Made by a program: the position numbers and the translations under genes
Assembly (NCBI RefSeq): GCF_024494725.1
Contig: NZ_JANHDK010000001.1
Span: 1,364,001 to 1,428,000 of the forward strand
Source of the DNA: Haloplanus ruber
GTDB lineage: Archaea > Halobacteriota > Halobacteria > Halobacteriales > Haloferacaceae
Reading direction: 5' to 3'
Length of the DNA stretch: 64,000 bases
Notes under the pieces: model-generated
The model's database searches: none
What the model was told of the DNA's origin: nothing
The model's input: only the letters and a program-made list of their open reading frames with translations
Part shown: positions 1 to 64,000 of the stretch, piece after piece
Position numbering within the stretch: position 1 is the first letter of the stretch
How the letters are laid out: each line of letters opens with the position of its first letter

Positions 1-27
1 GAGAAACCGATGAAATACGCAAGACTC

Positions 28-3000
28 TCAGAAGTCAAGGAAAATGCTCGTACCATCAAATTCACCTGCCGGGAGGAGATTGCGTTCGAACATCTCGTCA
101 CTTGTATCGTCCGTCGGAACAGCCCGAGTGAGTTCTTCTCGTAGTGCCTCGAGGAGAACGTAACTCAACGAGTCGCTCTGTCCGGTCGCGGCGATGCACT
201 CGCTTAGGTGTAGATTCTCTACACAGCCGTCGATATCAGGTGAAGAAAACACCGTGTCAGCCCGTTCAACCTCGGAAAGATCGTAGCCGAGGGCTGAGAC
301 AGTCTCCTCTGGGAAGTCCTCAGATCCAGATACCTGCTCCTGAGCGATTACGTGCTTTATCGAATAGGCGTCGTCGATATCGATCCCTTCGTCGGTCGAA
401 AACTGATCCGCCTTGTCGATACTCGAAAGGACCTCTTGAACGACTCGTTCGACGACGGTGTCGAACGGTGTGTCCAACATGTCGGTGACCAAGCCCTCGA
501 TTTCGTCCTCATTCTCGGGCTGGCACGGAAGTTTCTCGACGAACTCTTCGCGAGCCCACAGCCGTTCGTTGATGACTTGGGGATTGTAGGCAATTCGATT
601 GATGGCTTCGAGGACGGTTCCAGGATCACTGGACAGTTCGTCGTACACTAAATCAGTGATTCCCTGTCCGCCTTCCGTCCGCTCGAAAATGTACACTTCA
701 CCTACCTCACGGTTGAAGCCATAGAACAACATCGTCGTATTGACGGCGCTGACATCGGAGACGAGTTGAAGGAGAAAGTGAGCAGCTGTGTGATAGGCGA
801 CGTATTCATAGTCGACTTCGTCGAAGTCGTTGTATCGTGCTACGATGTCGCGGATATCATCGTGGCCAACGCGTTGTAGGTACGATTCCATATCGAATAC
901 GAGACCGCGAGTATCAATTTGGAAGCCAATCGTCTCCTCGGGACGGTCTATCTTGACCTCGAACGGATCGGTCCCATCGAAATTCACACTCCCACCCCAG
1001 TAACTGGCTGGGCGAATGTTGAGGGTCACACCCTCTAATGTGACTTCAGACGTGAGTTCTGCTAGTGCGATCGAACCAGTTGCAACCTCCTCATTACGTT
1101 CCGTAATTCGAGTCCGAACTTGGGGATCAGAATGAATTTTCCCCAGAGCGCTTTTTCCGTGCCGGAGACAGTTATCCAAGTCGGAGATAATCTGGTAGCA
1201 CTCAGGACAGTACCGGACGATGTTGAGTGCTGCTTCCTCACTTAGATCGGTCATAGAGGACAACTCGATCGAATCGGGGACGAGAACGCCATCACGAACT
1301 TCCCCGCTGACGTGTTGTGAGAAATCGAAGACGACGCCGTTTTCGGTAACCTCTGTACGGGGGAGGAATGCATGCATTTCGTTCGTTTCTGATTGATACT
1401 CCGACCGGTACGGCGTGTAGGTACTGACGAGTTTGTCGATCGACTCGTCGGTGCTGTCGCGAGAGTCAGGGCGGAAAACGCTGAAGAACTGACCAGCATC
1501 CCCGTAGTAATTGGGCGGAACGTACCAGACGTCACCGAGACTCCGGTCGTCAATCTGGAGGTAGCGGTCGAAATAGTATGCCCCCCTGAGGAGATGCTTG
1601 ATCGCGTACAAGCTAAGGAAAGGCGTACGATAATCGGCGTACTCTCGGAGTTCGTCCAGCGCCTCTTGGAGGTAGTAGACCCGCTTTTGAGTTCGATAAT
1701 ACGCTTCGATCCGATCGTCATCGCTCAGGCTGTTGAGGCGCGTGACCGCATCTTGAACCTCGTTCAGTCGGTCCGTCCGAACCTGCGGGATCGGCCGGTC
1801 AGAGAGTCGATTTACTTGACTCTGAAGTTTGATCAGATCGCCGCTCAGTCCAAACAGATCGCCGAGTAGTGCTTCGAAGTGCTGGACTTTCGTCTGAGAA
1901 TCGCCGTCCGGAATCGCTGACGCCTTGCTTCGTAGTGCATCGAGCGTTGTCTCTAACTCTTCGATTTCGGTCGTATGTGTTTTCTCGTCAAGATGGTCAA
2001 GCTCGTTTCGGTACCCCGTGACTTGCCCAGAGAGAGCGTTAATGAGTTTCAACACTTGCTCTTGCACTTGATTGATGTAGGCATCGATAGCGCCGTTACC
2101 GCGGACGACGTTCCCGTCATCTAAGCCAAAGAACGACTCGATCTCCTCAAATTCCGAATGGAGATCATCGAGATATTTTGTGAGCGCATCCTCTGCTTCC
2201 TGTACGAGTTCGGCAGATAGGAGAGGCTCTGGCGCTACGTCAACACCAATCTCCTCCTCCAGAAATTCGGAAGGTGACAAAACAAGGTGCTCGTATCGAT
2301 CGTATCCGAGTCGGTCACCAAGATATTCCTCAAGGAAAAGTTCGTGTGGGTTTTGCAGGCGAAGATTTCGATTGTTGACATCGCTCGCAATCTCATAGTA
2401 GTCGCGGAACCGTTCGTGAATCCACTCGACAACCTCGTTGTCGGTCTTGAGCGGCGTTCGGATATCTGAATCCAGGAACCGATCGGCACGGTAGAACATA
2501 TTCGCATCACCTGTCAGGCTTGAAAGCATCACCGCGATGTGAGCATCCATGCCTTCCTTTCTTGCAGCCCGGCCAGCACGTTGCTTGAACGAAGAGAGAT
2601 CCCACGGAGTACGGTACTGGGTGATCGTCTTGATCTCACCGACGTCAATCCCGACCTCCAAGAACGAGGTGGAAAGAAGTACATCGGTTCGCCCGACTTC
2701 TGCGGAGTCGAATCCCCGGTCGGAGTAGACGGGCATGAAATTCAGATGCTCGTCAAGGAAATTATGGTCCATCTCATCGGCCACGGCAGCCCAGTCTTCA
2801 ACGTCATCGACACCCAAGTGATAACGCCAGAGTTCGCGACTGTGATCGGCGTCAACGAGTTGCGTGTATTTTTGGTTCACCTGTGAGATACTGTCGATGA
2901 AGGCAAGCATCTTCCCTCGCTCACCGGACGACTGTTCGAGAAGGCTATGACCGAAGAGTAAGTGCTGCTGGATCGACATCGACGAAGCACCCGGCCCGTC

Positions 3001-4101
3001 CGGTGAAGCCAGCATGAAGTAGTAGTGTTCGTGGTCGTTGTGTTCGTCGTCGAAATCGGACTCATGGGGCTTGATCGTACGAAGGTCGTCCCCAGACACT
3101 CCGAAGAGCTGTTTTCCGAATCGGTCGGTGCTGTCGACCGTTGCGCTGGAACCCAACCAGAGAATCGGTTGGTCGGTGATGTCGTTGACGTTTTGGATGA
3201 TCTTCGCAGCGTGTGCACCCCGCATCTGCGTGTTCAGGTGCACTTCGTCGATCACAATCGTCTCGATGTCGTCAATGAGAGGATAGTGTGGTTTGAGTGC
3301 GAACCCTTCGAGCGACTCGAGCGTCGTGAGGAGGATGTCCGGCTGATTGTTGAAGACTAGATCCTTCCGGGACAGAAGCAACTCACGATCGGTGAAAGAG
3401 TGTTCCTCATCGTGCTCACAGCGTAGGGTGTAGCCTTTCGACGTTCCGTGATATTCGAATGCGTTCGGGTTCCCCTCTTCGCCGCACCAACAGTTAGCGA
3501 GTTTGAACCGAGGGCGACCACCGCTCGTCTGGAAGAATACTTGGTTCGTTTCGACTTCATTCATCTCATACGGCATATTACCGACGTAAATGCCGACCGA
3601 CAGCTGGTCTCCAGACTGAGAGTTGATGTCGTAAACGTGCTTGAGGACGCGTCCGAGTTGGTCTTGGAGCAGTGCCCGACTCGGATAGACGAACGCCACG
3701 GAATCCTGTTTCCCCTCACGAAGTAACTGATATAGAGGACCTAGGAAGGCTTCCGTCTTCCCGAATCCAGTCGGGGCGGAGAAGATTGCAGCTTTCTTTT
3801 CGTCGGTTCGACGGCGCTCCTGATCGAGTTCTTTGATCGCTTTCCAGCTCTCGACTTGGAAATCGAGCGGGTCGAAGCCAAACAGGTCGATGATACTCTG
3901 GACGAATTCGTCTGATCCCGTGTATGGACTCGTTTGCCGTCGCTTCTGGCGTTCTCGGCGGTACTTCACTGCCTCCGTGACGAAAGGTGGATCGTCTTGC
4001 TCCGCATCGAAGATCCGGCGATTGTTAAGAATCGCTTCGATCAGTGGGCGAATATCGTCGTTCAGACGTGCGGGGTTTGTGTGGCGGTCTATAAACTGCA
4101 T
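28..4101 (-). CDS. Large SF2 DEAD/DEAH-box helicase, DpdJ/Drm-like defence helicase
   Basis: The 1357-residue protein has an N-terminal superfamily 2 helicase core: Walker A APTGFGKT at residues 109-116, DEVH at 285-288, SAT at 319-321 and motif VI QRAGRAAR at 507-514. A CxC...CxH cluster (C204, C206, C228, H230) interrupts the first RecA lobe and may bind zinc. The middle (about 600-830) is charged and probably coiled. A CPEC pair lies near residue 1000, and the C-terminal third resembles the DUF1998/MZB region of DNA-translocating helicases. Large helicases of this design occur in DISARM, Druantia and as DpdJ in Dpd islands; assignment to DpdJ rests on context. The role is probably ATP-driven DNA translocation during restriction of unmodified DNA. 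It is not contiguous with the main minus-strand operon: a membrane protein, an unknown gene and a non-coding stretch lie between. Confidence 0.75.
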   Translation of the reverse strand: MQFIDRHTNPARLNDDIRPLIEAILNNRRIFDAEQDDPPFVTEAVKYRRERQKRRQTSPYTGSDEFVQSIIDLFGFDPLDFQVESWKAIKELDQERRRTDEKKAAIFSAPTGFGKTEAFLGPLYQLLREGKQDSVAFVYPSRALLQDQLGRVLKHVYDINSQSGDQLSVGIYVGNMPYEMNEVETNQVFFQTSGGRPRFKLANCWCGEEGNPNAFEYHGTSKGYTLRCEHDEEHSFTDRELLLSRKDLVFNNQPDILLTTLESLEGFALKPHYPLIDDIETIVIDEVHLNTQMRGAHAAKIIQNVNDITDQPILWLGSSATVDSTDRFGKQLFGVSGDDLRTIKPHESDFDDEHNDHEHYYFMLASPDGPGASSMSIQQHLLFGHSLLEQSSGERGKMLAFIDSISQVNQKYTQLVDADHSRELWRYHLGVDDVEDWAAVADEMDHNFLDEHLNFMPVYSDRGFDSAEVGRTDVLLSTSFLEVGIDVGEIKTITQYRTPWDLSSFKQRAGRAARKEGMDAHIAVMLSSLTGDANMFYRADRFLDSDIRTPLKTDNEVVEWIHERFRDYYEIASDVNNRNLRLQNPHELFLEEYLGDRLGYDRYEHLVLSPSEFLEEEIGVDVAPEPLLSAELVQEAEDALTKYLDDLHSEFEEIESFFGLDDGNVVRGNGAIDAYINQVQEQVLKLINALSGQVTGYRNELDHLDEKTHTTEIEELETTLDALRSKASAIPDGDSQTKVQHFEALLGDLFGLSGDLIKLQSQVNRLSDRPIPQVRTDRLNEVQDAVTRLNSLSDDDRIEAYYRTQKRVYYLQEALDELREYADYRTPFLSLYAIKHLLRGAYYFDRYLQIDDRSLGDVWYVPPNYYGDAGQFFSVFRPDSRDSTDESIDKLVSTYTPYRSEYQSETNEMHAFLPRTEVTENGVVFDFSQHVSGEVRDGVLVPDSIELSSMTDLSEEAALNIVRYCPECYQIISDLDNCLRHGKSALGKIHSDPQVRTRITERNEEVATGSIALAELTSEVTLEGVTLNIRPASYWGGSVNFDGTDPFEVKIDRPEETIGFQIDTRGLVFDMESYLQRVGHDDIRDIVARYNDFDEVDYEYVAYHTAAHFLLQLVSDVSAVNTTMLFYGFNREVGEVYIFERTEGGQGITDLVYDELSSDPGTVLEAINRIAYNPQVINERLWAREEFVEKLPCQPENEDEIEGLVTDMLDTPFDTVVERVVQEVLSSIDKADQFSTDEGIDIDDAYSIKHVIAQEQVSGSEDFPEETVSALGYDLSEVERADTVFSSPDIDGCVENLHLSECIAATGQSDSLSYVLLEALREELTRAVPTDDTSDEMFERNLLPAGEFDGTSIFLDF

Positions 4102-4390
4102 ACGATGAGGGAAACGTACCCTGACGATTAGCTGGCCGCTCCTTCAACCTTTCTCACGGGTGAACAGTAAGAGCTGCTCTGTTGAATCCCAGACTGTTCG
4201 GGGACCATCTCAGTCAGACACATTCCAGATCCGAATAAGTGTAATAGTGCCTCGTAGAATATACTTGTAGGTGTCGCGTAGGACCTATAGTGTATTACCG
4301 ACGGGAAATTACTTGGTCCTCAACTGGTCGATGAAGTGAAGCTTGTAGAAGTGACCCCTCCGATTATTAGCAACGACTCGGTAATGCAAG
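4102..4390. other. Intergenic AT-rich spacer with degenerate transposon terminus
   Basis: No coding capacity is seen. The sequence at 4176-4189 matches most of the terminal inverted repeat of the MITE-like element at 33,881-34,156 but lacks its first G residues, so it looks like a decayed element end. The spacer separates divergent genes and should hold both promoters; no clear TATA box stood out. Confidence 0.35.
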
Positions 4391-5353
4391 TTGATCGTGG
4401 TAGTTGAGCAGGAACACGAGGAGAGCTCCAAGGTGAATGAAGAAGATGATTCTATCTCCGCTATACTGTTTAACTTCTCTCGGGAAGATCAAATCCAGTT
4501 CGAACTCGCCACATCCGGAATCCTGTCGGCCGCCACTCTCGCCACAGCCCCGCCTGGGATCAAGGGCCATATCATCCGAGTAGCAGCTCTCATTCTCGCT
4601 GCAATAGCCGTATTCCACTGGAGTGTGAACAGCTCCCGATTCTCGGATGAGGAGTTCTACTTCGAATACACATATCGTGTTGTCGAATTTTTGGGAGTCA
4701 TCGTTGCCTTCCACATCCTCCATATATCTGTGTCTCTCGTACTCCTCACGCTACCCATCCCTATGGGGATTGCTACTGCTCATTTGGTCGGAGCGATCGT
4801 CCTCTCCCTTATTAGCATCATCTTCATTGAGCTCATCTATCACGCCTACATCCTCTTCTGGGGAACTGCTATGTATATCTACGCGGCTTCAGCTGCTGAA
4901 AGCGTGGAAAATCCGACTACCCCTCTTGACGCCATTGTAAACTACTTTTTATATCAATTTAGCAGTCAACTCTCATATCTTCTCTTAAGAGACGAGATCC
5001 CCGATGGAGATTCTAAGGAACTTCAAGACCTGCGCGAATTCGTGTCCGGGATAGAAGAGACATTAGACGGCGAAGAAGAACCTAGTCTCCTCCGGCTATT
5101 CGTCTTAGCAGCAGCTATCGTTATCCCCGTATTCGCTGTCATAGCCTACTTACTCTCTGCCTCCGTAATCAGAGTGCCATACCTCAATGTTGTGTTCATT
5201 CTATTCGCCACACGAATCATAAAGCACGTCATTGAGGTGCCAGCTCTAATATTTGGCACGGTTATGTTTCCTACTTATCTCCAAACCAATCTCAGAACCA
5301 TTCTAACCATCGCGGTCTATACTGCCAGTGTCTACTGGATCTTTTTCATCTGA
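4391..5353 (+). CDS. Hypothetical multi-pass membrane protein
   Basis: The 320-residue protein has an acidic N-terminus of about 35 residues, then several hydrophobic stretches (about 50-80, 95-175, 235-255 and 265-320) consistent with six or more membrane helices. A charged segment (about 195-235) probably forms a cytoplasmic loop. The frame opens with TTG, with alternative GTG codons at 4397 and 4433, so the start is uncertain. I do not recognise the family. Codons 36-58 are duplicated in degraded form at 31,958-32,025, which suggests a second copy once existed on the island. Membrane proteins can act as effectors in defence islands, but nothing here shows that directly. Confidence 0.6.
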   Translation: MIVVVEQEHEESSKVNEEDDSISAILFNFSREDQIQFELATSGILSAATLATAPPGIKGHIIRVAALILAAIAVFHWSVNSSRFSDEEFYFEYTYRVVEFLGVIVAFHILHISVSLVLLTLPIPMGIATAHLVGAIVLSLISIIFIELIYHAYILFWGTAMYIYAASAAESVENPTTPLDAIVNYFLYQFSSQLSYLLLRDEIPDGDSKELQDLREFVSGIEETLDGEEEPSLLRLFVLAAAIVIPVFAVIAYLLSASVIRVPYLNVVFILFATRIIKHVIEVPALIFGTVMFPTYLQTNLRTILTIAVYTASVYWIFFI

Positions 5354-5527
5354 ATCTCAACGGACTCTACACGACTGGAAACCGTTCTCTTAGGCACCTC
5401 ATTCGACTCATTAAAGTCTTCAAAATGCAAGGAGCGGGTCGGTCACGAGTGGAACAGACTAACGAGCTAATCGGACGGTCGATATAGAAAACGTAGTGGT
5501 CTATACAGAGAGATTACGGTACAGATG

Positions 5528-6664
5528 TCATAATAGTAGTTCAGATTCTAAAGCCAGAAGAGCACGATCAAGGTGCTCCCACCCCTCAGCATAGCCATCT
5601 TCGAAGGGTTCGCCGAGATTACTACCCCAATGGCCGGGATGTGGCGCGAAAAGAACGTATTCCCCGGATTGGCGCTGCCAAACCGTTCCGAAATTATTCG
5701 TCGTAGCTCGGTCATTACTCGCATGTTCATGGACATATACAGGTTCAGCAGAACTGATTAACCCCTTTTGCGCGTGTTTTCCAAATCCGATGATGAGCTT
5801 AGGTGCAAGGTAGTCGAGTTCTCCCTTTTGTAGTAGGCCTTTTTCCGCAGTCAGCCCACCAAATAGAAGTTGTTCATGAAGGTGCTCTGAAGTTGAACAA
5901 ACAGGAATATTACTGCTCTCTGGAGTCCCAAATTTATACCGATTCGTAATATAAAAGTCGCTGTATAAACCCCATTCTGGGTCAGGCTTACAGCCAGATA
6001 ACCCCTCAGAGTCAGCCTTAATTTCCATCTCTCCAATATTCACGTGCAACGATTCCAGAGGATGTGGTTCGGTACAACCCTCTATTAACTCAAGGTACTG
6101 ATTTCCAACATTACTTGGATTGTAAAAATAGTCCTTCCAATCTGATACAGGCGCATTCATTTTTGTGGCAGAATCAGTACCAATCGGATCCCATTGATTT
6201 TGCTCAGATACTTTGTTAACGACATCAGAAATGTTTAGCGAGTCAAAAATGGTTCCAAGAGCTATGAAGAGTCGCTCTGTCGGACCCTTCCCGGTGAAAT
6301 ATGAATTATAATGTTCGGACGAGATTCGTGCTAATTGCTCAATATTAGTGGATTCTGTCAGAGCATACCTGCAATGCTCCAACGTCGGGAACCGATCGCT
6401 TCGCTCCTTGGTTTGGTTGGGCTTTGGTTCCCCAACATCGAGACGAGGATTATCAAGAACCAACGCAATTGGTTGGTTAGCGTATGGATAGTATCGAGTA
6501 AAACTGTGGAGTGAGTCAGGATGGTCAAGACACCATTCTGGGACGTCCTCCTTTCCAGTTGCATATTTGAAATAATCCTCTGTAGTTATATCGGTCCCGA
6601 GATTATCACGGATCCGTCGCCACATCTCCAAGCGGAACTGATTGAAGCGCTTCTTACCAACCAT
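5528..6664 (-). CDS. Hypothetical protein, faintly uracil-DNA-glycosylase-like
   Basis: The 378-residue protein is alone, flanked by AT-rich non-coding DNA on the start side. Three segments are spaced like the uracil-DNA glycosylase superfamily: a hydrophobic strand ending in LDNPRLD near residue 71, a KLIIGFGKHAQKGL segment in the C-terminal third, and APHPGHWG near residue 350, which recalls the HPSP-type loop. The long middle part (about 90-260) matches nothing I know, and no iron-sulfur cysteine pattern is visible. The glycosylase reading is a weak inference. If right, a base-excising enzyme beside a modified-base island would be notable. Base composition is more AT-rich than its neighbours, suggesting separate acquisition. 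Confidence 0.5.
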   Translation of the reverse strand: MVGKKRFNQFRLEMWRRIRDNLGTDITTEDYFKYATGKEDVPEWCLDHPDSLHSFTRYYPYANQPIALVLDNPRLDVGEPKPNQTKERSDRFPTLEHCRYALTESTNIEQLARISSEHYNSYFTGKGPTERLFIALGTIFDSLNISDVVNKVSEQNQWDPIGTDSATKMNAPVSDWKDYFYNPSNVGNQYLELIEGCTEPHPLESLHVNIGEMEIKADSEGLSGCKPDPEWGLYSDFYITNRYKFGTPESSNIPVCSTSEHLHEQLLFGGLTAEKGLLQKGELDYLAPKLIIGFGKHAQKGLISSAEPVYVHEHASNDRATTNNFGTVWQRQSGEYVLFAPHPGHWGSNLGEPFEDGYAEGWEHLDRALLALESELLL

Positions 6665-7216
6665 AGTACTTCAGTGTCAAAGTATGTTAAAAACGTTCGC
6701 CCTCTGAGACATCTTTGGAGGAATTAATTATTGGGCGAGCTCTAATGCCCTTCTCGCCGACAACTATAACATATGCATCTACCGAAATAGGAACGGATAC
6801 CCACACTACAGGCCGTGTTGTATACAGCCTCTGTATTGACCGATTCACTTCCCAAATTTCCGGACACACATTGAGACGCACCCTGTATATAGCATCGACT
6901 GAACGACCTATCCCAAATCTGCCAGAATCGGCATGCTGAACACAGTGTGAGTTCGGAATCGTATTGCGTTTCTCTCACATTGAACTCGCTAGACTGTCCT
7001 CTCACAGAACTTGCGAACGTAGAGAAATATCCGACATCTCATACTAATTCTATAATCCAACACATTGAATATTGTAGGGTTCTAAGTTTTATTTACTGGG
7101 TAAGCAGGGTAGGTGGTCAATGTAGGCCAATGCGGCCGGAGAACCGGTTCAAATCCGGACAATGGCAGGCTAGAGGGGAATCAAACGGCCGAAACAAAAC
7201 CTATATTGACCAAATT
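6665..7216. other. Non-coding AT-rich stretch with T-arm-like hairpin
   Basis: No convincing gene is visible on either strand. At 7144-7158 there is a CCGG-TTCAAAT-CCGG hairpin that looks like a tRNA T-arm, but no acceptor or anticodon partner can be built around it. It may be an old att remnant or chance. Confidence 0.3.
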
Positions 7217-7384
7217 ATGACAGGAATAGTTGCAATCAACGTTGACAGCATCGCTTCCTCAGTAATCCCAATCGGAGACCTAGTCGTACTAGGTTTGGCG
7301 GTGGGCGTACTCGCGTTCGTCGTCATCAAAGCACTTGCCTTCGACGCCTGCCTCATTCATAGTCTATCATCAGAACAACTGTAA
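7217..7384 (+). CDS. Possible small single-pass membrane protein
   Basis: A 55-codon frame starting ATG at 7217 encodes one clear hydrophobic helix (around GDLVVLGLAVGVLAFVVIKA) with short polar ends. A TATA-like sequence lies about 15 nt upstream. The frame is open further upstream (to 6947), but that part does not look protein-like. Small membrane proteins of this design occur in haloarchaeal viruses and plasmids. I cannot assign a function. Confidence 0.35.
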   Translation: MTGIVAINVDSIASSVIPIGDLVVLGLAVGVLAFVVIKALAFDACLIHSLSSEQL

Positions 7385-7613
7385 TTCAGAAAATTTCAGT
7401 TAGTCTTGACTACCTAGAACTCTACTTTTGATTACGATCCAGAAGCCTCTCTCCAAAGGTTGATTTAGCGGGCGTATAATGCGTAATTTCGACCGAATCA
7501 GGGAAGAGAAACATACGTATCCAAATCTAGCCCAAGTATTTGTGACAGTAGAATTAGTTGCCCTACTATTTTGATTTAGCACCGGAAATGCCAATAGTGG
7601 TTGTGTGATTGTC

Positions 7614-8294
7614 CTACGAAAGTGTGAGTTCGATATAGTCTTCGATATCGGATTCGGCAAGCAGTTGGCGTTGATTCTCCGAGAGATCGGAATACGAGAG
7701 TCGCTCGTCATCGATCATACGGTAGATGAGCCCCCGAATCTCTTCCGGATACGATCCGAATAACTCCTCTTTCAGATCCTCAAACGCAGTTCGCATCTCT
7801 TCACCATACTCTCGGGCATTCTCCTTCAGTTCGGCAAGCTCGTTATTCCCGTCAAGGTAGACGTGTTCTTTCCATCGCCAGTCATCGAGAAGTCCCTCAA
7901 GAGCCTGTAGACGCATCCCACTGACACGGTCAACGCGGTCGTTCAGACGCCGCATCGCAGTAACGGTCGAATTATGCTTCAACCGGAGTTCCTGAATACG
8001 GTTCTCCACCGTCTGTTCGGCTGCATCGACATCATCTCTGAGGTTGGAAAGACGTTCTTCGACTGTATCGTAATCGTTCTGCTTAAGCAAGCGAAGAACC
8101 TCTTGAACGCGCTCTTTGGCGGTCGTATCTATCTCGATTTCCTCCTGAAAGAACGCCTTCGCAAGCGTCCGCTGGAGAATAGTCTCTTCCATCACCTCCG
8201 CAATTTCGTCGAGTTCGTCGGACAGGTATCGTCGACGATGCTCTTCTTGAACCTTCTTTAGCCGATCCTGAAGCGGTTCTGACTCAGTCGACAT
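7614..8294 (-). CDS. Coiled-coil protein, last gene of restriction operon (DpdI position)
   Basis: From the ATG at 8294 the protein is 226 residues; five more codons upstream are open. It is almost entirely charged, helical sequence with heptad-like spacing (about 10-200) and no catalytic motif. The start lies inside the end of the 954-residue ATPase gene (11-nt overlap), so the two are translationally coupled and probably interact. In bacterial Dpd islands a small gene follows dpdG-dpdH, which makes this a positional counterpart of dpdI. That equivalence is inferred from order only. Confidence 0.7.
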   Translation of the reverse strand: MSTESEPLQDRLKKVQEEHRRRYLSDELDEIAEVMEETILQRTLAKAFFQEEIEIDTTAKERVQEVLRLLKQNDYDTVEERLSNLRDDVDAAEQTVENRIQELRLKHNSTVTAMRRLNDRVDRVSGMRLQALEGLLDDWRWKEHVYLDGNNELAELKENAREYGEEMRTAFEDLKEELFGSYPEEIRGLIYRMIDDERLSYSDLSENQRQLLAESDIEDYIELTLS

Positions 8295-11148
8295 AGTACT
8301 CACCCACACTCAGGAAGTGTTCAGCGAAGTCACCGCTCGATCCTCCACCGACGATTGTAATATCGTTGTAGCGCTGATACGCGTCGGTCGCCGTGAGTTT
8401 CATACTGATGAGTATGGCTTGGATTTGTTCATCGTTCGATCTGTGAATGAGCCGGGATGCTGTCTCCGCTGCTTCGACAGCGTCGTCGATTGCCGTTTGA
8501 TCCAACGCTACGAATTTGCTCACGGATTCGATCATCTCCGAATCGGCACTGTCGTAGGTATTCAGGGTATCGACGATATCCTCAATATTCGATAGAGAGA
8601 CTGACGAGAGTTCATCCGTGAAGACGGTGATCGTATCCGACCGATACTCGTCTCCGAGGTTATCGAGGGCGGCTTGTACGTCGTAGGCTTGGTCAGCCAT
8701 GTCCCGAATTTTGTTGTCGGTATCGAACCGAACCCGTGGGGAAATTTGCTGGATGTATTGCCGACCCAGCCCTGACAGCACTTCGTAGGGTGGATTTTTG
8801 TGGAGACGCTCTCGAATCCTTGCAAGATCCAGCGTATTGGCATTCGCGCCAAAGAGCGCACCGACCATCTCCTCGAAGTACTCTCCGTATTCGAGGAAAT
8901 CACGAACGTGTGAGAACTGATCGCCCAGTTCCTCTTTGAGATCCGTTCTGATCCCCGAATCAAGAGTATACGAGCCACTCTGAGAGAAGCGTCGACTCAG
9001 AGTTTGTGCGCTCAACTCCTCGAATGGAGAGTCGAGCATAACGATGCGCGCATATCCTGCCAGAACGAAATCCGCGAAGTCGTAGTTAGCCGACTGTTTG
9101 AACAAGCGCTGTCGGGAGTGGAGTTCATTCTCCTTGATTTTCTTTCGCCAGTGCTTGGCGTACCCCGTGAGCTGTGTTCCAAGACTCCGGAACAATCCCT
9201 CGAAATCTGCATTCGATTTGTCTTCTTCCCGATAGATGCCAAACTTCAAGAGATTCTTCAAATCTGAAAGTCGGAATTCTTCAGGATCGAGGACGATTTG
9301 ATCTCCCTCTGGGGCTCGCTGAAGGGATTCGAAGACGAATGGATCTTTCTGGCTACTTAGATTATATCTGAGAGTTATATCGCCGAACAACTGGTATCCG
9401 TTCGTCAGACGCTCGATCGCATCTCTGAGGCCAGAACGGATGTATCGACTAATCTCCGAGAAATCTGCAGGGTTCTTCTGCCAAGGCTGTACGTTCGGAC
9501 GATGTTCATCGATCAACCGCTCCGCTTTCGATTTCGGTTTGGGTTGTGGTTCAGGCTCTGGTTCAGGCTCCGGATCCGGTTCAGGCCCGGTTGAAGCAAT
9601 TTCTGTCGGAATGATCGTATACCCCGAAGCTTGGTCCACGTGGTTGATACTCGAAACCAACTCTACGAAGCCGAACGCTTCGATGAAACGTGTGTCTACC
9701 TTGATTCCGTCTGTCGTTTGCTTACCATACCATCGAGCCAATTTCGCGAGCGATTCGGCTTGTTCATAAATTTCGGTCGCCGGGTCGACCGAGTTTCGTA
9801 ACGTCGATAGCCGATCCGCATCGGATGGAGAATCCACGTATCCGTCATAGTAGTCACGAAGGATGTCGAAAACTGCCATCACGTATTCACGTGGGGACTG
9901 CTCATCCTCACGGAGGCCGGCGTAGACACGACGGAGAAACGCTTCGTTGAACGGGAAGAGATCGCGGAACGACTCATCACAGAATTCACACTCTCCACAG
10001 ATAGAGTTCTCTGGCGCTGGCTCAAGCGCTAACTCAAGACCCTCGCCACTTCGGTCGTACGAGACACTTCCGTCGAAGGATTTGAAGTAGCCAAGATACG
10101 GGCGGATGAAGTCAACTGCTGACTCCTCGTCGAGAAACAGAACACTATTGGAATTCTGTCGGTTCGTGCGGTAGAATTCGAAGCGATCCTCGGCAGTTTG
10201 GGTGTGAAGAACTCCCGTCGAATCTCGCGTACCTGCGACAACGAAGTCCCAGTTATCGCTTGCCTTGTCGCGCTCCATGTAGTTACGCAACCGCTCTCCC
10301 TCCATCGCTGTAATTGCGAAATCCTCAAAGATAATTACCGGGCGTGTATCCGTGAATTTCTGACCGACACGCTCTAGAACGTCATCGAGGGACGCGGTCT
10401 GGTAGCGTTCGCGGATCACTCTCCACAGCTCTGCGTTGAACGCGGAGACCGCTTCTTCGTCGGGGATATCGTCTTCAATGATCTGGAGGAATTCGTTCCG
10501 TTGGTACGCTTGCTCCGTCACGAACTTGATCTCTTTCGCGTACTCCCCTTTTTCAACGAGAAGAGAAAGCTGATCCTTAACGAACTCGCGAATTTTTTCC
10601 TCTTTATCCTGAACTTCAACGGAGTATCCTCGAGCAGTCAGGTTTAGGATTGCACCGGACGTTGCGTTGTTCGCGACGACACTTCCGTTCTGTTCGAGAT
10701 CGTCTCTGAGTTGCTGGAAATTTGAAGCTCCGGGAAGTGACTCGTCGAAGTGATCCTCGTAGAACTCCGGAATTCGTTCGGAAAGCAGCGTCATCAGATC
10801 ATCGTCTTTGTCGACGTGGAGGATCGGTCGACCGTCGTCTCTCAGTCGGTGAGCTAAATAGGCACAGAGTTCGGATTTCCCGGTCCCGACTTCACCTTCT
10901 ATGACGACGGTGAAATTCCCAGGTCGCTCGTCGGAAAATTCACGATATACCTCTTCTTCGCCGACGATTTCCTCTTCGGATTGGGTTCCCTGCGGAGAGC
11001 GGAATACTTTGATCGGCCGATGAGTGAATTCGAAGAGTTCGCGGTTATCGGACCGGACTGCTGCGACCTTCGAGAACAGCTGTCTGAGTGTCTTTTCGTC
11101 GACATTCTGGAAGTGCGGACAGTAGAGGTCTGGTTGTTCCGTACTCAT
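8284..11148 (-). CDS. DpdH-like P-loop ATPase
   Basis: The 954-residue protein has Walker A GEVGTGKS at residues 85-92 and a Walker B strand VIIFEDF at 271-277, so it is an AAA/STAND-like ATPase. A CGECEFC zinc-type motif follows at about residue 400. Residues near 520-545 form a low-complexity linker of alternating Pro and acidic or basic residues, separating the ATPase half from a C-terminal half with no recognised fold. It starts one nucleotide after the stop of the 278-residue gene and overlaps the coiled-coil gene downstream. Size, the P-loop and the position after a DpdG-like gene suggest DpdH. DpdH is thought to belong to the restriction rather than the modification arm. Confidence 0.7.
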   Translation of the reverse strand: MSTEQPDLYCPHFQNVDEKTLRQLFSKVAAVRSDNRELFEFTHRPIKVFRSPQGTQSEEEIVGEEEVYREFSDERPGNFTVVIEGEVGTGKSELCAYLAHRLRDDGRPILHVDKDDDLMTLLSERIPEFYEDHFDESLPGASNFQQLRDDLEQNGSVVANNATSGAILNLTARGYSVEVQDKEEKIREFVKDQLSLLVEKGEYAKEIKFVTEQAYQRNEFLQIIEDDIPDEEAVSAFNAELWRVIRERYQTASLDDVLERVGQKFTDTRPVIIFEDFAITAMEGERLRNYMERDKASDNWDFVVAGTRDSTGVLHTQTAEDRFEFYRTNRQNSNSVLFLDEESAVDFIRPYLGYFKSFDGSVSYDRSGEGLELALEPAPENSICGECEFCDESFRDLFPFNEAFLRRVYAGLREDEQSPREYVMAVFDILRDYYDGYVDSPSDADRLSTLRNSVDPATEIYEQAESLAKLARWYGKQTTDGIKVDTRFIEAFGFVELVSSINHVDQASGYTIIPTEIASTGPEPDPEPEPEPEPQPKPKSKAERLIDEHRPNVQPWQKNPADFSEISRYIRSGLRDAIERLTNGYQLFGDITLRYNLSSQKDPFVFESLQRAPEGDQIVLDPEEFRLSDLKNLLKFGIYREEDKSNADFEGLFRSLGTQLTGYAKHWRKKIKENELHSRQRLFKQSANYDFADFVLAGYARIVMLDSPFEELSAQTLSRRFSQSGSYTLDSGIRTDLKEELGDQFSHVRDFLEYGEYFEEMVGALFGANANTLDLARIRERLHKNPPYEVLSGLGRQYIQQISPRVRFDTDNKIRDMADQAYDVQAALDNLGDEYRSDTITVFTDELSSVSLSNIEDIVDTLNTYDSADSEMIESVSKFVALDQTAIDDAVEAAETASRLIHRSNDEQIQAILISMKLTATDAYQRYNDITIVGGGSSGDFAEHFLSVGEYYVD
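9538..9590 (-). repeat. Low-complexity repeat coding a Pro-Glu linker
   Basis: A run of near-identical 6-nt units encodes (Pro-Glu/Asp)n inside the ATPase gene. Haloarchaeal proteins often use such linkers; slippage here would change linker length without disrupting the frame. Confidence 0.6.
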
Positions 11149-11149
11149 A

Positions 11150-11986
11150 TCAGATCAGGGTGATCGTGTTCGCTTGGCTATCAATTCCGTCGTACGGTGG
11201 CACGCCTCCGAGTCCAACGGCCCCGGCGTCACCGTACTCGACGACCTCGATTTCGCCGTCGCGGACGAGTTCGAACAGAATTCTGGCGAGTCCTTCGGGG
11301 ATGTTCCCGTCAGATGTCGATTCGACGTACAGGAGGTGCTCTCGGAGCCATCGGAGATACTCTTCTACTTCGATTCCTGGGCCACCATCGACGTCGATAC
11401 CGCGGTCGTGGGTAGCCAATTCTAGTGAGGTTCGCACCAACTCCGGATCTGGATAGACGGTGTGTTCGCGTCCTCGAACCTTGTGTACCAACCCGAGGAA
11501 GTGAACGAGCCGTGTCCAGTTCGCGAACTTGTTGTCGTTGTGTTCGATGCGCCCCTGTTGAGACTGCGGTAGATACCCGAGTTCGTTGAACCATTCGTCG
11601 ATATCGGTGTAGAGCCTCTCTTCGTTGTTTTCGAAGAACTGGATGTCGTTTCGCAGTAGGTAGCTGTAGTTCAGTAGTACGACGGCTTGTTTCCCCCACG
11701 ATCCAGGTTGACATTCCTGTGCGAGACCGTGAAGTGCCGTGAGTTTGAAATTCAGCTCGTCGTTGCCGACGTCCCACTGGAATGGCTTCGTGTAGTACTC
11801 TCCCTCTTCCTTGCCAATCATCCGGAGAAGACGTAGTCCGCCGAGAGCGGCGTCTAATCCAGAGTCGATGCCGGTATCCGTCTTGATCGCGTCCTTCGTA
11901 CAGTTCCCATCGTCGACGGAACGATAGATCGGGAGGAGGGGTCCCGGAGTCTGAACTGTGTTGAGAATGTAACCTTCACTACTCAT
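11150..11986 (-). CDS. DpdG-like winged-helix protein
   Basis: The 278-residue protein begins with a helical segment followed by a short domain resembling a winged helix (about 25-65, where the LGGLRLLRMIGKE stretch could be the recognition part). A helical middle carries the NWTRLVHFLGLVH segment near 155-167. There is no enzymatic motif. Its ATG overlaps the stop of the upstream 310-residue gene by 4 nt, and its stop is 1 nt before the ATPase start. Length, the helix-turn-helix-like start and position directly before a large ATPase match DpdG. A role as DNA-binding adaptor of the restriction complex is inferred. Confidence 0.65.
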   Translation of the reverse strand: MSSEGYILNTVQTPGPLLPIYRSVDDGNCTKDAIKTDTGIDSGLDAALGGLRLLRMIGKEEGEYYTKPFQWDVGNDELNFKLTALHGLAQECQPGSWGKQAVVLLNYSYLLRNDIQFFENNEERLYTDIDEWFNELGYLPQSQQGRIEHNDNKFANWTRLVHFLGLVHKVRGREHTVYPDPELVRTSLELATHDRGIDVDGGPGIEVEEYLRWLREHLLYVESTSDGNIPEGLARILFELVRDGEIEVVEYGDAGAVGLGGVPPYDGIDSQANTITLI

Positions 11987-12915
11987 AGGAACTCCTCTTC
12001 CAACCAGGAACGGTATCGCTTATGAATTGAGGACTCATCGGGGTTGATACTTTTCGCCTCTTGCCGCGCTTCATGAACTTTGGGACTCCGGGGAACGTAC
12101 GAGGGATCGAACGTTTTCCCCTCTTCCCCGACAGCCCTATTGAGCGACTGCGCGATATCGCGAGCTGTTTTGCGATCCCACTCGACACGTCTCCGTAGCC
12201 AGCGTTCCAAGCCCTCCACATCATCTTCGCTCAGGGGGACGGTTCCAAATTCATCTTCGCGTCCGAATATCTGGCCGAATACACTATAGAGGGGCAGATA
12301 CGGCGCGTCCGGGAGTACGTCGAATAACTCCTCGGTCGTCTCGATTGATTGGCCGGTCACGAATGCGTAGATATTCGCGTTGTCGTGGAGGAAGATGTTC
12401 ATCGTATCCAAGAGCGGGAATCCCCAACCAGCGTTCTCGTATATCGACTCGAATCCGTTGTACAGGCGTTGGTAGGAACCGACAGCCTCGACGAACTGTT
12501 CTTGATATAGCGGGCGTTGTCCTCCCCGAGGAGTGAATCGCTTGGAATCAGTAACGATGAGAAGCGTTTCCGGAACGGACGAGTACCGGCTAACTAGGTG
12601 ATCGACCGAGTATTGTGTCTCCGACTCGTAATACTCGTTAGAGATGACGACAAGATCGTCATCGAACGCTTCCTCTTCGATTTGGCCGAGAACCTTGTAT
12701 TCGTACTCGAGGTAGTCGTACTGCTGTGAATACGACTGGAACTGTCCACCCGTATTGAGGGTGCGCCAAGACGTCGGATAGGTGAACGTCTCGAAGCCAA
12801 GATAGTGAATGGCCGGAAGCGACCTGAGGAGCCACCAGTACGTCTCGTCGACATCGTCGTGAATAACTGCGACGTCGGCGTTGCGTAGCCGTTTGAAGGT
12901 CGCCGGTTCGTCCAT
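11983..12915 (-). CDS. Hypothetical protein of the helicase operon
   Basis: The 310-residue protein is not recognised. The first about 150 residues alternate hydrophobic strands and helices (VAVIHDD near 14-20, DLVVISNEYYE near 87-97, LLIVTDS near 117-123), like a Rossmann-type or receiver-type fold. The last about 80 residues are charged and helical and end in WLEEEFL. There is no HKD (phospholipase D) motif, so it is not a DpdK/DrmC equivalent. The start codon shares one base with the stop of the helicase gene (TGATG), and the end overlaps the DpdG-like gene by 4 nt. It is therefore co-translated with the helicase and probably forms part of the same complex. Confidence 0.7.
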   Translation of the reverse strand: MDEPATFKRLRNADVAVIHDDVDETYWWLLRSLPAIHYLGFETFTYPTSWRTLNTGGQFQSYSQQYDYLEYEYKVLGQIEEEAFDDDLVVISNEYYESETQYSVDHLVSRYSSVPETLLIVTDSKRFTPRGGQRPLYQEQFVEAVGSYQRLYNGFESIYENAGWGFPLLDTMNIFLHDNANIYAFVTGQSIETTEELFDVLPDAPYLPLYSVFGQIFGREDEFGTVPLSEDDVEGLERWLRRRVEWDRKTARDIAQSLNRAVGEEGKTFDPSYVPRSPKVHEARQEAKSINPDESSIHKRYRSWLEEEFL

Positions 12916-15900
12916 CAGTGGGACTCAGCTCCGATAATCTCTCCAAGTGTCCGGTTGTCTAGGAGGTCGTTTTCGAGATAGTACGCGGGCGTTCGCGAAA
13001 GTAGGAGGCACTCGTCACAGTAGTCGTCACATCGGTCACAGGCCGCAATCTCGGCGACACGAGATTCGATATCGTCTATAGCGTTCCAGACTTGCCAGGC
13101 GATTCCGTTACCTCCCTGCCGACTGTCGACAATACGGACAACCACCTCTGTTTCCTCCTTATTCGCCTTCACACGGAAGTCGGAGCGATCACACTGCGCC
13201 ACGACAGCAATCGCCTTATCCAGCGCCTGCTCCAAGCTGACCAGCGCCTGTGGCCACGAGGCCGTCTCGTGGGTCAATCGATCGAAGCGGTTTCGAACAT
13301 CGTCAAAATCGAACCGGAGAGTGATTCCCTGAGTGTGATACTGTTGTCCCACAGGAGCGTACTCCTCGGTATCCGCATCTTCCAGCCGCTCCTGCCACGA
13401 ACGTCCGCTGTCCTCGGTCGTGGAATCTTGTTCGATTAGTGCTTCGGAGCGTAGAACTTCTTTGTCGGGACTGGCCGAATGGCGACGTTCGAAGGCGAAG
13501 ATGAAGTCGGTTATCTCGAGTTCGCCGTAGCTCGCATCGCAACTGAGACCGAATACGGAGCGTGAGGACGTGTTCTGGGGTCTTGCTGAATTCTCGGACG
13601 TAATTGACGTCGCCATAAGTCCGTGGGTGTTGTACATCCGCTGCCCCCCTTTCGCAGGCTTACACTCAACTGAACTCACACCGTGAACGTTCGTCTCTTC
13701 GAGACTTTCGTCACAGTGGGGGCACTGCGCGGCGTCATGAGAGTAGCTTTCGAATGGGCGGTCGCAGTCTTCGTTGACACAGACCATGACCGTCGCCAGC
13801 GGTGTCGACGATCCGTGGACATCGTCGACGATGTAGTCCGTCCCGTGGAGGGTGATGACGGAACCAAGGTCGTTTTCCGGGCCAGGATACATATCGTAGA
13901 GTCGGCCGGATGCTTCGAATTCGATACCCTCACTGTGCCCCTGAAATTTCACGGGGAATTGCTGTCCGAAACTTCGATAGTTCGCCAGATAGCCGAGTCG
14001 AGAGAGCCACTGGTCGAGTCGGTTGTTGTTCTCGGTGAACGCCTTGTTCGTCTCCGCAGATCCCGACAGGGCGGTGATGCGAGAGAATGTCTTTTCGACG
14101 CGGTTCGACACCGACAGTGGCCCATCTTCCACGAACGCTTGCTCGAACGCGTCCACACCGGGCTGACCGAAGACAGACTCGATGTGGCGCTCCAAGGCAT
14201 CGCGACGCTCGTCGAGGAGGAAATCGACGAGAATTCCCAAATTTTCCTCCACTCCGTTCACGAACGCCCCGAGGTTCTGATTGATTTCGGTGAGTTGGTA
14301 CATCCGCTCGAATATATTTGATGGGTGGGGATTTCGAGCCAGATATGCAAAGGTTTCCGTAACGACGTGGCCGGTGAGGATTTCGTCGAATTCGTACGGA
14401 TCAGGAACTCGAACTGGTTCGAACTCGTTGAGGAACGTTTCGAGATTTCCGTAATAATGGCCGTCAACGGGATGCTCTCCTCGAATCGCGGTTAGCACCA
14501 GCGAGGAACTTCCACGTGTTCGTCCGGTTCGACCACTACGCTGGACGTAATTCGTTAGTGTCGGCGGAATACCCACTTGTGAGACAGTATCCAGCGTACC
14601 GATGTCGACACCGAGTTCCATCGTCGGAGTTGAACTAACAATGTTCACGTCGGGGTCGTCCTTACGGAATCCTTCTTCAATAGCACCACGAAGGGTGTGG
14701 GGAATATTCCCTTTATGAATTCCCACGGAAATGAACTCGGGAGAGTTCCCATTCCTGATCGGAGTCGTAATATCGTGGGCCCAGTGGTCGATCGCATAAG
14801 GCCATCCAGAGTCAGCTTGTGCGTATCCCGGATCAACGGCGAGTGATCCGTCGTCTTCTCTCGTGAATCGACGATGGGTTTCGAGTGGATGTCCACAGTT
14901 GGGACACGTATCGATCGCATCGTCTTCAGGAACAGGATAGGAACGGTAACAATCCGTACAGAAGGCTGTCCGTTCAAGCAACGTCAGATTGGAATCGTCT
15001 CGACGAAGTACACGTGTGAGGATGCCACTTTCTGCATCCGATTCGGAGTCGACAGCGTCGGCATATTCGTCACGGACGCGTTCGAGGTAGTCGAACGTTG
15101 CTTGTTTCTTTTCGTCGCTGATCGACGCGTTCGCTACCGTCTGTCTGACCTCCTCCCAAGACTGCTCGACGACGATCGATTGATTCAGTAGCCGTTGCAA
15201 AACTTTCGGTACGACTGACCCGACATCACCGCGGTCATATCCGGATCGCTTCGCAACACGGTTGATGATTTTCGGGAGCGACAGCCCCTCGATACTGATA
15301 TTGTTTTTACTGAATCCAACGCCCGGATCCGTTGCAAACAGCTTGTACGTCTCGTGTGCGATGACGATCTCTCTGGGGTCGTCGAACTCCGAAACCGGAG
15401 CGGCCGTGACGAGGGCACTGTCAAGGAGACCGGTGGCGTTGTGTAGCATCGCGTGGCCCTCAATATCGTCAAGGAGCGTTCGAAGGAAGTTGTAGGCCGT
15501 GCCGTCTTCGTCGATTTCGTTCTGAATCAGTGGCTCCCAGTACTCCTCTCGAAGACGATCCGCCACAGTTCGGAACAGTTCGTAATTGTCACGCGAGCCA
15601 CCGCTGTCGATCAGCTCTTCGATGTAGAGTGTCTGGGCCATCAGGCCGTACTCTGTTCCGATGATCCGGTCACCAACCGACTCTGCGGCGCTATGTGAAT
15701 CCGAGAAGACGAGCGTCTTCTTCGATGGAGAAGTACGGCATATCTCCGTTAGCATGTACGACAGCAAACTCGAAGTGGGTACCCCGATGTCAGAGAGGTT
15801 AGGCCACTGTTCACAACCGGGACAGGAGTCGACGGACTCAGCGTGATCGAACGGGCGGAATGTGTCCTCATCACCACTGACCTTCACTTCCACGTAGGGG

Positions 15901-17645
15901 TAGTGACACCGCTTGCAAAACTGGAGTTCGAGGTTCTCCGTGTTACAGGAAATACACCGTTTATCTCGGGTGACTTCACTGCACGCCTCGCACAGATACG
16001 CTCTGTGTGGCGGCTTGAGGAAGACGTGATATTTCTCCGTGATCATCCCAGCAAGTCGACCGAAAGCCATCACCGTACCCAGAACTCCTTCTGGATTTTC
16101 GACACCCGTCTCGGAGAGTTGTGTGAGAAGTTCGTCGTAGTGCTTGAATCCGACTTCCCCTGTCGTTCCTTCGTTGAACCACTGCGCGAATTCGGCAACC
16201 TCAGGAACCGAGTCGACGACGAAGTCGAACCACTCGCTGTATAGTCCACCGGCATCTAGGATTGCTTCGGAGAGCCGGTCATGGCCTCGGGGTGATTCGG
16301 CTACCGCACGCGGTGATTCGAACTCGCCTTCCGAAATGAGCGTCTGCGTTTCACTTCGGATGGGTGCTCGAATCCACTCAGCGTCAACCGAGAGCACTAT
16401 CTCTCCACTTGATTCCACTTCGACGAGCCCAACCTCGCTTGCTGTTTCGAATGCGTCTTCCAGTTCTTGCTCTCTCAGATCCGAAACCGTGACCCCACCC
16501 ACTCGTGCGAGCGCGATAACAGCCGCAAGGCCAGTTACATCCGTAGCTGTGAATCGGTTAAACCGAGGACGCCCGTTAACCGGAAATTCGCGGGGTGTGA
16601 ATCCGATTGAATTGATGTCGGATTCCGGCGTACCGGTGAGTTTGTGAGCGAGTTCGGTCGGATTATCGACCGTTGCCGAAACCATCGAAATCTGTGGATC
16701 GCGATCACCGTAAAACTCCTTGAGTCGTTCGGAGAGAAGACGAATTGACGCTCCAGAAATGCCGCTCCAGACGTGCGCTTCGTCGAAAACGATGTGCTCG
16801 ACGGGATGTTGTGCTGGATTTTCGCCAAGGATTTCGCGAGTCTCCGAATTGTTACTCACGAACATGTGGTCCAAAGCTTCGGGGTTCGTGAGGAGGATAT
16901 CAGCACCGTTCCGAATGGCGTCCCGCGTTACTCTGATCCACGAATACCGATTATCGTCGGTACCGACTGTCATATCCCCGAGTATGCGTAGCTTCTCGCC
17001 TTCCTCTCGTGGACACTCAAGGCCCCGAATATAGGAACCCTCCTCGATCTCGTGCTCTCTGGTACCGATACGAGTCGGTGTGTCGGAGTCCCAGATTCCG
17101 ATTGTGATTCGGTCTTCGGGTTCTCGATACCGATTAATTCGGTCAAGATACGAAATGAACCGGTTGAGTTGATCGACACCGAGCGTTTTCATCGGATACA
17201 CAATAAGTGACTTCAGACCCGACTCTTCGGTAGAGAGACAATGATTCAAAATCGGGAAAAAGAACGCCTCTGTCTTCCCTGTCGCCGTTGGGACGGCGAG
17301 GATGTTGTCATCCGAATCGGCTGAAATGGCCTCAATTGTCTGTGCCTGATGCTCGTATAATGATCCAGTTTCGTTTCCGTCGAATAGTTCGTCAACGATC
17401 GCCTCGACTAGTTCGTCGCGGTACCCGAGATCAGCCAGAAAGTCGGCAGCAGGTTGCTCGTAGAACTTCGGTGCATCGACAAATTCGACGTACGGCCCCT
17501 TCTGCTCCACGATTTCGTTCTGGACGAACGAGGTAGCGGCTTCGTCATCGACCACATGGTTAAGCCGCGTCATCTGTCGATTCCACCAAGTAATCTCCGA
17601 CGCTCTGTCGACCGCAGCTTCGAGGGTTCGTTGTGGGGAGTGCAT
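12915..17645 (-). CDS. DEAD/DEAH-box helicase with C-terminal DUF1998, DruE/DrmB/MrfA-like
   Basis: The 1576-residue protein has Walker A PTATGKT at 119-125, DEAH at 288-291, SAT at 323-325 and motif VI QRSGRTGR in the second lobe. Several zinc-ribbon CxxC pairs follow: CEAC/CISC/CKRC/CPGC in the 560-640 region, then CTDC/CPNC and CPHC. The end carries a DUF1998-type domain with CDRC...CDEC. This layout is that of the YprA/MrfA family and of large helicases in defence systems (DrmB, DruE). It opens the five-gene minus-strand operon and is probably the motor of the restriction arm. It is longer than typical MrfA proteins (about 750 residues). Its own promoter (TATA on the minus strand at 17,687-17,693) lies in the 57-nt gap from the upstream gene. 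Confidence 0.85.
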   Translation of the reverse strand: MHSPQRTLEAAVDRASEITWWNRQMTRLNHVVDDEAATSFVQNEIVEQKGPYVEFVDAPKFYEQPAADFLADLGYRDELVEAIVDELFDGNETGSLYEHQAQTIEAISADSDDNILAVPTATGKTEAFFFPILNHCLSTEESGLKSLIVYPMKTLGVDQLNRFISYLDRINRYREPEDRITIGIWDSDTPTRIGTREHEIEEGSYIRGLECPREEGEKLRILGDMTVGTDDNRYSWIRVTRDAIRNGADILLTNPEALDHMFVSNNSETREILGENPAQHPVEHIVFDEAHVWSGISGASIRLLSERLKEFYGDRDPQISMVSATVDNPTELAHKLTGTPESDINSIGFTPREFPVNGRPRFNRFTATDVTGLAAVIALARVGGVTVSDLREQELEDAFETASEVGLVEVESSGEIVLSVDAEWIRAPIRSETQTLISEGEFESPRAVAESPRGHDRLSEAILDAGGLYSEWFDFVVDSVPEVAEFAQWFNEGTTGEVGFKHYDELLTQLSETGVENPEGVLGTVMAFGRLAGMITEKYHVFLKPPHRAYLCEACSEVTRDKRCISCNTENLELQFCKRCHYPYVEVKVSGDEDTFRPFDHAESVDSCPGCEQWPNLSDIGVPTSSLLSYMLTEICRTSPSKKTLVFSDSHSAAESVGDRIIGTEYGLMAQTLYIEELIDSGGSRDNYELFRTVADRLREEYWEPLIQNEIDEDGTAYNFLRTLLDDIEGHAMLHNATGLLDSALVTAAPVSEFDDPREIVIAHETYKLFATDPGVGFSKNNISIEGLSLPKIINRVAKRSGYDRGDVGSVVPKVLQRLLNQSIVVEQSWEEVRQTVANASISDEKKQATFDYLERVRDEYADAVDSESDAESGILTRVLRRDDSNLTLLERTAFCTDCYRSYPVPEDDAIDTCPNCGHPLETHRRFTREDDGSLAVDPGYAQADSGWPYAIDHWAHDITTPIRNGNSPEFISVGIHKGNIPHTLRGAIEEGFRKDDPDVNIVSSTPTMELGVDIGTLDTVSQVGIPPTLTNYVQRSGRTGRTRGSSSLVLTAIRGEHPVDGHYYGNLETFLNEFEPVRVPDPYEFDEILTGHVVTETFAYLARNPHPSNIFERMYQLTEINQNLGAFVNGVEENLGILVDFLLDERRDALERHIESVFGQPGVDAFEQAFVEDGPLSVSNRVEKTFSRITALSGSAETNKAFTENNNRLDQWLSRLGYLANYRSFGQQFPVKFQGHSEGIEFEASGRLYDMYPGPENDLGSVITLHGTDYIVDDVHGSSTPLATVMVCVNEDCDRPFESYSHDAAQCPHCDESLEETNVHGVSSVECKPAKGGQRMYNTHGLMATSITSENSARPQNTSSRSVFGLSCDASYGELEITDFIFAFERRHSASPDKEVLRSEALIEQDSTTEDSGRSWQERLEDADTEEYAPVGQQYHTQGITLRFDFDDVRNRFDRLTHETASWPQALVSLEQALDKAIAVVAQCDRSDFRVKANKEETEVVVRIVDSRQGGNGIAWQVWNAIDDIESRVAEIAACDRCDDYCDECLLLSRTPAYYLENDLLDNRTLGEIIGAESH

Positions 17646-17686
17646 CAGTAGTTCAGGTGCGATGTTCGTTGACTGTCAGCCAGCTC

Positions 17687-17693
17687 ATTTATA
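17687..17693 (-). promoter_or_regulatory. TATA box for the helicase operon
   Basis: A minus-strand TATAAAT lies about 42 nt before the ATG at 17,645, in the gap after the 1052-residue gene. It would give a leader of about 15 nt and lets the helicase operon be transcribed apart from the upstream gene. Confidence 0.5.
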
Positions 17694-17702
17694 GTACGTG
17701 GG

Positions 17703-20700
17703 CTATTCGCCGACATCGAGTTTGATACGCATGGCGATTTGGTCGCTGATACCGTCAAGAGACGTTAGTTGATCCACGGACGCGCTCCGAAGGTCGTCCC
17801 GCGACTCGAAGCCCTCCTGTTGCAAGGTAGTGGAAATCTGCTCCGTGACTCCACCTACGTCAAGCAAGTCGTCCGATGGTGGATTCGTCGTTGATTCTTG
17901 GTCATCCTCTTCATCGTCCCCGTTATCCTCGCTTTCATCTTCCTGATCGTCACCCGCTGCCGGTGGCTCTAACGGAAGACGTTCTAACATACCGATTGCC
18001 CGTTCCAGTTCATCTTCAGTTTCGACGATCACGGGAAAGGTGGCGTTCGTCTTCGCATCGACAGGGAGATAGAAAGTGTCGAGATCGGCTATAAGGAACC
18101 GACCGAGAAACGTCTGGAGGGTTGGGATAGGAGGGCAAGTGGAGATGCAGCTGAACTCCGTCACACGATCTCCATTGCCGAATTCTTGGCGGTACTCGCG
18201 CATCGAAAACGGGTTTCGGTCTTTTTGCTGAGCACCGTAGTTGTCTACCTCAATCGATTCACCGGACCATCTCTTTTCGATAGCATCGAGCCACTTCTCC
18301 ATCGGGTCCCTCTGCCGACTGGTCGTTTCATCAGAGGATTCGTCATGCATATTAATTACAGATTGACACAATGATCGGAGGTTCCGGAGAACCTCGTACC
18401 TCTCGGATAGCTCGTTCTGACCGATTGTCGGTGGTTCCGTTGTGGTACCTGGGTCTGATTTGGTGTCGTCTCCTGCAGAGTTAGCGGCAGCGAGCGCGTC
18501 ATCCCAACTTTCGAAGAACTTGTATATTACTCCTGACGAATAGGGTGCAACAGACGCAAAATAAGACATGTTTGGCCGTCCATCGGCAGAATCCTTGGCC
18601 TGTTGGACGTAATCGATCACAGACTGTTTCAGATCAAGTCCTGCTTCTCTGAGGGCGTCATCGATGCTTCCGAATTCCCTCTGGTACTCGTATTGAGAGA
18701 ATTCTCCGTGCTTGTCAATTTGTATCGTGAGAGGAACGAATCCACACTCCTCTCGTACTCTTCGGAGATCCTCAAGAAGCTCTTGGCGAGAAATCGTTTC
18801 GATGGATGCGGCGTCAATCGCGCTGTCCCACGAATCGAAAAATTGGTACACGTCCGAGGTGCTGTACGTTGAGTGCTTGTGGTAGTCACTCGTAGATGGA
18901 CGCTTCCCTAATTCCTCTGAGACCCGCTCTAATTCGGCGAGGACGTCTTCGCGTGTCGGATCAGAAACGTCAGGTGAGGAACTATCCTCGGGAGTCTCGG
19001 AGTTTGTCCCAGATGTACCTGCATCCTGCTCAGTTCCCCTCTCACGTGTTGCTTCTTTTTTCACATCATCGAAGGCAATTGCTATCGCCTCCTCATACGT
19101 TCCAAATTCGTGTTCGAACGCCGATTCGGAGTAGTTAGAGAATTTTCGAACGTGTACTGGATCTGGAGCCTTTTCGAGACGGTTCCGGATTCTTTGGAGA
19201 TCGCTGATGAGTTCCGAGCGACTGGGGGAAGGCGATTTCTTCTGTGTTTTTTCCGGTTCATTCTCGGGGAATGAGGAACGAGCCCCGTCTGAACGCTCTC
19301 GCTGGGTCTCTGATGATGAGTTGTCGGTCTGATATTGATAGTTTCGTCTCTGTGGTCTCTCCGAATCCGAGGCGGTTGAAATCTCTGCTTGATACTCTTT
19401 GAGACGAGCCGTCGAGCGTTCTAGCTCATTCGCGGCCGTCAACGCATTATCAATGGACGACTGAACATCGTCTAGCGTCTCTTGTGGAATATGCATTCCA
19501 TTGTCTGCAAGAGATAGATACCGCTTTGCCTCGGCATAAGCGGTGGTGATCTGTTTGAGTTTGCTCAGCTTCCCGTTGACACGAGTGACTACATCCTCGA
19601 CCTGTGATGTTCGAATACCTGGCTCGTCGGCGATGCATTGGAGCTCCTCTTTCGCCGTCTCTAACCGTGAGGTTGCGTCGGCGAGATCGTCCTCACCGGT
19701 ATCGACATCGTTTATCGTCCAAGCTGCGTGTCGTGTCGTCTTGCGGGTGTTCTCGGAGAGTTGTTCCGAATCCCCGACAAAGACGGTTTCCGGTCCACTC
19801 TGTGGCTCATCTGCGCCGGAATCACTCGTATTCTCAGGCCTCGTCTCAGAGACGGTCCTCTTGGAACTCTCTGACTGACTATCGTCAGCATCGGCAGCTG
19901 AGGAAGAAAATTGGTCAGTCGACGTTTTTTCTTCCGGATCAGTGTCTCCCTGATCAAGTTCGCTCAGCGCTCTATCAAGGCGGTCGATAGCGTTCTCCAC
20001 CTGTGATGCCCGAATTCCTGGTTCGTCAGCGATGCGTCGGAGTTCCTCTTTTGCAGTCTCTAACCGTGGGATTGCATCGGTGGGGGCGTCCTCACTGGTA
20101 TCTACATCATCGATTGTCCAAGCCGCGTGTCGTGCTGTTTCACGGATGTCCTCAGCGAGTTGCTCCGAATCTCTGACGAAAACGGCCTCCGGTCCACTCT
20201 GTGGCTCGTCTCCGCTGGAATCATCCCCGCTCGCGGAACTCATTCTAGAGGCCGTCGCCTCCGTACTTTCCGATTGGCGGCCGTTGGTGTCGGGAGGAGG
20301 AGACAGTGGCTGCCCGGACCGCGTTTCCTCACTGGGGTCCGTCCCTTTGTCGTTCGTAACTGGGACGAATTGTTCCCGAACGTACTCAACGGCACCTCCA
20401 GGATCTGACGACTCCCGTTTCTTGACGCCGAATTCGTACTGTTTTGAGGAAGTTTCGAAAGTGATGGTTGTCGTTAAAAACCCGCTCTGTAGTTCTACAC
20501 CGGAGATGTCATTGATATCAACTTCGAGAAACGTATCACCCTCATCATCACCAATGAGGAAGAAGATACGACGATTCGTAATTGCTACTAGAGCACGGTA
20601 GCTCCCGCTGGGGGATAGTCTATGAGATTGGTTCGATTCCTTCGACGTAATCGCGACTCCGTTCGACCGACTTACGAGAAGGAAATGAATCGTCTCGTGG

Positions 20701-20861
20701 TCGTCCAGCCTCTCGTAAACGGAACTGTCCGCGAGATAGGCCTTGGAGAATAGGCCCGACCTCTCGCCAGTAAACATCTGGAGGTCAATCGATCCTTTCG
20801 CTTGAGAGAGCAGGGTGTCCGGATCGGGCTTCTCATCTGGAGGGGTATTCGGGCTTTCCAT
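17703..20861 (-). CDS. Multidomain protein: PH-like domain, tandem duplication, four HNH-associated repeats, helix-hairpin-helix
   Basis: The 1052-residue protein has a bacterial PH-like domain (about 40-165, with TNRRIFFLIG and the strand FLTTTITFETSSK). Two tandem copies of an about 85-residue unit follow (219-303 and 352-436). Next are four repeats of the type associated with HNH/homing endonucleases (about 551-597, 637-684, 692-740 and 746-793; consensus L..L..v...LG..P....y.....YS......F.sWd.A...A). The end has helix-hairpin-helix sequence (about 1005-1052), and an acidic Asp/Glu tract precedes it. No nuclease motif (HNH, PD-(D/E)XK) is visible. These are DNA-recognition parts without a catalytic part, so it may guide or sense DNA for the neighbouring helicase operon. 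Its start faces a long non-coding stretch, from which the modification genes run the other way. Confidence 0.8.
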   Translation of the reverse strand: MESPNTPPDEKPDPDTLLSQAKGSIDLQMFTGERSGLFSKAYLADSSVYERLDDHETIHFLLVSRSNGVAITSKESNQSHRLSPSGSYRALVAITNRRIFFLIGDDEGDTFLEVDINDISGVELQSGFLTTTITFETSSKQYEFGVKKRESSDPGGAVEYVREQFVPVTNDKGTDPSEETRSGQPLSPPPDTNGRQSESTEATASRMSSASGDDSSGDEPQSGPEAVFVRDSEQLAEDIRETARHAAWTIDDVDTSEDAPTDAIPRLETAKEELRRIADEPGIRASQVENAIDRLDRALSELDQGDTDPEEKTSTDQFSSSAADADDSQSESSKRTVSETRPENTSDSGADEPQSGPETVFVGDSEQLSENTRKTTRHAAWTINDVDTGEDDLADATSRLETAKEELQCIADEPGIRTSQVEDVVTRVNGKLSKLKQITTAYAEAKRYLSLADNGMHIPQETLDDVQSSIDNALTAANELERSTARLKEYQAEISTASDSERPQRRNYQYQTDNSSSETQRERSDGARSSFPENEPEKTQKKSPSPSRSELISDLQRIRNRLEKAPDPVHVRKFSNYSESAFEHEFGTYEEAIAIAFDDVKKEATRERGTEQDAGTSGTNSETPEDSSSPDVSDPTREDVLAELERVSEELGKRPSTSDYHKHSTYSTSDVYQFFDSWDSAIDAASIETISRQELLEDLRRVREECGFVPLTIQIDKHGEFSQYEYQREFGSIDDALREAGLDLKQSVIDYVQQAKDSADGRPNMSYFASVAPYSSGVIYKFFESWDDALAAANSAGDDTKSDPGTTTEPPTIGQNELSERYEVLRNLRSLCQSVINMHDESSDETTSRQRDPMEKWLDAIEKRWSGESIEVDNYGAQQKDRNPFSMREYRQEFGNGDRVTEFSCISTCPPIPTLQTFLGRFLIADLDTFYLPVDAKTNATFPVIVETEDELERAIGMLERLPLEPPAAGDDQEDESEDNGDDEEDDQESTTNPPSDDLLDVGGVTEQISTTLQQEGFESRDDLRSASVDQLTSLDGISDQIAMRIKLDVGE
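19554..19808 (-). repeat. Second copy of internal 85-codon tandem duplication
   Basis: It encodes residues 352-436 of the PH/HNH-repeat protein and closely matches 19,953-20,207. Shared stretches include EPQSGPE, RHAAWTI, DVDT and ADEPGIR. The similarity at the nucleotide level suggests a fairly recent duplication. Confidence 0.8.
19953..20207 (-). repeat. First copy of internal 85-codon tandem duplication
   Basis: It encodes residues 219-303 of the PH/HNH-repeat protein, the partner of 19,554-19,808, with a spacer of about 48 codons between the copies. Confidence 0.8.
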
Positions 20862-21723
20862 CGGTAACTACGGAGCCCAACACATTCGATGTAACTCGTT
20901 CACTGTGCCTCTGTTTCCTCTACTGGCACGGCATATCATATAAGTTGAGCCTACCACGGGGCGAGAAGTGACATTTAGATGTCGAGAGAGGTCTTCCAAG
21001 ATTGGTACGTGGATCGGACTTATTTCGAACCAACTCATCAATGTGTGATTCGTATTGGATATAGTGAGCAATCCGGAGAGATGCCTCCTGGTCGATTCCG
21101 AACCATTACTCTACTGTACATGGTACAATCTTGTCGGGTGATTGTCTCCTCATATCTGCTATTTTCCCTTAATTGCTGCCTCGAGCGCAGGATCGCAGAA
21201 TCTTGTGAATGTGTGCTCCATCGTGATGTTCAACGCACCGGCAACTATCCATGACTCGGCGGTGTCGGAGGAATCGAGGAGCGGGAGGCCCCTTCGGCCA
21301 TCTCTTTGACAGGGTAGTGTTCGTAGTCATCACGTTCGACTTGGCCGAGAAATCTCGAGTACAACCGCACCGATGGCGGCTTCGAATCCGCCGGAGGTGT
21401 CTCGATTCTCCGAAGAAGTATCGTCACCGGTGGGTCCAACAGCTTTCGGGAAGGCGTCCACGTACCGGTCGATTAGTATCAACTCTGATCTCGTACGTGT
21501 GAATATTTATCATGATTCTAAGTCACGGGGAGAGGCTCTCCGATATAAATCGACAATTCCGATGCCAATTCTCTCTGACGAGACTGGACCTCTCGAGTGA
21601 CGGAGATAGCGCTGGATTCTCTCATCGGCACCGAAATATAAGATGGAGGTAGTTGCGGCTTCACTCGCCTGCGGCGGCATGACTTGGGAAAGCTTCAAGC
21701 CGGTGTGGTCTCAACGGCAGGGT
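20862..21723. other. Long divergent non-coding region between restriction and modification genes
   Basis: No gene is convincing here. The region separates the minus-strand PH/HNH-repeat gene from the plus-strand modification genes and should hold both promoters. A TATA-like AAATATAAG lies near 21,632-21,640, and a minus-strand TTATATGATATG lies near 20,933-20,944. A GC-richer patch at 21,245-21,439 could be a gene fragment on the minus strand, but I cannot identify it. Confidence 0.4.
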
Positions 21724-22200
21724 ATGTCGATGTTGCTGGTGCAAGGGTGTTCTAAATCGAAAAATCAGCCGGAGGAGGCCATGTCGGCGCTGAATCTGTA
21801 CACTGGATACTTCTTCAAAATTATCAAGAAAGCGATGAGAGAGGATGCGTTCGACGACCGGGTCGACGTGTGTATTCTCTCTGCTGAACACGGGATTATC
21901 GACCCCGATGCTGAGATCACGTGGTACGATCGAAGAATGGATGCCGACCGTGCAGCGGAACTCGCTCCCAAAGTACGAGAAGATCTTCGTGAAAGGATCA
22001 CCGGCGACTACGATCGCGTCATTATCAATGTTGGGAGCGTTTACCGGCGGGCAATCGAAGGTGTTGACTCGTCAGTAGACGCCGACATACACTATATCGA
22101 AGGAGAAGGGATTGGTGTCAAGGGCCATATTCTCAAGCGTGTTGTACGAGGCGAAGTAGAAGCTGTATTTCAGACAGCCGAAGCGGCAGGTGGCTGTTGA
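21724..22200 (+). CDS. YaaA/DUF6884-like protein, first gene of the TGT operon
   Basis: From ATG 21,724 the protein has 158 residues; in-frame ATGs at 21,679 and 21,643 are possible, but the conserved part begins at once with MLLVQGCSKSK. The GCSxSK start, LSAEHGII near residue 60 and the strand VIINVGS are features of the YaaA/DUF6884 fold, which also underlies the catalytic core domain of archaeosine synthase. The full PCX3KPY signature is absent: the cysteine and first lysine remain, but KPY does not. The stop shares one base with the start of the transglycosylase (TGATG). It probably works with that enzyme, either on the inserted base or as a specificity subunit. A DpdC-like role is conceivable but not shown. 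Confidence 0.7.
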   Translation: MSMLLVQGCSKSKNQPEEAMSALNLYTGYFFKIIKKAMREDAFDDRVDVCILSAEHGIIDPDAEITWYDRRMDADRAAELAPKVREDLRERITGDYDRVIINVGSVYRRAIEGVDSSVDADIHYIEGEGIGVKGHILKRVVRGEVEAVFQTAEAAGGC

Positions 22201-23441
22201 TGGCGAAGGCACGTTCTACGGGCACATTCCGCTTCGAAGTGAAGGAAAGAGCGGGAGATGCTCGAACTGGAGAACTATTCGTCAAGGACACGCAACTTTC
22301 CACCCCGAATCTATTTCCAGTTATCAACTTCTACGCCGGGGGGATGGAACGGAGCGTCTACGGTGGTGGTGTACACCGAACAATAAAGGAGCTGATGATT
22401 GGTGCAGATCGGGTCGGTATCGGCCCCCTCTCAGAGTATTTCGACGCGACGATGATGTCCGTCTCTTCACTCACCGATTACAATATCTCACGCGAGCGCT
22501 ACGAAGATTACCTTGCCGCACCGATCAAAGAGCGTGATCTTTTCGAGCCGTTCGATGGTCTCCTCTTCACGGATTCGGGTGGTTTCAAATTCTTGAATAA
22601 TGCGGAGATAGACGGAAGCGACTTCGAGGTGGAAATGAATCAAGAAGCGGTGTACGAGATTCAACAGGCGCTAGGTAGCGATATCATCGTCAACCTTGAT
22701 CACCCAATCGCCCCTGACGACACCCACCAAGATCGTGTCGAAAAGGCCGAAAAGACGGCGGCGAACATCCACAAATTCCTCACACTCACTCGGGATTTTG
22801 ACGGCGCACAGTATCTCACCCTGCACGGGTACAATTACTCGATGATGGACGAGTTCCTCGACGTCATTACTGATCGCGTTCCTGCCGGTGTTCTCCGGGA
22901 AGGTTTTGACGGGATCGCCCTTGGAAGCCTCGTACCCAAGAAAGACGACCGTGGTGCGCTGATCCAAGCCGTCACCGACTGTCGCGAGGTGATGGTCGAG
23001 TGGGGGATGGAAGATTGGCCGCTACATGTTCTCGGAATCTCCAGCCGGGCAATCCCTCTGCTGGCCGGTCTCGGGGCAGATACATTTGACTCGAGCACTC
23101 ACCTTCACAATGCCATCAACAGGAAGTACCAGCAATCGTTGATGGAAACCATATCGATAGATGAAGTGGATTTCAGTGAGTGTGACTGTCCGGTTTGCCA
23201 GTCCGACTTGCTCGTACAGCGAATGAAGGGAGACGCCAAGTATCAGAAGGACATTCTCGGGCCAGTCGCGATGCATAACCTGATCATCCAAAAGCGGGAA
23301 TTAGCGGAAATTCGACAACGGATTCGACAGGACGGAACGAAGGCCTTAGTCGAATACTTCGAGAAGACGTTCAGTAGAGATAAGACGATGCGGCGATTCG
23401 CCCATCAAGTAGTCAATCAGTCTCTCGGAGGATATTTCTAA
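22200..23441 (+). CDS. DpdA-like 7-deazaguanine DNA transglycosylase (TGT family)
   Basis: The 413-residue protein from ATG 22,200 is a queuine/archaeosine tRNA-ribosyltransferase fold. The DSGGF substrate loop has D125 (TDSGGFK, 124-130). The GIALGSLVP strand (238-246) corresponds to the base-binding GG loop. The second aspartate is in GADTFDS (D297), and a zinc site is formed by C328, C330, C333 and H359. Both catalytic aspartates appear intact. It lacks the PUA domain that archaeal tRNA TGTs use to bind tRNA, and its neighbours are defence genes, so DNA is the likely substrate, as in DpdA. It probably exchanges guanine for preQ0. It is coupled to the DUF6884 gene upstream and the GHKL ATPase downstream by 1-nt overlaps. 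Confidence 0.85.
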   Translation: MAKARSTGTFRFEVKERAGDARTGELFVKDTQLSTPNLFPVINFYAGGMERSVYGGGVHRTIKELMIGADRVGIGPLSEYFDATMMSVSSLTDYNISRERYEDYLAAPIKERDLFEPFDGLLFTDSGGFKFLNNAEIDGSDFEVEMNQEAVYEIQQALGSDIIVNLDHPIAPDDTHQDRVEKAEKTAANIHKFLTLTRDFDGAQYLTLHGYNYSMMDEFLDVITDRVPAGVLREGFDGIALGSLVPKKDDRGALIQAVTDCREVMVEWGMEDWPLHVLGISSRAIPLLAGLGADTFDSSTHLHNAINRKYQQSLMETISIDEVDFSECDCPVCQSDLLVQRMKGDAKYQKDILGPVAMHNLIIQKRELAEIRQRIRQDGTKALVEYFEKTFSRDKTMRRFAHQVVNQSLGGYF

Positions 23442-24997
23442 TGAAAAAGTCACCCAAGGTCAACGAGGTCAACGAATTTCTGGAAATCGCGAGCGACTTC
23501 GAAGATCCCCTCGAAGTTCTCCGCGAATCGCTGTCTAACGCATACGACGCAGGAGCGACTGAAGTCGATATCACGATACGCAGTCGTCCCAACGGCTCCG
23601 ACATCGTAATCGAAGACGATGGTCACGGGATGAACGAGCGCGATATAGAGTCGTTTTTCGATCTCGGGAATTCGCGGAAGACGGACTCGATCGGATACAA
23701 AGGCCACGGAACGAAAATCTTCTACAAAAGCGATCGGATTGAAGTCACCACGGTCCATGATGGAACGAGCTATCGGGCGGTAATGGACGATCCGTGGCGG
23801 AAGCTCAATCGGAAAGAACTCCCCGAGTACGAGATGACGGCTGAATCGGTTCGCCGCGGGAATCCCGGAACCAAGATCAAAATCACCAACTTCCGCTCCG
23901 GCCACGGATTCGACGCCGAGGAACTCACGTACAACAAGATCCACCATTATCTGAAGTGGAAAACCATCGCTGGATCGACCGCCCATTACTTCGGAGACGA
24001 TCAGCGTGAGATGGAGATTACGGTCAATCTTGACGACGAGATTGACAATACCTGCGACGAGCTAACCACGACGAACAGGCTGGAATTTCCCGACGAACAA
24101 CTTGAGCCAGGCAACAACGAGTACCCCGCTAAACGGATGTGCAAACACTATCCTGCGCGGGAAATCGACATCGAATACGAGAACGGCCAGACGACGCTCC
24201 AAATTGTAGGGATGGTTGGCGGGAAGGATACTCGGAATGAATTACCGACCTACGGCCGCCATTCGGCGCAGTTCGGAATCTGGTTCGCGAAGGATCATAT
24301 CAAGGTCGAACGCCTGAACGAAGCAATCTCTCACGACAACGAGTTCATCCACTTCTTTTTCGTCGCCAACTGCCAAGATATCGAACTCTCCGCGAACCGG
24401 GAAACGATTCGAAACAAGGCCAGTCCTGTGTACCAAGCCCTCGAGCAAGAGGTCGAATACTATCTTTCGAAGGTGACACAGGATCCGTGGTTCAAAGAGT
24501 ACCTGCAAATTCGAAAAGAGGGGGAACACCGACGACGGTCAGCTAGTCAACGCTCGTCGCTCAAAGACCGGCGTGAACGGATCGAATCGGACGGATTTCA
24601 GCCGAGTAACAAAGCTGAGGTGTTACTTGGACTCGAACGAGCAAGCAATCAGAGCGGCTCTCTATCCCTGACTGTCGAAGACTTCGATCCCGAGGCGGAT
24701 GTGCATGCGATCATCCGACAAGATGGAGCGCTCCGGAACGCGGCAGTTCACCCAAACCTCACAGGTCTCTTCGAAGACGAAGTTCCGCTCGAAAACACGG
24801 AGGTTGCCGTGTGTTGGAATCAGGGCGATCCCGCGGAACTGCAGGAGTACGAACGGAACGGCTATTTCGGCGGGGAAGTCTCGATCCAGCTCGACAACGG
24901 TGGGATTCGATATCAGAACGGGGACAGCCACTTCATCGAAGTCATCCAGGTGGAGGATTTACTTCAAACGAAATCCGCGCCACCTGCTGACGATTGA
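23441..24997 (+). CDS. GHKL-family ATPase (Hsp90/MutL/MORC type)
   Basis: The 518-residue protein has the Bergerat-fold motifs: N-box ESLSNAYDAGAT (residues 29-40), G1 DDGHGM (near 59-64) and G2 GYKGHGTK (near 83-90). A transducer-like middle region follows, and the C-terminus is unrecognised. There is no phospho-acceptor histidine or HNH domain, so it resembles MORC/MutL-type clamps rather than a sensor kinase. A GGAGGA ribosome-binding site at 23,427-23,432 precedes the ATG, which shares one base with the stop of the transglycosylase. Bacterial DpdA needs the ATPase DpdB; no DpdB is present here, so this ATPase may replace it as the energy-coupling or DNA-clamping partner. That replacement is my inference. 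Confidence 0.8.
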   Translation: MKKSPKVNEVNEFLEIASDFEDPLEVLRESLSNAYDAGATEVDITIRSRPNGSDIVIEDDGHGMNERDIESFFDLGNSRKTDSIGYKGHGTKIFYKSDRIEVTTVHDGTSYRAVMDDPWRKLNRKELPEYEMTAESVRRGNPGTKIKITNFRSGHGFDAEELTYNKIHHYLKWKTIAGSTAHYFGDDQREMEITVNLDDEIDNTCDELTTTNRLEFPDEQLEPGNNEYPAKRMCKHYPAREIDIEYENGQTTLQIVGMVGGKDTRNELPTYGRHSAQFGIWFAKDHIKVERLNEAISHDNEFIHFFFVANCQDIELSANRETIRNKASPVYQALEQEVEYYLSKVTQDPWFKEYLQIRKEGEHRRRSASQRSSLKDRRERIESDGFQPSNKAEVLLGLERASNQSGSLSLTVEDFDPEADVHAIIRQDGALRNAAVHPNLTGLFEDEVPLENTEVAVCWNQGDPAELQEYERNGYFGGEVSIQLDNGGIRYQNGDSHFIEVIQVEDLLQTKSAPPADD

Positions 24998-25023
24998 ACT
25001 CGCCGAAGTAATCGGGGCGAGAG

Positions 25024-27030
25024 CTACTTGCTGTCACGGGAGGGGACTGTCCGCTCGTCAAGATGGTCGAGTAACTCTTGGATATTGCTGTTACGGAAGT
25101 ACTCGGTGAGCTGGAGCGCCTGCGGATCCCGCGGGAGGACGGTTCCCTGACCGTACGCATCAAAGGCGTCTTCAACGACCTGTCGGTAGGTCTTGCTCGT
25201 CACGTAGGCGACGATTTCGTCGAATTGATCACCGTACTCCTCCAGATAGCGGAGTACGCGATCGGTCACAAGTGTGATCTGATCATTGTCCTCCTTCGCG
25301 AGAACGTAGTCATATTCCAAGACCGGCTGTTCTCGCTCGAATTCTTTTGGGACAGGTCCGTACATGCCCGAGACGGTTAGCTTATGAATTCGGCTCGTTC
25401 GGTCGCCCAGCTTATCGAACAGGACGGAGTGTGTGCGGGATTCCGAGTATGGTTTCTTTTGACTACACGGGATCAACAGGAGAACATCTTTGTCCGCTGG
25501 CGGCTCGTGAGAACGAGTGAAGATATTGAAATCGTTTGGGCTATACTTGAGTGAGATCCGTCGGTTGTTAGTCGATTCGTCGACACCGGCGTCCCACTGG
25601 GATAGCTTCGCCTGATCGCTGGTGAGAGTTGAGCCTGGGAGAAGATCGTACGCTTCCCGTGCCTCGATATCTTGGCGGAGTCTCTTGTCGCGTAGTTGGG
25701 CCTCTTTGAGACCCTTCTTGATATCGTCGTGGTCGCGTGCGAAGTCGATGACGTAGTCCAGAAGTCGCCCATCCTGAATCGCTTCACGGACGTGTCTGAG
25801 TTCTTCATTGTAAAGCTCGAAATTGTGACGAGCCAATAGCGCGTAGTAGTCGCTCTTGATTGGCTCTCCGTTCTCTTTGCGCTCTTGGCGTTCGTCGTAG
25901 CTGAGATCAGTATTCAGTTCTTCTAGTAGGGTTTCATAGTCAATGCCGTCGTCACCGCACAGCGTACACTCGGGGAGGTCACAGGGAAAGCTCCCATCCG
26001 GCCGGAGATGTTCCTCAAGTTCTTCGAGCTTGTAGTGTGACCACGTCTCCGGGTGAGTGTACTTCTTGTATCGTGCAGTCTGCATATGCGTTGAACAATC
26101 GAACGAGTCGACACCGAGAAGAGAGAGCAGACCGACCTGTTTCCCTCCGACACCGAAGACGTGGAGGCCGATTTCGTCGGAGTGTGCCTCTGGGATTGCG
26201 TCTTTCGCTCCTTGGACAATATCCACAAGAACGTCGATACTGCTTCGTAATGGAACTAGCGAGCCGATAGCGAATCCTTCGAATGAACTTTCGATATTGA
26301 CTTCTTCAACGCGATCAAGGAAATTCCCGACATACCAGTTGATTGTCTCGTAGTCATGGCCGTGAAGGGCGATATAGACTCCCGGCTCTTCGCCAGCGGC
26401 TTTTTGTGCCCGAAGCCGATCAGCGGCACGGCTGTTAATATCGAAATTCTCCTCTAGGAGTGACGGGTCATCGAGAATGCGGAGACATTCGACAGCACTG
26501 TCGATGCTCTTGTTCATCCGTTCGACAGTCTCGTCATCTCGAAGGTTCGGCGGAATGGGGTAGTCCAACGTTGCGACGATGTCCGCCCCGAAATCGAGCT
26601 GCAGACCGAGGATACTCTTCGGATCGGTATAGAGTCCCCATTCGTTGGGGACGCCACCTTTCTCGGGGGCGTCACCAAACGTGTTCGAATTCATCAGCTT
26701 GAATCCTCCCGAGTCGATGAAGATGGGTGCGTTCAGATCCTCAAAGCGTTCGTGAAACGTTTCAGTTCGCCAGAAGTCGTTTAGGTTGTCTGGAGAGACG
26801 CCATAGTCGGTGAAACTCATCGCCTGAAACATTATTCCTTGAAGGTGATCCTTCGAAATGAGCTTGTCCCGCATCCGACGCCACACGCCTCCGGATTTCT
26901 CCGTAGTACCGCCGATCAGGTTGACGACAGGAAAGAGAACAGGTGTTTCGACAGGGCCGTGAGGAACGTCAAGTTCCCCGAGTCGACCATAGCCATCGTC
27001 TCCGACGAGTTTCACGCTGAACGATGCCAT
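25024..27030 (-). CDS. DpdA-like transglycosylase fused to ArcS-type DUF5591 domain
   Basis: In the 668-residue protein, residues 1-420 are a TGT fold with D106 in FIDSGGFK, strand GFAIGSLVP (252-260), D311 in GVDSFDCSTH and a zinc site C350/C355/C358/H402. Residues about 512-640 are an ArcS-like domain with the full archaeosine-synthase signature PCX3KPYX2SX2H: P521, C522, K526, P527, Y528, S531, H534. GMYGPVPKEFE follows near 555-565. In tRNA ArcS this motif joins lysine to preQ0, and the TGT half of ArcS is catalytically dead; here both halves look intact. No PUA domain is visible. It may insert preQ0 into DNA and convert it to a lysine adduct, with a radical SAM enzyme such as host RaSEA needed to reach archaeosine. 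It converges with the GHKL gene, 26 nt apart. Confidence 0.8.
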   Translation of the reverse strand: MASFSVKLVGDDGYGRLGELDVPHGPVETPVLFPVVNLIGGTTEKSGGVWRRMRDKLISKDHLQGIMFQAMSFTDYGVSPDNLNDFWRTETFHERFEDLNAPIFIDSGGFKLMNSNTFGDAPEKGGVPNEWGLYTDPKSILGLQLDFGADIVATLDYPIPPNLRDDETVERMNKSIDSAVECLRILDDPSLLEENFDINSRAADRLRAQKAAGEEPGVYIALHGHDYETINWYVGNFLDRVEEVNIESSFEGFAIGSLVPLRSSIDVLVDIVQGAKDAIPEAHSDEIGLHVFGVGGKQVGLLSLLGVDSFDCSTHMQTARYKKYTHPETWSHYKLEELEEHLRPDGSFPCDLPECTLCGDDGIDYETLLEELNTDLSYDERQERKENGEPIKSDYYALLARHNFELYNEELRHVREAIQDGRLLDYVIDFARDHDDIKKGLKEAQLRDKRLRQDIEAREAYDLLPGSTLTSDQAKLSQWDAGVDESTNNRRISLKYSPNDFNIFTRSHEPPADKDVLLLIPCSQKKPYSESRTHSVLFDKLGDRTSRIHKLTVSGMYGPVPKEFEREQPVLEYDYVLAKEDNDQITLVTDRVLRYLEEYGDQFDEIVAYVTSKTYRQVVEDAFDAYGQGTVLPRDPQALQLTEYFRNSNIQELLDHLDERTVPSRDSK

Positions 27031-27226
27031 TAATCACTGCCAATTACTGAACCACGCTGGATAGGCGCTTCGTTTTTCGTAATTTGGGGAGTTCACTCGA
27101 ACGCGTTCTTGTTGAATTAGATATGGGATGGTGCTGAAATCATACGATCGATGTGTATCTCATCAGTCGCTCTTTCGACTCCGAACTCCCCCACTTACAA
27201 GATAGGTGGGCTCACCAACCAATCTA

Positions 27227-27637
27227 ATGAGCAGTCCTTCCCCTATCGACAAGTACGATACTGTTTCGGAGGCAGAGGACGACATCCACAGGCGTATAGA
27301 TTTGATTCCAAATGTTGACGAATGGCTGCTGAAACCCCTTGCAGTAGCAGTTATGCCGACGTGGACGGACGCACTCACGTCGTTCAGCGCGAAGTCAAGG
27401 GTGACACGTAGCGAAGCAGCGGCGTTGGATCAAATCGAATCATTGTATCAGAATATCCAGCCGTTACTCCAACAGCGATCAGAACTCCTCGGTTCGGGAA
27501 CGATGGACACTCTCGAAGAAAGTCACGTCTTGTTTATTGTTCTCTTTCGCGATCTCCAACGAGAAACCGGCGAGCGAGCGAATATGAATCCGCACAAACT
27601 TCGAGTTCTTCTTGATGGTCGATACACCATCAAATAA
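27227..27637 (+). CDS. Hypothetical protein
   Basis: The protein has 136 residues from ATG 27,227; a GTG at 27,206 would add seven. It is mostly helical, with a hydrophobic patch around LKPLAVAVMPTW and a C-terminal half of amphipathic helices. It has no cysteines, no catalytic motif and no family I recognise. It stands between the transglycosylase-ArcS fusion and the regulator, so it belongs to the modification block by position. It converges with the regulator gene. Confidence 0.55.
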   Translation: MSSPSPIDKYDTVSEAEDDIHRRIDLIPNVDEWLLKPLAVAVMPTWTDALTSFSAKSRVTRSEAAALDQIESLYQNIQPLLQQRSELLGSGTMDTLEESHVLFIVLFRDLQRETGERANMNPHKLRVLLDGRYTIK

Positions 27638-27679
27638 GACGATTGCAGATTGTGAGTAGCTGATGGGGATCACATCTCT

Positions 27680-28057
27680 TCATCCTGAATTCTCATCTGA
27701 ATATCGTTGCCTGCCCGGTAATTCCTCGCGGTGTTCGATAAGTAGCTCCAGCATCGGCGCTATTTCTTCGAATCGGATTCCTCGGCTGATAGTATCCTCT
27801 TCACGGTTCCAATTTATAAGTTCGATCTGATCGAGTTTCGGAAGGTGGTTATGATGAAGTGAGAGCTCGATATCTCGTCTGTCGCTAGCTTGAATGAGGT
27901 GGTCTATGCCGAATTTTATATCCGAATCATGCTGGACAAGCACCACCAGAATTCGGCGTCGATAGGTATGGCTTAGAATTTCAAACGCACTGTCCAGTGA
28001 TATCGCATCTTCAGAGTTATTTTCCACAGTCACAAACCGATCACTTGCTGAGTGCAT
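27680..28057 (-). CDS. DUF7344-type winged-helix transcriptional regulator
   Basis: The 125-residue protein carries the haloarchaeal ILSHTYRRRILVVL segment (about residues 27-40), the first helices of an ArsR-like or DUF7344 winged helix. A wing and the LHHNHLPKLDQIELI recognition-helix region follow. It is divergent from queD across 143 bp containing a perfect 16-bp palindrome. It probably regulates the queDE-folE-queC operon and itself. A TATA-like element lies only about 10 nt before the ATG, so a GTG at codon 9 or 11 may be the true start. Ligand unknown. Confidence 0.75.
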   Translation of the reverse strand: MHSASDRFVTVENNSEDAISLDSAFEILSHTYRRRILVVLVQHDSDIKFGIDHLIQASDRRDIELSLHHNHLPKLDQIELINWNREEDTISRGIRFEEIAPMLELLIEHREELPGRQRYSDENSG

Positions 28058-28131
28058 CGATCAAATATAAATTGACACCCGACAGTACGTATTTAGAACA
28101 CGAGCAACAGGCGATTTTCTTGACGACGTCC

Positions 28132-28147
28132 TTCTCTCTAGAGAGAA
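28132..28147. promoter_or_regulatory. 16-bp perfect palindrome, candidate operator
   Basis: TTCTCTCTAGAGAGAA reads the same on both strands. It lies 23 bp upstream of the queD TATA box, between queD and the divergent DUF7344 regulator, where archaeal activators or repressors bind. A regulator dimer is the likely ligand. Confidence 0.55.
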
Positions 28148-28170
28148 TCTTCTGAGTTCTGAAGGGATGG

Positions 28171-28178
28171 TTTTATTT
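28171..28178 (+). promoter_or_regulatory. TATA box of the preQ0 operon
   Basis: TTTTATTT lies about 25 nt before the queD ATG at 28,201, the spacing of a haloarchaeal leaderless transcript. No ribosome-binding site precedes the ATG. Confidence 0.6.
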
Positions 28179-28200
28179 ACGCTCTAAATGATCTCTGGGT

Positions 28201-28659
28201 ATGTCTGAGAGAATACCTGGATCATATTCTGGAAGCATACTTACCGACGCTGGTGAACGAACACTCCATATCGGAGATGACCATCCGATACGGATTAGTG
28301 CCGGGCATCGGATTCAACACCACGAGGGGAAGTGCAGCCGACCCCATGGGCACAACTACGAAGTCTCCGTCTCACTAACTGGAGAGCTCACGGAAGCGGG
28401 CTGGGTCGTCGACAAAGGTGACGTAACTACGGTCATCAACGAGTGGGATCACCGATTTTTACTTGAAGAGGGCGACCCACTCATCGATGCCTTCGAACAG
28501 TCGAACGATCGTGATGCTGTCGTCATTCTCGACTACCCGCCGACAGCGGAAGTAATGAGCGTCATCCTCGAAGAGCGTCTCCAAAACGAACTACCTGATA
28601 CTGTCTCCGATGTCTCCGTCCAAGTGGCAGAAACAGGTGAACTCTGCTCCGGGTACTGA
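28201..28659 (+). CDS. queD: QueD-like 6-carboxy-5,6,7,8-tetrahydropterin synthase
   Basis: The 152-residue protein belongs to the PTPS/QueD family. The zinc histidines are in SAGHRIQHHEG (His near 38) and the CSRPHGHNYEV segment. The CX3HGH arrangement supplies the catalytic cysteine and two zinc ligands typical of QueD. The C-terminal CSGY end and the ETGELCS segment also fit the family. It turns 7,8-dihydroneopterin triphosphate (the FolE product) into CPH4, the second preQ0 step. It is the first gene of queD-queE-folE-queC, 3 nt before queE, and is expressed from its own leaderless promoter. In this context it feeds the DNA transglycosylases. Confidence 0.92.
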   Translation: MSERIPGSYSGSILTDAGERTLHIGDDHPIRISAGHRIQHHEGKCSRPHGHNYEVSVSLTGELTEAGWVVDKGDVTTVINEWDHRFLLEEGDPLIDAFEQSNDRDAVVILDYPPTAEVMSVILEERLQNELPDTVSDVSVQVAETGELCSGY

Positions 28660-28662
28660 TCT

Positions 28663-29439
28663 ATGCCAGTCAACGCAGAATCCCATCCCGAAAGCGGAGA
28701 TCATGATATCGATGGCGACGCTCTCCCCATCAACGAAGTTTTCTACTCTCTTCAGGGCGAAGGAAAACTTGCCGGAACGCCGTCGGTATTCATCAGAACG
28801 AGTGGTTGCAATCTCCGGTGTTGGTTCTGTGACTCATACCATACATCTTGGAAGCCGACCCACTCGTGGATGTCGATAGAGGATATCATCGACGAAGTCC
28901 GTACCTTCGATGAGGCAGACCATGTTGTCCTCACCGGCGGTGAGCCCCTAATCCACGAAGAGAGTGTCAAGCTGCTCGACGAACTCGCCGATTACGGCTA
29001 TCACACGACAGTCGAAACGAACGGCACAATCTATCGCGATACGGCAATTGATCTTGCAAGTATCAGTCCGAAACTTCGGAGTAGCACGCCGACTACCGAA
29101 CGCGACCCAGACGGCGAGGGAGAGTGGGCTAACCGTCATGACAGCCGGCGAATTAATCTGGATGCACTCAGACAACTCGTTACGAATTACGAGAGCCAGC
29201 TAAAGTTCGTCATCACGGGTGCCGACGACTTCGAGGAGATTACCGATCTTGTGGAACGCGTTCGAAACCAGACTCAGATAGCTGTACCTGATGACGATGT
29301 GCTACTCATGCCGGAAGGAAGAACACGCGATGAACTCGCCGACACGCGTACTACTGTCGCCGAATTAGCGATGGATCACGGTTATCGATACACACCTCGA
29401 CTACACGTCGACCTCTGGAACGATGCCTCAGGTACCTGA
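28663..29439 (+). CDS. queE: 7-carboxy-7-deazaguanine synthase QueE (radical SAM)
   Basis: The 258-residue protein opens its core with NEVFYSLQGEG, the QueE signature. The radical-SAM cluster motif is CNLRCWFC (CX3CX2C), followed by the SAM-binding LTGGEPL segment. It converts CPH4 to 7-carboxy-7-deazaguanine, the third preQ0 step. It is not RaSEA (the archaeosine-synthase partner), since the length and the SLQGEG start are those of QueE. It lies 3 nt after queD and 2 nt before folE, so all are co-transcribed. Confidence 0.93.
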   Translation: MPVNAESHPESGDHDIDGDALPINEVFYSLQGEGKLAGTPSVFIRTSGCNLRCWFCDSYHTSWKPTHSWMSIEDIIDEVRTFDEADHVVLTGGEPLIHEESVKLLDELADYGYHTTVETNGTIYRDTAIDLASISPKLRSSTPTTERDPDGEGEWANRHDSRRINLDALRQLVTNYESQLKFVITGADDFEEITDLVERVRNQTQIAVPDDDVLLMPEGRTRDELADTRTTVAELAMDHGYRYTPRLHVDLWNDASGT

Positions 29440-29441
29440 TC

Positions 29442-30074
29442 ATGGCAAATGAAGACACCCACCTCATAGAGACGAATCGTAGCTCCGATTCCAAGAACGG
29501 AGAATCGACAGCGATCGACCACGAGAAGGCTCAGCGAGGAGTACGACTTCTTCTGGAGGCGGTGGGCGAAAATCCTGATCGGACGGAACTCACGGAGACG
29601 TGGAAGCGTCGAGTTCCGGACGTACTAGAGACGTTTAGTGAGGGTGAGCGTCTCGAGGACAAACCAACCATGCGAACATTCGATGCGGATTCGGATGGGC
29701 TAATCGTCAAGACCGGTGTACCCGTGTACAGTCTTTGTGAACACCATCTGCTCCCGTATCACGGGAAAGCCCACGTCGCTTATCGACCCGAAGATCAAGT
29801 CGTCGGCCTCTCGAAACTTCCGCGATACGTTCGATGGCAGTCACGCCGGCTGACGATGCAAGAGCAGTTGACTCGTGATATCGCGGATGGCCTCGCTGAC
29901 GAAATTGGTGCGGAAGCGGTGTTGGTAGAGATCACGGCCACCCACATGTGTGAAGCCATGCGCGGCGTCGAGACAGCGACAGCGACAACGACTCGGGCGA
30001 CAGTCGGGTCTCCGACGGATACGGAACAGCGGCGCTTCAGAGACGCGATTCAGCGAGCGGAGGATTCAACATGA
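29442..30074 (+). CDS. folE: GTP cyclohydrolase I
   Basis: The 210-residue protein is a type I enzyme. The zinc ligands are in CEHHLLPYHG (Cys and His, near residue 97) and THMCEAMRG (second Cys). GLSKLPRYV and RLTMQEQLT are further family motifs. It hydrolyses GTP to dihydroneopterin triphosphate, the entry to preQ0. The first about 35 residues are a variable acidic extension. Many haloarchaea use the unrelated MptA for this step, so a FolE here suggests the island brings its own complete supply line. It overlaps the queC start by 4 nt. Confidence 0.93.
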   Translation: MANEDTHLIETNRSSDSKNGESTAIDHEKAQRGVRLLLEAVGENPDRTELTETWKRRVPDVLETFSEGERLEDKPTMRTFDADSDGLIVKTGVPVYSLCEHHLLPYHGKAHVAYRPEDQVVGLSKLPRYVRWQSRRLTMQEQLTRDIADGLADEIGAEAVLVEITATHMCEAMRGVETATATTTRATVGSPTDTEQRRFRDAIQRAEDST

Positions 30075-30769
30075 ACACCGAAGAGAAACGGGCAGTAGTA
30101 CTAGTCTCCGGCGGGATGGATAGTGCGACGGCTGTTGCTGAGGCACGCGACCGTGGCTACGAACCGTACTTTTTCCACACCTCCTATGGCCAGCAGACCG
30201 AGGATAGAGAACTCGAGTGTGCCCGACAGCTAGCCGATGATTTCGATGCAGCGGACTTTCTCCACGTCGAAACTGAGCATCTAGCGCGGATCGGTGCATC
30301 CTCCCTAACGGACGACGAGATGGATGTCGCTGAAGCCGATCTCGAGAGCGACGAAATCCCGTCCTCGTACGTCCCGTTCCGGAACGCAAACCTCCTGTCG
30401 ATGGCTGTGTCGTACGCTGAAGCGAACGACTGCACTGCCGTCTTCATGGGTGCACACTCAGAGGACTTCTCCGGATATCCTGACTGTCGGCCGGAGTTCT
30501 TCGAAGCGTTCCAGCACGTCGTCGACGTTGGGACGAAGCCGGAGACGACGATCAGTATTGAAGCACCGTTCACCGAATGGTCGAAGACGGATATCGTGGA
30601 ACGGGGACTCAAACTCGATGTCCCGTTCGAACACACGTGGTCGTGCTACCGAGAATCCGAGCCAGCCTGTGGTACGTGTGACGCGTGTGCCTTCCGTCTT
30701 CAGGCGTTCCAACGGGCCGGTGTCGAGGATCCGATTGGATACGCTGAGCGGCCGAGTTACGTGGAGTAA
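30071..30769 (+). CDS. queC: 7-cyano-7-deazaguanine synthase QueC
   Basis: The 232-residue protein has the PP-loop SGGMDSAT (residues 13-20) for ATP, and a C-terminal zinc site in the segment CYRESEPACGTCDAC, with four cysteines as in QueC. It converts 7-carboxy-7-deazaguanine to preQ0 using ATP and ammonia. No Gat-like amidotransferase domain is fused, so the product is preQ0 itself. It is the last gene of the four-gene operon. The product would be used by the two transglycosylases at 22-27 kb. Confidence 0.93.
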   Translation: MNTEEKRAVVLVSGGMDSATAVAEARDRGYEPYFFHTSYGQQTEDRELECARQLADDFDAADFLHVETEHLARIGASSLTDDEMDVAEADLESDEIPSSYVPFRNANLLSMAVSYAEANDCTAVFMGAHSEDFSGYPDCRPEFFEAFQHVVDVGTKPETTISIEAPFTEWSKTDIVERGLKLDVPFEHTWSCYRESEPACGTCDACAFRLQAFQRAGVEDPIGYAERPSYVE

Positions 30770-30926
30770 AGTGGCTGATAATTCGTTGCTGGTGTAAAGG
30801 GTGTCATAGAGGACTTCTCTCACCACACGGGAATCGCTTAATTCAGAGGATAGATTCAGCAGAGACCGTATAAGCGAATCCCGTTGCTGACCCAACTTCC
30901 ATAATCTGTGCGTGGCAAGCAATAGT

Positions 30927-31253
30927 ATGGCAAACCTGTATGATCTGACGAAGAATCTGGAAGAGGGACATAAAATCGCCTGGGTAGCAGAAAAATCGAT
31001 AGATGACGTTGACCGGATCCACGCAAAGACGATTACTAACATCCAAAGAGATGGCAAGACAATCCAAGTCGAGGCCAAGGGAATCCGAGGTGGCGAGTAC
31101 TACTACACCGTCGATTCTAGCGGATCAAGTGAGGCATTCTTCGTGAATCCTGAGAAGGAAAATCCAGTGTCCAAGGGTTCAGTTGCTTTCATGGAGTTGA
31201 CAGAGTCAGATGATATAGTTACAGTCAAACGAGGAGTATACGATAGTCGGTGA
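30927..31253 (+). CDS. Hypothetical protein
   Basis: The protein has 108 residues from ATG 30,927 (GTG 30,912 is also possible). It looks beta-rich, like a small barrel: alternating strands such as KIAWVAEKS, KTIQVEAKG and YYYTVDSSG, with a positively charged C-terminus. A TATA-like CGTATAAG near 30,867 suggests its own transcript. It lies 157 nt after queC. No family is recognised. Confidence 0.5.
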   Translation: MANLYDLTKNLEEGHKIAWVAEKSIDDVDRIHAKTITNIQRDGKTIQVEAKGIRGGEYYYTVDSSGSSEAFFVNPEKENPVSKGSVAFMELTESDDIVTVKRGVYDSR

Positions 31254-31342
31254 ATCGCAAGCGCATTCTGATGGGTGATTCAGACTCATCGGTGTAAAAA
31301 GAACCCTGGTGAATAGTTCTGTGACACCTCCGAGAACTGAAC

Positions 31343-31354
31343 TGCTGAATGCAG
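31343..31354 (+). repeat. 12-bp inverted repeat, left copy, flanking HNH gene
   Basis: TGCTGAATGCAG is the exact reverse complement of 31,900-31,911. The pair encloses the HNH endonuclease gene almost exactly. It may mark the ends of a small mobile unit, or form a stem in the transcript. Confidence 0.5.
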
Positions 31355-31359
31355 AGTAT

Positions 31360-31905
31360 TCATTCAGCACAGGATGCCTCTCTTTCTGTCACATGTTTAC
31401 CCACATCAAGAATGAAATTGGGAAATGTTCGTGGTGGAGGATCGCTAACGGTATTTCTTAGGGAAGTATGGTTTTTGATTGAAGCAGGGTCTGGGAGTGA
31501 TCCAGCAACCGTCTTGGCGATAGACCGAGGATCAATGTCTGTAATATTTCCATGTCTCCATTGGAAACTCCTTACCTCCTCTTTCAGACGGTCAATATAA
31601 GCTAAATGATCGTCTGGGGTCCTTACATTCCCGTTATGCGTGCGATCGTGGCAGTGCTGACACATTGTAACCAAATTATATTTTTCATGGGAACCTCCTC
31701 TGCTCCGGGGAACAATGTGATGAACTTCGAGCGAAACACCCCTCATCTCCTCATGCCTCTCGCAATGACGGCACATATAGTCATCTCTGCGGAGAACCTC
31801 TCTCCGGCGCTTTGTCCAATCACTGGGGAGGGGCCTTGACATACACTTCACATTGTAGTTTTGAGAATCAAAATAATTGGGCTGTGCCGAATGTGGGGCC
31901 TGCAT
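31360..31905 (-). CDS. HNH endonuclease
   Basis: Up to 181 residues; an internal Met at residue 18 (MSRPLPSDW, position 31,854) may be the true start. It has a classic zinc-bound HNH motif: CRHC, then LEVHHIVPRSRGG (the HH pair), NLVTMCQHCHDRTH (second CxxC and last His). It resembles free-standing McrA-type haloarchaeal HNH nucleases. It lies between perfect 12-bp inverted repeats. Possible roles are a mobile nuclease, or the DNA-cleaving part that the neighbouring restriction arm otherwise lacks. The position apart from the helicase operon favours the first reading. Confidence 0.8.
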   Translation of the reverse strand: MQAPHSAQPNYFDSQNYNVKCMSRPLPSDWTKRRREVLRRDDYMCRHCERHEEMRGVSLEVHHIVPRSRGGSHEKYNLVTMCQHCHDRTHNGNVRTPDDHLAYIDRLKEEVRSFQWRHGNITDIDPRSIAKTVAGSLPDPASIKNHTSLRNTVSDPPPRTFPNFILDVGKHVTEREASCAE

Positions 31906-31911
31906 TCAGCA
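31900..31911 (+). repeat. 12-bp inverted repeat, right copy, flanking HNH gene
   Basis: CTGCATTCAGCA is the reverse complement of 31,343-31,354 and overlaps the first possible start codon of the HNH gene. Confidence 0.5.
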
Positions 31912-31937
31912 CGATCGCTAGAACCTATCTCTGATTG

Positions 31938-31954
31938 AGGATTTCAACAGAGCC
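31938..31954 (-). repeat. Solo transposon terminal repeat
   Basis: AGGATTTCAACAGAGCC is identical to the right end of the MITE-like element at 34,140-34,156. No partner end was found close by. It abuts the duplicated fragment of the 4.4-kb membrane gene. Confidence 0.6.
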
Positions 31955-31957
31955 CTT

Positions 31958-32025
31958 AGTTCGAACTCACCACATCTGGTATTCTGTCAGCCGCCACTCC
32001 TACTACAGCCCCGTCGGAGATCAAG
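31958..32025 (+). pseudogene. Fragment duplicated from membrane-protein gene at 4.4 kb
   Basis: The 68 bases match 4,497-4,564 with a few substitutions and encode FELTTSGILSAATPTTAPSEIK, against FELATSGILSAATLATAPPGIK there. A stop follows within three codons. The fragment begins next to a transposon terminal repeat, so an insertion or deletion probably removed the rest. Confidence 0.65.
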
Positions 32026-32050
32026 AAGTAAATCCATCCCCCGGATTCAC

Positions 32051-32060
32051 ATTTATAAAT
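32051..32060 (+). promoter_or_regulatory. TATA box of the VWA gene
   Basis: ATTTATAAAT ends 26 nt before the ATG at 32,086, indicating a leaderless transcript. An imperfect palindrome (ACTCTCCCTTGGGGAGT) lies between it and the ATG and might be an operator. Confidence 0.6.
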
Positions 32061-32085
32061 AGTACTCTCCCTTGGGGAGTGAAAC

Positions 32086-32721
32086 ATGAATACGCACATC
32101 ACGTTCGTTCTCGACTCCTCGGGATCAATGTCCACTATCGAAGACGATACCAAGGGCGGATTCAACGCATTCCTGAAAGACCAGCGAGACGAGGAGGGAT
32201 CGGCGACAGTCACACTCTACGACTTCAATACGAATGTCGATCTCGTCTACCACGGATATTCGATCGAAGACGCACCCAAACTCGACGACGAAAACTACAC
32301 TCCTGGCGGGAAAACGGCGCTACACGATGCTCTCTATACGGCAGTCGCGGAAACAGCAGAGCGAGTTTCTAAACAGGAGTCAGCGAACCGCCCCGACAAC
32401 GTGATTATCGTCGTGTTGACTGACGGCAAAGAGAACGCATCAGAGACTCATCAGGAGCGTGTGCGTGAACAAGTCGAGTATCGGCGCAAAGAGTTCGATT
32501 GGGAGTTCCTCTTCATTGGTGCCAATCAAGATGCTGCACTCACAGCCGCTAGCATGGGGATGGACGAAGAGCGGTCGCTGAACATGTCTCACAGCGGAGA
32601 AGGGACAAGAGCTGCGTACGAGTCGACATCGGATCGAGTCACCCAAGCACGACAGGAAGGAACGACAGGCACGTACAAGGAGGAAGACCGGAAGAAACAG
32701 CGAGACGCGCAGGATTCGTAA
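32086..32721 (+). CDS. VWA-domain protein
   Basis: The 211-residue protein is one von Willebrand factor A domain. The metal-ion-dependent adhesion site is DSSGS at residues 10-14, with a threonine in PGGKTAL near residue 80 and VVLTDGKENAS near 107-117. It has no membrane segment or signal, so it is cytoplasmic. The last about 60 residues are charged. Such proteins act as metal-dependent adaptors, often with an AAA ATPase. Its neighbours are the HNH gene and, convergently 24 nt away, the Qng1-like glycosylase. Confidence 0.8.
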   Translation: MNTHITFVLDSSGSMSTIEDDTKGGFNAFLKDQRDEEGSATVTLYDFNTNVDLVYHGYSIEDAPKLDDENYTPGGKTALHDALYTAVAETAERVSKQESANRPDNVIIVVLTDGKENASETHQERVREQVEYRRKEFDWEFLFIGANQDAALTAASMGMDEERSLNMSHSGEGTRAAYESTSDRVTQARQEGTTGTYKEEDRKKQRDAQDS

Positions 32722-32745
32722 GTCCGGGTTGTAGATCCGTTGGCA

Positions 32746-33780
32746 TCAATACGCCGTCGTTCGTGTGATATGGATGGTTCCGTCTATCTCGTCGCGCATT
32801 TGGAAGAGTTTGTAATCTAGATGGGGTGCGTAGACAGAAGAGTCTCGGCAGTCCATGAGTTTCTCAATGAGTTCGTCACCCGCATGGACGGTTGCCGCCC
32901 GCAGTTCGACTTCTTCTCGGCTTCCCGCTTCAATCATCGTTCGGGAATCGACTAATTCGGCGAGGTGATCTGAATACTCAAGCACGCCTAATTCACGAAG
33001 GACGTTGGGCAGATTGTAATCGACGAATAGCGTGAATGCACCAGGATCTTCGACTCGAAAGCACTCCTGATTTTGAAAACGACCGTAAGCCATTCCAGCC
33101 GCAAGTTGAGCGCGTTTCCAGAACGCGACTTCAAGTGCAGATCCATCAGCGAGGGTTACAGCGCTGGAATCATCGAATGAGGGCAAGTGAGTAACTAATC
33201 GATCTACAATACCATTTCCGTCGGCGTATAGGCACGGTTCCGCAGAATCGATGAGGTTTGCGAATCGACCGTCGTACTGATTGGAGAGGTTCTCGCCGAC
33301 TTGCGTGAGAATTTGATGACGTTCCTCGAGCATCGGAATCTCGTCACCGTCAGCAGGCTCGAACAGTCGTTCTACGTCAGAGAGGGACAAGTCGGAAAGC
33401 GTGTCGCCGCGTAGGATAGCAGGGTTATCATCGAATTCGCGGCGCAAGCAGGCCCACATAGCGAACGCGCCGCTCCACTCGGTTCCTGCATAGGTAGCGG
33501 TGAACTTGTCACCGGTGTCGTAATCGCGGAACTGAAAATTGATCGTATTGCCAAGAAACAGAAAATCTATAATATCCCTTTCAGAGACGCCCGAAGAATT
33601 CTCGTCGGGGAACACCGGAGCCCGCCACTCCGGGAGTGAGAATTCGTCTGCGGCTAGCCGTTCGGAGAGAAGTTCGATTGCTCCCTCTTGGATGTCCACG
33701 AACCTAAGCTCCGGAACTAGCGTTTGCACGCTCTCCCTGACGAGAGTCGTCGGGAGAGCTTGATTACCGGATGTACCCAT
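32746..33780 (-). CDS. Qng1/DUF2419-like queuosine-nucleotide N-glycosylase homologue
   Basis: The 344-residue protein matches the queuosine salvage protein family (human QNG1/C9orf64) across its length. The order of motifs is GNTINFQF (77-84), WSGAFAMWACL (102-112), PMLEERHQIL (149-158), FWKRAQL (220-226), FTLFVDYNLPNVL (249-261), LGVLEYSD (264-271) and REEVELRA (288-295). Known members cleave queuosine 5'-monophosphate to free queuine. Archaea are not known to make queuosine, so here the natural target may be another 7-deazaguanine nucleotide, such as those released from modified DNA, giving base back to the transglycosylases. A role on DNA is possible but speculative. Substrate unproven. 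Confidence 0.8.
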   Translation of the reverse strand: MGTSGNQALPTTLVRESVQTLVPELRFVDIQEGAIELLSERLAADEFSLPEWRAPVFPDENSSGVSERDIIDFLFLGNTINFQFRDYDTGDKFTATYAGTEWSGAFAMWACLRREFDDNPAILRGDTLSDLSLSDVERLFEPADGDEIPMLEERHQILTQVGENLSNQYDGRFANLIDSAEPCLYADGNGIVDRLVTHLPSFDDSSAVTLADGSALEVAFWKRAQLAAGMAYGRFQNQECFRVEDPGAFTLFVDYNLPNVLRELGVLEYSDHLAELVDSRTMIEAGSREEVELRAATVHAGDELIEKLMDCRDSSVYAPHLDYKLFQMRDEIDGTIHITRTTAY

Positions 33781-33872
33781 TCCAGTCGGATCTTACTCGG
33801 GGTACTGTATAATGGTTGAGACAGTACATTAGACGTTCCCCAAATTTGGACTCTCGAACGGATCAGAATTTC

Positions 33873-33880
33873 ACCTCGTC
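33873..33880 (+). repeat. Target-site duplication, left copy
   Basis: ACCTCGTC is repeated exactly at 34,157-34,164, flanking the MITE-like element. Confidence 0.8.
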
Positions 33881-34156
33881 GGCTTTGTTGAAACCCTCAG
33901 TACCTGACAATTTTCACTCCAATCGCTCAGTACAGGGTACATATTTCGAACTCTAGTCAGTAGTGTATTGACACGGGGTTCGTTACAATTACAGCAGTTT
34001 CAGACGGGATTCGTTGTAGTGAAGCAGGGGATAGTACACTTGGATGAGGGCCAGCCGCTAGGTCCTGTTAGTATGGCCTAATGCTGAATTCGCAGTTCTC
34101 ATCGATCGGCTATTTCAGATATATGTCTGTCTGAAGAATAGGATTTCAACAGAGCC
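33881..34156. mobile_element. 276-bp MITE-like element with terminal inverted repeats
   Basis: The left end GGCTTTGTTGAAACCCT and the right end, read on the minus strand as GGCTCTGTTGAAATCCT, are inverted repeats with three mismatches in 17. Direct repeats of 8 bp flank the element. The interior has no gene. An 8-bp duplication and GGCTCTGTTG-type ends recall IS6-like elements, so a non-autonomous derivative is likely. The parent family is not certain. Confidence 0.8.
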
Positions 34157-34164
34157 ACCTCGTC
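34157..34164 (+). repeat. Target-site duplication, right copy
   Basis: This is the exact second copy of ACCTCGTC (33,873-33,880). Confidence 0.8.
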
Positions 34165-34211
34165 AAAAATAGTCGCGGTAGTCAGAACCCCGACTGATGG
34201 TATCAGCCCGA

Positions 34212-34535
34212 TCACTCGTCGTGTTCATCACCCGTGAATTCAGGTTCGTTATTGAGACGTCCAATCGTACCGTTCATCGCGTAGATAAGTGCTCCTGCCG
34301 ATTCGAATGCTTCCTCTCGGGAGAGCCGTGAGATTGGTTTCGTCACAAACTCCTCTCCATCCTCGTTCACTCCAGTAACTGGGATAACAGAATAATCGTC
34401 TCCCATCGTCCCATCGAGCCGAACGAAAATAGACTCGTCGTCATCGTACACCCATTCGATATAGTAGTCATCATGAATATGTTCTGTCCATCCAGCCGGA
34501 TAGTAGTCGAGGAGTTCCGTCTTGCTCTCGGGCAT
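34212..34535 (-). CDS. Small acidic hypothetical protein
   Basis: The protein has 107 residues from the ATG at 34,535, which begins a natural-looking MPESKTELLDYYPAGW; the frame stays open 17 codons further upstream. It is very acidic and probably a small mixed alpha-beta domain. It has no catalytic motif and is not recognised. It is the last gene before the island boundary. Confidence 0.55.
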   Translation of the reverse strand: MPESKTELLDYYPAGWTEHIHDDYYIEWVYDDDESIFVRLDGTMGDDYSVIPVTGVNEDGEEFVTKPISRLSREEAFESAGALIYAMNGTIGRLNNEPEFTGDEHDE

Positions 34536-34888
34536 CTTTCTATTCAAGATCTCTACCGACTCGGGTAAAAATGTTCGTCTATACACTCTTCGTCGTCCGA
34601 TTCCTCTATATCGTCAAACCCGAATGAGGCACAAATCGGCCAATTCTTGGATAGCGTTATCACTCACACCAACGCTGTCGAATCAAAATAGATGGATCCG
34701 AGCTATTAGACGGACATCGTCGGAGAACACCATCGGACGGTTCGTCCGAACCGGTATTGCCTGGGTGGCAATTCGCAGGGTGTTTATAACCATCTGCCGG
34801 GTCGAATAGTCCGATATAGGGTGAATTCCGTATTGGATAGAGAAAATATCGACTTGAGGGAGGTTGCCGATCATGCGAAGCGACGTGG
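34536..34888. other. Non-coding stretch before the island boundary
   Basis: AT-rich with no convincing gene on either strand. It leads into the tRNA remnant. Confidence 0.4.
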
Positions 34889-34930
34889 CCTCTCACGGCA
34901 ATGACCAGGGTTCGAATCCCTGTCGGAGCA
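34889..34930 (+). pseudogene. tRNA 3'-half remnant (tRNA-Glu-like), probable att site
   Basis: The segment holds an intact T-arm CAGGG-TTCGAAT-CCCTG (34,906-34,922), then TCGGAGC and A, an acceptor 3' strand with discriminator. Upstream, CCTCTC and ATGACC match the anticodon loop (CTC) and variable region of haloarchaeal tRNA-Glu, but the anticodon stem is broken and there is no 5' half. AT-rich island DNA is on the left and GC-rich core DNA on the right. This is what remains at the far junction when an element integrates into a tRNA 3' end. The intact tRNA should then be to the left of this window. Confidence 0.65.
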
Positions 34931-35307
34931 CTCTTCCGCGATTCTTTCAGCCCCATAGCGTCGGTGTCACTGACCCCACTGCGTTGGGTTGTGCACACAA
35001 CACGTCAGCGAGGCCGTTCCCTCTATCGAGACGGCCGGTATTTGCGTCCTCGTCGGGGCAGTCCCGTGTCCGTCCAGCGTCCGAGCCGTCGTGTCGGCGG
35101 ACGCCCCCGGACGGACTGGACCGAACGCGTGTAAAAGCCCCGCGTACCCGTCCGAACGGCCGCGCCCTCCGACCCGGCCGGTCCACCGCTCGATAGCGCG
35201 TGAAGATTTTTCGGATATGGCTTCGAAATCAGAATAGAACACGCCGGACACATGCGAATTAGGATATCGTTCAAAACATTCATGTCCTACGCTTACGACA
35301 TCCTACC
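34931..35307. other. GC-rich non-coding stretch after the boundary
   Basis: No supported gene. Overlapping short frames reflect high GC only. The end should hold the promoter of the aminotransferase; a clear TATA box was not found. Confidence 0.4.
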
Positions 35308-36648
35308 ATGGCAAGCCAGGAGTCAGAGCGAACCGAGATTGAGCGTCTCGACCGCGAGTACACGCTCGGAACGTGGACCCGCCAGCGGGACTTCGACCCG
35401 ACCGAAATCGTCGACACCGAGGGACCACGGATCGTCACCGTCGACGGCGATTCGATCCTCGATTTCAGCAGCCAGTACGTCTGTACGAGCCTCGGCTACG
35501 ACGCCGAACGCATCGCCGACGCCGTCAACGAACAGATTCGGTCGGTGCCCTACGTCAACCCCGGCTGGGCGACTGAACCCCGGGCGCGACTCTCCGAGAA
35601 ACTCGCCGAAATCACCCCCGGCTCCCTGAAGAAAACCTTCTACTCTACCAGCGGCACCGAGGCCAACGAGGCGGCCTTCAAGATCGCCCGCTCCTATACG
35701 GGCAAACACAAGATCCTCTCGCGCTACCGGTCGTACCACGGCGCGACCGCCGCCTCCCTGTCGGCCTCCGGAGACCCCCGACGCGTCGCTCAGGGCCCAG
35801 AGATCCAGCCCGAAGTCCCCGGCATGGTCAAAGGCCCCGATCCCTACGCCTACGGCTCGAGTCTCGACCCCGAACAGAGCCTCGAATACATCGACGAGAT
35901 GCTCACCCTCGAAGGAGATACCGTCGCTGGCGTCTTGGTCGAACCCCTCGTCGGCTCGAACGGCGTTCTCACCCCGCCCGACGACTATCTCCCGCGACTC
36001 CAGGAGATTGCACACGACCACGGCGCACTGTTGATCTGTGACGAGGTGATGACCGGCTTCGGCCGCACCGGCGAGTGGTTCGCTTCGGGACTGTACGACG
36101 CCGAACCTGACATCATCACCATGGCGAAAGGTCTCACCGGCTCTTACCAGCCTCTGGCCGCGACGACCGTCACCGAGGAAATCGCGACCCACCTCGAAGA
36201 CACCCTCCTCAACCAGGGCCACACGTTCGCCGGTCACCCGACCGCCTGTGCGGCCGGGGTTGCGGCCATCGAAACCTACGAACAGGAAGGACTCCTCGAA
36301 AACGCACGCGAGATGGGTGCGTACCTGAAATCCGAACTCGAATCCCTGGCCGAGCGTCACCCGAGCGTCGGGGAACGCCGGGGGATTGGTCTCCACCAAG
36401 GACTCGAACTCACGCGAAGCGAGGAGAAACGTGTCCCCTTCGAGCAACGAAGCGACAAGGTGTCCGGACGCACGACCGTCCTCGACGAAGTCGGCGCCCA
36501 CGCCCTCGACAACGACGTCTACTTCTACACGTCCGTCAACACCATCGTCGTCACTCCGCCGTTGACGATCACCGAAGCCCACGTCGACGAGGCCATCGAC
36601 GCACTCGACGACGCACTCGAAATCTCCGACGCCGCGATGGAAGAGTAG
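35308..36648 (+). CDS. Class III PLP-dependent aminotransferase
   Basis: The 446-residue protein is of the omega-amino acid/aspartate aminotransferase family. The PLP lysine is K274 in TMAKGLTGSYQPL. The aspartate that binds the pyridine nitrogen is in CDEVMTGFGRTG (245-255). STSGTEANEA (113-122) and HGATAASLS are phosphate and substrate loops. It transfers the terminal amino group of an omega-amino acid or amine to a 2-oxo acid. It is convergent with the importer cluster, so it may act on the imported compound. Substrate cannot be read from sequence. Confidence 0.85.
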   Translation: MASQESERTEIERLDREYTLGTWTRQRDFDPTEIVDTEGPRIVTVDGDSILDFSSQYVCTSLGYDAERIADAVNEQIRSVPYVNPGWATEPRARLSEKLAEITPGSLKKTFYSTSGTEANEAAFKIARSYTGKHKILSRYRSYHGATAASLSASGDPRRVAQGPEIQPEVPGMVKGPDPYAYGSSLDPEQSLEYIDEMLTLEGDTVAGVLVEPLVGSNGVLTPPDDYLPRLQEIAHDHGALLICDEVMTGFGRTGEWFASGLYDAEPDIITMAKGLTGSYQPLAATTVTEEIATHLEDTLLNQGHTFAGHPTACAAGVAAIETYEQEGLLENAREMGAYLKSELESLAERHPSVGERRGIGLHQGLELTRSEEKRVPFEQRSDKVSGRTTVLDEVGAHALDNDVYFYTSVNTIVVTPPLTITEAHVDEAIDALDDALEISDAAMEE

Positions 36649-36705
36649 CGGCGCGGACACGCGGTTCGGATCGTTCGGCCGAGGACAGAACGACCGTATC
36701 GACGC

Positions 36706-37809
36706 TCAGCCCTGCTTGACTTCCTGGAACATCTGCTGCCAGTCCGAGACGGCGGGGTCGACGGTGCCCCAGTCGACCCACATCAGGTCGTCGGGACTCT
36801 CGGTGTAGTCCGGGAGGTTACGGATGACCTCCGGCGGGTCCTGAACGGGGACCGGGTATCCGGTGTTGTCGGACAGTTCGACGATGATATCGCGCTGGAA
36901 GACGTGATTGAGGAGGTCGTGGACGAGATCCTGATTCTCGCTGGAGGCCGGAATGGCCCAGTCCTCGGTGATGGTCGACGTCCCACCCTCGGGAATGACG
37001 TACTCGATCTCACCGAATCCTTCTTCCTGGAGTGCGCGGGTGCGCCCACCCCACGTCTCCGCGACGGTCGCGGTGCCCTCGCGGAGCCATCGGATGCTCT
37101 CCGCGCCGGCGCCCCAGTAGCCGAATGTGTTCTCGTTCTGTGCGGCGAGTTCCTCGCGGACCTGCGCGACCGCGTCCGAGTTGCCGGGCACGTCGTTGAT
37201 GTTCATGCCGAGAGAGGCCGCGGCGTTCGTCACGCGTGAGGTGGCCTGATCCCGTAGCCCCAGAGAGTCCTGAAACTCGTCGGCCTTGATGTCGTCCCAC
37301 GTCGACATCTCGATGTCGGTCTCCTCGGTGTTGTACGCGTACCCCTGCGTAAGCGCGTCACGGAAGACGGCGTCGTCCTCGATGTACGGGCGGTCGGCCC
37401 AGTCCTGTTTAACGTTTTCCTGGTAGTTCGGCAGGTCGTCGTAGTTGATGTCTGCCAGCAGATCCTCCTGTCGAGCGGTGTACACACCGAAGGAGGTGGG
37501 CATGAACAGGTCGATCTCGCCGGGGTTCTCCCGGATGATCGAGAGGAACTCCGAGTCACCACCCGCCGACTGGTGTTCGACCTCCACGCCACTCTCCTCG
37601 GTCCAGTATTCGAAGGCCGTCCGCGCGGAGTCCTGGGTGTTTCCACCCCACCCGAGATAGCGGATCGTGTCCGCGCTCCCGCCGCCGCCACCGAGACATC
37701 CCGCGAGTCCCGTGGCCGCGATGCCACCCCCGAGGGTCTTCAATACTGACCGTCGATTCACTGATCTCGTCGACTGTCGCGCGCTGTCACCGAACATGCT
37801 CCTACCCAT
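36706..37809 (-). CDS. ABC transporter substrate-binding lipoprotein (PotD/spermidine-putrescine type)
   Basis: The 367-residue protein has a Tat signal (NRRSVLKTLGGG) ending in a lipobox LAGC, so it is exported folded and anchored as a lipoprotein. The mature part begins IRYLGWGG and follows the type 2 periplasmic-binding fold of PotD-like proteins, with DLFMPTSFGV and GYAYNTEETD segments. A second ATG at 37,797 may be the start, since a TATA-like sequence lies about 25 nt before it. It is the last gene of the minus-strand importer cluster and delivers ligand to the two permeases. Confidence 0.88.
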   Translation of the reverse strand: MGRSMFGDSARQSTRSVNRRSVLKTLGGGIAATGLAGCLGGGGGSADTIRYLGWGGNTQDSARTAFEYWTEESGVEVEHQSAGGDSEFLSIIRENPGEIDLFMPTSFGVYTARQEDLLADINYDDLPNYQENVKQDWADRPYIEDDAVFRDALTQGYAYNTEETDIEMSTWDDIKADEFQDSLGLRDQATSRVTNAAASLGMNINDVPGNSDAVAQVREELAAQNENTFGYWGAGAESIRWLREGTATVAETWGGRTRALQEEGFGEIEYVIPEGGTSTITEDWAIPASSENQDLVHDLLNHVFQRDIIVELSDNTGYPVPVQDPPEVIRNLPDYTESPDDLMWVDWGTVDPAVSDWQQMFQEVKQG

Positions 37810-37883
37810 AGCGGATATTGTAAAAAAACTTTGGAGGCATTAGTATCTCGGTGACATGTGTATGAACGGACGATAATGAACGA

Positions 37884-39089
37884 TCACGCGACGATGAGAT
37901 CCGTCGGTGCGTTGTTGAGGACGACCGTGTCCTCGCTCCCGACAAGCAGCGTGTTCTCGATACACGCCGCGCCGGTGCCCGGGACGTGAATCGCGGGTTC
38001 GACGTTGAGGAACTGTCCCGCCGCAAGCTCGCCGGTTTCCGTAGGCGAGACGAACGGCGGCACCGAGATGGCCGCACCGGTCGTATGGCCCAGATACACG
38101 CCATTGAGTCGGTCCTCGTAGCCGTACTCGGCGGCAACGTCGTGGCCCGCACGCCAGACCGCCCGCCCGGTCACCCCCGGTTCGACCGTCTCGACCATCG
38201 CCTCGTACATGGCCGCACACGCGTCGTAGATGCGTCGTTGCTCCGCACTCGGGTCACCGACCGAGACGGTTCGGTCACAGTCGACGTAGTAGCCGTCGCG
38301 ACAGACGATGAGGTCGACCCAGAACATCTCCCCGGGTTCGAGCGGCGTCTCGGTGTAGTAAAACGGCTGGAGGTTGCTCTCGGAGCGTGCGTACGCGCCC
38401 ACGTCGACGTGTGTCGAGATGGCACTAGCGTGGCGGAATTCGGCGCCCGCGGCCGCCAGTTCGGCGAGGACGTCGAAACACACCTCGCGTTCCGACCGGC
38501 CCGGCCGACAGGCCGACGCGAGCGCCGCGAGTCCCGCGTCCGCGGCCGCGGCCGCACGCTCGACACCGCGCACGTCGTGATCGGTCGGCGCGCCGACGAG
38601 AGTCGGCCAGAGTTCCGGGAGGAAGGTGGTTTCGATCCCCGATCCGGCGGCCGAGACGGCTTCCAACACCGACGCCGGGAGGTCGTCGTCGACGACGCCG
38701 ATCCGCCCGCCGGTCAGGCCACAGTCCGCGAGCGCAACCCCGACCGCCGTCGACAACGCCTCGGCGTCGCGTCCCGGGACCGCCCGCACCTCGTCGGCCC
38801 ACGTCATGGCCTGCGCCGCCTCGCGGTGCCACTCGCGGTCGATCAGCAAGACCGTCGGCCCCGAAGCGGGGACGAAAAGCAGCGACCGGGCCCGCGGGAA
38901 CGGGTGAACGTACCCCGAGAGATACCGGACTGCGTCGGGATGTGTCGGCCCGCTCCCGTAAACGACGACCCCGTCAAGCCCGCGATTCCGGAGTGCTCCA
39001 CGAACCGCTCGCAGACGGCGAGCGCGTTCGGCGGGTGGCGGTCCCGTCGGGACGCCGGCGGATCGTCGGCGGTGAACGTCTCCTTCCAT
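37884..39089 (-). CDS. M24-family metallopeptidase (Xaa-Pro/prolidase-like)
   Basis: The 401-residue protein has the creatinase N-terminal domain (about 20-160) and a pita-bread catalytic domain. All five metal ligands of active M24 peptidases are visible: D in FWVDLIV, D in YVDCDRT, H in LGHTTG, E in NVEPAI and E in CIENTLL. True creatinases lack these, so a hydrolase of Xaa-Pro or another amide is likely. It is within a cluster for uptake and breakdown of an amine or amide compound. Confidence 0.82.
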   Translation of the reverse strand: MEGDVHRRRSAGVPTGPPPAERARRLRAVRGALRNRGLDGVVVYGSGPTHPDAVRYLSGYVHPFPRARSLLFVPASGPTVLLIDREWHREAAQAMTWADEVRAVPGRDAEALSTAVGVALADCGLTGGRIGVVDDDLPASVLEAVSAAGSGIETTFLPELWPTLVGAPTDHDVRGVERAAAAADAGLAALASACRPGRSEREVCFDVLAELAAAGAEFRHASAISTHVDVGAYARSESNLQPFYYTETPLEPGEMFWVDLIVCRDGYYVDCDRTVSVGDPSAEQRRIYDACAAMYEAMVETVEPGVTGRAVWRAGHDVAAEYGYEDRLNGVYLGHTTGAAISVPPFVSPTETGELAAGQFLNVEPAIHVPGTGAACIENTLLVGSEDTVVLNNAPTDLIVA

Positions 39090-39147
39090 CTAGGTCACCC
39101 GACAGTCGGCGGGATGGCGTCCCCTCGCCGGGCTGAACGACGAACGG

Positions 39148-40440
39148 TCACGACGACGTCTCCGGAAGCGCGTCGAGGGCGGCGTCGAGCGTCTCGAGGA
39201 ACGTGTCGACCTCGGCGTCGGTCATCGGCGTCGAGAGGTTCCCCATGCCGCGGGGCGCCATGAAGACACCGCGGTTCCGCATGGCGAGAAAGAGATCCTC
39301 GAAGGCCTCGGTCCCGGCGGCGGACGACGCCCAGTCGGTCACCGTCTCGTCGGTGAGGTGAAGCTGAAACATCGACCCGTCGCCGGTCACCCGGAGCGGG
39401 TGGTCGTGATCGGCGGCGACCTCTCTGACTCCGGCGCGCAACCGGTCACCGAGTCGGTTCAAGTCCGTGATCGCCGCCTCGTCGAGTGCATCGAGGGTCG
39501 CGATGCCGCCCGCCATCGTCGCCGGGTTCGCGTTGAACGTTCCGGAGTGGTCGGCCACCCCCTCGTGTGGGTGGAAGACGGACATGATATCTTCTCGCCC
39601 CCCGAAGGCCCCGACCGGCAGGCCGCCGCCGATGAACTTCCCGAAGGCCGTCAGGTCGGGCGTGACGCCGTAGCGCTCCTGGGCGCCGCCGTACCCGAGT
39701 CGGAACGTCATCACCTCGTCGAAGACGAGGGGGACTCCGTGATCCTCGGTCAGGTCCCGCGCGGTGTGGAGAAACGACTCGTCGGCGGGAAGCCCGCCGG
39801 CAACGCCCATGAGCGGTTCGAGGATGAAACAGGCGATGTCGTCGCCGGCCGTGGCGAACGCCTCCTTGAGCGCCTCGGGATCGTTGAACGGCGTCGTCAG
39901 CACGCGGTCCTCGACGTCCCGCGGGATGCCCTGGTGTTCGCGGCCCGTAGCGTCGACGGCAACTTCGACCGTGTCGTGGGTGCCGTGGTACCCACCCTCA
40001 ATCTTCAGAATCGTCTCGTTCCCGGTGTAGGCCATCGCGCCGCGGATGGCGTTCATCGTCGCCTCCGTGCCGGAGTTTGCGAACCTGACCTGCTCGACCG
40101 AGGGAACCCGGTCGACGAGGCGCTCCGCCAGCGCCACGGCCTCCGTCGTCGGCGCGCCGAACCCGTTGCCCCGTTCGAACCGCTCGGTGACCGCCTCGAC
40201 GACCGCTGGTGGTGCGTGACCGAGCACGGATTGTGTGTAGTTGTTGAGGAAATCGAGCAGCGTCTCGCCGTCTTCGGTGCGGAGCCGACAGCCGGACCCC
40301 GACGCGACAAACGACGGATACGGGTCGTGGTAGGTGACCGACCGGGTGTCGCCGCCCGGCATCACCGCCGCCGCACGTTCGTACAAACTCCCGGATTTCG
40401 GCGTCGACGAACGATAATGTTCGACCGGCTGATCCACCAT
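39148..40440 (-). CDS. Class III aminotransferase, glutamate-1-semialdehyde aminomutase-like
   Basis: The 430-residue protein resembles HemL in layout. The PLP lysine is in FGKFIGGGLPVGAFGG, the aspartate in FDEVMTFRLG, and SGTEATMNAIR forms the phosphate loop. Haloarchaeal hemL normally lies with other haem genes, so a paralogue acting on the transported compound is more likely than haem synthesis. It lies between the M24 peptidase and the DUF1989 gene on the same strand. Confidence 0.82.
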   Translation of the reverse strand: MVDQPVEHYRSSTPKSGSLYERAAAVMPGGDTRSVTYHDPYPSFVASGSGCRLRTEDGETLLDFLNNYTQSVLGHAPPAVVEAVTERFERGNGFGAPTTEAVALAERLVDRVPSVEQVRFANSGTEATMNAIRGAMAYTGNETILKIEGGYHGTHDTVEVAVDATGREHQGIPRDVEDRVLTTPFNDPEALKEAFATAGDDIACFILEPLMGVAGGLPADESFLHTARDLTEDHGVPLVFDEVMTFRLGYGGAQERYGVTPDLTAFGKFIGGGLPVGAFGGREDIMSVFHPHEGVADHSGTFNANPATMAGGIATLDALDEAAITDLNRLGDRLRAGVREVAADHDHPLRVTGDGSMFQLHLTDETVTDWASSAAGTEAFEDLFLAMRNRGVFMAPRGMGNLSTPMTDAEVDTFLETLDAALDALPETSS

Positions 40441-40510
40441 GTGAATGTGTTTCAGTCAGCTCGTAATAAACCTACGCCGAACGACCGTCGGAATCCCCGG
40501 TGTGGCGCCG

Positions 40511-41116
40511 CTACCAGTTCGTGTGTACGTCCGTGCCGTCGGGGACGGTGACATCGATAGGGCCGGTGTCACCGGCGTTGACCGTCGATTCGCCCGCACA
40601 CGCAGAGACCGCGACGTAGCAGTCCCGGTCCGCGCGGAATCGGACGGTGTCGCCGGGGGCCGACTGTGGTTCTCGAATGTCGATCCGCCCGTCAGTGACC
40701 GTCGCTCGCATGAAGATGTTCAGCGTTTCGAGGACGAGAGCGGGATCGACGCCGAGCGGCGCTATCGCCTCCGAGAGGTTCTCACGACAGCCGTTCGCTT
40801 CCGGCTGATCGTAGTAGTCGGCGAGAATCCACTCGTTGCACGGGCCGTACAGAAGGTCGTGGTCACCGCAGTCGTCGGCGGTGATGGTGAGGATCGGATC
40901 GCCCTCGGTGGTGTACAGGGTGTCGTCGGTCGTCACGCTGACCCTCCCGCTCCGCCGATACGTGTACTTCGTCGAGAGTCGTTCGGTTGGGTCTTCGGCG
41001 GCGAACGCGACCAAGTCGGCGACCTGCTGGCCGGCCACGTCGGTCACGTCGAACGTCTCGCCCGCGGTGACTTCGAACGCGGCGCCACGCTTCTCGGGGA
41101 TTCGTCGTTCGAGCAT
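40511..41116 (-). CDS. DUF1989 (urea carboxylase-associated) family protein
   Basis: The 201-residue protein matches DUF1989 through GQQVADLVAF (near 29-38), STKYTYRR (near 48-55), a CGDHDLLYGPCNE segment with possible metal-binding Cys/His, and LNIFMRA in the second half. Family members accompany urea carboxylase and amine or guanidine breakdown; the reaction is not established. It is placed after the permease genes of the importer. Confidence 0.85.
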   Translation of the reverse strand: MLERRIPEKRGAAFEVTAGETFDVTDVAGQQVADLVAFAAEDPTERLSTKYTYRRSGRVSVTTDDTLYTTEGDPILTITADDCGDHDLLYGPCNEWILADYYDQPEANGCRENLSEAIAPLGVDPALVLETLNIFMRATVTDGRIDIREPQSAPGDTVRFRADRDCYVAVSACAGESTVNAGDTGPIDVTVPDGTDVHTNW

Positions 41117-41164
41117 TGTCGACGCCGCGAAGTCGGACGGAGTGGGATATAAACCCAGGGGGCG

Positions 41165-41947
41165 TCAGGCGTCGCCGCCGCTGACCTCGCCGATGACCGC
41201 GGCGACCAGCATGATCACCGCAAGCACCGTCGCGAGGGCGCTGATCGTCGGCGTGAGGCCGGTCCGCAACTCCGTGTAGATGATGACGGGAACGGTTGTG
41301 GTGCCCGGCGAGATGAGGAACTGGGTTGCGGTGAACTCACCGAACGAGACGACGAAGGCGATCAGAGCGCCGGTGAAGACGCTCGGCGAGATGATCGGGA
41401 GCGTCACGTTGAGCGCCGTCTCCAGCCAGTTGGCGCCCATGATCAGAGAGGCCTGTTCGAGCGTCTCGTCGAACGTGACGAGTCTGGCACGGATGATCAG
41501 GAACACGTATGGGAGCGTGAGCACCACGTGCCCGAGGATCAACACGGGGTAGTCGCCGGGGAGCCGGATCATCCCCGCGTACTGGACGATGGCGAGTCCC
41601 GTGATGACCGGCGAGATCATCAGCGGGAGCAGAAGTACCGTCGAGACCGTCTGCTTGTACGGGAAGTCACTGCGGACGAACCCGAAGGCAGTAATCGTCC
41701 CGATGAGTCCGGAGACGACCGCCGATGCGACTGCGACGACGGTGCTGACGACGAGTGCGTTGAGGATCTGGCTGCTCCCCGCCAGCTCGCCGTACCACTG
41801 CAGACTCAGGCCGTCGGTCGGAATCGTCGGCACCGACGACGTCGTCAGCGACGTGATGATGACGAGCGCCACCGGCACGAGCAACAGCGCGTAGACGATC
41901 AGCGCGACCGGCAGGTAGCCGAACCTGAATCGACTGGTCCGATTCAT
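41165..41947 (-). CDS. ABC transporter permease (PotC type)
   Basis: The 260-residue inner-membrane protein has about six helices and the EAA-type loop around LEQASLIMGANWLETALNVTLP, which contacts the ATPase. The start overlaps the stop of the preceding permease by 4 nt. It pairs with that permease to form the channel of a polyamine/opine-type importer. Confidence 0.88.
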   Translation of the reverse strand: MNRTSRFRFGYLPVALIVYALLLVPVALVIITSLTTSSVPTIPTDGLSLQWYGELAGSSQILNALVVSTVVAVASAVVSGLIGTITAFGFVRSDFPYKQTVSTVLLLPLMISPVITGLAIVQYAGMIRLPGDYPVLILGHVVLTLPYVFLIIRARLVTFDETLEQASLIMGANWLETALNVTLPIISPSVFTGALIAFVVSFGEFTATQFLISPGTTTVPVIIYTELRTGLTPTISALATVLAVIMLVAAVIGEVSGGDA

Positions 41948-42786
41948 AGTTCACCCAACACCTCCCCGAGGTTGACGTAGCTGTTGAACACCATGAGCAA
42001 GACAAGTAGGATGGTCGTGTAGATGACCGCCAAACTCGACGCGAGACCGAGGTCGAACGTCTGCGAGTAGGACTGCTCGATGACGTTCGCGATCATCGTA
42101 TCGCTCGGCCCGCCGAGCATCGCCGGAGCCAGGAACGACCCGGTCGCGAGGATGAACACGATGATCCCGCCGGCGACCACACCCGACAGACTCAACGGGA
42201 GGATCACCGAGCGCACGGTCCGCAGTTGGGTCGCCCCGAGGATACGAGACGCGTCGATGAGGTCCTCGTCGATGGATTTGAGCGCGTGGTAGATCGGAAG
42301 AATCGCGAATGGCAGGAAGACGGTCGTGAGACCGACGATGACGCCCTTTGTCGAAAACAGGATGCCGAAGTCGGTGCCGAGCAACTGGACGAGTGGGCTG
42401 GACGGGAACAGCAGGAGCTGAATCCCGAGATAGCGGATCACGTACGCGATCCAGAGCGGGAGGACGACGAGTCCGAGGAGGAACTTCTCCCGCGAGGACC
42501 GGAAGGCGATGTAGTACGCGAGCACGTATCCGAGCGCAAGGGTGACGACGGTGGTGAGCGCCCCGAAGTAAAACGACCGCCCGAGCGTCACGAGATAGAT
42601 ATTGCTGAACGCCCGCTCGTAGTTGCTGAAGAGGCCGCCGCCCCCGAAGTTCAGGCTGTTCCAGTAGAGAAACAGAATGGGGACGATATAGAAGACGGTG
42701 AGAAACCCGAGTCCGAAGGCGGCCAGCGAGCGCGACGAGACGCGGCGTTCGACGAACTTCGGGACGGGGATGCCTTCGATGATCAT
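41944..42786 (-). CDS. ABC transporter permease (PotB type)
   Basis: The 280-residue protein has six predicted helices and the EAA loop DLIDASRILGATQLRTVRSV, as in PotB. It overlaps the ATPase stop by 4 nt (ATGA) and the second permease by 4 nt, a classic coupled importer operon. Confidence 0.88.
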   Translation of the reverse strand: MIIEGIPVPKFVERRVSSRSLAAFGLGFLTVFYIVPILFLYWNSLNFGGGGLFSNYERAFSNIYLVTLGRSFYFGALTTVVTLALGYVLAYYIAFRSSREKFLLGLVVLPLWIAYVIRYLGIQLLLFPSSPLVQLLGTDFGILFSTKGVIVGLTTVFLPFAILPIYHALKSIDEDLIDASRILGATQLRTVRSVILPLSLSGVVAGGIIVFILATGSFLAPAMLGGPSDTMIANVIEQSYSQTFDLGLASSLAVIYTTILLVLLMVFNSYVNLGEVLGEL

Positions 42787-43829
42787 GCTTCGAGAACGAT
42801 TACGTTGGACGGGTCGAACGTCAGGGCGACCTCGTCGCCGATGTCGACGTTGGCGGAGGTGCTCGTGTGGAGCACGGCCTGAATCCCCTCGCCGGCGTCG
42901 ATCAGTACCTCGCTGTACGTACCCAGATATTCGACGTTCGTGACGGACCCTCGAAGCACTCCGTCACCGGCGTCGGCGAGGCTGAGGTCCTCCGGTCGGA
43001 GGAACACTTCGACGTCCGCACCCGGGTCGAAGCCGTCGAGCGACGCCGTATCGGTCGGAACCGTTCCAATCGGGGTGTCGATCTGCGGCGGGTCGTGGGA
43101 CGCCACCGTGCCCGGAAGTCGCGTCGACTTCCCGACGAAGTTCGCGACGAACCGGTTCGACGGATCGTCGTAGATTTCGGTCGGCGTTCCCTCCTGCTGT
43201 TTCTCCCCGTTGTTGAGGACGAGAATCTTATCGGACATCGAGAGCGCCTCCTCCTGGTCGTGGGTGACATACAGGGTCGTGACCTCCACCTCACGTTGGA
43301 TCTGCTTGATTTCGTTGCGGAGGTCCTGGCGCAGTACGCGGTCGAGACCAGTCAGCGGTTCGTCGAGGAGGAGGATGTCGGGTTCGTAGGCGAGCGCCCG
43401 GGCGATAGAGACGCGGCGTTCCTGACCGCCACTCAGTTCGGTGGGTCGGTGATCCCGGTACTCGGAAATCTGGACGAGGTCGAGATACTTCGTGATCTGC
43501 TTCTCTCGCTCGTCGGGGTCGAACCCGCTCATCTTGAGGCCGTATTCGATGTTCTCCTCGACGGTCATGTGGGGGAACGTCGCGGAGTCCTGGAACACCA
43601 GCCCGATGTTTCGCTCGTTCGGGGCTTGTCCCGTCACGTCGTCGCCACGGAGGTAGATCCCGCCCTCGGTCGGGTCGACGAGCCCGGCGATGGTGCGTAG
43701 CGTGGTACTCTTTCCGCACCCACTCGGACCGAGCAGCGTGCCGAACTCTCCCTCCTCGATCCGGAAGGAGAGATCGTTGACAGCACGTAAATCCCCGTAG
43801 AATTTCGTCAGGTTCTCAACTTCGAGCAT
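42783..43829 (-). CDS. ABC transporter ATP-binding protein (PotA type)
   Basis: The 348-residue ATPase has Walker A GPSGCGKST (near 34-42), signature LSGGQERR, Walker B ILLLDEPLTG and the switch histidine in VTHDQEEA. A C-terminal TOBE domain follows (about 270-345). It is the first gene of the importer cluster, from a leaderless promoter (TATA at 43,851-43,858). Confidence 0.9.
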   Translation of the reverse strand: MLEVENLTKFYGDLRAVNDLSFRIEEGEFGTLLGPSGCGKSTTLRTIAGLVDPTEGGIYLRGDDVTGQAPNERNIGLVFQDSATFPHMTVEENIEYGLKMSGFDPDEREKQITKYLDLVQISEYRDHRPTELSGGQERRVSIARALAYEPDILLLDEPLTGLDRVLRQDLRNEIKQIQREVEVTTLYVTHDQEEALSMSDKILVLNNGEKQQEGTPTEIYDDPSNRFVANFVGKSTRLPGTVASHDPPQIDTPIGTVPTDTASLDGFDPGADVEVFLRPEDLSLADAGDGVLRGSVTNVEYLGTYSEVLIDAGEGIQAVLHTSTSANVDIGDEVALTFDPSNVIVLEA

Positions 43830-43850
43830 ACCGACCCGTTTTGTGGTATT

Positions 43851-43858
43851 GTATTAAA
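43851..43858 (-). promoter_or_regulatory. TATA box of the importer operon
   Basis: The minus-strand TTTAATAC ends about 22 nt before the ATG of the ATPase gene, giving a leaderless transcript. The 270-bp gap to the divergent gene shows nothing else. Confidence 0.55.
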
Positions 43859-44068
43859 TCTAGTGCTACTCTCACACGGTACATGTGTACAATATCTTAC
43901 TGAACCACCACTTGTTGCGGATGATATTTCGAATTCGCGCAAAAGAGCGTACGGCGTGGGGCGTCCGTCTCCACCGAACGGCGGCGTCGGCGCCCCACGA
44001 ACCGGCGGCGAGACCACCGCGCTGCCGTCGGTCCGGGGCGTGGCTCCGCCGACACCGGTCGTGGAGGG

Positions 44069-44076
44069 TTTATCAA
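44069..44076 (+). promoter_or_regulatory. TATA box of the phosphodiesterase-like gene
   Basis: TTTATCAA lies 24 nt before the ATG at 44,100 and so decides that start over the longer open frame from 43,863. Confidence 0.55.
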
Positions 44077-44099
44077 TCGCGGAGCGGAATCGGTCGACG

Positions 44100-45374
44100 A
44101 TGAGGCGTGATCGCATCGCCCGTTCGCTCCGTGACGGCGCCGAGCGACCCGGATCTCTCGCCCCAGCGTACGGCGGGTACTGCGTCGTCGGCGTCCCCGG
44201 AACGTGTCTCTCGGTCCTCGATGCGGCCCCGGCTGGCATCCCGACGCTGCCGCCGGACACCTATCGTGACGCCGATCACGGGAGAACGACCACCGTCTTG
44301 GTCGTGCTGATCGACGGGCTTGGCTACGACGGCTGGTGTCGCGTCGTCGACGACGACCAGCGCCGGACGGACCTGTTGGAACGGTTCGAGCGTCGCGGCA
44401 CTGTCACGCCCCTGACGGCCCCGTTTCCCTCCGAGACGGCGGCCGCTCTTCCCTCCCTCCACAGCGGTCGCTACCCCGTGGAACACGGGTCGCTCGGCTG
44501 GTGGCGACATCTGACCGGCGTCGGGCGCGTCCAGTCGCTCCCGTACCTGACCGCGGCGGGCGAACCTGTACGGACAGTCGCTCCCGAAACCCCGCCGGCC
44601 TCGGAGACCCTCTACGACGTCGAGTCGCTCTACGAGCGGATGCCAGCGGGCGTGCGAACGGTGCTGTTCAGGCCCGCCGCGTTCGACGACCCGGACCCGG
44701 GTGGGTACGACGCCGGCGCCGACGCGTACGTCGGATACCAGTCGGTTCCCGAACTGGCCGCCGCCGTGCGACGCGAACTCGAAAACGAGGGGACACAGTA
44801 CCTGTTCGCGTATCTCCCCCAGATCGACGCCCTGTCCCACGAGGCAGGCCCTCGGGCCGAGGCGACGGCGTCGCAACTCGAAGACATCGTGGCGTCTCTG
44901 GATCGGGCACTGTGTCGCGTCGACGCCGAGCGCGCCCGTGAGACGCTGGTGGCCGTGACGGCCGATCACGGCCACATCGAGACCGACGGCCACGTCGATC
45001 TGACGGGCAACGACGTTGTGCGGCGTGCCCTCGCCGAAGCCGCCGACGGGACCCGGATTCCGCCGCTCGGGAGTCCCCGACAACTGCAGTTTCACCTGCG
45101 CGACGGCCGGGTCGAGACCGTGCGGCGCGTCCTCGAACGGACGGTCGACTGTCTGACGTTCTCCCGGGCAGAGTACGTGACCGAGGACCTGTTCGGCCCC
45201 GGCGACCCCACCCCGGCGTTCGAACGGAGCGCGCCCGACCTGCTCTGTGTCCCCCGAAGCGAGAGCGTGTGGTTCGGCGGGGACACCCCAGAGGAGGTGG
45301 GGATGCACGGCGGTCTCTCCCCCGCGGAGATGCTGGTGCCCTTCGCCGTCGCGAACCTCCGGACACTCCAGTAG
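44100..45374 (+). CDS. Alkaline-phosphatase-superfamily phosphodiesterase/pyrophosphatase
   Basis: The protein has 424 residues from ATG 44,100. It has the type I phosphodiesterase/nucleotide pyrophosphatase fold: metal aspartate in VLIDGLGYDGW (near residue 60), nucleophile region PFPSETAAALPSLHSGRY, and further metal ligands in LPQIDALSHEAG and TADHGHIET. No signal peptide is visible, so it is probably cytoplasmic. It hydrolyses a phosphodiester or pyrophosphate of unknown identity. Confidence 0.85.
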   Translation: MRRDRIARSLRDGAERPGSLAPAYGGYCVVGVPGTCLSVLDAAPAGIPTLPPDTYRDADHGRTTTVLVVLIDGLGYDGWCRVVDDDQRRTDLLERFERRGTVTPLTAPFPSETAAALPSLHSGRYPVEHGSLGWWRHLTGVGRVQSLPYLTAAGEPVRTVAPETPPASETLYDVESLYERMPAGVRTVLFRPAAFDDPDPGGYDAGADAYVGYQSVPELAAAVRRELENEGTQYLFAYLPQIDALSHEAGPRAEATASQLEDIVASLDRALCRVDAERARETLVAVTADHGHIETDGHVDLTGNDVVRRALAEAADGTRIPPLGSPRQLQFHLRDGRVETVRRVLERTVDCLTFSRAEYVTEDLFGPGDPTPAFERSAPDLLCVPRSESVWFGGDTPEEVGMHGGLSPAEMLVPFAVANLRTLQ

Positions 45375-45470
45375 CGGCCGGCGCCACGTCCCGTCACTCG
45401 GATCGGTCGGCGTCTCCGCCTCGGAAACACGACACAATGTATATCACCGCTCTGTCTGCTCGATAGCTAC

Positions 45471-45656
45471 ATGGCACAGGGAAATCCGTTTGCCAACCCC
45501 GCAATCAGATACGGCGTCGGCGCGAGCGGTGCGCTGGTAATCGCCTTCGTCGCGTACACCTACCTCGACGGGACGATGCAACTCGTCGCGTACCTGATCG
45601 CCGCGCTCGACTTGCTCGTCACGCCACAGGTACTGAAGCGCGCGGGGACCGCCTGA
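45471..45656 (+). CDS. Small two-helix membrane protein
   Basis: The 61-residue protein has two hydrophobic helices (GALVIAFVAYTYL and QLVAYLIAALDLLV). A TATA sequence (GTATATC, 45,439-45,445) lies 26 nt before the ATG, which supports expression. Conserved-looking haloarchaeal protein of unknown function. Confidence 0.7.
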   Translation: MAQGNPFANPAIRYGVGASGALVIAFVAYTYLDGTMQLVAYLIAALDLLVTPQVLKRAGTA

Positions 45657-45694
45657 CACGGCGGTCGCCCCGTCGCAGCACCGGACCGGTCTCA

Positions 45695-45946
45695 TCAAGC
45701 CCCCTCCGAGAGACACGCCCGACAGTAGCGGAACGTCGCCGCGGATACGTCACGCTCACAGCGACAACACGTAGGCGACCGGGCGGATGCCCCGTCCGCG
45801 AGCGTCTCGAACGGGGCGGCACGGTCGCCGTCGGCCGTCTCGAACAGGTGTCGCCGTTGTGGCGGCCGACCATCGCGCTCCCGCACGGTCAGCCACGTCC
45901 CGATACTCGCACCGAGCGTCGGAAGTATCCAGACTGTCCACTCCAT
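45695..45946 (-). CDS. Small zinc-ribbon membrane-anchored protein
   Basis: The 83-residue protein has an N-terminal hydrophobic helix (WTVWILPTLGASIGTWL) and a C-terminal CCRC...CRAC zinc ribbon. No function can be given. Confidence 0.6.
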   Translation of the reverse strand: MEWTVWILPTLGASIGTWLTVRERDGRPPQRRHLFETADGDRAAPFETLADGASARSPTCCRCERDVSAATFRYCRACLSEGA

Positions 45947-46077
45947 CGTTCGTCAATTGTTTTGTAATCTATCTACAAAAGCCTATTTTTCCATGTTTTA
46001 TCAGAACTATTGAGCGATTGTTTCACGTATTGGCTGAAAAATTGGTTCCCGGTGGTTCCTGTGCCGGCAGGGTGGCG

Positions 46078-47133
46078 TCAGGAACGTTCGACGGCGAAGA
46101 GTCGCTCGTTGTTCGACGCGTAGACGAGGTCCCGGCCGGCGACGACCGAGCCGACGGTGGTGTTGGTTTCGATCTGCCACCGCGGTTCGCCGTCGTGTGA
46201 GAAGGCATAGAGCCGGTCGTCGTTCGACCCGGCGTACACCGTCTCGGCGGTGACGGCCGGTTCGTACACGGTGCTGTTCTGGTCGGTGAACGACCACCGC
46301 TCGGTCCCGTCGGCACGGTCGAGCGCCACGAGAGTACCGTGGTCGCGTCCGCTACACCCGAGATACACCGCGTCGGGGCCGACGACCGGTCGCGTCCCGC
46401 GTTTCGGCGACGGCGTGTCGCGCTCCCACCGGACGGTCCCGTCGTCGAGATTCAGGGCGAGCAGTCGTCCCGACCGCCCCGGTTCGGTCGACGTGGCGAC
46501 GTACACCGTGCCGTCGGCGACGGTCGGCCCCCGGGTTTCGGTGTCGGTCCGGTGTTGCCACCGTTGCTCGCCGTCGGTCCCGAAGGCGGTGACGACGCCG
46601 TCGACGCGGTTGGTGAAGACGACGCCGTTCGGGGTCGCCGCGGGCCGCGTGAGACGCTCGCCGCCGGTCGAGACGCGCCAGTCGACCGCCCCCGTCTCGG
46701 CGTCAATTGCGAGCAGGTCGGCGGCGTTCGCGTACACCCGTCCGTCGGCGACGGCGACGGCGCCGCGAAGCGGGTCATCGACGACCCAAGTTCGTTCACC
46801 GCTGGATCGATCGAGTGCCCGGAGACCGTCACAACCCGGCAGGTAGATCCGGCGGTCGTCGACGGTGATGTTGCTGTCCAGACAGAGGCGCTGTTCGAAC
46901 TCGCTCTCGTCATATTCGACCGTCCACCGCGTGCTGCCGTCGGCCGGTGACAGCGCGTGCAGCGTCAGTCGCTCCATCACGTAGAGGTCGCCCTCGTCGA
47001 TGACGGGCGGGCCGCGGATGCTCGCTTGCCAGCGGATTCGGTCGGCGGAGGGACCCGACTGGCCGACACAACCGGCGGCAGCACCGACGAGGCAGGCGCT
47101 GATACTTTGGAGGGTTTGTCTGCGGGAGACCAT
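46078..47133 (-). CDS. PQQ-type beta-propeller lipoprotein (BamB-like)
   Basis: The 351-residue protein has a Tat-like signal SRRQTLQ and lipobox AAGC. About seven repeats of the PQQ/quinoprotein type follow (blades ending in G..RW or D..TG, such as LDLDDGT-like ALNLDDGTVRWERD and ALDRADGTERW). No catalytic residues for a dehydrogenase are apparent, so it is probably an extracytoplasmic scaffold. It stands alone. Confidence 0.82.
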   Translation of the reverse strand: MVSRRQTLQSISACLVGAAAGCVGQSGPSADRIRWQASIRGPPVIDEGDLYVMERLTLHALSPADGSTRWTVEYDESEFEQRLCLDSNITVDDRRIYLPGCDGLRALDRSSGERTWVVDDPLRGAVAVADGRVYANAADLLAIDAETGAVDWRVSTGGERLTRPAATPNGVVFTNRVDGVVTAFGTDGEQRWQHRTDTETRGPTVADGTVYVATSTEPGRSGRLLALNLDDGTVRWERDTPSPKRGTRPVVGPDAVYLGCSGRDHGTLVALDRADGTERWSFTDQNSTVYEPAVTAETVYAGSNDDRLYAFSHDGEPRWQIETNTTVGSVVAGRDLVYASNNERLFAVERS

Positions 47134-47261
47134 ACCTCGTGACGCATTTCATCCGAAAAGAAGCCTTCGCAGTGTCGCCGCCACAGCCACAGTCAGCGGT
47201 GTTCGCCCGGTCGGCCCCGCCGACGCGCCAGTGCGGAGACGGCGGGTGGATCGGCGCGGCC

Positions 47262-47462
47262 TCACAGGCCGGCGAGGGCCGCATAGAAGATCAGCAGCGA
47301 GAGGGCCACCCCGAGGATGACGAAGGCGGCGTTCTCGGCGGACGGCGTCTCGGGTTCGATTGGCTCCGGCACGTCGGGTTCGGCGTCCTCGCCAACCTCG
47401 TCGAGGCCGAACCGCCACTGCGACTCGCCCTCGTCGCGGTCCTCCTCCGGAACTGCGCTCAT
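47262..47462 (-). CDS. DUF7312-like small membrane protein
   Basis: The 66-residue protein has an acidic N-terminus with PEP repeats and one C-terminal helix (FVILGVALSLLIFYAAL). Similar small proteins occur widely in haloarchaea. It lies just downstream of the pyruvate kinase gene on the same strand. Confidence 0.7.
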   Translation of the reverse strand: MSAVPEEDRDEGESQWRFGLDEVGEDAEPDVPEPIEPETPSAENAAFVILGVALSLLIFYAALAGL

Positions 47463-47514
47463 GGTCCTCGATAACGCCCGATCACTGAAAGGGATACCGA
47501 CCCGCGGCGGCGGG

Positions 47515-49269
47515 TCACCGCTTGTGTTCTCGTGGGGTCACGTCGCCCTCGTAGACGACGCCCCGGTCGGCGTTGATCGTCACCGTCGTGCCGTCGACGA
47601 CGTCGTCCGGGAGCGGCGCCCCGCTGACCATCGGTACGCCCCGTTCCCGGGCGATTACCGCGGCGTAACTCGTCATCCCCGGCCGGGCGTCGACGATGCC
47701 ACCGATGCGGCCGGTGTCGCCCGCGAACTGGCCGTCGAAGGTCGCCGGGAGGACGACGATGGCGCCGTCGGGGGCGTCCGAGAGGTCGCCGTCCGGACAC
47801 CGGAAGACGGGGCCGGCGACCCGCCCGCTCACGACGTTTCGGCCCGTCGCGACCGTCTCCGAGGCGACGTGGACCTTCAACGTGTTCGTCGTGTTGGTCC
47901 CTTCGAGTTCCGTCATCATCCCCGTGAGGACGACGACGGTGTCGCCGCTCTCGGCGGCGCCGGCGTCGATGGCGGCGTCGACCGCCGCGTCGATCATCCC
48001 CTCGATGTCCTCACGGTAGGCGGCGTACTGGGCGTCGACCCCCCACGAGAGGGCGAGTTGCCGACGGACCCAGTCCCGCGGCGTCGTCGCCACGACAGGG
48101 ACGCTCGGCCGGAACTTCGCGGTGGAGCGAGCCGTATAGCCCGACTCGGAGACGGCGACGATAGCCGTCGCCCCGAGGTCGCGGGCGAGATAGCGCGCCG
48201 CCCGTGCCAGCGCCTCGGTCTGGGACCCCTCGGCCGCCGCGGGCACCCGTCCCTCAGTCGTCTCGCCGTACTCCGCGCTCTCCTCTACCTCGCGGACGAT
48301 ACGGTCCATCGTCTCGACGACGCGAACCGGGTGGTCACCGATGGCCGTCTCGCCCGAGAGCATCACCGCGTCCGTCCCGTCGAGCACCGCGTTCGCCACG
48401 TCGGAGGCCTCCGCCCGCGTCGGTCGCCGGGCCGAGACCATCGAGTCCAGCATCTCCGTCGCCGTGATGACGGGGACGCCCGCGTCCTGTGCGGTCCCGA
48501 TGATCCGCTTCTGTATCATCGGGACGTCCTCCAGTGGGCACTCCACCCCGAGGTCGCCTCGGGCGACCATCACGCCGTAGGAGGCCGCGACGATGCCGTC
48601 GACGTTGTCGACCGCGCCCGCCCGCTCGATCTTCGAGACGACCGGGATGTCCCCACCCGCGTTCTCGATGGCGTCGGTGACCGCGAGGACGTCGGCGGCG
48701 TCGCGGACGAAACTCGCCGCGACGAAGTCCGCCCCGCCTTCGACGGCAACCTCGATGTCCCGACGGTCCCGCTCGGTCACCACGTCCAGATCGAGGTCGA
48801 CGCCGGGGACGTTCACCCCCTTTCGACCCCCGAGTTCGCCCCCGGAGACGACGCGGGCGGTCACGGTGTCGCCGTCGACGGCCGTCACACGCGTCTCGAT
48901 CCGGCCGTCGTCGAGGAGAACCCGGTCGTCGGGGTCGACCGCCCCGAGGGCATAGGAGAGACCGATCTCCTCGGGCGTCGCGGCGTCACCCTCGACGAAT
49001 CGAACCGCCGAGTCGGCCGCCAGGTGGATCGGCTCGTCGAGCGGGGCCGTCCGGACCTCCGGACCCTGAAGATCGAGCATCACCGAGAGTGGGTCGTCGG
49101 TGGCGGCGTCGACCGCGTGGACCCGCTCGATCAGCGCCGCGCGGTCCTCGTGGGTGCCGTGGCTCGCGTTGAGGCGGGCCACGGACATCCCCGCGTCGGC
49201 GAGTTCGCGGATCGTCGCCCGGTCGTCGGAGGCGGGGCCCAGCGTACAGACGATCTTTGCCCGTCGCAT
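47515..49269 (-). CDS. pyk: Pyruvate kinase
   Basis: The 584-residue enzyme starts with RRAKIVCTLGPAS and ARLNASHGTH. The catalytic lysine region is VVSKIERAGAVDN and the metal/PEP site MVARGDLGVE. It is longer than classic pyruvate kinase because a PEP-utilising mobile domain is fused at the end (about 480-584, with PGMTSYAAVIARERGVPMV). It converts PEP and ADP to pyruvate and ATP. Confidence 0.95.
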   Translation of the reverse strand: MRRAKIVCTLGPASDDRATIRELADAGMSVARLNASHGTHEDRAALIERVHAVDAATDDPLSVMLDLQGPEVRTAPLDEPIHLAADSAVRFVEGDAATPEEIGLSYALGAVDPDDRVLLDDGRIETRVTAVDGDTVTARVVSGGELGGRKGVNVPGVDLDLDVVTERDRRDIEVAVEGGADFVAASFVRDAADVLAVTDAIENAGGDIPVVSKIERAGAVDNVDGIVAASYGVMVARGDLGVECPLEDVPMIQKRIIGTAQDAGVPVITATEMLDSMVSARRPTRAEASDVANAVLDGTDAVMLSGETAIGDHPVRVVETMDRIVREVEESAEYGETTEGRVPAAAEGSQTEALARAARYLARDLGATAIVAVSESGYTARSTAKFRPSVPVVATTPRDWVRRQLALSWGVDAQYAAYREDIEGMIDAAVDAAIDAGAAESGDTVVVLTGMMTELEGTNTTNTLKVHVASETVATGRNVVSGRVAGPVFRCPDGDLSDAPDGAIVVLPATFDGQFAGDTGRIGGIVDARPGMTSYAAVIARERGVPMVSGAPLPDDVVDGTTVTINADRGVVYEGDVTPREHKR

Positions 49270-49308
49270 ACGGCCCCTTCGACGGGCCGGGTGAAAAAGC
49301 CGGTCGGC

Positions 49309-51405
49309 CTACCGCACCCGCTCGCCGGGGTCGGCGTCCGCGAGCGTCGTCAGGAGGTCCGCCTCCTCGCCGGCGGCGAGGACCATCCCGTTGGACTCGA
49401 CGCCGAACAGTTCCGCCGACTCCAGATTCGCCAGCACTACAACCCGCGTCCCGGGCAGGCTGTCGAGATCGTGGAGTTGCTTGATGCCCGCGACGATCTG
49501 TCGCTCCTCGACGCCGATATCGACGACGAGTCGCGCGAGGTCGTCCGCCCCCTCGATCCCCTCGGCCTCCAGAATCTCGCCGACTCGCATGTCGAGGTCC
49601 TGGAACTCCTCGAAGCCGATCCGGTCGGCTTCGACGGGTTCGAGGGTGGTATCGGTTTCGGCGTCGTCGTCCGCGTCGGCGTCACCCTCCTCGTCGCGTT
49701 CCGCTTCCGCGACCCGCGCTTCGAGTTTCGCGTTGAGTTCCTCGACGCGCTCTGCGGGAATCTTCTCGTAGAGTTCGTCGGGTTCACCGAAGTCGGGGGC
49801 GGGCGGTTCGAGCGCCGCGTCGACGGTCACGTCGTGAACCGACCCCTCGCCGCCGACCTGCGACCACAGGCGATCAGCGGTGCCGGGGGCGACCGGCGCA
49901 AAGAGGACGGAAACAGCCTTGGCGACTTGGACGCAGTCCCGGAGCACCTGTGCCGCCCGTTCGGGGTCCTCGTCGACGAGGTTCCACGGTTCGTTCTGCT
50001 GAATGTACTCGTTGCCGAAGGAAGCCAGCGAGACGGCGGCATCGCCGGCGGCCCGCACCGAGTAGTCGTTGACCGCGGCGGTGAACTCGTCGATGGCGTC
50101 TTCGATGCGCTCGCGCACCTCGGTCGAGAGGTCGGCGTCGGGCGTCCCGTCGAACTCGCGGTGGGCAAAGAGCAGGGCGCGGTAGGCGAAGTTGCCGACG
50201 GTTCCGACGAGTTCGTTGTTGACACGCTCGCGGAATCGCTCCCACGAGAAGTCGACGTCCTGCTGGAAGCCGCCGTTCGTGGCGAGATAGTACCGCAGGA
50301 GGTCCGGATGGAAGCCCTCGTCGAGGTATTCGTCGGCCCAGACGGCGCGGTTGCGCGAGGTCGAAAAGCCCTGGCCGTTGAGCGTGATGAACCCGCTCGC
50401 CATCACCGCACGCGGTTCGACGTAGTCGGCGCCCCGCAACATGGCGGGCCAGAAGACGGTGTGGTGTTGGATGATGTCGCGACCGATGACGTGAACCACC
50501 TCTCCGCCGGACTCGTCCGCCGATCCCTTCCAAGCTTCCTCCCAGTCGAAGACGTCGGCACCGACGCGCTCGGAGTACTGCTTCGTCGAGGCGGCGTACT
50601 CGATAGGCGCGTCGACCCAGACATAGAGCACGAGATCACTCTCGTCGCTCGGCTCCTCGCCGTCGGGGTAGTCGATCCCCCAGTCCATATCGCGGGTGAT
50701 ACACCAGTCGCGGAGTTCCCCTTCGATCCACTCCCGGGGCTGGTTTTTGGCGTTTGCCGTCCCCTCGAGACGGTCGATGAACTCGGCGAGGTAGTCTTGG
50801 AACGCCGAGACGCGGAAGAACTTGTGGGTCTGTTCCCTGTACTCGGCGGGGTTGCCGGTGATGGTACTCTGAGGGTCCTCGATCTCCCCGGGTTCGAGGT
50901 GGCGGCCACAGCCCTCGTCACACTCGTCACCGCGGGCGCGTTCGCCACAGTAGGGACAGGTCCCCTCGACGTAGCGGTCCGGGAGCGACTGCTCCTCCGC
51001 GGGATCGTAGGCCACCATGATCTCCTTCTCGTAGACGTGGCCGTTCTCGTCCAGCGTCCGCACGATTTCGCTCGTCAACTCGACGTTCGTCGTGTCGTGG
51101 GTGTGGCCGTAGTTGTCGAACTCGACGCCGAACTTCGGAAACGTCTCCGCGTAGGTCTCGTGCCACTCCAAGGCGAACGTTTCGGGGGAGACACCCGCCT
51201 CCTCGGCGTTGACCGCGACAGGGGTCCCGTGCATGTCCGATCCGGAGACGAAAGCCGTCTCCTGGCCCAGTGTTCGCAGGGCGCGGGCGTAGACGTCCCC
51301 GCCGACGTACGTTCGCAGGTGGCCGATGTGGAGGTCGCCGTTGGCGTAGGGCAACCCACAGGTCACCACCGCCGGTCGATCCGTGGGGAACTCCTCGTGG
51401 CTCAT
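49309..51405 (-). CDS. metG: Methionine-tRNA ligase
   Basis: The 698-residue class I synthetase has the HIGH motif (DLHIGHLRTY, near 20-29), a CPYC...CDEGC zinc knuckle (about 145-165) and a KMSKS counterpart FSTSRN. A C-terminal EMAP-type tRNA-binding domain follows an acidic linker (from about 590; GEILEAEGIEGAD and ANLESAELFGVESNGM). It charges initiator and elongator tRNA-Met. Confidence 0.95.
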   Translation of the reverse strand: MSHEEFPTDRPAVVTCGLPYANGDLHIGHLRTYVGGDVYARALRTLGQETAFVSGSDMHGTPVAVNAEEAGVSPETFALEWHETYAETFPKFGVEFDNYGHTHDTTNVELTSEIVRTLDENGHVYEKEIMVAYDPAEEQSLPDRYVEGTCPYCGERARGDECDEGCGRHLEPGEIEDPQSTITGNPAEYREQTHKFFRVSAFQDYLAEFIDRLEGTANAKNQPREWIEGELRDWCITRDMDWGIDYPDGEEPSDESDLVLYVWVDAPIEYAASTKQYSERVGADVFDWEEAWKGSADESGGEVVHVIGRDIIQHHTVFWPAMLRGADYVEPRAVMASGFITLNGQGFSTSRNRAVWADEYLDEGFHPDLLRYYLATNGGFQQDVDFSWERFRERVNNELVGTVGNFAYRALLFAHREFDGTPDADLSTEVRERIEDAIDEFTAAVNDYSVRAAGDAAVSLASFGNEYIQQNEPWNLVDEDPERAAQVLRDCVQVAKAVSVLFAPVAPGTADRLWSQVGGEGSVHDVTVDAALEPPAPDFGEPDELYEKIPAERVEELNAKLEARVAEAERDEEGDADADDDAETDTTLEPVEADRIGFEEFQDLDMRVGEILEAEGIEGADDLARLVVDIGVEERQIVAGIKQLHDLDSLPGTRVVVLANLESAELFGVESNGMVLAAGEEADLLTTLADADPGERVR

Positions 51406-51470
51406 ACGTGTCCAGTGGGCGATGGACCCCTAAAGCCCGCCGGTTCGGGCGCCCGCGGCGACCCGCGCGG

Positions 51471-52217
51471 TCACGCCGGTGTCGCCGCGATGGCGACGTA
51501 CGTCCCCTCCCGGGTCGGGCGCGGAACGGTCGCCACACGCTCGACGGTCAGCCCCGCGTCTTCGAGACACCCCCGCCAGTACACCTCGTGGTCGTCGACC
51601 CCGTCGGGCGTGATCGGCAACTCCAGCAGTCCGACGACGCCGTCGTTCGCACACACCCGTCGGAGTTCCGCAAAGGCTGCCGCCCGCCGCTCTTCGGGCA
51701 CGTCGTGGAGCACCCGACAGGCCGTGACGGCGTCGACCGAGCCGTCCGCGAGGGGGAGACGGCCGGCGTCGCCCGCGACCGGAGCGACATCGACGCGTGC
51801 AAGTGTCCCGTTCCGTCGCGCCAGCGCCGGGCCGTTGCCCAGGATCACCCGGTCGTCGAAGGGGTCGAGACCGATCACCGTCGCGTCGTCGGGGAGGTGT
51901 GGCGCGAGACCGACGACCGACCGCCCGGTGCCACACCCCACGTCGAGGACGCGGTCGGCACCGTCGAGCGACAGGATCGAGCCGAGGGCGTCGTACTTGC
52001 TGCGGTCGAGCGCCCACGGCGCCGGCGAGCAGAGGCGACGGGTCGCGTCGCCGCCACGGTAGAGCGACCCCGCCGCGACGCCGGCAGCGACCGCCCGGAG
52101 CGTCCGCCCACCGCGCCGGTAGGCGACGGCGGCGGCGGCGAGTAGAACGCCCGCGGCGGCGATCCGACCCAGGCGCTCGCGCCAGTGATACACGCCGAAG
52201 AAGTACGGCCGGAGCAT
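51471..52217 (-). CDS. Class I SAM-dependent methyltransferase
   Basis: The 248-residue protein has motif I VLDVGCGTGRSVVGLA (near 93-108), acidic motif II VIGLDPFDD, and a DAVTACRVLHDV motif-IV segment. About 60 N-terminal residues contain a hydrophobic stretch, possibly a membrane anchor. Substrate unknown; ubiquinone/menaquinone-type family resemblance is only general. Confidence 0.8.
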   Translation of the reverse strand: MLRPYFFGVYHWRERLGRIAAAGVLLAAAAVAYRRGGRTLRAVAAGVAAGSLYRGGDATRRLCSPAPWALDRSKYDALGSILSLDGADRVLDVGCGTGRSVVGLAPHLPDDATVIGLDPFDDRVILGNGPALARRNGTLARVDVAPVAGDAGRLPLADGSVDAVTACRVLHDVPEERRAAAFAELRRVCANDGVVGLLELPITPDGVDDHEVYWRGCLEDAGLTVERVATVPRPTREGTYVAIAATPA

Positions 52218-52295
52218 GAGTGGAGTCGACGCCGCGACAGCATGTAACTGACGGGGGATCGAACAGCTTTTCCACGCGCCCGGCTACCGCCGACT

Positions 52296-53456
52296 ATGAC
52301 ACTTGGCCCCACTGAGCGTGTCCGTGGCGTCGAACGGTCCAGCATCCGCTACATGTTCGACATCGCGGAGGAGATGGACGAGGACCTCGTGCGCCTAGAG
52401 GTCGGCATCCCCGATTTCGACACGCCCGAACACGCCGTCGACGCCGCCTGTCGGGCGGCGCGGGACGGCCACACCAGTTACACCACCAACGCCGGCAACC
52501 CGGAACTCAGGACGGCCATCGCCGACCACATGGCCGGCGACTACGGCGTCCAGGTCGACCCCGAGGAGGTGATCGTCACCGCCGGCGGGATGGAGGCGCT
52601 CCATCTCGCCGCCCTCTGTACCGTCTCGCCCGGCGACGAGGTGGTCTTCCCGACGCCCGGCTTCCCCAACTACTGGGTTCAGATTCGGATGGCCGACGGC
52701 GTGCCCGCGCCGGTCCCGATGCCAACCGAGTCGGGCTTTGCCCTCGATGCCGACCGTCTCGTCGACGCCATCGGCCCCGAGACGGGGCTGGTGATTCTCT
52801 GTTCGCCCAACAACCCCACGGGACGGACGTACGATGCCGACGCCGTCCGCGCCGTCGTCGACGCCGCCGCGGAACACGACGCCTACGTCGTCGCCGACGA
52901 GGTGTATCTCGGCCTCTCCTACGAGCGCGATCCCCAAGGCGTCGCCGCCATGACCGGCCACCCCGAGAACGTCCTCACGGTCAACTCCTGTTCGAAGCGC
53001 TACGCCATGACCGGGTGGCGAGTGGGGTGGCTCGCGGGGACGACCGAAATCGTCGATCAGGCGACGAAGATTCACGAGTCGACCACCTCCTGTGCGTCGA
53101 GTGTGAGCCAACACGCCGCCCTCGCGGCGCTAACCGGGCCACAGGACGACGCCGAGGAGATGTACGACGCCTTCCGCGAGCGCCGCGACTACGTCGTCGA
53201 GCGAGTCGCCGACATCGAGGGGTTGACCGGCCCGCGACCCGAGGGAGCCTTCTACGCCTTCCTCGACCCGGATCTCCCGGGGACGAGCCTGGAGATGGCC
53301 GAACACCTCCTCCGGGAACACGGCGTCGTTCTCGCGCCCGGCGACGGCTTCGGCGCGGCGGGTGACGGGTGGCTCCGCCTGAGTTTCGCCAACAGCCTCG
53401 ACCGCCTGGAGACGGGACTCGACCGCATCGAACGCGCGCTCGCCGACGCTCGGTAG
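52296..53456 (+). CDS. Class I/II pyridoxal-phosphate aminotransferase
   Basis: The 386-residue fold-type I enzyme has SPNNPTGRTYD (substrate/PLP site), the Schiff-base lysine in NSCSKRYAMTGWRVGW and the terminal arginine in GWLRLSFAN. It belongs to the aspartate/aromatic aminotransferase group. Which amino acid it uses is not evident. Confidence 0.88.
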   Translation: MTLGPTERVRGVERSSIRYMFDIAEEMDEDLVRLEVGIPDFDTPEHAVDAACRAARDGHTSYTTNAGNPELRTAIADHMAGDYGVQVDPEEVIVTAGGMEALHLAALCTVSPGDEVVFPTPGFPNYWVQIRMADGVPAPVPMPTESGFALDADRLVDAIGPETGLVILCSPNNPTGRTYDADAVRAVVDAAAEHDAYVVADEVYLGLSYERDPQGVAAMTGHPENVLTVNSCSKRYAMTGWRVGWLAGTTEIVDQATKIHESTTSCASSVSQHAALAALTGPQDDAEEMYDAFRERRDYVVERVADIEGLTGPRPEGAFYAFLDPDLPGTSLEMAEHLLREHGVVLAPGDGFGAAGDGWLRLSFANSLDRLETGLDRIERALADAR

Positions 53457-53494
53457 CGCGACGGGCTTTTGCCCGATGGACGGTATCGTTCCAC

Positions 53495-54553
53495 ATGGCA
53501 CCGGTCCTCGACCGCCTCGTCCCACCGCCGCGGACCGTCGACTGGTCGCTGTTCGCCACCACCGGCGTCGCCGTCGCGACCGGTATCGCGGGGTTCTGGA
53601 TCGGCCACCCCTCCGACGCCGCCGTCTTCTGGGTACACGCCGTCGCTGGCCTGTCGATCCTCCCGCTCCTAGTGGCGAAGTTCCGCCGAGTCGCCGCCCG
53701 TCTCCGCGACCGGCGCGCCTGGGACCGTGCCACCCCGCTTTCGGTCTGTCTCGCGGCCGTCGCCGTGGCCGCCGGCGCGACGGGCGTCGGCTGGGCGCTC
53801 GGCGCCACCGCGCCGCTCGGAGTCTGGACGCTGCTCAACCTCCACATCCTGTTCGGCCTGCTGATCGGACCGCTCCTGCTGGCACACCTACGGTCGCGCT
53901 TTCGCCCGCTCCGCGGCCGAGACGTCCGCAGCCGGCGGGTCGCGCTCCAGTACGCGGGGCTGGTGGCTGCCGGCGGCGCGACGGTGTGGCTGTTGCGGAG
54001 GGTCGCGACCCTCCTAGAGACGCCCGCGGCGACCCGGCGGTTCACCGGCTCGCGGGAACTCGACGACGGCGACGCCCTCCCGGTCACGAGTTGGGTGGCC
54101 GACGACCCCGATCCGATCGATCCGGGAGCGTGGACGCTCACCGTCGATGGGGAGGTCGACCGGCCGCTGGCGCTCGGCGCCGAGGACCTGCGGCCCGGGG
54201 CGGCACGGCGAGCCGTCCTCGACTGTACGAGCGGGTGGTACGCCGAGCGTGAGTGGCAGGGACTCGACCTCGGGGCGCTCGTCGACGCCGCGGAGCCGAC
54301 TGCGGACGCCGCGTGGGTGACGATTCACTCGGTGACGGGCTACCGGTGGAGTCTCCCACTGTCGGAGGCGCGGGGCGCCCTGCTAGCGACGCGGCTCTCC
54401 GGCGAGCGCCTCGAACACGGCCACGGCTACCCGCTTCGACTCGTCGCGCCGGATCGCCGCGGCTTCCAGTGGGTGAAGTGGGTCGAACGGGTCGAACTCC
54501 GGCGGCGGCCCGACCCACGTCAGTGGCTCGCCGTCTTCGTGAGCGGGGTTTAG
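53495..54553 (+). CDS. Membrane-bound molybdopterin-dependent oxidoreductase (sulfite oxidase fold)
   Basis: The protein has 352 residues from ATG 53,495. The N-terminal half has about four membrane helices, followed by an oxidoreductase molybdopterin-binding domain (about 185-350) with the likely Mo-ligand cysteine in LDCTSGWYAEREW, as in sulfite oxidase/YedY-type enzymes. Membrane helices and domain are fused in one chain, unlike the YedY-YedZ pair. Substrate unknown. Confidence 0.85.
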   Translation: MAPVLDRLVPPPRTVDWSLFATTGVAVATGIAGFWIGHPSDAAVFWVHAVAGLSILPLLVAKFRRVAARLRDRRAWDRATPLSVCLAAVAVAAGATGVGWALGATAPLGVWTLLNLHILFGLLIGPLLLAHLRSRFRPLRGRDVRSRRVALQYAGLVAAGGATVWLLRRVATLLETPAATRRFTGSRELDDGDALPVTSWVADDPDPIDPGAWTLTVDGEVDRPLALGAEDLRPGAARRAVLDCTSGWYAEREWQGLDLGALVDAAEPTADAAWVTIHSVTGYRWSLPLSEARGALLATRLSGERLEHGHGYPLRLVAPDRRGFQWVKWVERVELRRRPDPRQWLAVFVSGV

Positions 54554-55290
54554 CCGTCTCGGATGGCGCGTTCGGCGGCCGCGAGCGTCGCCTCGGGGTC
54601 GAACTCGCCGACGATTCGTTCGAGGGTGGGCCGGTCGGCGTCGGCCAACTCGCGCGCGTGCGTCGTAATGTTCGGGATTGCCCGCAGAATGTTGTCGACG
54701 ACCGGCACGTCCGCGACCCGGGCCGACCGCGACATCGGGTTCAGGTCGATCACGATTTCGACTTTCCCGAGATCCGAAAGCGCCGCCGCGCGGTCGCCGT
54801 CCTCCAGTGGCACCAACACCACGTCGGCGTCGGCGATGCCGTCAGCGTCCACCTTCGCGCGCTCGTGAGCCAGATTCGGGATGCGGGCGTCTGCGGCCAG
54901 CCCTTTCACCCCGGTCGCCCCGTGGTCGCGGAGGTGCTCGGCGATGGCCCGCATCCGCTCTTCCGTGCGGTTGAATAGGTTCACCTCGAGGTCGGCCCCG
55001 ACGGCGTCGGCGAGAGCGACCAGTTCCGCGGGGACGAGCGCCGCCGCGTTGCCGTTCACGGAGACGACGGGGTGATCGGCCAGGAGGAGGTGAGCGGCGG
55101 CCGCCCGCGCCGCCGCGTCCGCCGAGGGGATGGTCCGCTCGCCGAGCAGGTAGTCGAAGGCCTCGCCACGACCCTGTGCGATAAGGCCCTGTCGGCTGGT
55201 GATCCCTTTCTCGACGCCCGCCTCGACACGGTGGCGGGTCACCAGCGAGTCGTGACGCGGGTGGTCCGCCGGAATCTCGGCCTCGACCAT
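54550..55290 (-). CDS. 4-phosphopantoate-beta-alanine ligase
   Basis: The 246-residue protein from ATG 55,290 is the archaeal phosphopantothenate synthetase (DUF137) with the family start IPADHPR...SLVTRHRVEAGVE and SVNGNAAALVP. It joins phosphopantoate and beta-alanine with ATP, an archaea-specific CoA step. It lies 38 nt from the pantoate kinase gene, which makes its substrate. Confidence 0.92.
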   Translation of the reverse strand: MVEAEIPADHPRHDSLVTRHRVEAGVEKGITSRQGLIAQGRGEAFDYLLGERTIPSADAAARAAAAHLLLADHPVVSVNGNAAALVPAELVALADAVGADLEVNLFNRTEERMRAIAEHLRDHGATGVKGLAADARIPNLAHERAKVDADGIADADVVLVPLEDGDRAAALSDLGKVEIVIDLNPMSRSARVADVPVVDNILRAIPNITTHARELADADRPTLERIVGEFDPEATLAAAERAIRDG

Positions 55291-55328
55291 GCGCGACCGA
55301 TACGCCGGCCCGAACAAAAGCGCCCCGA

Positions 55329-56189
55329 TCAGTCGGCGACGAGGTGTGCGCCCGCGTCGTAGGTCCGACAGACCGACGCGTCGTAGCCCGCGTCGGAGAG
55401 TCCCGATCCGAGCGCGAACACCGTCTCCCCGAGCATCGCCATGGACGCCCGCCCACCGGCGTCGTCGACAGCCGAGAGCACGTCGGCCAAACGGTCGGTC
55501 ACCAGCCCCGTCTCGTCGGCGAATCGTCGCGATTCGTCGATCAGTGTCGGCAGGGTCGGCCGCTCCACCAACCGCGAGAGCGCGTCCTCGCCGGCGGTCA
55601 CCAGTCGGTCGGTGTCGCCGGCGAGAACCTCCGCCGTCGAGAGGTCGCCAAGCGCGAGATACTCCACCCGCGTCCGTTCGGGGACGGCGTCGAGACGGCC
55701 GTGTGTGGGTGCGCCCGGATCGAGACGGATCGGCACCCCGCCGCGGGCTTGGGCCACCACGTCACCGAGACCGGTCCCCGCCATCACCTCCGCGCGGTGG
55801 GCGAGGGTTACGAGGGCGTTCGCCGACCGCTCGCAGCCGAACGCGTGGTTGGCCGCGAGCGCCGCCCCGAGGGCCATCGCCCCCGAGACGCCGAACCCCG
55901 TCCCCAGCGGCGGGTCGCTCTCGGCGACGACCCGCGCCCGGTCGGCGACGTCGAGCGCCGAGAGTACCGTCGTCACGGCGTCCATCGGGAGGTGATCACC
56001 GTCGAGGGTGATCCGGGGGGCGTCGCCGTCGGCCGGCCGTACCGTGACGCGGACGCCGTCCGAGAGGGTCACCCCCGCCCCGCGCGACCCCGCACGCCCG
56101 GGGTCGTCGTCCGGATACGGGCTAAAAAAGCCGGTGACGTGACCGGGGACGAACGCCGTCGCGCCGGGTCCCCGCGACTGCTCGCTCAT
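55329..56189 (-). CDS. Pantoate kinase (GHMP family)
   Basis: The 286-residue GHMP kinase has AFVPGHVTGFF at the start and the ATP loop GFGVSGAMALGAALA (near 98-112). It makes 4-phosphopantoate for CoA in archaea. It is co-directional with the ligase gene just downstream. Confidence 0.92.
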   Translation of the reverse strand: MSEQSRGPGATAFVPGHVTGFFSPYPDDDPGRAGSRGAGVTLSDGVRVTVRPADGDAPRITLDGDHLPMDAVTTVLSALDVADRARVVAESDPPLGTGFGVSGAMALGAALAANHAFGCERSANALVTLAHRAEVMAGTGLGDVVAQARGGVPIRLDPGAPTHGRLDAVPERTRVEYLALGDLSTAEVLAGDTDRLVTAGEDALSRLVERPTLPTLIDESRRFADETGLVTDRLADVLSAVDDAGGRASMAMLGETVFALGSGLSDAGYDASVCRTYDAGAHLVAD

Positions 56190-56285
56190 GTCCCCGAGGA
56201 GGGGCCGGGGGTCGTTAAGCCCTGTCGGAACGGAACGAGACGACTCGGGGACCGTCGACCGGCCGACGCGAGAGAACGTCCGGTC

Positions 56286-57593
56286 CTACGGACTCAGACG
56301 CTGGCGGTCACGCGGGAAGAGGACGGCTTCGCGGATGTTGTCCAGATCCAGCATCGTCATCACCAGCCGTTCGACGCCGTAGGCCCACCCGGCGTGGGGC
56401 GGCATGCCATATTTGAACATCCGGGTGTAGTAGTCGAACTGCTCGGGGTCAAGTCCCTGCTGTTCGAAGCCCGCGACGAGTTCGTCGTAGCGGTGTTCGC
56501 GCTGACCACCCGAGACGAGTTCCATCCGCGGGTGCATCAGGTCAAAGCCCTTCGAGAGCTGTGGGTCGTCGTCGTAATCCTGGATGTAGAACGGCTTGAT
56601 CTCGGAGGGCCAGTCGGTGACGAAGTAGTGGCCGCCCACGTCCACGCCGAGGGCCTTCTCGGCCTCGGTCGACAGGTCGTCGCCCCAGACCAGTTGTTCG
56701 TCGAGTTCACCCGTGGCGTTGACCCGTTCGATGGCCTCCTCGTAGGTGAGCCGCGGGAAGTCGTCGTCGGGGACCGCGAAGTCGTCGTAGCCCAGCAGTT
56801 CGAGTTCGTCGGCACAGTTCTCGGCGACACCCTCGTAGGCAGCCTTGAGCGTCCCCTCACAGACGTCCATCGCCTCGTGGTGATCGACGAAGGCCGACTC
56901 GAAGTCGATCATCGTCGCCTCGTTGAGGTGGCGGGGGGTGTTGTGTTCCTCGGCGCGGAAGATGGGACCGACCTCGAAGACGCGTTCGAGGCCGCTGCCG
57001 ATCATCAGCTGTTTGAACAGCTGTGGCGACTGGTTCATGAACGCCTCCTGCCCGAAGTAGGTGATCGGGAACAGCTCCGTGCCGCCCTCCGTCCCGGTGG
57101 CGACGATTTTCGGGGTGTTGATCTCCGTGCTCCCGACCGAGCGGAAGTACTCCCGGACCGACCGCAGAATCTCGCTCCGGATCTCGAAGATGGCTTTCAC
57201 CTCGGGCTTGCGGAGGTCGAGGGTGCGGTTGTCCAGCCGGGTCGGGAGTTCGGCGTCGACCTTCCCCGAGGGGTCGAGGGGTAGTTCGGGGTCGGCGTCG
57301 GCCAGCACATCGAGAGAGTCGGGGACCATCTCCAGGCCCGTCGGCGCTCGGGGTTCCTCCTCGACGGCGCCGGTGACGGTCACGACGCTCTCGCGGTGAA
57401 CGCCCAGCCCCGTCTCGACGAGGGCTTCGTCCATCTCGTCTTTCTCGAATTTGATCTGGAGTTTGCCGGTGCGGTCCCGGAGGATCAGAAAGGCGATGCC
57501 ACCCAGGTCGCGGATCTCGTGGACCCAGCCGGCGACAGTCGCCGTCTCGCCGGCGGCCACGTCGGCCGCGTGCGTTCGGTCTTCCATATCCAC
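56286..57593 (-). CDS. aspS: Aspartate-tRNA(Asp/Asn) ligase
   Basis: The 435-residue class II synthetase of archaeal type has an OB-fold anticodon domain (about 15-105), motif 2 [14 protein letters not shown] and motif 3 [11 protein letters not shown]. Since gatB is also encoded in the window, a non-discriminating enzyme that makes Asp-tRNA(Asn) is plausible. Confidence 0.95.
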
Positions 57594-57642
57594 CTGTATC
57601 GGTCCCCGTACCTTAAACGCGACCGTTTCCTGTCACGCGACC

Positions 57643-58743
57643 TCAGCCGACGCGATACTCGCCGATCACCGCCTCGTCGAGCGAGACGCCGAGTCCCGGC
57701 TCCTCGGGGAGGGCGATCCGACCGTCGTCGAGCGCCGGCGGCGTCTCGAACAGCGCGTCGTAGACGGGGAAGTCGGTCGGGTCGAACTCCAACCACTCGC
57801 AGGCCGGCGAGGCCGCCATCACGTGCATCGTCGCCGCGAGGCCGACACCCGTGGTGAAACAGTGGGGGCTGACGACCGTCCCGTGGGCCGCCGCGAGCGC
57901 ACAGACCTTCTTCGCCTCGGTGATGCCGCCACAGCGCATCACGTCGGGCATCGCGTAGTCGACGGCCTCCGCCTCGAACAGTTCCCGGAACCCCCACTTG
58001 GTGAATTCGTTTTCGCCGGCCGCGATGGGCACGGCGAGTTCCTCGCGCAGGGCTGCCAGCCCGTCAACGTCGTACGGCGTGAGCGGCTCCTCGTACCAGT
58101 AGACGTCGTAGTCTTCGAGCATCCGCCCGACGCGCCGGGCGTCCGGCCGGTCGTACCCGCAGTTCATGTCGACCATCAGCGCGGCGTCGCCGATGGCGTC
58201 CCGCATCGCCGCGACCCGCTCCTCGTCGGCGTCGATCCCCCGCCCCAGGTGGGTCTTGACGCCCGCGAACCCGCGGTCGACGTACGACGCCGCCCGCTCG
58301 GCCATCGTCTCGGGGTCCTGCCAGAACAGGTCGCTCGCGTACGGTTTGAGGGCGCCGCCGACGGGGCCGCCCAGGAGGCGATAGACGGGGACGTCGTGGT
58401 GTTTGCCCGCGATATCCCAGAGCGCGATGTCGACACCGCTCGCCGCCGACAACCCCTGCCCCTTCAGATCCTTGTACAGCGTGTCGGTTACCATCGACTC
58501 CCAGTGACGCTCGATATCGAGCGGATTCTCGCCGATCAGCCGCGGGGCGTACTTCTCCTCGACGATGCGCTCGACGATGTACGACTCCGGCCCGACGCCC
58601 TCGCCAACGCCCGTGATCCCCGCGTCCGTCTCGACGACGACGAAGGCTGCCCCGCGGGCCGACATCGACCGGCCACGCGAGACACCGAGCGGTCGCTCCA
58701 GCGGCACCTCGATCCGTTCGACCCGTACGTCGGTGATCTCCAT
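57643..58743 (-). CDS. Enolase-superfamily enzyme (mandelate racemase/muconate lactonizing type)
   Basis: The protein has 366 residues from ATG 58,743; the open frame continues upstream but is not protein-like. Metal ligands are D in MVDMNCGYD, E in YWYEEPLTPYD and E in AAGENEF. The C-terminal His is in VVSPHCF, as in the mandelate racemase subgroup. The usual KxK base motif reads KTH. It is likely a racemase or sugar-acid dehydratase. Confidence 0.85.
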   Translation of the reverse strand: MEITDVRVERIEVPLERPLGVSRGRSMSARGAAFVVVETDAGITGVGEGVGPESYIVERIVEEKYAPRLIGENPLDIERHWESMVTDTLYKDLKGQGLSAASGVDIALWDIAGKHHDVPVYRLLGGPVGGALKPYASDLFWQDPETMAERAASYVDRGFAGVKTHLGRGIDADEERVAAMRDAIGDAALMVDMNCGYDRPDARRVGRMLEDYDVYWYEEPLTPYDVDGLAALREELAVPIAAGENEFTKWGFRELFEAEAVDYAMPDVMRCGGITEAKKVCALAAAHGTVVSPHCFTTGVGLAATMHVMAASPACEWLEFDPTDFPVYDALFETPPALDDGRIALPEEPGLGVSLDEAVIGEYRVG

Positions 58744-58903
58744 GTGTCGTCGGTCGGGGGGACAGCCGGTAAAACCAGGGGGGCCAGCGAGGGTTCCGTA
58801 TCGGTCCCGGGGCCACTCTGTCCGGATCGAAGCGGGCGGCCCAACCGCCGACCCATAGACTGAAGCGGTGCCTACCGACGTGGCCGGCGGATGCCGTGGT
58901 GAG

Positions 58904-59623
58904 TCACGTCGGGTCCGTGTCCTCGGCCGCCTTCGCGCCCTCGACCGTCTCGCGAACGGCGTCACAGCCCTCGTCGTGGAGGAGGTCACCGACGACGATG
59001 ACGTCGGCGTACTGGCTCATCTCCTTGGCGGCGTCGTAGTCACCGATGCCGCCGCCGTAAAATAGGGTGGTATCGTCGAGCGCGTCGCTCGCGGCTTCGA
59101 CCGTCTCGGGGTCGCCGAAGGTGCCCGAATACTCGATGTAGACGATCTCTTGGCCGAACAGCTTCTCCGCGACGGCGGCGTACGCGGCCACGTCGTCCGG
59201 CGACTGATCGCAGTCGGCGTCGGTGTACTCGGCGACGGAGGAGTCGGGATTGAGGACGATGTACGCCTCGGTGTGGGTACGACTCCAGTCGAGACCGTTC
59301 TCGATCCGAACCCACTCCTTGTGCGCGCCGGTGACCCAGAAGCTGTCGCCGGCGTTGAACACCGTCGGGATCAGGTAGCCGTCCAGCGCGTCGTCGTCGA
59401 TGACGACCGCGGGATTCGACGGCTCCTGATAGAGCGGTACGCCGTACTTCGCGCAGGCGTCGACGACCGTCTCCATCTTCTCTTTGGTCATGCCCGTCGT
59501 CCCGCCAATCTCGATGGCGTCGGTTCCGGTGGCACAGACGTCCTCGAACGTCTCGCCCGCGACGAGGTCCTTGTCGGGGTCGACCTTGAGGACGTGGTCC
59601 CACTCGTCCCACGGCGTGGTCAT
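58904..59623 (-). CDS. Geranylgeranylglyceryl phosphate synthase
   Basis: The 239-residue TIM-barrel protein of the PcrB/GGGPS family has KVDPDKD near the start, [24 protein letters not shown] and [16 protein letters not shown]. It forms the first ether bond of archaeal membrane lipids from glycerol-1-phosphate and GGPP. Confidence 0.94.
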
Positions 59624-59732
59624 TACAGGTGGCTACTCCGCGGAGACGATAAAAAGAGTCCGACTCGCGGCGGGGACGGTTGGGGGCCGTGAGGCTCGTG
59701 TCGGCGGTTGATCGCCCGCGGCGGGCGCCGTA

Positions 59733-62249
59733 TCAGTCCGCGTCGGCCTGCCAGGTTCGAACTGTCTCTTCCCCGACACCGTCGATTTCGTCGGCTAGCG
59801 CGTCCGGTTCGGCGGACTTCAGGCCGTCGACGTCCTCGACGCCCGCAGCCTTCAGCTTCTCGGCGGTCTTCTCGCCGATGCCCTCGATGGCCTCCAGTTC
59901 CGTCCCCGCCTGTCGAGCCTGGTACTCCCGATAGTTACAGATGGGACAGCCCAAGTCCCACGGCTCGCGGTCCGAGTCCTCGTAGGTGATCCGCAACCCC
60001 GGCAGCCCGTGTTCCTCGCAGGTCTCCTCGACGCGTTCGACTTCGCCACGCCGGGGCATCGGGAGGGAGTACTCGCAGTCGGGGTAGCGCGTACAGCCGA
60101 CGAGTCGACCGCCCGAGCGAAGCCGTTTGACCGCGAGTTCGCCGCCGTGGGCCTCGCCACACTCCGGGCACGCCCCGACGACCAGGTCGGATTCCTCGTC
60201 GGCCGCCTCCGCCGCACAGAGCGGGCAGCCGTGGACGAACGTCTTCCGGCCCGCGAGCATTTTCACGTCGTGGAGACCGTGTTCCCCACAGACGTCGTCA
60301 AGGAGGATTGGCTTGCCCGTCGAGGGGAGCGGGAGGGTATACTCGCAGTCGGGGTACCCGTCACAGCCGACAAAGTAGGAACCACCGCGGCTCCGCCGAA
60401 TCACGAGGTCTGCGCCACACTCGGGACACGGGCCAACGGTCTTGTCCGCCTTCAGCGACTCGCGCAGGTGATCACCGAGTGCCTCCCGAGACTGTTCGAG
60501 GCGGTCGAACACGCGTTCGAGGATCGCCCGAGACTCGTCGGTTACGTCCGCGAGGTCGGCCTCGCCGCGGGCGATGGCCTGCATGTCCTCCTCCAGTCGG
60601 GCGGTCATCTCCTCGCTGACGATGCGATCCGCGAACTCCTCGGAGGCTTCGACGACCCCTCGTGCCAGCCGAGTCGGCCGCGGCGGGTCACCCTCGATGT
60701 ACCCCCGGTCGTACAGCTTTTGAATCACGTCGTGTCGGGTCGCCTTCGTGCCGATCCCCATCTCCTCCATGGTCTCGATGAGACGGGACTGCCCGTACCG
60801 CCGCGGTGGCTGGGTCTGCTTGGCTTCGAGGCGCGTCTCGGTAACCGTGAGTTCCTCGCCCTCGGTGACGTCTGGGACGTAGTTCTCCGTCGTCGAGCGG
60901 TAGGGGTAGACGGCGTGGTACCCCGGATCGACGAGGCGCTTGCCGTTTGCTTTCAGACGCCGATCCGCGTCGGCGCCGTCGACGGCCGCGACGACGCGCA
61001 GGTGCTCCCAGGTCGCCGCGTCGGCAACGGTGGCGAGAAAGCGCCGCACGACGAGTTCGTACACCTCCCACTCATCCTCCGAGAGGTCGGACGGCGAGGG
61101 GAGTTCGTCGGTCGGGTGGATCGGCGGGTGGTCGGTCGTCTCCTCGTCACCGGCGGTCGGGGTGATGTCCTCGGCGTCGAGTAGGTCGGCGGCGTCGTCG
61201 CCGAACCGGGGGCCGGCCGACAGCGCGTCGAGTAGGTCCCGCGGGTCGAGGTCCTCGGGGTACACCGTGTTGTCCGTTCGGGGGTAGGTAACGTACCCTG
61301 CGGTGTAGAGATCCTCGGCGATGCTCATCGCTCGCTGGGCGGAGTAGCCGATCCCGCTCGCGGCGCGGATGAACTGCGTCGTGTTGAACGGCGCCGGCGG
61401 GTCGTCGGTTCGGGTGCGACGGCGCACCTCCTCGACAGTGGCGACGGCGGCCGCCGAGAGCGTCCGGTCGACCACCTCCGCCCGCTCGCCGTCCCAGACG
61501 CGTTCGGCCTCGTTGTCGTCGTCGTCGAGGTAGAAAAACTGCGCCTCGAAGGTTTCGTCGTCTTTCGCGAGGGCGGCGAACAGTTCCCAGTAGTCCTCGG
61601 GGTCGAAGGCGTCGATTTCACGCTCGCGGTCGACGATCAGCTTTAGCGTCGGTCCCTGAACCCGGCCGACCGAGATGAAGTCGTCGCCGAGTTGCCGGGC
61701 CGACAGCGAGAGAAAGCGTGTGAGCGAGGCGCCCCACATCAGGTCGATGATCTGTCGGGCCTCGCCCGCGGCCGCGAGGTTAAAGTCCAGGTCGTCGGGG
61801 TCGGCGAAGGCCTCGCGTACCTCGCGGTCGGTGATCGAGGAAAAGCGCACCCGGTCGACCGGCGCCTCCTCGTTGACGTCGCGGACGAGTTCGTACGCCT
61901 CCTTGCCGATGAGTTCACCCTCGCGGTCGTAGTCGGTCGCGATGTGGACGTGCGAGGCGTTGCGTGCCAGTCGCCGGAGCGCCGCGACGATGTTCTCCTG
62001 GGTCGGCCGCTTCTCGACGTCCGCGCTCACGAGTTCGACCGGCTCTACGTCGCGCCAGTCGCTGTACTCCGGGGGGAAGTCGACGCCGACGACGTGGCCC
62101 GAGAGGCCGATACACCGCTTGCCGCCCCACTTGTAGACGTTGACGCCGTTGACGCGGTCGCTCCCCGCGCTCCCGTCGCTCAGGATGTCTGCGATGCGAC
62201 GGGCGGCATTGTCCTTCTCCGTAATGATCAGTTCGGGGCCGCGTTTCAT
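59733..62249 (-). CDS. topA: DNA topoisomerase I
   Basis: The protein has 838 residues from ATG 62,249 (MKRGPELIITEKDNAAR); an upstream ATG at 62,294 is less natural. It has a Toprim domain (ELIITEK, ATDYDREGE), active-site tyrosine region GYVTYPRTDNT, several four-cysteine zinc fingers (CPEC...CDGYPDCEY, CPLC, CPEC...CTRYPDCEY) and a C-terminal helix-hairpin-helix (IEGIGEKTAEKL). It relaxes negative supercoils. Confidence 0.94.
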   Translation of the reverse strand: MKRGPELIITEKDNAARRIADILSDGSAGSDRVNGVNVYKWGGKRCIGLSGHVVGVDFPPEYSDWRDVEPVELVSADVEKRPTQENIVAALRRLARNASHVHIATDYDREGELIGKEAYELVRDVNEEAPVDRVRFSSITDREVREAFADPDDLDFNLAAAGEARQIIDLMWGASLTRFLSLSARQLGDDFISVGRVQGPTLKLIVDREREIDAFDPEDYWELFAALAKDDETFEAQFFYLDDDDNEAERVWDGERAEVVDRTLSAAAVATVEEVRRRTRTDDPPAPFNTTQFIRAASGIGYSAQRAMSIAEDLYTAGYVTYPRTDNTVYPEDLDPRDLLDALSAGPRFGDDAADLLDAEDITPTAGDEETTDHPPIHPTDELPSPSDLSEDEWEVYELVVRRFLATVADAATWEHLRVVAAVDGADADRRLKANGKRLVDPGYHAVYPYRSTTENYVPDVTEGEELTVTETRLEAKQTQPPRRYGQSRLIETMEEMGIGTKATRHDVIQKLYDRGYIEGDPPRPTRLARGVVEASEEFADRIVSEEMTARLEEDMQAIARGEADLADVTDESRAILERVFDRLEQSREALGDHLRESLKADKTVGPCPECGADLVIRRSRGGSYFVGCDGYPDCEYTLPLPSTGKPILLDDVCGEHGLHDVKMLAGRKTFVHGCPLCAAEAADEESDLVVGACPECGEAHGGELAVKRLRSGGRLVGCTRYPDCEYSLPMPRRGEVERVEETCEEHGLPGLRITYEDSDREPWDLGCPICNYREYQARQAGTELEAIEGIGEKTAEKLKAAGVEDVDGLKSAEPDALADEIDGVGEETVRTWQADAD

Positions 62250-62403
62250 CGCCGACTCGTAGGCCGACCACCCGCCTAAAGCTTTCGTGGCCACAATCGG
62301 CCGACTCCGACGGCGGGGCGCGTGCCCTCTGGCGGGAGTCGCCGCGCTTCGGGGCCGGTCGACGGATTCGGACGGGGTCCCGGACGTTCGGTGCTGGAGC
62401 GCC

Positions 62404-63894
62404 CTACTCGTCGAGACGCTCGCGAAGCAGTCCGTTGACCGTCCCGGGGTCGGCGCTCCCCCCGGTCTTGCTCATCACCTGCCCGACGAGGAAGTTGAGC
62501 GCGCCGCCCTCGCCGTCGTGGTAGTCCTCGACCGCGTCGGGGTTCTCCTCGATGGCCGCCTCGACGGCGGCGGCGACGGCGTCGTCGCCGGCCTTGCCCA
62601 GTCCCTCACGCTCGACCACCTCCTCCGGGGTGTGTCCCTCGTCGAGCATCGTCCGCAGGACAACCTCGCGGGCGTTTTTCTCCGTGATCTCGTCGGTGTC
62701 GACAAGTTCGATCAGCCGGGCAAACTCGTCGAGACGCCCCGAAACGTCCGTGATCGTCATATCGCGGTAGTTGAGTTCGCCCAGGAGGTCGTCGGCCACC
62801 CAGGTCGCCGCGAGACCGGCGTCGAATCGGTCGGCCACGTCCTCGAAGAAGTCGGCCACCTCCTTTGTCGAGGTGAGTTTGGCGGCTGCCTCCGCGTCGA
62901 GACCGTACGCCTCGCGGAAGCGCTCGCGGCGAGCGTCCGGGAGTTCGGGGATCGGAATGCGCTCCTTCCAGTCGGCCACCTGCAGAGGCGGGAGGTCGGC
63001 CTCGCGGAAGTAGCGGTAGTCTTTCTCCTCTTCCTTCGAGCGCATCGAGACGGTGATCCCGCGGCTCTCGTCCCAGTGGCGCGTCTCCTGTTCAATTTCG
63101 CGGCCGCGCTCGACGGCGTTTTTCTGACGGGTCACCTCGTAGGCCAGCGCCTTCTCTGCGCCCTTGTGACTGGAGATGTTCTTCACCTCGGTGCGGTTGG
63201 CCGCCTCGAGCGCCGCCTCGTCGACGCTCCCGTCGTCGGCCATCTCGTCTGCGGGCATCAAGGAGATGTTGGCGTCGATGCGGAGACTCCCGTCGCGGGA
63301 GGCGTCGAAGACGCCGAGATACTCCAGTACCTCCTCCAGTTTCGCGAGGAAGGCGCGCACCTCGCCCGGGCCGCGGAAGTCCGGTTCGGTGACGATCTCC
63401 ATCAGGGGCGTCCCCGCGCGGTTGTAGTCGACGAGCGTGTGATCGGCCGTCTCGATGCTGCCGCCCTCGTGCTGGAGGCTACCGGGGTCCTCCTCCAAGT
63501 GGGCGCGGCCGATACCGATCTCTCGGCGGTCGTCCTCGACGCTCACTTCTAGGGCGCCGTCGGCACAGATCGGCGCGTCGTACTGCGTGATCTGGAAGTT
63601 CTTCGGGAGGTCAGGATAGTAGTAATTTTTGCGGTGGAAGCGGGTCTCCTCGGCGATATCGGCGTCGAGTGCCTTTCCCACCTTCACCGCCGCCTCGACT
63701 GCCGCCTCGTTGAGGACCGGGAGAGCACCCGGCAGCCCGAGACAGACGGGGCAGGTTCGGGTGTTCGGCGCCTCGTCGTCGGCCGACTCGGTCGAGCAGC
63801 CACAGAAGATCTTCGTGTCGGTTTCGAGCTGGACGTGAACCTCCAGCCCGATGACGACCGCGAGATCGCGTTGCTGGAGTGCCTGCGCAGTCAT
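62404..63894 (-). CDS. gatB: Asp-tRNA(Asn)/Glu-tRNA(Gln) amidotransferase subunit B
   Basis: The 496-residue protein has the GatB signature VIGLEVHVQLETDTKIFCGCS (split by residue 31), the CPVCLGLPG zinc region, the YNRAGTPLMEIV segment, and a C-terminal YqeY-type tail domain. It works with GatA and GatC (not in this window) to amidate misacylated tRNA. Confidence 0.94.
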   Translation of the reverse strand: MTAQALQQRDLAVVIGLEVHVQLETDTKIFCGCSTESADDEAPNTRTCPVCLGLPGALPVLNEAAVEAAVKVGKALDADIAEETRFHRKNYYYPDLPKNFQITQYDAPICADGALEVSVEDDRREIGIGRAHLEEDPGSLQHEGGSIETADHTLVDYNRAGTPLMEIVTEPDFRGPGEVRAFLAKLEEVLEYLGVFDASRDGSLRIDANISLMPADEMADDGSVDEAALEAANRTEVKNISSHKGAEKALAYEVTRQKNAVERGREIEQETRHWDESRGITVSMRSKEEEKDYRYFREADLPPLQVADWKERIPIPELPDARRERFREAYGLDAEAAAKLTSTKEVADFFEDVADRFDAGLAATWVADDLLGELNYRDMTITDVSGRLDEFARLIELVDTDEITEKNAREVVLRTMLDEGHTPEEVVEREGLGKAGDDAVAAAVEAAIEENPDAVEDYHDGEGGALNFLVGQVMSKTGGSADPGTVNGLLRERLDE

Positions 63895-63925
63895 TGTGCG
63901 GGGTTGTACCGGCGGTGGCTAAAGG

Positions 63926-64000
63926 CTAACGGGACTCGGCGTCGTCGTCGGAGACGGGCACCCCGTCCGTCTCCCGGAGGATGAACGGCCCGATGGAGAG
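63926..64000 (-). CDS. Partial CDS, C-terminus of an unidentified protein
   Basis: The last 24 codons (ending in DDDAESR and stop) of a minus-strand gene run off the right edge. The visible part is too short to identify. Confidence 0.4.
   Translation of the reverse strand, partial: LSIGPFILRETDGVPVSDDDAESR

What the first reader, a model, noticed from the sequence alone, without database searches (positions are those of the whole stretch)
7614..33780. Archaeal 7-deazaguanine DNA modification-restriction island unlike described Dpd systems
A complete preQ0 pathway (queD, queE, folE, queC), two TGT/DpdA-like enzymes, a DUF6884 protein, a GHKL ATPase, DUF1998 helicase, DpdG/DpdH-like proteins and a Qng1-like glycosylase lie on one AT-rich island. 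Bacterial Dpd systems have one DpdA, DpdB (ATPase) and DpdC; here DpdB and a clear DpdC are missing, and a second, ArcS-fused transglycosylase is present. Bacterial Dpd components are established knowledge; the archaeal system and its roles are inference.
Basis: partly seen in the sequence, partly recalled or inferred. Interest (0 to 1): 0.93.

Follow-up and report, generated by a model that had tools for sequence, protein, structure and literature searches.

The report
Haloarchaeal 7-deazaguanine DNA-marking defence island
A salt-loving archaeon carries, on a mobile piece of DNA inserted in a tRNA gene, what looks like a self/non-self DNA-marking defence system related to the bacterial Dpd system, but with a different marking half that may add lysine to a modified guanine base and so produce a DNA mark not yet described in cells.

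Summary
The window holds most of a ~51 kb AT-rich element inserted in a tRNA-Glu gene (42-bp att repeats; empty site in a same-genus genome). It carries a Dpd-type system in two modules. The restriction module belongs with bacterial Dpd: DpdH, DpdJ and DpdK homologues, with uncharacterised proteins where DpdG and DpdI sit; the DpdK gene crosses the window's left edge. The modification module is a DUF6884-TGT-GHKL operon, kept intact in nearly all ~30 haloarchaeal genomes that have it, usually with a second TGT fused to an ArcS lysine-transfer domain but lacking the tRNA-binding PUA domain. Both TGTs keep the catalytic residues and form sister clades outside both the tRNA TGT/ArcS clade and the classical DpdA clade. 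Corrections: DpdC is not missing (the DUF6884 protein is its homologue); the Qng1-like gene is probably a passenger; DpdB is absent, and a MORC/MutL-like ATPase occupies its place; the preQ0 genes include the genome's only QueC. Verdict: a new variant of a known kind (Dpd), probably marking DNA with dPreQ0, dADG or, through the ArcS domain, dPreQ0-Lys/dG+. The chemistry and the defence role are unproven.

The parts
1..101 (-). 5' end of a PLD-family nuclease gene (DpdK homologue, 168 aa; the gene runs from 101 to -405, beyond the window edge)
   Evidence: Pfam PLDc_2 1.2e-8; family profile vs Paenibacillus DpdK 6.8e-17 and Enterobacter DpdK 1.4e-9; HKD ORF at the 3' end of the DpdJ gene in 12/13 relatives
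28..4101 (-). DpdJ-like helicase (1357 aa)
   Evidence: PADLOC DpdJ 8.4e-46; NCBIfam DpdJ 9.8e-43, below the equivalog cut-off; family profile vs Enterobacter DpdJ 1.2e-48
7614..8309 (-). coiled-coil protein (231 aa) in the DpdI position
   Evidence: conserved next to the DpdH-like gene in 14 loci; only weak similarity to the Haloferax 251-aa protein, 0.0086
8284..11148 (-). DpdH-like STAND-type ATPase (954 aa)
   Evidence: PADLOC DpdH 9.9e-14; NCBIfam DpdH 6e-14, below cut-off; profile-profile with bacterial/Haloferax DpdH 3e-19, probability 99
11150..11986 (-). 278-aa protein in the DpdG position
   Evidence: family profile vs Haloferax-type 287-aa protein 3.5e-13; bacterial DpdG only 0.03; 19 of 21 genomes that have it also have the DpdA-like gene, Fisher 3e-20
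11983..12915 (-). 310-aa protein of unknown fold, no bacterial Dpd counterpart found
   Evidence: conserved operon position; Haloferax-type 275-aa relative 7.8e-5; model pTM 0.83 without a significant fold match
12915..17645 (-). DEAD-box helicase with MrfA Zn-binding (MZB) domain
   Evidence: Pfam DEAD 2.9e-20, MZB 6.3e-9; family profile vs Haloferax-type helicase 1.9e-80, Enterobacter DpdJ 7.9e-25
21643..22200 (+). DUF6884 protein, DpdC homologue (proposed)
   Evidence: Pfam DUF6884 1.1e-13; PADLOC DpdC in 19/19 family members, best 6e-8
22197..23441 (+). DpdA-like transglycosylase (414 aa)
   Evidence: Pfam TGT 3.3e-25; TGT aspartates and Zn ligands D126, D298, C329, C331, C334, H360 invariant in 18 sequences; own clade 100/100
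23441..24997 (+). GHKL ATPase, MORC/SMCHD1/MutL/GyrB-like, in the DpdB slot
   Evidence: Pfam HATPase_c_3 2.4e-15; AlphaFold model (pTM 0.59) matches MORC4/MORC3 ATPase modules at about 1e-11; abuts or overlaps the DpdA-like gene in 27 of 28 loci
25024..27030 (-). TGT-ArcS fusion (TGT plus DUF5591, no PUA)
   Evidence: Pfam TGT 4.2e-26, DUF5591 4.7e-21, no PUA; residues 514-626 match 2q07 4.3e-10; motif PC-x3-KPY-x2-S-x2-H and TGT residues kept
28201..28659 (+). QueD
   Evidence: Pfam PTPS 1.9e-21
28663..29439 (+). QueE
   Evidence: Pfam Radical_SAM 2.3e-18; NCBIfam QueE 2.8e-31, below the family cut-off
29442..30074 (+). FolE (GTP cyclohydrolase I), only type I copy in the genome
30071..30769 (+). 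QueC, the only true QueC in the genome
34889..34930 (+). attR: 42-bp direct repeat of the tRNA-Glu 3' end (attL at -16092..-16051)

Best explanation
A Dpd-type DNA modification-restriction system with an archaeal modification module. QueD-QueE-FolE-QueC make preQ0 (established pathway). The DpdA-like TGT exchanges guanine for preQ0 in DNA, helped by the GHKL ATPase acting as an ATP-driven DNA clamp in the place of DpdB. The DUF6884 protein (DpdC homologue) hydrates dPreQ0 to dADG, and/or the ArcS domain of the second TGT transfers lysine to dPreQ0, which the host RaSEA could convert to dG+. The restriction operon (two helicases, DpdH-like ATPase, PLD nuclease and the 278-, 310- and 231-aa proteins) attacks DNA lacking the mark. 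Shown here: gene content, homology, catalytic residues, operon and island conservation, co-occurrence, integration site. Inferred: DNA as substrate, the identity of the final base, roles of GHKL, DUF6884 and the ArcS domain, and defence.
For: The restriction module has DpdH (profile-profile 3e-19), DpdJ (1.2e-48) and DpdK (6.8e-17) in the order seen in Enterobacter pPOL9A, G-H-I-J-K. It is statistically tied to this DpdA-like gene: 19 of 21 genomes with the 278-aa protein, Fisher 3e-20; the other two genomes (G103, G277) carry TGTs of the Haloferax-type Dpd system. DUF6884-DpdA-GHKL is kept as a tight operon in 28 relatives. The DUF6884 family matches DpdC. The host has separate tRNA enzymes TgtA and ArcS-with-PUA and RaSEA. 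Both island TGTs lie outside the tRNA clade, keep catalytic residues and lack PUA. T. kodakarensis ArcS acts on preQ0 nucleoside without the tRNA scaffold, and preQ0-Lys is not exchanged back (PMC11298593).
Against: No nucleoside data. DpdB not found; NCBIfam DpdA equivalog is far below cut-off (21.6 vs 200 bits) and the best-scoring model for the DpdA-like TGT is archaeal tRNA TGT (105 bits vs cut-off 350). Eleven of the 30 DpdA-positive genomes have no match to the 278-aa protein. The preQ0 genes include the only QueC in the genome, so they may also serve tRNA. A PUA domain is reported not to be required by archaeal TGT (title of Sabina and Soll 2006, cited in PMC11298593), so its absence is weak evidence.
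Confidence: 0.77

Rival explanations
1. The island TGTs modify tRNA (archaeosine or a variant) and the helicase/ATPase/PLD genes are an unrelated defence system that happens to share the island.
For: The best curated models for the TGT domains are tRNA TGT and ArcS families; the island holds the genome's only QueC; some islands lack the restriction operon.
Against: Chromosomal tgtA and ArcS are intact elsewhere; both island TGTs fall outside the tRNA clade; the association with the Dpd-like restriction operon is far from chance; a DpdC homologue and a GHKL ATPase sit in the same operon.
Confidence: 0.12
2. The restriction operon attacks DNA carrying 7-deazaguanine (modification-dependent, type IV-like), and the TGTs act otherwise, for example on RNA or protein as in QueC-family immune systems.
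For: Haloarchaeal viruses encode the preQ0/G+ pathway and HVTV-1 DNA carries dPreQ1 (PMC6884629, PMC8651126), so modified viral DNA is a real target; QueC-family deazaguanylation of protein is known in type IV CBASS (PMC13279940 abstract).
Against: Bacterial Dpd, with homologous DpdC and DpdH/J/K, is reported as a self-marking system (PMC11888242); a system that itself carries preQ0 synthesis and TGTs would risk marking its own DNA as target.
Confidence: 0.08

Closest known systems
Bacterial Dpd system (Salmonella Montevideo type; reference here Enterobacter cloacae pPOL9A, L105)
   Same: preQ0 genes, a TGT-family DpdA, a DpdC homologue (DUF6884), restriction operon with DpdH, DpdJ and DpdK in the same order, genomic-island location
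   Different: No DpdB, DpdD or DpdE found; the DpdA-like TGT is not in the classical DpdA clade; GHKL ATPase in the modification operon; second TGT fused to an ArcS domain; DpdG and DpdI only by position; extra 310-aa protein and MZB helicase
Second haloarchaeal Dpd-like type (Haloferax alexandrinus pBNX82-4, L099)
   Same: Related restriction operon in the same order (275 aa, 287 aa, DpdH-like, 251 aa, helicases, PLD); two TGT-family proteins; QueD
   Different: Its modification half has a 964-aa protein with DUF6884 that groups with classical DpdA, a 344-aa TGT and a BrxC/D-like ATPase; no GHKL and no ArcS fusion seen in the stretch read
Archaeosine pathway (ArcTGT, ArcS, RaSEA)
   Same: TGT fold; ArcS motif PC-x3-KPY-x2-S-x2-H and DUF5591 domain in the fusion protein
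   Different: The fusion has no PUA and keeps the TGT aspartates that the host's ArcS has lost; separate clade; encoded on a mobile island with restriction genes
BREX-Related Capture (BRC) systems (PMC12839542)
   Same: A TGT inside a defence cluster, no DpdB reported
   Different: BRC has PglZ, DUF6079, DUF4007, HerA/FtsK and GNAT; none of these was recognised in the window system

Membership tests
Dpd | preQ0 biosynthesis genes with the system | tested here: met
   QueD, QueE, FolE, QueC at 28201-30769
Dpd | DpdA of the classical clade | tested here: not met
   TGT family yes, but NCBIfam DpdA 21.6 bits vs cut-off 200 and a separate clade
Dpd | DpdB (DGQHR/DndB-like) | tested here: not met
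   no DpdB hit among the large ORFs scanned in PADLOC or NCBIfam; Enterobacter DpdB not among the best hhalign matches of the conserved families
Dpd | DpdC | tested here: met
   DUF6884 family: PADLOC DpdC 19/19, best 6e-8; hhalign with the Enterobacter candidate DpdC 9e-5
Dpd | DpdH, DpdJ, DpdK restriction proteins | tested here: met
   3e-19, 1.2e-48, 6.8e-17 respectively; NCBIfam equivalog cut-offs for DpdH and DpdJ are not reached
Dpd | DpdG and DpdI | tested here: inconclusive
   right size range and position; sequence signal only to the Haloferax type for the 278-aa protein (3.5e-13) and none convincing for the 231-aa protein
Dpd | DpdD and DpdE | tested here: not met
   no PADLOC or NCBIfam hit among the listed matches for the ORFs scanned
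Dpd | dPreQ0 or dADG in host DNA; restriction of unmodified DNA | not testable with these tools
   needs LC-MS/MS and transformation assays
ArcS (archaeosine synthase) | DUF5591 domain with PC-x3-KPY-x2-S-x2-H | tested here: met
ArcS (archaeosine synthase) | C-terminal PUA domain and tRNA-ArcS clade | tested here: not met
   no PUA in the fusion, PUA present in the host ArcS; separate clade; NCBIfam ArcS 113.8 bits vs cut-off 440

The most novel reading that the evidence does not exclude
The ArcS-fused TGT is a bifunctional enzyme that inserts preQ0 into DNA and caps it with lysine, so the host self-mark is dPreQ0-Lys, or dG+ after RaSEA: a cellular DNA base not described before as a host self-mark, as far as the held literature shows, protecting against a Dpd-type restriction machine with a GHKL clamp instead of DpdB.
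Probability: 0.3. Interest if true: 0.85.

Novelty: new variant of a known kind. Interest (0 to 1): 0.62.

Why it matters
It would extend 7-deazaguanine self-marking to archaeal chromosomes with a different enzyme set, show the Dpd restriction operon as a module that pairs with at least two kinds of modification half in haloarchaea, and predict a new DNA base testable in culture-collection strains such as Halorubrum lipolyticum DSM 21995 and Halorubrum cibi DSM 19504. It also bears on why haloarchaeal viruses carry preQ0-pathway genes.

Tried and rejected
Viral origin of the DpdA-like gene: no match in phage records or viral contigs (pattern-based). Qng1 as a conserved part: rejected. Fold of the 310-aa protein: no PDB match with E <= 0.001. 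DpdG/DpdI identity by profile-profile with bacterial proteins: inconclusive. PADLOC and NCBIfam scans of the 310- and 278-aa families: nothing useful. Direct similarity between the DUF6884 family and the ArcS domain of the fusion: weak only. The founding Dpd papers (PMC4801273, PMC10164549) and a review (PMC10966956) are not held, so earlier mention of archaeal Dpd in them could not be checked; PMC6884629 does mention a host DpdA in a haloarchaeon (EMA11768), whose type was not determined here.

Full report
Setting. The window is G000:C1:1364001-1428000 of a 3.28 Mb haloarchaeal assembly. GC is about 0.51 to near 35 kb and about 0.66 beyond. Sequence to the left of the window (locus L100) continues the AT-rich stretch to about -16 kb and encodes two tyrosine integrases, two serine recombinases and a TFIIB. 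In the same-genus genome G280 the two flanks lie a few hundred bases apart, at a tRNA-Glu(CTC) gene; in G000 a 42-bp copy of the 3' end of that tRNA gene sits at both island ends, -16092..-16051 and 34889..34930. The island is therefore about 51 kb, larger than the coordinates in the finding.

Gene content. Reading the minus strand: helicase with MZB domain (12915-17645), 310-aa protein, 278-aa protein, DpdH-like ATPase, 231-aa coiled coil, and further on the DpdJ-like helicase (28-4101) and a PLD protein at -405..101. Reading the plus strand: DUF6884, DpdA-like TGT, GHKL ATPase; then on the minus strand the TGT-DUF5591 fusion; then queD, queE, folE, queC on the plus strand.

Conservation. In a draw of 292 genomes of the class, 30 including our own carry an orthologue of the DpdA-like gene at E < 1e-100. 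In 28 other fetched loci DUF6884, DpdA-like and GHKL genes form an operon: adjacent in 28 of 28 and 27 of 28 comparisons, mostly overlapping or abutting. The ArcS-fused TGT lies in the fetched stretch in 24 of these 28; in G002 it is elsewhere in the genome, and in G142, G028 and G290 it was not seen in the fetched stretch. The 278-aa protein occurs in 21 of 292 genomes, 19 of which have the DpdA-like gene, Fisher 3e-20. The other two have TGTs of the Haloferax-type system: in G277 the restriction genes sit beside that system, and in G103 the TGT is on another contig. In a pattern-based scan of 84,980 species genomes, all relatives with 46% identity or more were Halobacteria; none was found in viral contigs.

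Relation to Dpd. Profiles of the archaeal families match bacterial DpdJ (1.2e-48) and DpdK (6.8e-17), and DpdH by profile-profile (3e-19); the DUF6884 family matches PADLOC DpdC in all 19 members, best 6e-8. The order H, (231 aa), J, K, preceded by the 278-aa protein, mirrors dpdG-H-(I)-J-K on Enterobacter pPOL9A. The 278-aa protein matches its Haloferax counterpart (3.5e-13) but not bacterial DpdG convincingly. DpdB, DpdD and DpdE were not found among the ORFs scanned.

The two TGTs. A maximum-likelihood tree of 60 TGT domains puts the DpdA-like family (100/100) and the ArcS-fused family (100/99) as sisters (90/76), next to the small TGTs of the Haloferax-type system (91/88), apart from the tgtA+ArcS clade (99/93) and from classical DpdA (100/98); some branches are long and deeper joins are uncertain. 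Both families keep the TGT aspartates (DpdA-like D126 and D298 invariant; fusion D106 and D311 invariant) and a Zn site. The host's own ArcS lacks the DSGG and FD motifs and carries a PUA domain; the fusion has the ArcS motif and no PUA. T. [quoted passage not shown] RaSEA is present in this genome. That the fusion acts on DNA is inference.

GHKL ATPase. The AlphaFold model (pTM 0.59) matches MORC, SMCHD1, MutL, GyrB and Hsp90 ATPase modules. A DNA-clamping role replacing DpdB is a proposal.

preQ0 genes. QueC and FolE type I are the only copies in the genome; a second PTPS and an MptA-type cyclohydrolase are elsewhere. In the genus only 3 of 12 genomes have QueC, and in the two others queC-queE-queD lie beside a different TGT gene. 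So the island genes may serve tRNA as well as DNA.

Reading. The weight of evidence favours a Dpd-type self-marking restriction system with a divergent archaeal modification half. It works like Dpd and shares much of its restriction operon, but two defining features (classical DpdA, DpdB) were tested and not met, so it is reported as a new variant rather than a member. The final base is open: dPreQ0, dADG, dPreQ0-Lys or dG+.

Noticed in passing
L099:8364-37659 (Haloferax alexandrinus pBNX82-4) and similar haloarchaeal plasmids: A second haloarchaeal Dpd-like type: 964-aa protein with DUF6884 grouping with classical DpdA, 344-aa TGT, BrxC/D-like ATPase, QueD, and a related restriction operon.
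   Followed up: partly
L103:9933-16114, L104:1074-7082, L107:19989-23963: Cyanobacterial and Paenibacillus plasmids with two TGTs: an approximately 700-aa protein annotated DpdA (DUF6884 fused to TGT in the one scanned, L103) and a small second TGT.
   Followed up: partly
L110:1962-3372 (Sulfolobus virus STSV2): Viral TGT next to a stand-alone DUF5591 protein, like a split ArcS.
   Followed up: no
L101:9995-19750 and L102:9995-19522: In the only other two QueC-bearing genomes of the genus, queC-queE-queD lie beside a divergent TGT and a large protein (weak BrxC/D match in L101), perhaps a BRC-like system.
   Followed up: partly
window 5528-6664: Protein with a weak uracil-DNA glycosylase superfamily match (0.0039).
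   Followed up: no
window 17703-20861: Protein with bacterial PH, four HNH-associated repeats and a C-terminal helix-hairpin-helix, in the middle of the island; partial matches in several related loci.
   Followed up: no
window 32746-33780: Qng1/Q_salvage gene, found in only 3 of 292 haloarchaeal genomes.
   Followed up: yes
window 31360-31905: HNH nuclease whose best NCBIfam match is the HNH part of IscB (3.8e-17).
   Followed up: no

Follow-up and report, generated by a model that had tools for sequence, protein, structure and literature searches.

What do five contiguous helicase and ATPase genes do in the haloarchaeon Haloplanus ruber and, if they form the restriction arm of a DNA-modification system, what cuts the DNA? 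In bacterial Dpd, dpdA-C make the mark whereas dpdD-K have been termed a restriction operon (PMC11888242), and the transfer of eight genes next to dpdCAB lowered transformation (reviewed in PMC12707154). The genes studied here lie in a stretch of 64,000 nucleotides, hereafter the window (NZ_JANHDK010000001.1, positions 1,364,001 to 1,428,000). A preliminary description saw in it a Dpd-like arm of five overlapping or touching genes, running on one strand from 17645 to 7614, and considered the cutting part to be missing or novel, no nuclease being visible.

A conserved five-gene cassette

The open reading frames and their junctions bear out this layout. All five genes are on the minus strand; the first codes for a helicase of the YprA/MrfA family (1576 residues; 12915-17645) and overlaps by 1 nt the gene for a 310-residue protein (11983-12915), which itself overlaps by 4 nt the gene for a DpdG homologue of 278 residues (11150-11986). 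A gap of 1 nt separates the latter from the gene for a DpdH homologue of 954 residues (8284-11148), and the last gene, in the position of dpdI, codes for a coiled-coil protein of 231 residues (CC231; 7614-8309), which overlaps the DpdH-like gene by 26 nt if it starts at the GTG and by 11 nt if it starts at an in-frame ATG (8294). When stretches were fetched around DpdH-like matches, giving 30 haloarchaeal neighbourhoods, the order helicase, 310-residue protein, DpdG, DpdH and coiled-coil protein was kept on one strand in 27. The DpdG-DpdH junction is an overlap of exactly 4 nt at 19 of these 27 loci and short overlaps prevail, although start codons were picked mechanically and the overlaps are thus approximate for some loci. 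The kept order together with the short overlaps establishes the gene content as that of a conserved cassette, rather than a chance run. The five genes also diverge as one unit (rho of 0.84-0.95 between pairwise distances).

Profiles of 27 families, including those from the bacterial dpd clusters of Enterobacter, E. coli, Agrobacterium, Shinella, Deinococcus, Nostoc and two further genomes, were compared by hhalign, each against the 26 others. The 278-residue family matched bacterial DpdG (probability 93.5, E 2.3e-7, the second-best of the 26 other profiles scoring 1.3) and the 954-residue family matched bacterial DpdH (probability 99.2, E 9e-20, over 608 columns); because these E-values refer to a single pair, the real evidence is the contrast with the other profiles, among which DpdG, DpdH and DpdK each have one clear match. 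The homologies are thereby established, and the profile searches that the preliminary description had proposed as a check on its DpdG-like and DpdH-like labels came out in favour of both. Its remark that the order of the two genes and a small one recalls the bacterial restriction module also holds, as the same order is found in bacterial dpd operons. The 278-residue protein itself had no match in Pfam, PADLOC, PHROGs or NCBIfam, and profile searches of the PDB and Pfam with its family were empty or at noise level. The 954-residue protein was matched to DpdH by NCBIfam (6e-14, far below the family cut-off) and by PADLOC (9.9e-14); it carries a Walker A motif at residue 85, intact in all 31 DpdH homologues, and a Walker B-like VIIFED at 271, and its N-terminus resembles nSTAND NTPase models (1.1e-5, below Pfam's cut-off). 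Judged by these motifs and profiles, it is a DpdH homologue and a predicted P-loop (STAND-like) ATPase.

CC231 has a coiled coil and the position of DpdI, following DpdG and DpdH as in bacteria, and the profile comparison was negative: hhalign gave no match of its family to DpdI above background, with full-length sequences or with C-terminal tails. A route through the 252-residue gene of type II-like loci was negative as well, and the identification of CC231 as DpdI is unsupported.

Some variation was seen around the cassette. In several congeneric families (L021-L028) the DpdH homologues share about 60% identity with the window protein in their first 490-530 residues but only 35-38% in the remainder, which suggests domain swapping or fast C-terminal divergence. 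In G054 (L071-L072) the genes for DpdG, DpdH and the coiled-coil protein occur in two tandem sets, the DpdH of the second set being 33% identical to that of the window. Located 57 bp upstream of the cassette is a gene for a 1052-residue protein (17703-20861, minus strand) with a PH-like domain, four homing-endonuclease-associated HNH repeats and a helix-hairpin-helix end. Whether it might be the first gene of the cassette and the cutter was examined, but it was discarded as a core component because its homologues, found near many relatives, vary in presence, position and orientation and because no HNH catalytic domain was matched in Pfam.

Two YprA-family helicases and a PLD nuclease

The DUF1998 domain that had been noticed in the cassette helicase was recovered by Pfam as MZB (6.3e-9; residues 1471-1547), along with DEAD (2.9e-20) and Helicase_C (2.5e-11); the protein stops 29 residues past MZB and has no fused nuclease. 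Among PADLOC models, DruE scored best (1.5e-41), ahead of DpdJ (3.7e-25) and DISARM DrmA (1e-14), and among solved structures the repair helicase YprA/MrfA (6znp, 2.8e-25) comes closest. On these profile scores, the helicase is placed in the Druantia/ARMADA-like branch of the YprA/MrfA family. The idea of a Dpd-like helicase arm is therefore upheld as regards DpdG and DpdH but not as regards the cassette helicase, the Dpd-type helicase being encoded by a separate gene. This gene (28-4101, minus strand) codes for DpdJ, a second YprA-family helicase, of 1357 residues (NCBIfam DpdJ, 9.8e-43).

At the left edge of the window, the 3'-end of the dpdJ gene is overlapped by a minus-strand gene (1-101, continuing to window position -405) for a PLD nuclease of 168 residues. 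It has the signature LHAKAVVCD...GSAN (HxK...GSxN) and matches DpdK in PADLOC (5.9e-13) and in hhalign against the bacterial DpdK profile (E 1.7e-16). Only its first 101 bases are inside the window, which is why it was missed in the preliminary description; the statement that no nuclease is visible stands for the five cassette proteins, none of which showed a nuclease domain in profile searches of Pfam, PADLOC, PHROGs and NCBIfam, but not for the locus, where the DpdK-like PLD protein adjoins DpdJ, and the view that the cutting part is missing or novel is not supported. The DpdK-like PLD gene is found in 22 of the 30 neighbourhoods, exactly the 22 that have a full-length DpdJ. No DpdK-like PLD gene was detected in the fetched stretches of G103, G277, G387 and G054, the absence being weak for G103, a short contig, and for G054, whose stretch lacks DpdJ.

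In several relatives the DpdJ homologue directly follows the cassette, and a Natrinema plasmid (NZ_CP082247) has the order helicase, 310-residue protein, DpdG, DpdH, coiled-coil protein, DpdJ and PLD. In the window, three unrelated genes lie between the cassette and dpdJ. One of them (5528-6664, minus strand), not seen at the other loci, codes for a 378-residue protein with a weak match to the UDG superfamily (Pfam UDG, 0.0039). DpdJ and the PLD nuclease diverge together (rho 0.74). A different arrangement occurs in G387 (L066-L067) and G233 (L085-L086), where a shortened DpdJ of about 905 residues adjoins a protein of 687-783 residues, along with genes for 1088-residue and 357-residue proteins; the 687-783-residue protein may carry the split-off DUF1998 part, giving a DISARM-like split helicase.

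The putative DNA-marking genes and the tRNA-Glu island

Genes with a putative role in marking DNA lie on the other side of the cassette. On the plus strand, a gene for a DUF6884 protein (21643-22200; Pfam DUF6884, 1.1e-13; PADLOC DpdC, just 0.008), a domain carried by dpdC (PMC11888242), is followed by genes for a DpdA-like TGT of 414 residues (paralogue a; 22197-23441; Pfam TGT, 3.3e-25; PADLOC DpdA, 4.3e-5) and for a GHKL ATPase (23441-24997; Pfam HATPase_c_3, 2.4e-15). The gene for paralogue b, of 668 residues, with TGT (Pfam, 4.2e-26) and DUF5591 (4.7e-21) domains, is on the minus strand (25024-27030), and a plus-strand operon for preQ0 synthesis (28201-30769) codes for QueD, QueE, FolE and QueC (Pfam PTPS, Radical_SAM, GTP_cyclohydroI and QueC). 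The latter is the only full QueC match of the genome, and six of seven congeners lack a QueC match at 1e-20. Since the operon also lies within the genomic island described below, we regard the preQ0 genes as island-borne, and the view that they are merely housekeeping is weakened.

The cassette and both DpdA paralogues occur together in 26 of 29 genomes, within 33 kb in 25 of these 26, and three genomes have the cassette with neither paralogue at our cut-off. A paralogue was found in 12-16 of the 362 haloarchaeal genomes that lack the cassette. Co-occurrence is thus established, although the Fisher test (P of about 1e-28, uncorrected for relatedness) overstates independence since the genomes are related to one another. 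Pairwise distances divide the genes into three units: the five cassette genes; DpdJ with the PLD nuclease; and paralogue a with the GHKL ATPase (rho 0.92). The modification (TGT) genes co-diverge weakly with the cassette (rho 0.17-0.48). The restriction cassette and the marking module are thus inherited as separate units, which are found together yet undergo exchange; given the low correlations and the three genomes devoid of a DpdA paralogue, the two may be less tightly coupled than the halves of a classic restriction-modification pair.

The whole defence cluster and the preQ0 operon are the cargo of a genomic island of 50,980 bp, extending from window position -16051 (L031:3950) to 34930. 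Its left end is a tRNA-Glu(CTC) gene (-16125 to -16051, locus L031), close to integrase-like (by motif) and serine-recombinase-like genes, and its right end is attR, a perfect 42-bp copy of the 3'-end of the tRNA gene (34889-34930, plus strand). The G+C content is 51.1%, against 67% on both flanks. In the congener G280 the site is empty: the sequence found here from 35243 onwards sets in about 360 bp past the same tRNA-Glu gene. The island borders are thereby established, and the locus offers a complete copy within a bounded 51-kb element, whose two attachment sites are both present and whose empty target site is seen in a congener.

Class, proposed mechanism and the 310-residue protein

Bell et al. 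described BRIGADE, in a preprint of September 2025, as a class of haloarchaeal systems that have 7-deazaguanine genes, a nuclease of the PLD or PD-(D/E)xK type and, as a rule, two YprA helicases; the class was predicted from helicase phylogeny without experimental test, and type I has one ARMADA-like and one Dpd-branch helicase (PMC12458937). Our locus appears to be a copy of BRIGADE type I, and so to belong to a class already known. It shares with it the haloarchaeal host, the two YprA helicases (the 1576-residue, ARMADA/Druantia-like protein and the 1357-residue DpdJ), a 7-deazaguanine cluster on the island (both TGT paralogues together with QueD, QueE, FolE and QueC), and a nearby PLD nuclease which, at 168 residues, is too short to have the added N-terminal 4-helix bundle of DISARM. 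No difference was found in the defining traits, every one that could be checked being present; restriction to halophilic archaea was covered in part, namely in 391 genomes of the class to which the window belongs, 29 of which have a DpdH-like gene, in plasmid relatives, which are all haloarchaeal, and in viral contigs, where none was found. The BRIGADE main text does not go through DpdG, DpdH or the 310-residue protein gene by gene and gives no island borders, and some of the gene annotations presented here may already be in the supplement (PMC12458937). New here are the placement of the cluster as cargo of a tRNA-Glu(CTC) island with both att sites and an empty site in a congener, and the divergence of the five genes as a unit loosely coupled to the modification genes.

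With bacterial Dpd (dpdA-K) the locus shares homologues of DpdG, DpdH, DpdJ and DpdK, and the Natrinema plasmid is colinear with G-H-I-J-K, the I by position; the locus thus supports the homology of the archaeal cassette with bacterial DpdG, DpdH and DpdK. However, the archaeal loci have a YprA helicase and the 310-residue protein in place of DpdE-DpdF, and their TGT comes as a pair of diverged paralogues alongside a GHKL ATPase. A neighbourhood scan found no match to DpdD, DpdE or DpdF in this locus or in 29 others, for which reason we do not file it as canonical Dpd; DpdB was not found among the system genes. The likeness to Druantia and ARMADA lies in the best score with DruE and in the DUF1998/MZB C-terminus, but the cassette lacks the fused C-terminal nuclease of ARMADA and Druantia III, and it has DpdG and DpdH as partners instead of the PglX-like methylase and BrxHII-like helicase of ARMADA. 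Plain Druantia was rejected because of these partners and the short end of the helicase. DISARM, in which the helicase is split into DrmA and DrmB and accompanied by a methyltransferase, was also rejected, MZB being fused in one protein here and the DrmA score low. The neighbourhoods of G038, G062 and G233 code for a 310-residue homologue, DpdG, DpdH, a protein of 252-259 residues and a helicase of 1850 residues, and G038 and G062 also for a 652-residue PLD protein; by gene content they may represent BRIGADE type II.

We consider it likely that, within the restriction arm of a BRIGADE type I system, sensing and translocation fall to the five genes, the cut being made by the DpdJ-associated PLD nuclease while the cell's own DNA is marked with a base derived from preQ0. 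QueD, QueE, QueC and FolE would supply preQ0, which the two DpdA-like transglycosylases, together with the DUF6884 protein and the GHKL ATPase, would put in place of guanine in the DNA of the cell; this DNA is thus probably marked with an altered guanine. Unmarked DNA would be engaged by a complex of the Druantia/ARMADA-like helicase, the 310-residue protein, DpdG, the DpdH ATPase, probably as an ATP-dependent checkpoint, and the coiled-coil protein, and would be cut by the PLD nuclease brought in by DpdJ. The biochemical steps, the identity of the base and the formation of a complex are all inferred, by analogy with bacterial Dpd. Haloarchaeal hosts are genetically tractable, making marking and restriction directly testable.

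Might the cassette cut DNA alone, the 310-residue protein or a part of the helicase being an unrecognised nuclease and DpdJ-PLD a second, separable effector? The five genes diverge more tightly with one another than with DpdJ (rho 0.49-0.71) or the PLD nuclease (rho 0.35-0.71), four genomes showed no DpdK-like PLD in the fetched stretches, and the 310-residue protein has no known fold. Yet its near-invariant residues, judged by eye, form no recognised nuclease signature, the helicase stops just past MZB, and a PLD gene stands beside every full-length DpdJ, two of the four absences being weak for the reasons given above; we regard autonomous cutting as improbable. Similarly doubtful, and slightly more so, is that DpdH, through its nSTAND-like N-terminus, acts as a sensor, with cell death or dormancy as the response to infection and no restriction system involved. 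The tight link to DNA-modification genes and the homology to bacterial genes described as a restriction operon argue against it, as does the related ARMADA, which protects without growth arrest (PMC12458937). That the closest solved relative of the helicase is a repair protein could suggest a DNA-repair operon around an MrfA-type helicase, incidentally near modification genes; given the better score with DruE, the patchy presence (29 of 391 genomes), the island location and the DpdG and DpdH partners, we find this very hard to credit.

Under the restriction-arm reading, all parts of the locus except one are identified, with Walker and HKD motifs intact, and the 310-residue protein is the main question that the analysis singles out. 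The protein had no match in Pfam, PHROG, NCBIfam, PADLOC or PDB sequences, its family gave empty or noise-level results in profile searches of the PDB and Pfam, and it matched none of the 26 other family profiles compared by hhalign; outside systems of this class it thus has no known relative. Scanning of viral contigs revealed no relatives of the 310- or the 278-residue protein, and single-sequence AlphaFold gave no usable fold for either (mean pLDDT of 37 and 33, respectively). Strong matches to the DpdH-like gene and the gene for the 310-residue protein occur in the same 29 of 391 haloarchaeal genomes, and a diverged copy is present beside the type II-like cassettes, so that the protein is always paired with a DpdG/DpdH cassette. 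It may be a mark reader or an adaptor. A bolder proposal, which we put forward as possible though rather unlikely, is that it acts as a novel effector or reads the 7-deazaguanine mark, giving a discrimination step in archaea that is absent from bacterial Dpd, and that the DpdG-DpdH cassette is a restriction arm exchangeable between different DNA-marking modules.

Twelve genomes have TGT paralogue b and no cassette. In two of those among them whose neighbourhoods were fetched, G253 (L128) and G259 (L122-L123), the TGT/DUF6884/GHKL marking module adjoins a different arm, formed by a protein of 684 or 624 residues, a 318-residue protein, a P-loop protein of 1031 residues, a 290-residue protein and a related YprA helicase. 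The C-terminus of the 684/624-residue protein recalls PglZ by eye, and a comparison of this arm with the BREX-Related Capture systems (PMC12839542) is suggested.

Follow-up and report, generated by a model that had tools for sequence, protein, structure and literature searches.

A gene cassette in the haloarchaeon Haloplanus ruber probably writes two chemical marks, and its gene set is common to many relatives, in which the genes for attack are probably interchangeable. We propose, at roughly even odds, that it is a host-encoded DNA-marking cassette resembling Dpd (7-deazapurine in DNA), in which two non-redundant transglycosylases (TGTs) write two different 7-deazaguanine marks. The coordinates below refer to the analysed stretch of 64,000 nucleotides (the window).

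Gene content and domain architecture of the cassette

The cassette lies in a defence island. Genes for a DpdC-type DUF6884 protein (21724..22200), a stand-alone transglycosylase, TGT1 (22197/22200..23441), and a GHKL ATPase of 518 residues (23441..24997) are contiguous on the plus strand from 21724 to 24997, and a second transglycosylase, TGT2, with 668 residues and an additional C-terminal domain, is encoded on the minus strand (25024..27030), converging on the GHKL gene across a gap of 26 bp. The DUF6884 frame is open from 21643 with a conserved ATG start at 21724, and TGT1 has 414 residues from a TTG (22197) or 413 from an ATG (22200). A preliminary description of the locus had reported these four genes and two transglycosylase paralogues of differing architecture, and both observations held: Pfam matches agree with the reading frames, and TGT1 and TGT2 are homologous (375 aligned columns, 29% identity, 100% in hhalign, E 1e-61). 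The convergent arrangement that it described is real in this window and fails as a conserved property, since only 9 of 27 genomes are convergent, 16 being tandem and 2 divergent.

The DUF6884-TGT1-GHKL unit is invariant in all 30 genomes that carry it. TGT1 (PF01702, 3.3e-25) keeps its active site in 30/30 genomes, with D126, D168 and D298 and the zinc site C329/C331/C334/H360 invariant. The DUF6884 protein (PF21818, 1.1e-13) keeps C36/K40 (CxxxK) and S80-A81-G84 (SAxxG) in the same 30/30, numbered on the 185-aa frame; both motifs match the description of DUF6884 in PMC11701544, and dpdC was assigned to this Pfam family in PMC11888242. A DpdC-type protein thus adjoins a TGT, as in Dpd systems; the PADLOC DpdC model gives a weak match (0.008 only), and the DUF6884 profile has no significant match among solved structures. 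The GHKL ATPase (HATPase_c_3, PF13589, 2.4e-15) has an intact N-box (E29/N33), DxGxG (59-63) and GxxGxG (85-90), invariant among relatives, and its predicted structure resembles TopoVI-B, MORC and GyrB with Z about 15.

TGT2 combines a TGT domain (PF01702, 4e-26; about residues 1-440) with a DUF5591 domain (PF17884, 4.7e-21; about 505-630). Its active-site aspartates D106, D156 and D311 are kept in 28/28 genomes and the cysteines of its zinc site (C350/C355/C358/H402) in 26-27/28, all three being gone from genome G123. Inside the DUF5591 domain, residues 521-534 form a complete ArcS motif, PCSQKKPYSESRTH; the motif is PCX3KPYX2SX2H, a definition said to go back to Phillips in 2010. P, C, K, Y and S are present in 28/28 genomes and H in 26/28, so that the motif is complete in 26/28 and two genomes lack the His. 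The host ArcS carries the same complete signature, PCSARKPYSDSQSH, and has lost the TGT active site, the host TgtA has no ArcS motif, and TGT2 unites the active site of TgtA with the motif of ArcS in one protein. Judged by its sequence, the C domain is a domain-level relative of ArcS and not ArcS itself: TGT2 matches the NCBIfam ArcS model NF040592 at 8e-33 with 113.8 bits, under the full-length cut-off of 440 bits, and the domain matches AF0587 (2q07). In structure comparison, the TGT part of the model reaches Z 33.5 to the archaeal tRNA TGT 1iq8, in a list occupied by TGT chains in which the C domain barely weighed. The idea that the same two parts appear once split and once fused was therefore not borne out: the separate gene is DUF6884, and the fused domain, first described as DUF6884/ArcS-like, is DUF5591. 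These are different families, comparable only as members of a distant superfamily.

Both enzymes are under purifying constraint. Across TGT1, the TGT domain of TGT2 and its C domain, dN/dS is 0.02-0.11, estimated from close pairs because the nearest relatives of the window are already saturated in dS against it. Together with the invariant catalytic and zinc sites, these values rule out a redundant or dying copy, and with respect to the earlier concern that one copy might be inactive, both TGTs are apparently active.

Joint retention and exchange of the two transglycosylases

Across 292 genomes of the class, TGT1 and TGT2 occur together in 27, TGT1 alone in 3, TGT2 alone in 1 and neither in 261, a co-occurrence with Fisher p 1e-33 without phylogenetic correction. 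Pairs are retained even when 12-180 kb separate them, and this near-constant joint retention is consistent with non-redundant roles. Distances correlate at 0.91 between TGT1 and GHKL and at 0.76 between TGT1 and TGT2, and the TGT1 and TGT2 trees conflict significantly (p-AU 8e-6 and 2e-7); TGT1 and TGT2 are therefore separate modules that have repeatedly recombined.

Near-obligate co-occurrence would also suit a single heteromeric enzyme of the QTRT1/QTRT2 kind, or a division of labour in which each TGT serves one strand of an asymmetric site, with a single base as product. We regard this as unlikely, though the strand-by-strand form may hold, because each TGT is found without the other (TGT1 in G028 and G142, TGT2 in G236 and cyanobacteria), because their phylogenies conflict where those of TGT1 and GHKL agree, and because both have full active sites. 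QTRT2 is not known to have a full active site, unlike TGT1 and TGT2, which both keep Asp and zinc site and do not divide into one catalytic and one non-catalytic subunit. What keeps the heteromer in consideration, beyond the co-occurrence, is that TGTs are dimers (PMC6884629) and that other loci also hold two TGTs, namely the paired DpdA-DUF6884 and short TGT loci of Halorientalis, Nostoc and Picosynechococcus plasmids. As in TGT2, one TGT of those loci is joined to a 7-deazaguanine-finishing domain; they differ in that their longer TGT is a true DpdA carrying a DUF6884-type domain and the TGTs belong to other clades, and no GHKL gene was seen in them.

The earlier suggestion that the two TGTs make different bases gains support because their partner domains, as predicted from sequence, belong to different chemistries, DpdC-type hydration and ArcS-type lysine transfer. 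These domains could instead be targeting parts, because DNA binding is another property of the DUF6884/YaaA/DUF5591 fold: for DUF6884/YaaA, a cleft with positive charge that binds DNA has been described (PMC11701544). Both TGTs would then write the same base in different sequence contexts, with YaaA-like partner domains that bind DNA and have no chemical role, and the somewhat faster evolution of the TGT2 C domain (dN/dS 0.06-0.11, against 0.02-0.07 for its TGT domain in the pairs compared) would fit. Against this, all 28 genomes have the putative catalytic Cys, Lys, Tyr and Ser of the ArcS motif and cyanobacteria retain them too, a conservation that DNA binding by itself would not obviously demand, and we give the same-base reading a low probability.

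Neighbouring modules and relation to known systems

To the left of the cassette, all on the minus strand, lie a DpdJ-like DEAD helicase of 1357 residues (28..4101; PADLOC DpdJ 8.4e-46), a P-loop DpdH-like ATPase of 954 residues (8284..11148; PADLOC DpdH 9.9e-14) and a large DEAD/MrfA-type helicase, DruE/DpdJ-like and a candidate restriction module (12915..17645; PADLOC DruE 1.5e-41, DpdJ 3.7e-25). The operon of the DpdH-like ATPase also encodes proteins of 231 (7614..8309), 278 (11150..11986) and 310 residues (11983..12915), of which the first is conserved alongside the ATPase and helicase genes and the other two alongside the operon. Homologues of the DruE/DpdJ-like helicase and the DpdH-like ATPase occur at the same 17 of 30 related loci. 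A protein with bPH (PF14470), four HNH_repeat units (PF18780, 1e-40 over 4 stretches) and HHH (PF14520), possibly a DNA-binding factor, follows at 17703..20861 on the minus strand; roughly half of the related loci have a partial homologue. None of the genes of the left operon could be called a nuclease with certainty, DpdD, DpdE, DpdI and DpdK had no clear match in the window, and PglZ and HerA were not recognised in its scanned part.

Among relatives, the cassette is found with differing restriction modules: Druantia/Dpd-like, BREX-related capture (BRC, with PglZ-HerA), GmrSD and DISARM-like. BRC loci have TGT genes beside PglZ, an AAA ATPase and HerA, and are reported to have no DpdC homologue, dPreQ0 alone being suggested (PMC12839542). 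The cassette co-occurs with PglZ/HerA-type genes in G146 and, to judge from the agreement in gene sizes, in G070; unlike BRC, the window has a Druantia/Dpd-like restriction module, and in comparison with BRC as published, DUF6884 and the ArcS-type domain belong to the cassette. The cyanobacterial homologue of TGT2, which has the ArcS motif, is accompanied only by GmrSD_N and HEPN genes.

In the phylogenetic tree, TGT1 and TGT2 form two separate clades outside the tRNA TGTs, with DpdA apart at 100% support. The TgtA model TIGR00432 (cut-off 350 bits) gives 105 bits for TGT1 and 101 for TGT2. The nearest relative of solved structure is nevertheless the archaeal tRNA TGT 1iq8, which would fit modification of RNA by one or both TGTs (for example at other tRNA positions), with coincidental defence neighbours. 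The nearby preQ0 operon (QueD, QueE, FolE and QueC; 28201..30769, plus strand) is likewise a housekeeping one: it holds the only QueC copy above cut-off in the genome and so also serves tRNA archaeosine, which weakens its nearness as evidence for the cassette. Yet the host encodes its own TgtA (C3:205677), ArcS and RaSEA elsewhere, so TGT1 and TGT2 are surplus to tRNA modification. Archaeal TgtA and ArcS resemble TGT2 in having a DUF5591/C1 domain after the TGT domain, but both have tRNA-binding C-terminal parts absent from TGT2, which forms a separate clade, and a Pfam scan matched no PUA domain in TGT1 or TGT2. The distribution is patchy and island-like, with the cassette absent from the six other genomes of the same genus in the sample, and defence modules of four or more kinds recur beside it. 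An RNA substrate is thus very improbable; the genomic context points to DNA.

With Dpd the cassette has in common a TGT homologue, a DUF6884 (DpdC-type) partner, preQ0 genes and a DpdJ-/DpdH-like helicase/ATPase, but that it is an ordinary bacterial-type Dpd system with two divergent DpdA proteins is hardly credible, given that neither TGT falls within the DpdA clade or reaches the 200-bit cut-off of the DpdA model NF041059 (TGT1 21.6 bits, TGT2 no match), that no DpdB (DGQHR ParB-like ATPase) was found among the scanned window proteins, a GHKL ATPase standing invariantly beside TGT1 in its place, that an ArcS-type finishing domain is fused to one TGT, and that a true DpdA system occurs separately in haloarchaea. 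In the guanine pocket, His replaces Gln in both enzymes (H210 in TGT1, H223 in TGT2); this was considered as a counterpart of the DpdA His196 signature and dropped, as most DpdA proteins here keep Gln in that column. A viral origin was also rejected: neither TGT has a confirmed relative in IMG/VR, and INPHARED gave none for TGT1 and a single match for TGT2 (22%, in one phage).

Predicted marks and their significance

According to the proposed two-mark model, both TGTs would replace a guanine at their target sites in DNA with preQ0, supplied by FolE/QueD/QueE/QueC, through a covalent aspartate intermediate. At TGT1 sites, the separate DUF6884 protein would turn preQ0 into the amide (dADG), and at TGT2 sites the fused ArcS-type domain would join lysine to the nitrile (dpreQ0-Lys), which host RaSEA may cleave to archaeosine (dG+). 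The probable task of the GHKL ATPase is to clamp or open DNA for TGT1, as DpdB does in bacterial Dpd, and that of the left helicase/ATPase operon, in whose place relatives have other restriction modules, is to attack DNA without the marks. RaSEA was not found in the cyanobacteria carrying the TGT2 homologue, where QueC is present, and a lysine-conjugated base is therefore predicted there. We tentatively suggest, as a possibility somewhat against the odds, that TGT2 and its cyanobacterial homologues make dpreQ0-Lys in cellular DNA, as the final base in cyanobacteria and in haloarchaea as the partner mark to the dADG of TGT1, with one restriction module reading both.

If the model is true, an archaeal host labels its own DNA with two distinct deazaguanine marks and makes one of these through lysine chemistry so far known from tRNA only. 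The cassette amends the published view of BRC loci as being without a DpdC-type gene, and natural strains with only TGT1 or only TGT2 make the two-mark question directly testable. Since the cassette moves between Druantia/Dpd-like, BRC, GmrSD and DISARM-like modules, 7-deazaguanine would then be a self-mark of general use, as interchangeable as methylation or phosphorothioation.

Two transglycosylases with different partner domains

The cassette (21643-27030 of the window) carries DUF6884 (open reading frame from 21643, conserved ATG at 21724; PF21818, 1e-13), the stand-alone transglycosylase TGT1 (22197/22200-23441; PF01702, 3e-25) and a GHKL gene (23441-24997; HATPase_c_3, 2e-15), overlapping or adjoining on the plus strand, and TGT2 (25024-27030, minus strand; PF01702, 4e-26, and DUF5591, PF17884, 5e-21), convergent with them across a 26-bp gap. 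The lengths in the preliminary description, 413 residues for TGT1 and 668 for TGT2, are correct. G+C content is about 0.52 over 1-35000 against 0.61-0.72 over 36000-64000, as expected of an acquired island. The host genome encodes TgtA (C3:205677), ArcS (C3:208930) and RaSEA (C3:236825) elsewhere, so the island TGTs are surplus to tRNA modification. Both fall below the curated cut-offs for TgtA and for DpdA, the TGT of the 7-deazapurine-in-DNA (Dpd) system. A quick tree of 54 TGT domains, with long branches and thus only a tentative order of the clades, placed TGT1 in one clade (support 100) and TGT2 with cyanobacterial homologues in another (91), apart from tRNA TGTs (99) and DpdA (100).

The same two parts had been read as once split and once fused; they are in fact different parts, DUF6884 standing alone and DUF5591 with an ArcS signature being fused. 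This signature, PCX3KPYX2SX2H, reportedly defined by Phillips and colleagues in 2010, reads PCSQKKPYSESRTH in TGT2 and PCSARKPYSDSQSH in the host's own ArcS. Its P, C, K, Y and S are present in all 28 TGT2 sequences, and the NCBIfam ArcS model matches residues 508-625 (8e-33). In host TgtA the DUF5591-type domain is degenerate, and in host ArcS the TGT active site is gone; TGT2, with an intact TGT site and the complete signature, is thus predicted to keep both chemistries in a single chain, with no PUA part matched. Stand-alone DUF6884 carries the CxxxK and SAxxG motifs (PMC11701544), and dpdC genes carry Pfam DUF6884 (PMC11888242).

Conservation, distribution and linkage

That one copy might be inactive finds no favor in the conserved sites and low dN/dS of both enzymes. 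The catalytic aspartates and zinc ligands of TGT1 are unchanged in all 30 genomes; across 28 TGT2 sequences the aspartates and histidine are invariant and the three cysteines retained in 26-27, G123 having lost all three. For close pairs, dN/dS was 0.035-0.071 (TGT1), 0.024-0.073 (TGT2 TGT domain) and 0.055-0.113 (TGT2 C domain). The predicted TGT2 model (pLDDT 81) aligns its TGT part with archaeal TgtA 1iq8 (Z 33.5, 2.7 A, 348 residues). Among Protein Data Bank entries, the TGT2 profile also matches Cap10 (9ntn; E 0.0085).

By raw genome counts, kinship ignored, TGT1 occurs in 30 and TGT2 in 28 of 292 class genomes, and both in 27; a 31st listed TGT1 match was the TGT2 of G236, the sole TGT2-only genome, and was not counted. 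The TGT1-only genomes (G028, G142, G290) belong to a single Natrinema-containing genus, G290 having an additional short TGT; a second, more typical DUF6884 gene lies upstream of the cassette in these loci (L153:7262-7708; PF21818, 5e-38). The DUF6884-TGT1-GHKL triple is present in 30/30 TGT1 genomes. TGT1 and TGT2 lie 1.6 kb apart in the window and 12, 28 and 179 kb apart elsewhere with both retained, in tandem (16), convergent (9) or divergent (2) orientation, and distances correlate at 0.91 for TGT1 with GHKL and 0.76 for TGT1 with TGT2. TGT2 trees constrained to TGT1 groupings were rejected, as were TGT1 trees constrained to those of TGT2 (p-AU 8.4e-6 and 2.0e-7; one such constraint was not, 0.126), for groups picked after the trees were seen. 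TGT2 has thus probably changed partners, which counts against an obligate TGT1/TGT2 heterodimer.

Neighboring modules and related systems

Beside the cassette, the window encodes DruE/DpdJ-like helicases and a DpdH-like ATPase, shared by 17 of 30 related loci; a restriction role for this left operon is putative, by homology only. Elsewhere the cassette is surrounded by a GmrSD protein (G028, G142, G152), by DrmB-like and helicase genes (G056), or by a PglZ-like phosphodiesterase, a large AAA protein and HerA (G146 and, assigned by matching gene sizes, G070). Judged by gene content, these putative attack modules are interchangeable. The last set equals the layout of the BREX-related capture system, for which no DpdC homologue is reported (PMC12839542), whereas in G146 and G070 a DUF6884 gene lies between those for TGT2 and TGT1.

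Several further genes were seen. A Queuosine-salvage family protein of this archaeal host (32746-33780, minus strand; PF10343, 3.7e-54), near the cassette and with no homologue at other cassette loci, might free deazaguanine bases from degraded DNA. A 378-aa protein (5528-6664, minus strand) weakly matches the uracil-DNA-glycosylase superfamily (PF03167, E 0.0039, below cut-off) and has no homologue at 30 related loci, and a 1052-aa protein (17703-20861, minus strand) combines a bPH domain and a helix-hairpin-helix with four homing-endonuclease-associated HNH_repeat units. A Haladaptatus plasmid (L213:22139-35418) encodes three TGTs (TGT2, a second TGT-DUF5591 protein, of 654 aa, and TGT1) and has a PLD-domain gene as well. 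Another paired type, on haloarchaeal and cyanobacterial plasmids, joins DpdA to a DUF6884-type domain, in varying order, alongside a short separate TGT (L214:10919-14996, L246:12190-18371, L247:1074-7082); a Paenibacillus locus (L250) looks like these, except that DCGS replaces DSGG in its short protein.

Predicted products in haloarchaea and cyanobacteria

ArcS of T. kodakarensis moves lysine onto preQ0 nucleosides and RaSEA converts the product to G+ (PMC11298593), while DpdC hydrolyzes dPreQ0 to dADG (as summarized in PMC12839542). Combining the two reactions leads to a two-mark model, in which TGT1 with the DpdC-type DUF6884 would make dADG and TGT2, through its ArcS-type domain, a lysine-derived mark. 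The predicted GHKL model (pLDDT 74) resembles the ATPase modules of TopoVI-B, MORC and GyrB (Z ~15), consistent with an ATP-operated DNA clamp, which could stand in for DpdB.

Full-length TGT2 homologues at 35-36% identity, with the ArcS motif, are found in Planktothrix and in an Oscillatoriales genome; GmrSD_N and HEPN genes follow, and these loci contain no other extra TGT. A Coleofasciculus MAG (L188:363-1963) has a TGT2-like N-terminal fragment and then a DUF6884-type domain, the internal part missing, possibly through an assembly fault. The Planktothrix and Oscillatoriales genomes have QueC, and RaSEA was not found in them by a search that recovered it in 11/11 haloarchaea; the straightforward prediction is therefore that the cyanobacterial enzyme makes a DNA base stopping at preQ0-lysine.

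Follow-up and report, generated by a model that had tools for sequence, protein, structure and literature searches.

BRIGADE is a defence system which has been predicted from haloarchaea only (Bell et al. 2025 preprint, PMC12458937). According to the main text of this preprint, it is composed of two YprA helicases, a PLD nuclease and 7-deazaguanine genes; neither TGT, DpdA, ArcS nor a two-site enzyme is mentioned there. In phage DNA, dG+, dADG, dPreQ0 and dPreQ1 were detected, and the role of viral ArcS homologues was left open (PMC6884629). The ArcS of T. kodakarensis transfers lysine onto the preQ0 nucleoside, the nucleotide and tRNA, but not onto the free preQ0 base, and ArcTGT is unable to remove the resulting preQ0-Lys by a reverse exchange (PMC11298593). 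The free enzyme is inactive and lysine transfer takes place only in the complex with RaSEA (PMC11298593). For M. jannaschii ArcS, the use of ammonia, Asn or Gln instead of lysine was reported (PMC11298593).

Here we describe a gene of the haloarchaeon Haloplanus ruber which joins a transglycosylase (TGT) half to a DUF5591 (ArcS-type) domain. It was analyzed within a stretch of 64,000 nucleotides, called the window (contig NZ_JANHDK010000001.1, positions 1,364,001 to 1,428,000), to which the coordinates below refer. The island of low GC content around the gene matches BRIGADE, so the system itself is not new. The fusion is a genuine enzyme with two conserved sites, set in a system of a known type, and its product may be a DNA base nobody has yet looked for.

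Gene content of the island

The island has a GC content of about 0.52, compared with 0.63-0.72 in the flank to its right, which begins at about 36 kb. At the left edge of the window (1..101, minus strand) lies the end of a gene for a DpdK-like PLD nuclease, which is located mostly outside (C1:1363598-1364101). This gene (L139:14598-15101) matches PLDc_2 at 1.2e-8 and NCBIfam DpdK at 5.4e-14, the latter below the cut-off. It stands directly after a DpdJ-like helicase of the YprA family (28..4101, minus strand; PADLOC DpdJ 8.4e-46). Still further out, beyond the left edge, some genes are recombinase-like in the appearance of their sequence.

The DpdH-like ATPase (8284..11148, minus strand) was recognized by the PADLOC model at 9.9e-14 and by NCBIfam DpdH at 6e-14, again below the cut-off for the latter. 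It is followed by a conserved accessory protein of 231 aa (7614..8309, minus strand), which was found in 10 related loci and has no Pfam match over the cut-off. Two further conserved accessory proteins of 278 and 310 aa (11150..12915, minus strand; 7 and 8 related loci, no Pfam match) fill the space between DpdH and the second helicase. This helicase (12915..17645, minus strand) is of the YprA/MrfA type and Druantia/ARMADA-like, with matches to PADLOC DruE (1.5e-41) and Pfam MZB, the MrfA Zn-binding domain (6.3e-9). Between the DpdJ- and DpdH-like genes, a 378-aa protein (5528-6664) weakly resembles members of the uracil-DNA glycosylase superfamily (below the cut-off, E 0.004) and has no homologue in the other related loci. 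A 1052-aa protein (17703-20861) contains homing-endonuclease-associated repeats, a bacterial PH domain and a helix-hairpin-helix, and recurs near the fusion in several loci. No CD-NTase was detected among the island proteins scanned.

Three genes on the plus strand lie to the left of the fusion gene. The first encodes a small DpdC/YaaA-like DUF6884 protein (21643..22200; Pfam DUF6884 1.1e-13), whose true start is probably a conserved methionine near aa 26-28. The top PDB matches of its AF2 model are YaaA (5caj, Z 10.7) and AF0587 (2q07, Z 9.5), followed by rows at 7.0. Judged from this model comparison, DUF6884, DUF328 and DUF5591 may have a common fold. The second gene encodes another transglycosylase of 414 aa, TGT2 (22197..23441; Pfam TGT 3.3e-25), in which both catalytic aspartates and the zinc site are intact and which aligns with the TGT half of the fusion at an hhalign E value of 2.8e-60. 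The third product is a GHKL/HATPase protein of 518 aa (23441..24997; Pfam HATPase_c_3 2.4e-15), possibly an ATPase partner which replaces DpdB. Its gene adjoins TGT2 in nearly all loci, and the DUF6884 gene as a rule also lies beside TGT2. In 37 related haloarchaeal loci, each cut to 20 kb and counted without the window, the fusion is accompanied by TGT2 in 30, by the GHKL ATPase in 31 and by DUF6884 in 28. With the window counted, TGT2 and the fusion occur together in 31 of 38 haloarchaeal loci.

To the right of the fusion, a preQ0 synthesis operon consists of QueD, QueE, FolE and QueC (28201..30769, plus strand), FolE being assigned by sequence and the others by Pfam. Apart from the island copy, the genome contains no QueC of full length. 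Six of the seven genus-mates have no QueC, and no match to the fusion at 1e-20 was obtained in them; the preQ0 supply therefore came with the island or stayed with it. The same absence speaks against the operon being the ordinary host copy. The genus-mates without QueC may depend on salvage for their archaeosine tRNA. RaSEA is encoded outside the island, and arcTGT and ArcS are also located elsewhere in the genome.

Domain structure of the fusion protein

The open reading frame for the TGT-DUF5591 fusion (25024..27030, minus strand, 668 aa), first noted in a sequence-only reading of this DNA, was confirmed. A Pfam scan of the 668 aa gave TGT (4.2e-26) and DUF5591 (4.7e-21), both far above chance, and no other domain. 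The TGT half (aa 1-440; 25711..27030, minus strand) contains D106, D156, H223 and D311 as well as the zinc ligands C350, C355, C358 and H402. D106 is part of IDSGGF and D311 of FDCSTH; in the alignment with the ArcTGT of P. horikoshii (1iq8), D311 stands opposite D249, a number obtained by manual counting. The earlier statement that this half keeps D106, D311 and its zinc ligands holds when the residues are read directly. The zinc ligands are spaced C-x4-C-x2-C in the subclade of the window and in the usual manner, C-x-C-x2-C, in other fusion members. Haloarchaeal subgroups (L057-L063 versus the window group) can be separated by FDCSTH versus FDSSNY or FDSRSY at the nucleophile loop, and the zinc-ligand spacing differs between these subgroups too.

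The DUF5591 domain (Pfam PF17884) covers aa 507-630 (25141..25512, minus strand). Within it, the motif PCSQKKPYSESRTH (aa 521-534; 25429..25470, minus strand) is a direct sequence match and reads exactly P521-C522-x3-K526-P527-Y528-x2-S531-x2-H534. It had been called the exact archaeosine synthase signature, which is correct for the string and too strong for the function, as the motif is general to DUF5591.

By sequence, the closest solved structures are the archaeosine TGT 1iq8 (7.5e-13) and AF0587 (PDB 2q07), which matches aa 514-626 at an E value of about 4e-10 to 5e-10. The AF2 model of the fusion has a pLDDT of 82.6 and a pTM of 0.69, and VIA-align superposes it on the archaeosine TGT 1j2b with Z 35.6 over 358 residues (rmsd 3.1). 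This whole-model fold search mainly spanned the TGT half, and the DUF5591 assignment comes from the sequence matches to 2q07. In the model, aa 467-494 ahead of the DUF5591 domain have a pLDDT below 50, which is consistent with a flexible tether between the two halves.

Relation to ArcS, TgtA and DpdA families

The fusion reaches 113.8 bits with the NCBIfam ArcS model (NF040592; cut-off 440) and 100.8 bits with TgtA (cut-off 350), and it gave no match at E<=0.01 to the DpdA models of PADLOC and NCBIfam. By these curated cut-offs it would be classified as neither ArcS nor canonical DpdA. TGT2 matches the DpdA model weakly (21.6 bits against a cut-off of 200). According to Pfam, PUA and C2 domains are absent from the fusion and from three bacterial homologues. 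The host ArcS (L008) contains DUF5591, C2 and PUA, and its TGT is reduced to a fragment without a D106 equivalent and without the zinc cysteines. This agrees with the earlier assumption that the TGT half of tRNA ArcS is inactive.

The TGT tree unites the fusions of haloarchaea and bacteria in a single group (88/83). Its sister is the TGT2 of the island (98/93), and arcTGT, the tRNA TGT of bacteria and cyanobacterial DpdA branch elsewhere. The DUF5591 tree also places the fusion in its own group (96/94), separate from ArcS and from stand-alone AF0587-like proteins, with long branches meeting between the latter two. Since the fusion forms its own group including bacteria in both half-trees, an origin as a haloarchaeal ArcS with a regained TGT site was rejected. 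The DUF5591 motif is carried by all 30 ArcS loci examined, one of them with PCA for PCS, and in full by 8/8 stand-alone AF0587-like proteins examined. The motif thus marks the domain and not lysine chemistry as such. The stand-alone proteins (L192-L199) are about 200-250 aa long, come from other archaea of the phylum and show a complete PC-x3-KPY-x2-S-x2-H. When the C-terminal domain of arcTGT was compared with DUF5591 by hhalign, values of 36% to ArcS and 3% to the fusion set were obtained. This is a weak indication that the arcTGT domain might be a decayed DUF5591 and the fusion the ancestral two-site form.

The cyanobacterial DpdAs in L170, L171 and L172 are, judged from their sequence, fusions of an N-terminal DUF6884-like part and a C-terminal TGT. 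The adjacent haloarchaeal DUF6884 and TGT2 genes look like a split counterpart of this arrangement. H223 of the fusion was considered as a hallmark of DpdA and rejected, because these three proteins have Q at that position.

Conservation and distribution

At E<=1e-20, the fusion is present in 38 of 391 haloarchaeal genomes, with a patchy distribution. A scan of species genomes also revealed homologues in cyanobacteria, Poribacteria, Chloroflexi and other bacteria, mostly with 28-36% identity over most of the length. Residue conservation was analyzed in 69 homologues, of which 38 are haloarchaeal and 31 bacterial. D311, H402, C522, K526, P527, Y528 and S531 are unchanged in all 69, and D106 and D156 in all 67 where the residue is present. 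Position 521 is P in 65/69, and position 534 is H in 63, Q in two and F in four. As defined by these residues, two active sites are conserved in one chain across archaea and bacteria. Compared with six close orthologues, both halves are under purifying selection (pN 0.09-0.12 for TGT, 0.12-0.18 for DUF5591), at a pS of about 0.8, which is near saturation. A viral origin was also considered and rejected: a pattern scan of IMG/VR gave no relative, and phage records gave just two weak matches, to the TGT half.

A new finding is the presence of the fusion in cyanobacteria, Chloroflexi and Poribacteria, where some copies are neighbours of DpdJ-type helicases or of genes for preQ0. DpdJ-like helicases adjoin four bacterial fusions (L101, L103, L120, L123), and in L120 QueD, QueE and QueC-like genes are neighbours as well. 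Most Poribacterial fusions adjoin metabolic genes, as read from sequence, and not defence genes. In one Poribacteria MAG (L121:9938-11883), the fusion is split into ORFs of 167 and 473 aa, which is either a broken gene or an assembly error. Behind the cyanobacterial fusions (L096, L097, L100, L101, L112, L113), the next gene matches the NsnA/PD-T4-2_A defence models and is ParB-like in appearance. It is followed by a small gene, HEPN where scanned (L096), and the two may be a small defence unit in their own right.

A search of 17 bacterial genomes gave, in 12 of them, no TGT besides one tRNA-type enzyme and the fusion, so any non-tRNA insertion there would fall to the fusion. The haloarchaeal genome G236 also has the fusion without TGT2. 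Two fusion-carrying Chloroflexi (L184, L185) contain a third TGT type, which forms its own group beside bacterial tRNA TGTs in the tree, and a similar extra TGT occurs together with the fusion in the Chloroflexi genome G397. QueC-family genes were detected in all 17 bacterial genomes, with a marginal match in G400, and RaSEA above the cut-off in 0/17. Archaeosine formation via RaSEA is therefore unlikely there.

Proposed function and alternatives

In the reading to which we give an almost even chance, the fusion modifies DNA with two activities as part of a Dpd-like (BRIGADE-type) defence island: preQ0 is introduced into DNA, and its nitrile is then attacked by an amine, likely lysine. The TGT half would exchange a DNA guanine for preQ0, with D311 as the nucleophile and D106 as the acid/base. 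The tethered DUF5591 half would then attack the nitrile of the inserted preQ0 at C522/K526/Y528, most likely with lysine, and block the reversal of the insertion. In haloarchaea, the host RaSEA could cut the lysine adduct to archaeosine, and in bacteria without RaSEA the adduct may be the final mark. Helicases and PLD nuclease would restrict unmarked DNA. As ArcS acts on the preQ0 nucleoside and not on the free base, insertion is placed before lysine transfer, and the tethered order of steps fits both the substrate range of ArcS and the irreversibility of preQ0-Lys.

Insertion into DNA by the fusion is likely, because the gene lies in a defence island, tRNA-binding domains are missing and homologues occur in bacteria. 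Each half is presumably catalytic. Lysine is the leading donor at somewhat less than an even chance, mainly because T. kodakarensis ArcS needs RaSEA and M. jannaschii ArcS reportedly uses other donors. The sequence-only reading, that one protein may insert preQ0 into DNA and then attach lysine, is partly supported; it is favoured by the two conserved active sites, the loss of TGT residues from the host ArcS, the DNA-modification/restriction island, the missing PUA and C2 domains and the position of the host RaSEA outside the island.

Several points argue against the two-step relay. RaSEA is absent from the bacterial genomes, though T. kodakarensis ArcS needs it bound. The DUF5591 clade of the fusion is apart from ArcS, its motif also occurs in stand-alone proteins, and H534 is replaced by Q or F in 6/69. 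In most haloarchaeal loci, TGT2 could insert the base instead of the fusion, and most Poribacterial copies are away from defence genes. It is more doubtful, and in our estimate somewhat improbable, that a single enzyme produces dPreQ0-Lys, or what is formed from it, by two successive steps in chromosomes of haloarchaea and of certain cyanobacteria, Chloroflexi and Poribacteria, and that in RaSEA-less bacteria the lysine adduct is the final, undescribed DNA base.

The same relay might act on DNA with another nucleophile, so that water would yield dADG, or ammonia, Gln or Asn would yield archaeosine directly, in each case a known DNA base. The donors reported for M. jannaschii ArcS (PMC11298593) speak for this, and DpdC, a member of DUF328, hydrolyses dPreQ0 to dADG (PMC12839542). 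The DUF6884 protein of the island resembles YaaA/DUF328 as well as a DUF5591 structure, so different nucleophiles may be used by the same fold. An ArcS homologue is encoded by Vibrio phage nt-1, in whose DNA dPreQ0, dADG and dG+ occur (PMC6884629). However, all 69 fusions keep the C-x3-KPY-x2-S core of lysine-using ArcS, and amide formation would already be served by the separate DpdC-like DUF6884 protein. We regard another nucleophile as unlikely, yet as the strongest of the alternatives.

It is considerably less likely that only one half is catalytic in vivo, so that either the TGT half assists TGT2 as a partner subunit, or modified DNA is read or bound by the DUF5591 half for the restriction genes. 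The frequent co-occurrence with TGT2 (31 of 38 haloarchaeal loci) and the dimeric action of tRNA TGTs (PMC6884629) would suit such a role. The catalytic residues are conserved in both halves, however, and the fusion occurs without TGT2 in bacteria and in G236.

A function as a spare archaeosine enzyme for tRNA or other RNA is very unlikely. The sequence is related to arcTGT and ArcS, and PUA is reportedly dispensable for archaeosine formation, according to work cited in PMC11298593. Against this, the host already has arcTGT, ArcS and RaSEA elsewhere, the fusion is restricted to 38/391 genomes at E<=1e-20, and it lacks PUA and C2 and travels with DpdJ, DpdH and DpdK homologues. It also occurs in bacteria, which to our knowledge do not make archaeosine tRNA. 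Least probable of all is that the fusion puts 7-deazaguanine on protein, as reported for the TGT-family Cap10 with Cap9 of type IV CBASS: proteins can be the targets of TGT-family enzymes in defence systems (PMC11996544) and the TGT2 profile matches Cap10 (9ntn) at 1.1e-4, whereas the fusion retains the canonical TGT nucleophile and zinc site and has Dpd-type neighbours (DpdJ, DpdH and DpdK homologues), with no CD-NTase among the island proteins scanned.

Should insertion of preQ0 followed by lysine transfer prove true, one chain would both write and lock a hypermodified DNA base, the predicted nucleoside being dPreQ0 plus lysine. This would explain how BRIGADE islands mark self-DNA and extend the marking enzyme to bacteria. 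A rationale for the fusion would be given by tRNA, where the transglycosylase can no longer reverse its reaction once lysine has been transferred (PMC11298593). A literature search with limited subscription coverage, which is weak evidence, found no description of preQ0-lysine in DNA.

Comparison with known systems

The island resembles BRIGADE type I, whose nuclease is of the PLD or the PD-(D/E)xK type, in several features. It contains two YprA-like helicases, which by best model are ARMADA/Druantia-like (DruE) and Dpd-like (DpdJ), a PLD nuclease in the DpdK-like gene after the DpdJ-like helicase, and a 7-deazaguanine cluster of QueD, QueE, QueC, FolE (by sequence) and two TGTs. In contrast, the fusion reaches bacteria, from which the main text of the preprint does not report BRIGADE (PMC12458937). 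With ArcS, the fusion shares a DUF5591 domain with an identical motif and the domain order of TGT followed by DUF5591. The TGT half of ArcS is degenerate and accompanied by C2 and PUA, whereas that of the fusion is intact and C2 and PUA are absent.

DpdA is similar in the TGT fold, the Asp pair, the CCCH zinc site and an island with DpdJ, DpdH and DpdK homologues and preQ0 genes. The fusion differs by its C-terminal DUF5591, in place of which DpdA systems have a separate DpdC, by its separate TGT clade and by H223, which replaces the Q of cyanobacterial DpdAs. DpdC/DUF328 and DUF6884 probably belong to the same fold superfamily as the DUF5591 of the fusion, but DpdC adds water, not an amine, and the motif differs. 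The cyanobacterial DpdAs of L170-L172 also join a transglycosylase to a domain of the DpdC/YaaA kind, as the fusion does, but with reversed domain order, another domain family and a distant TGT.
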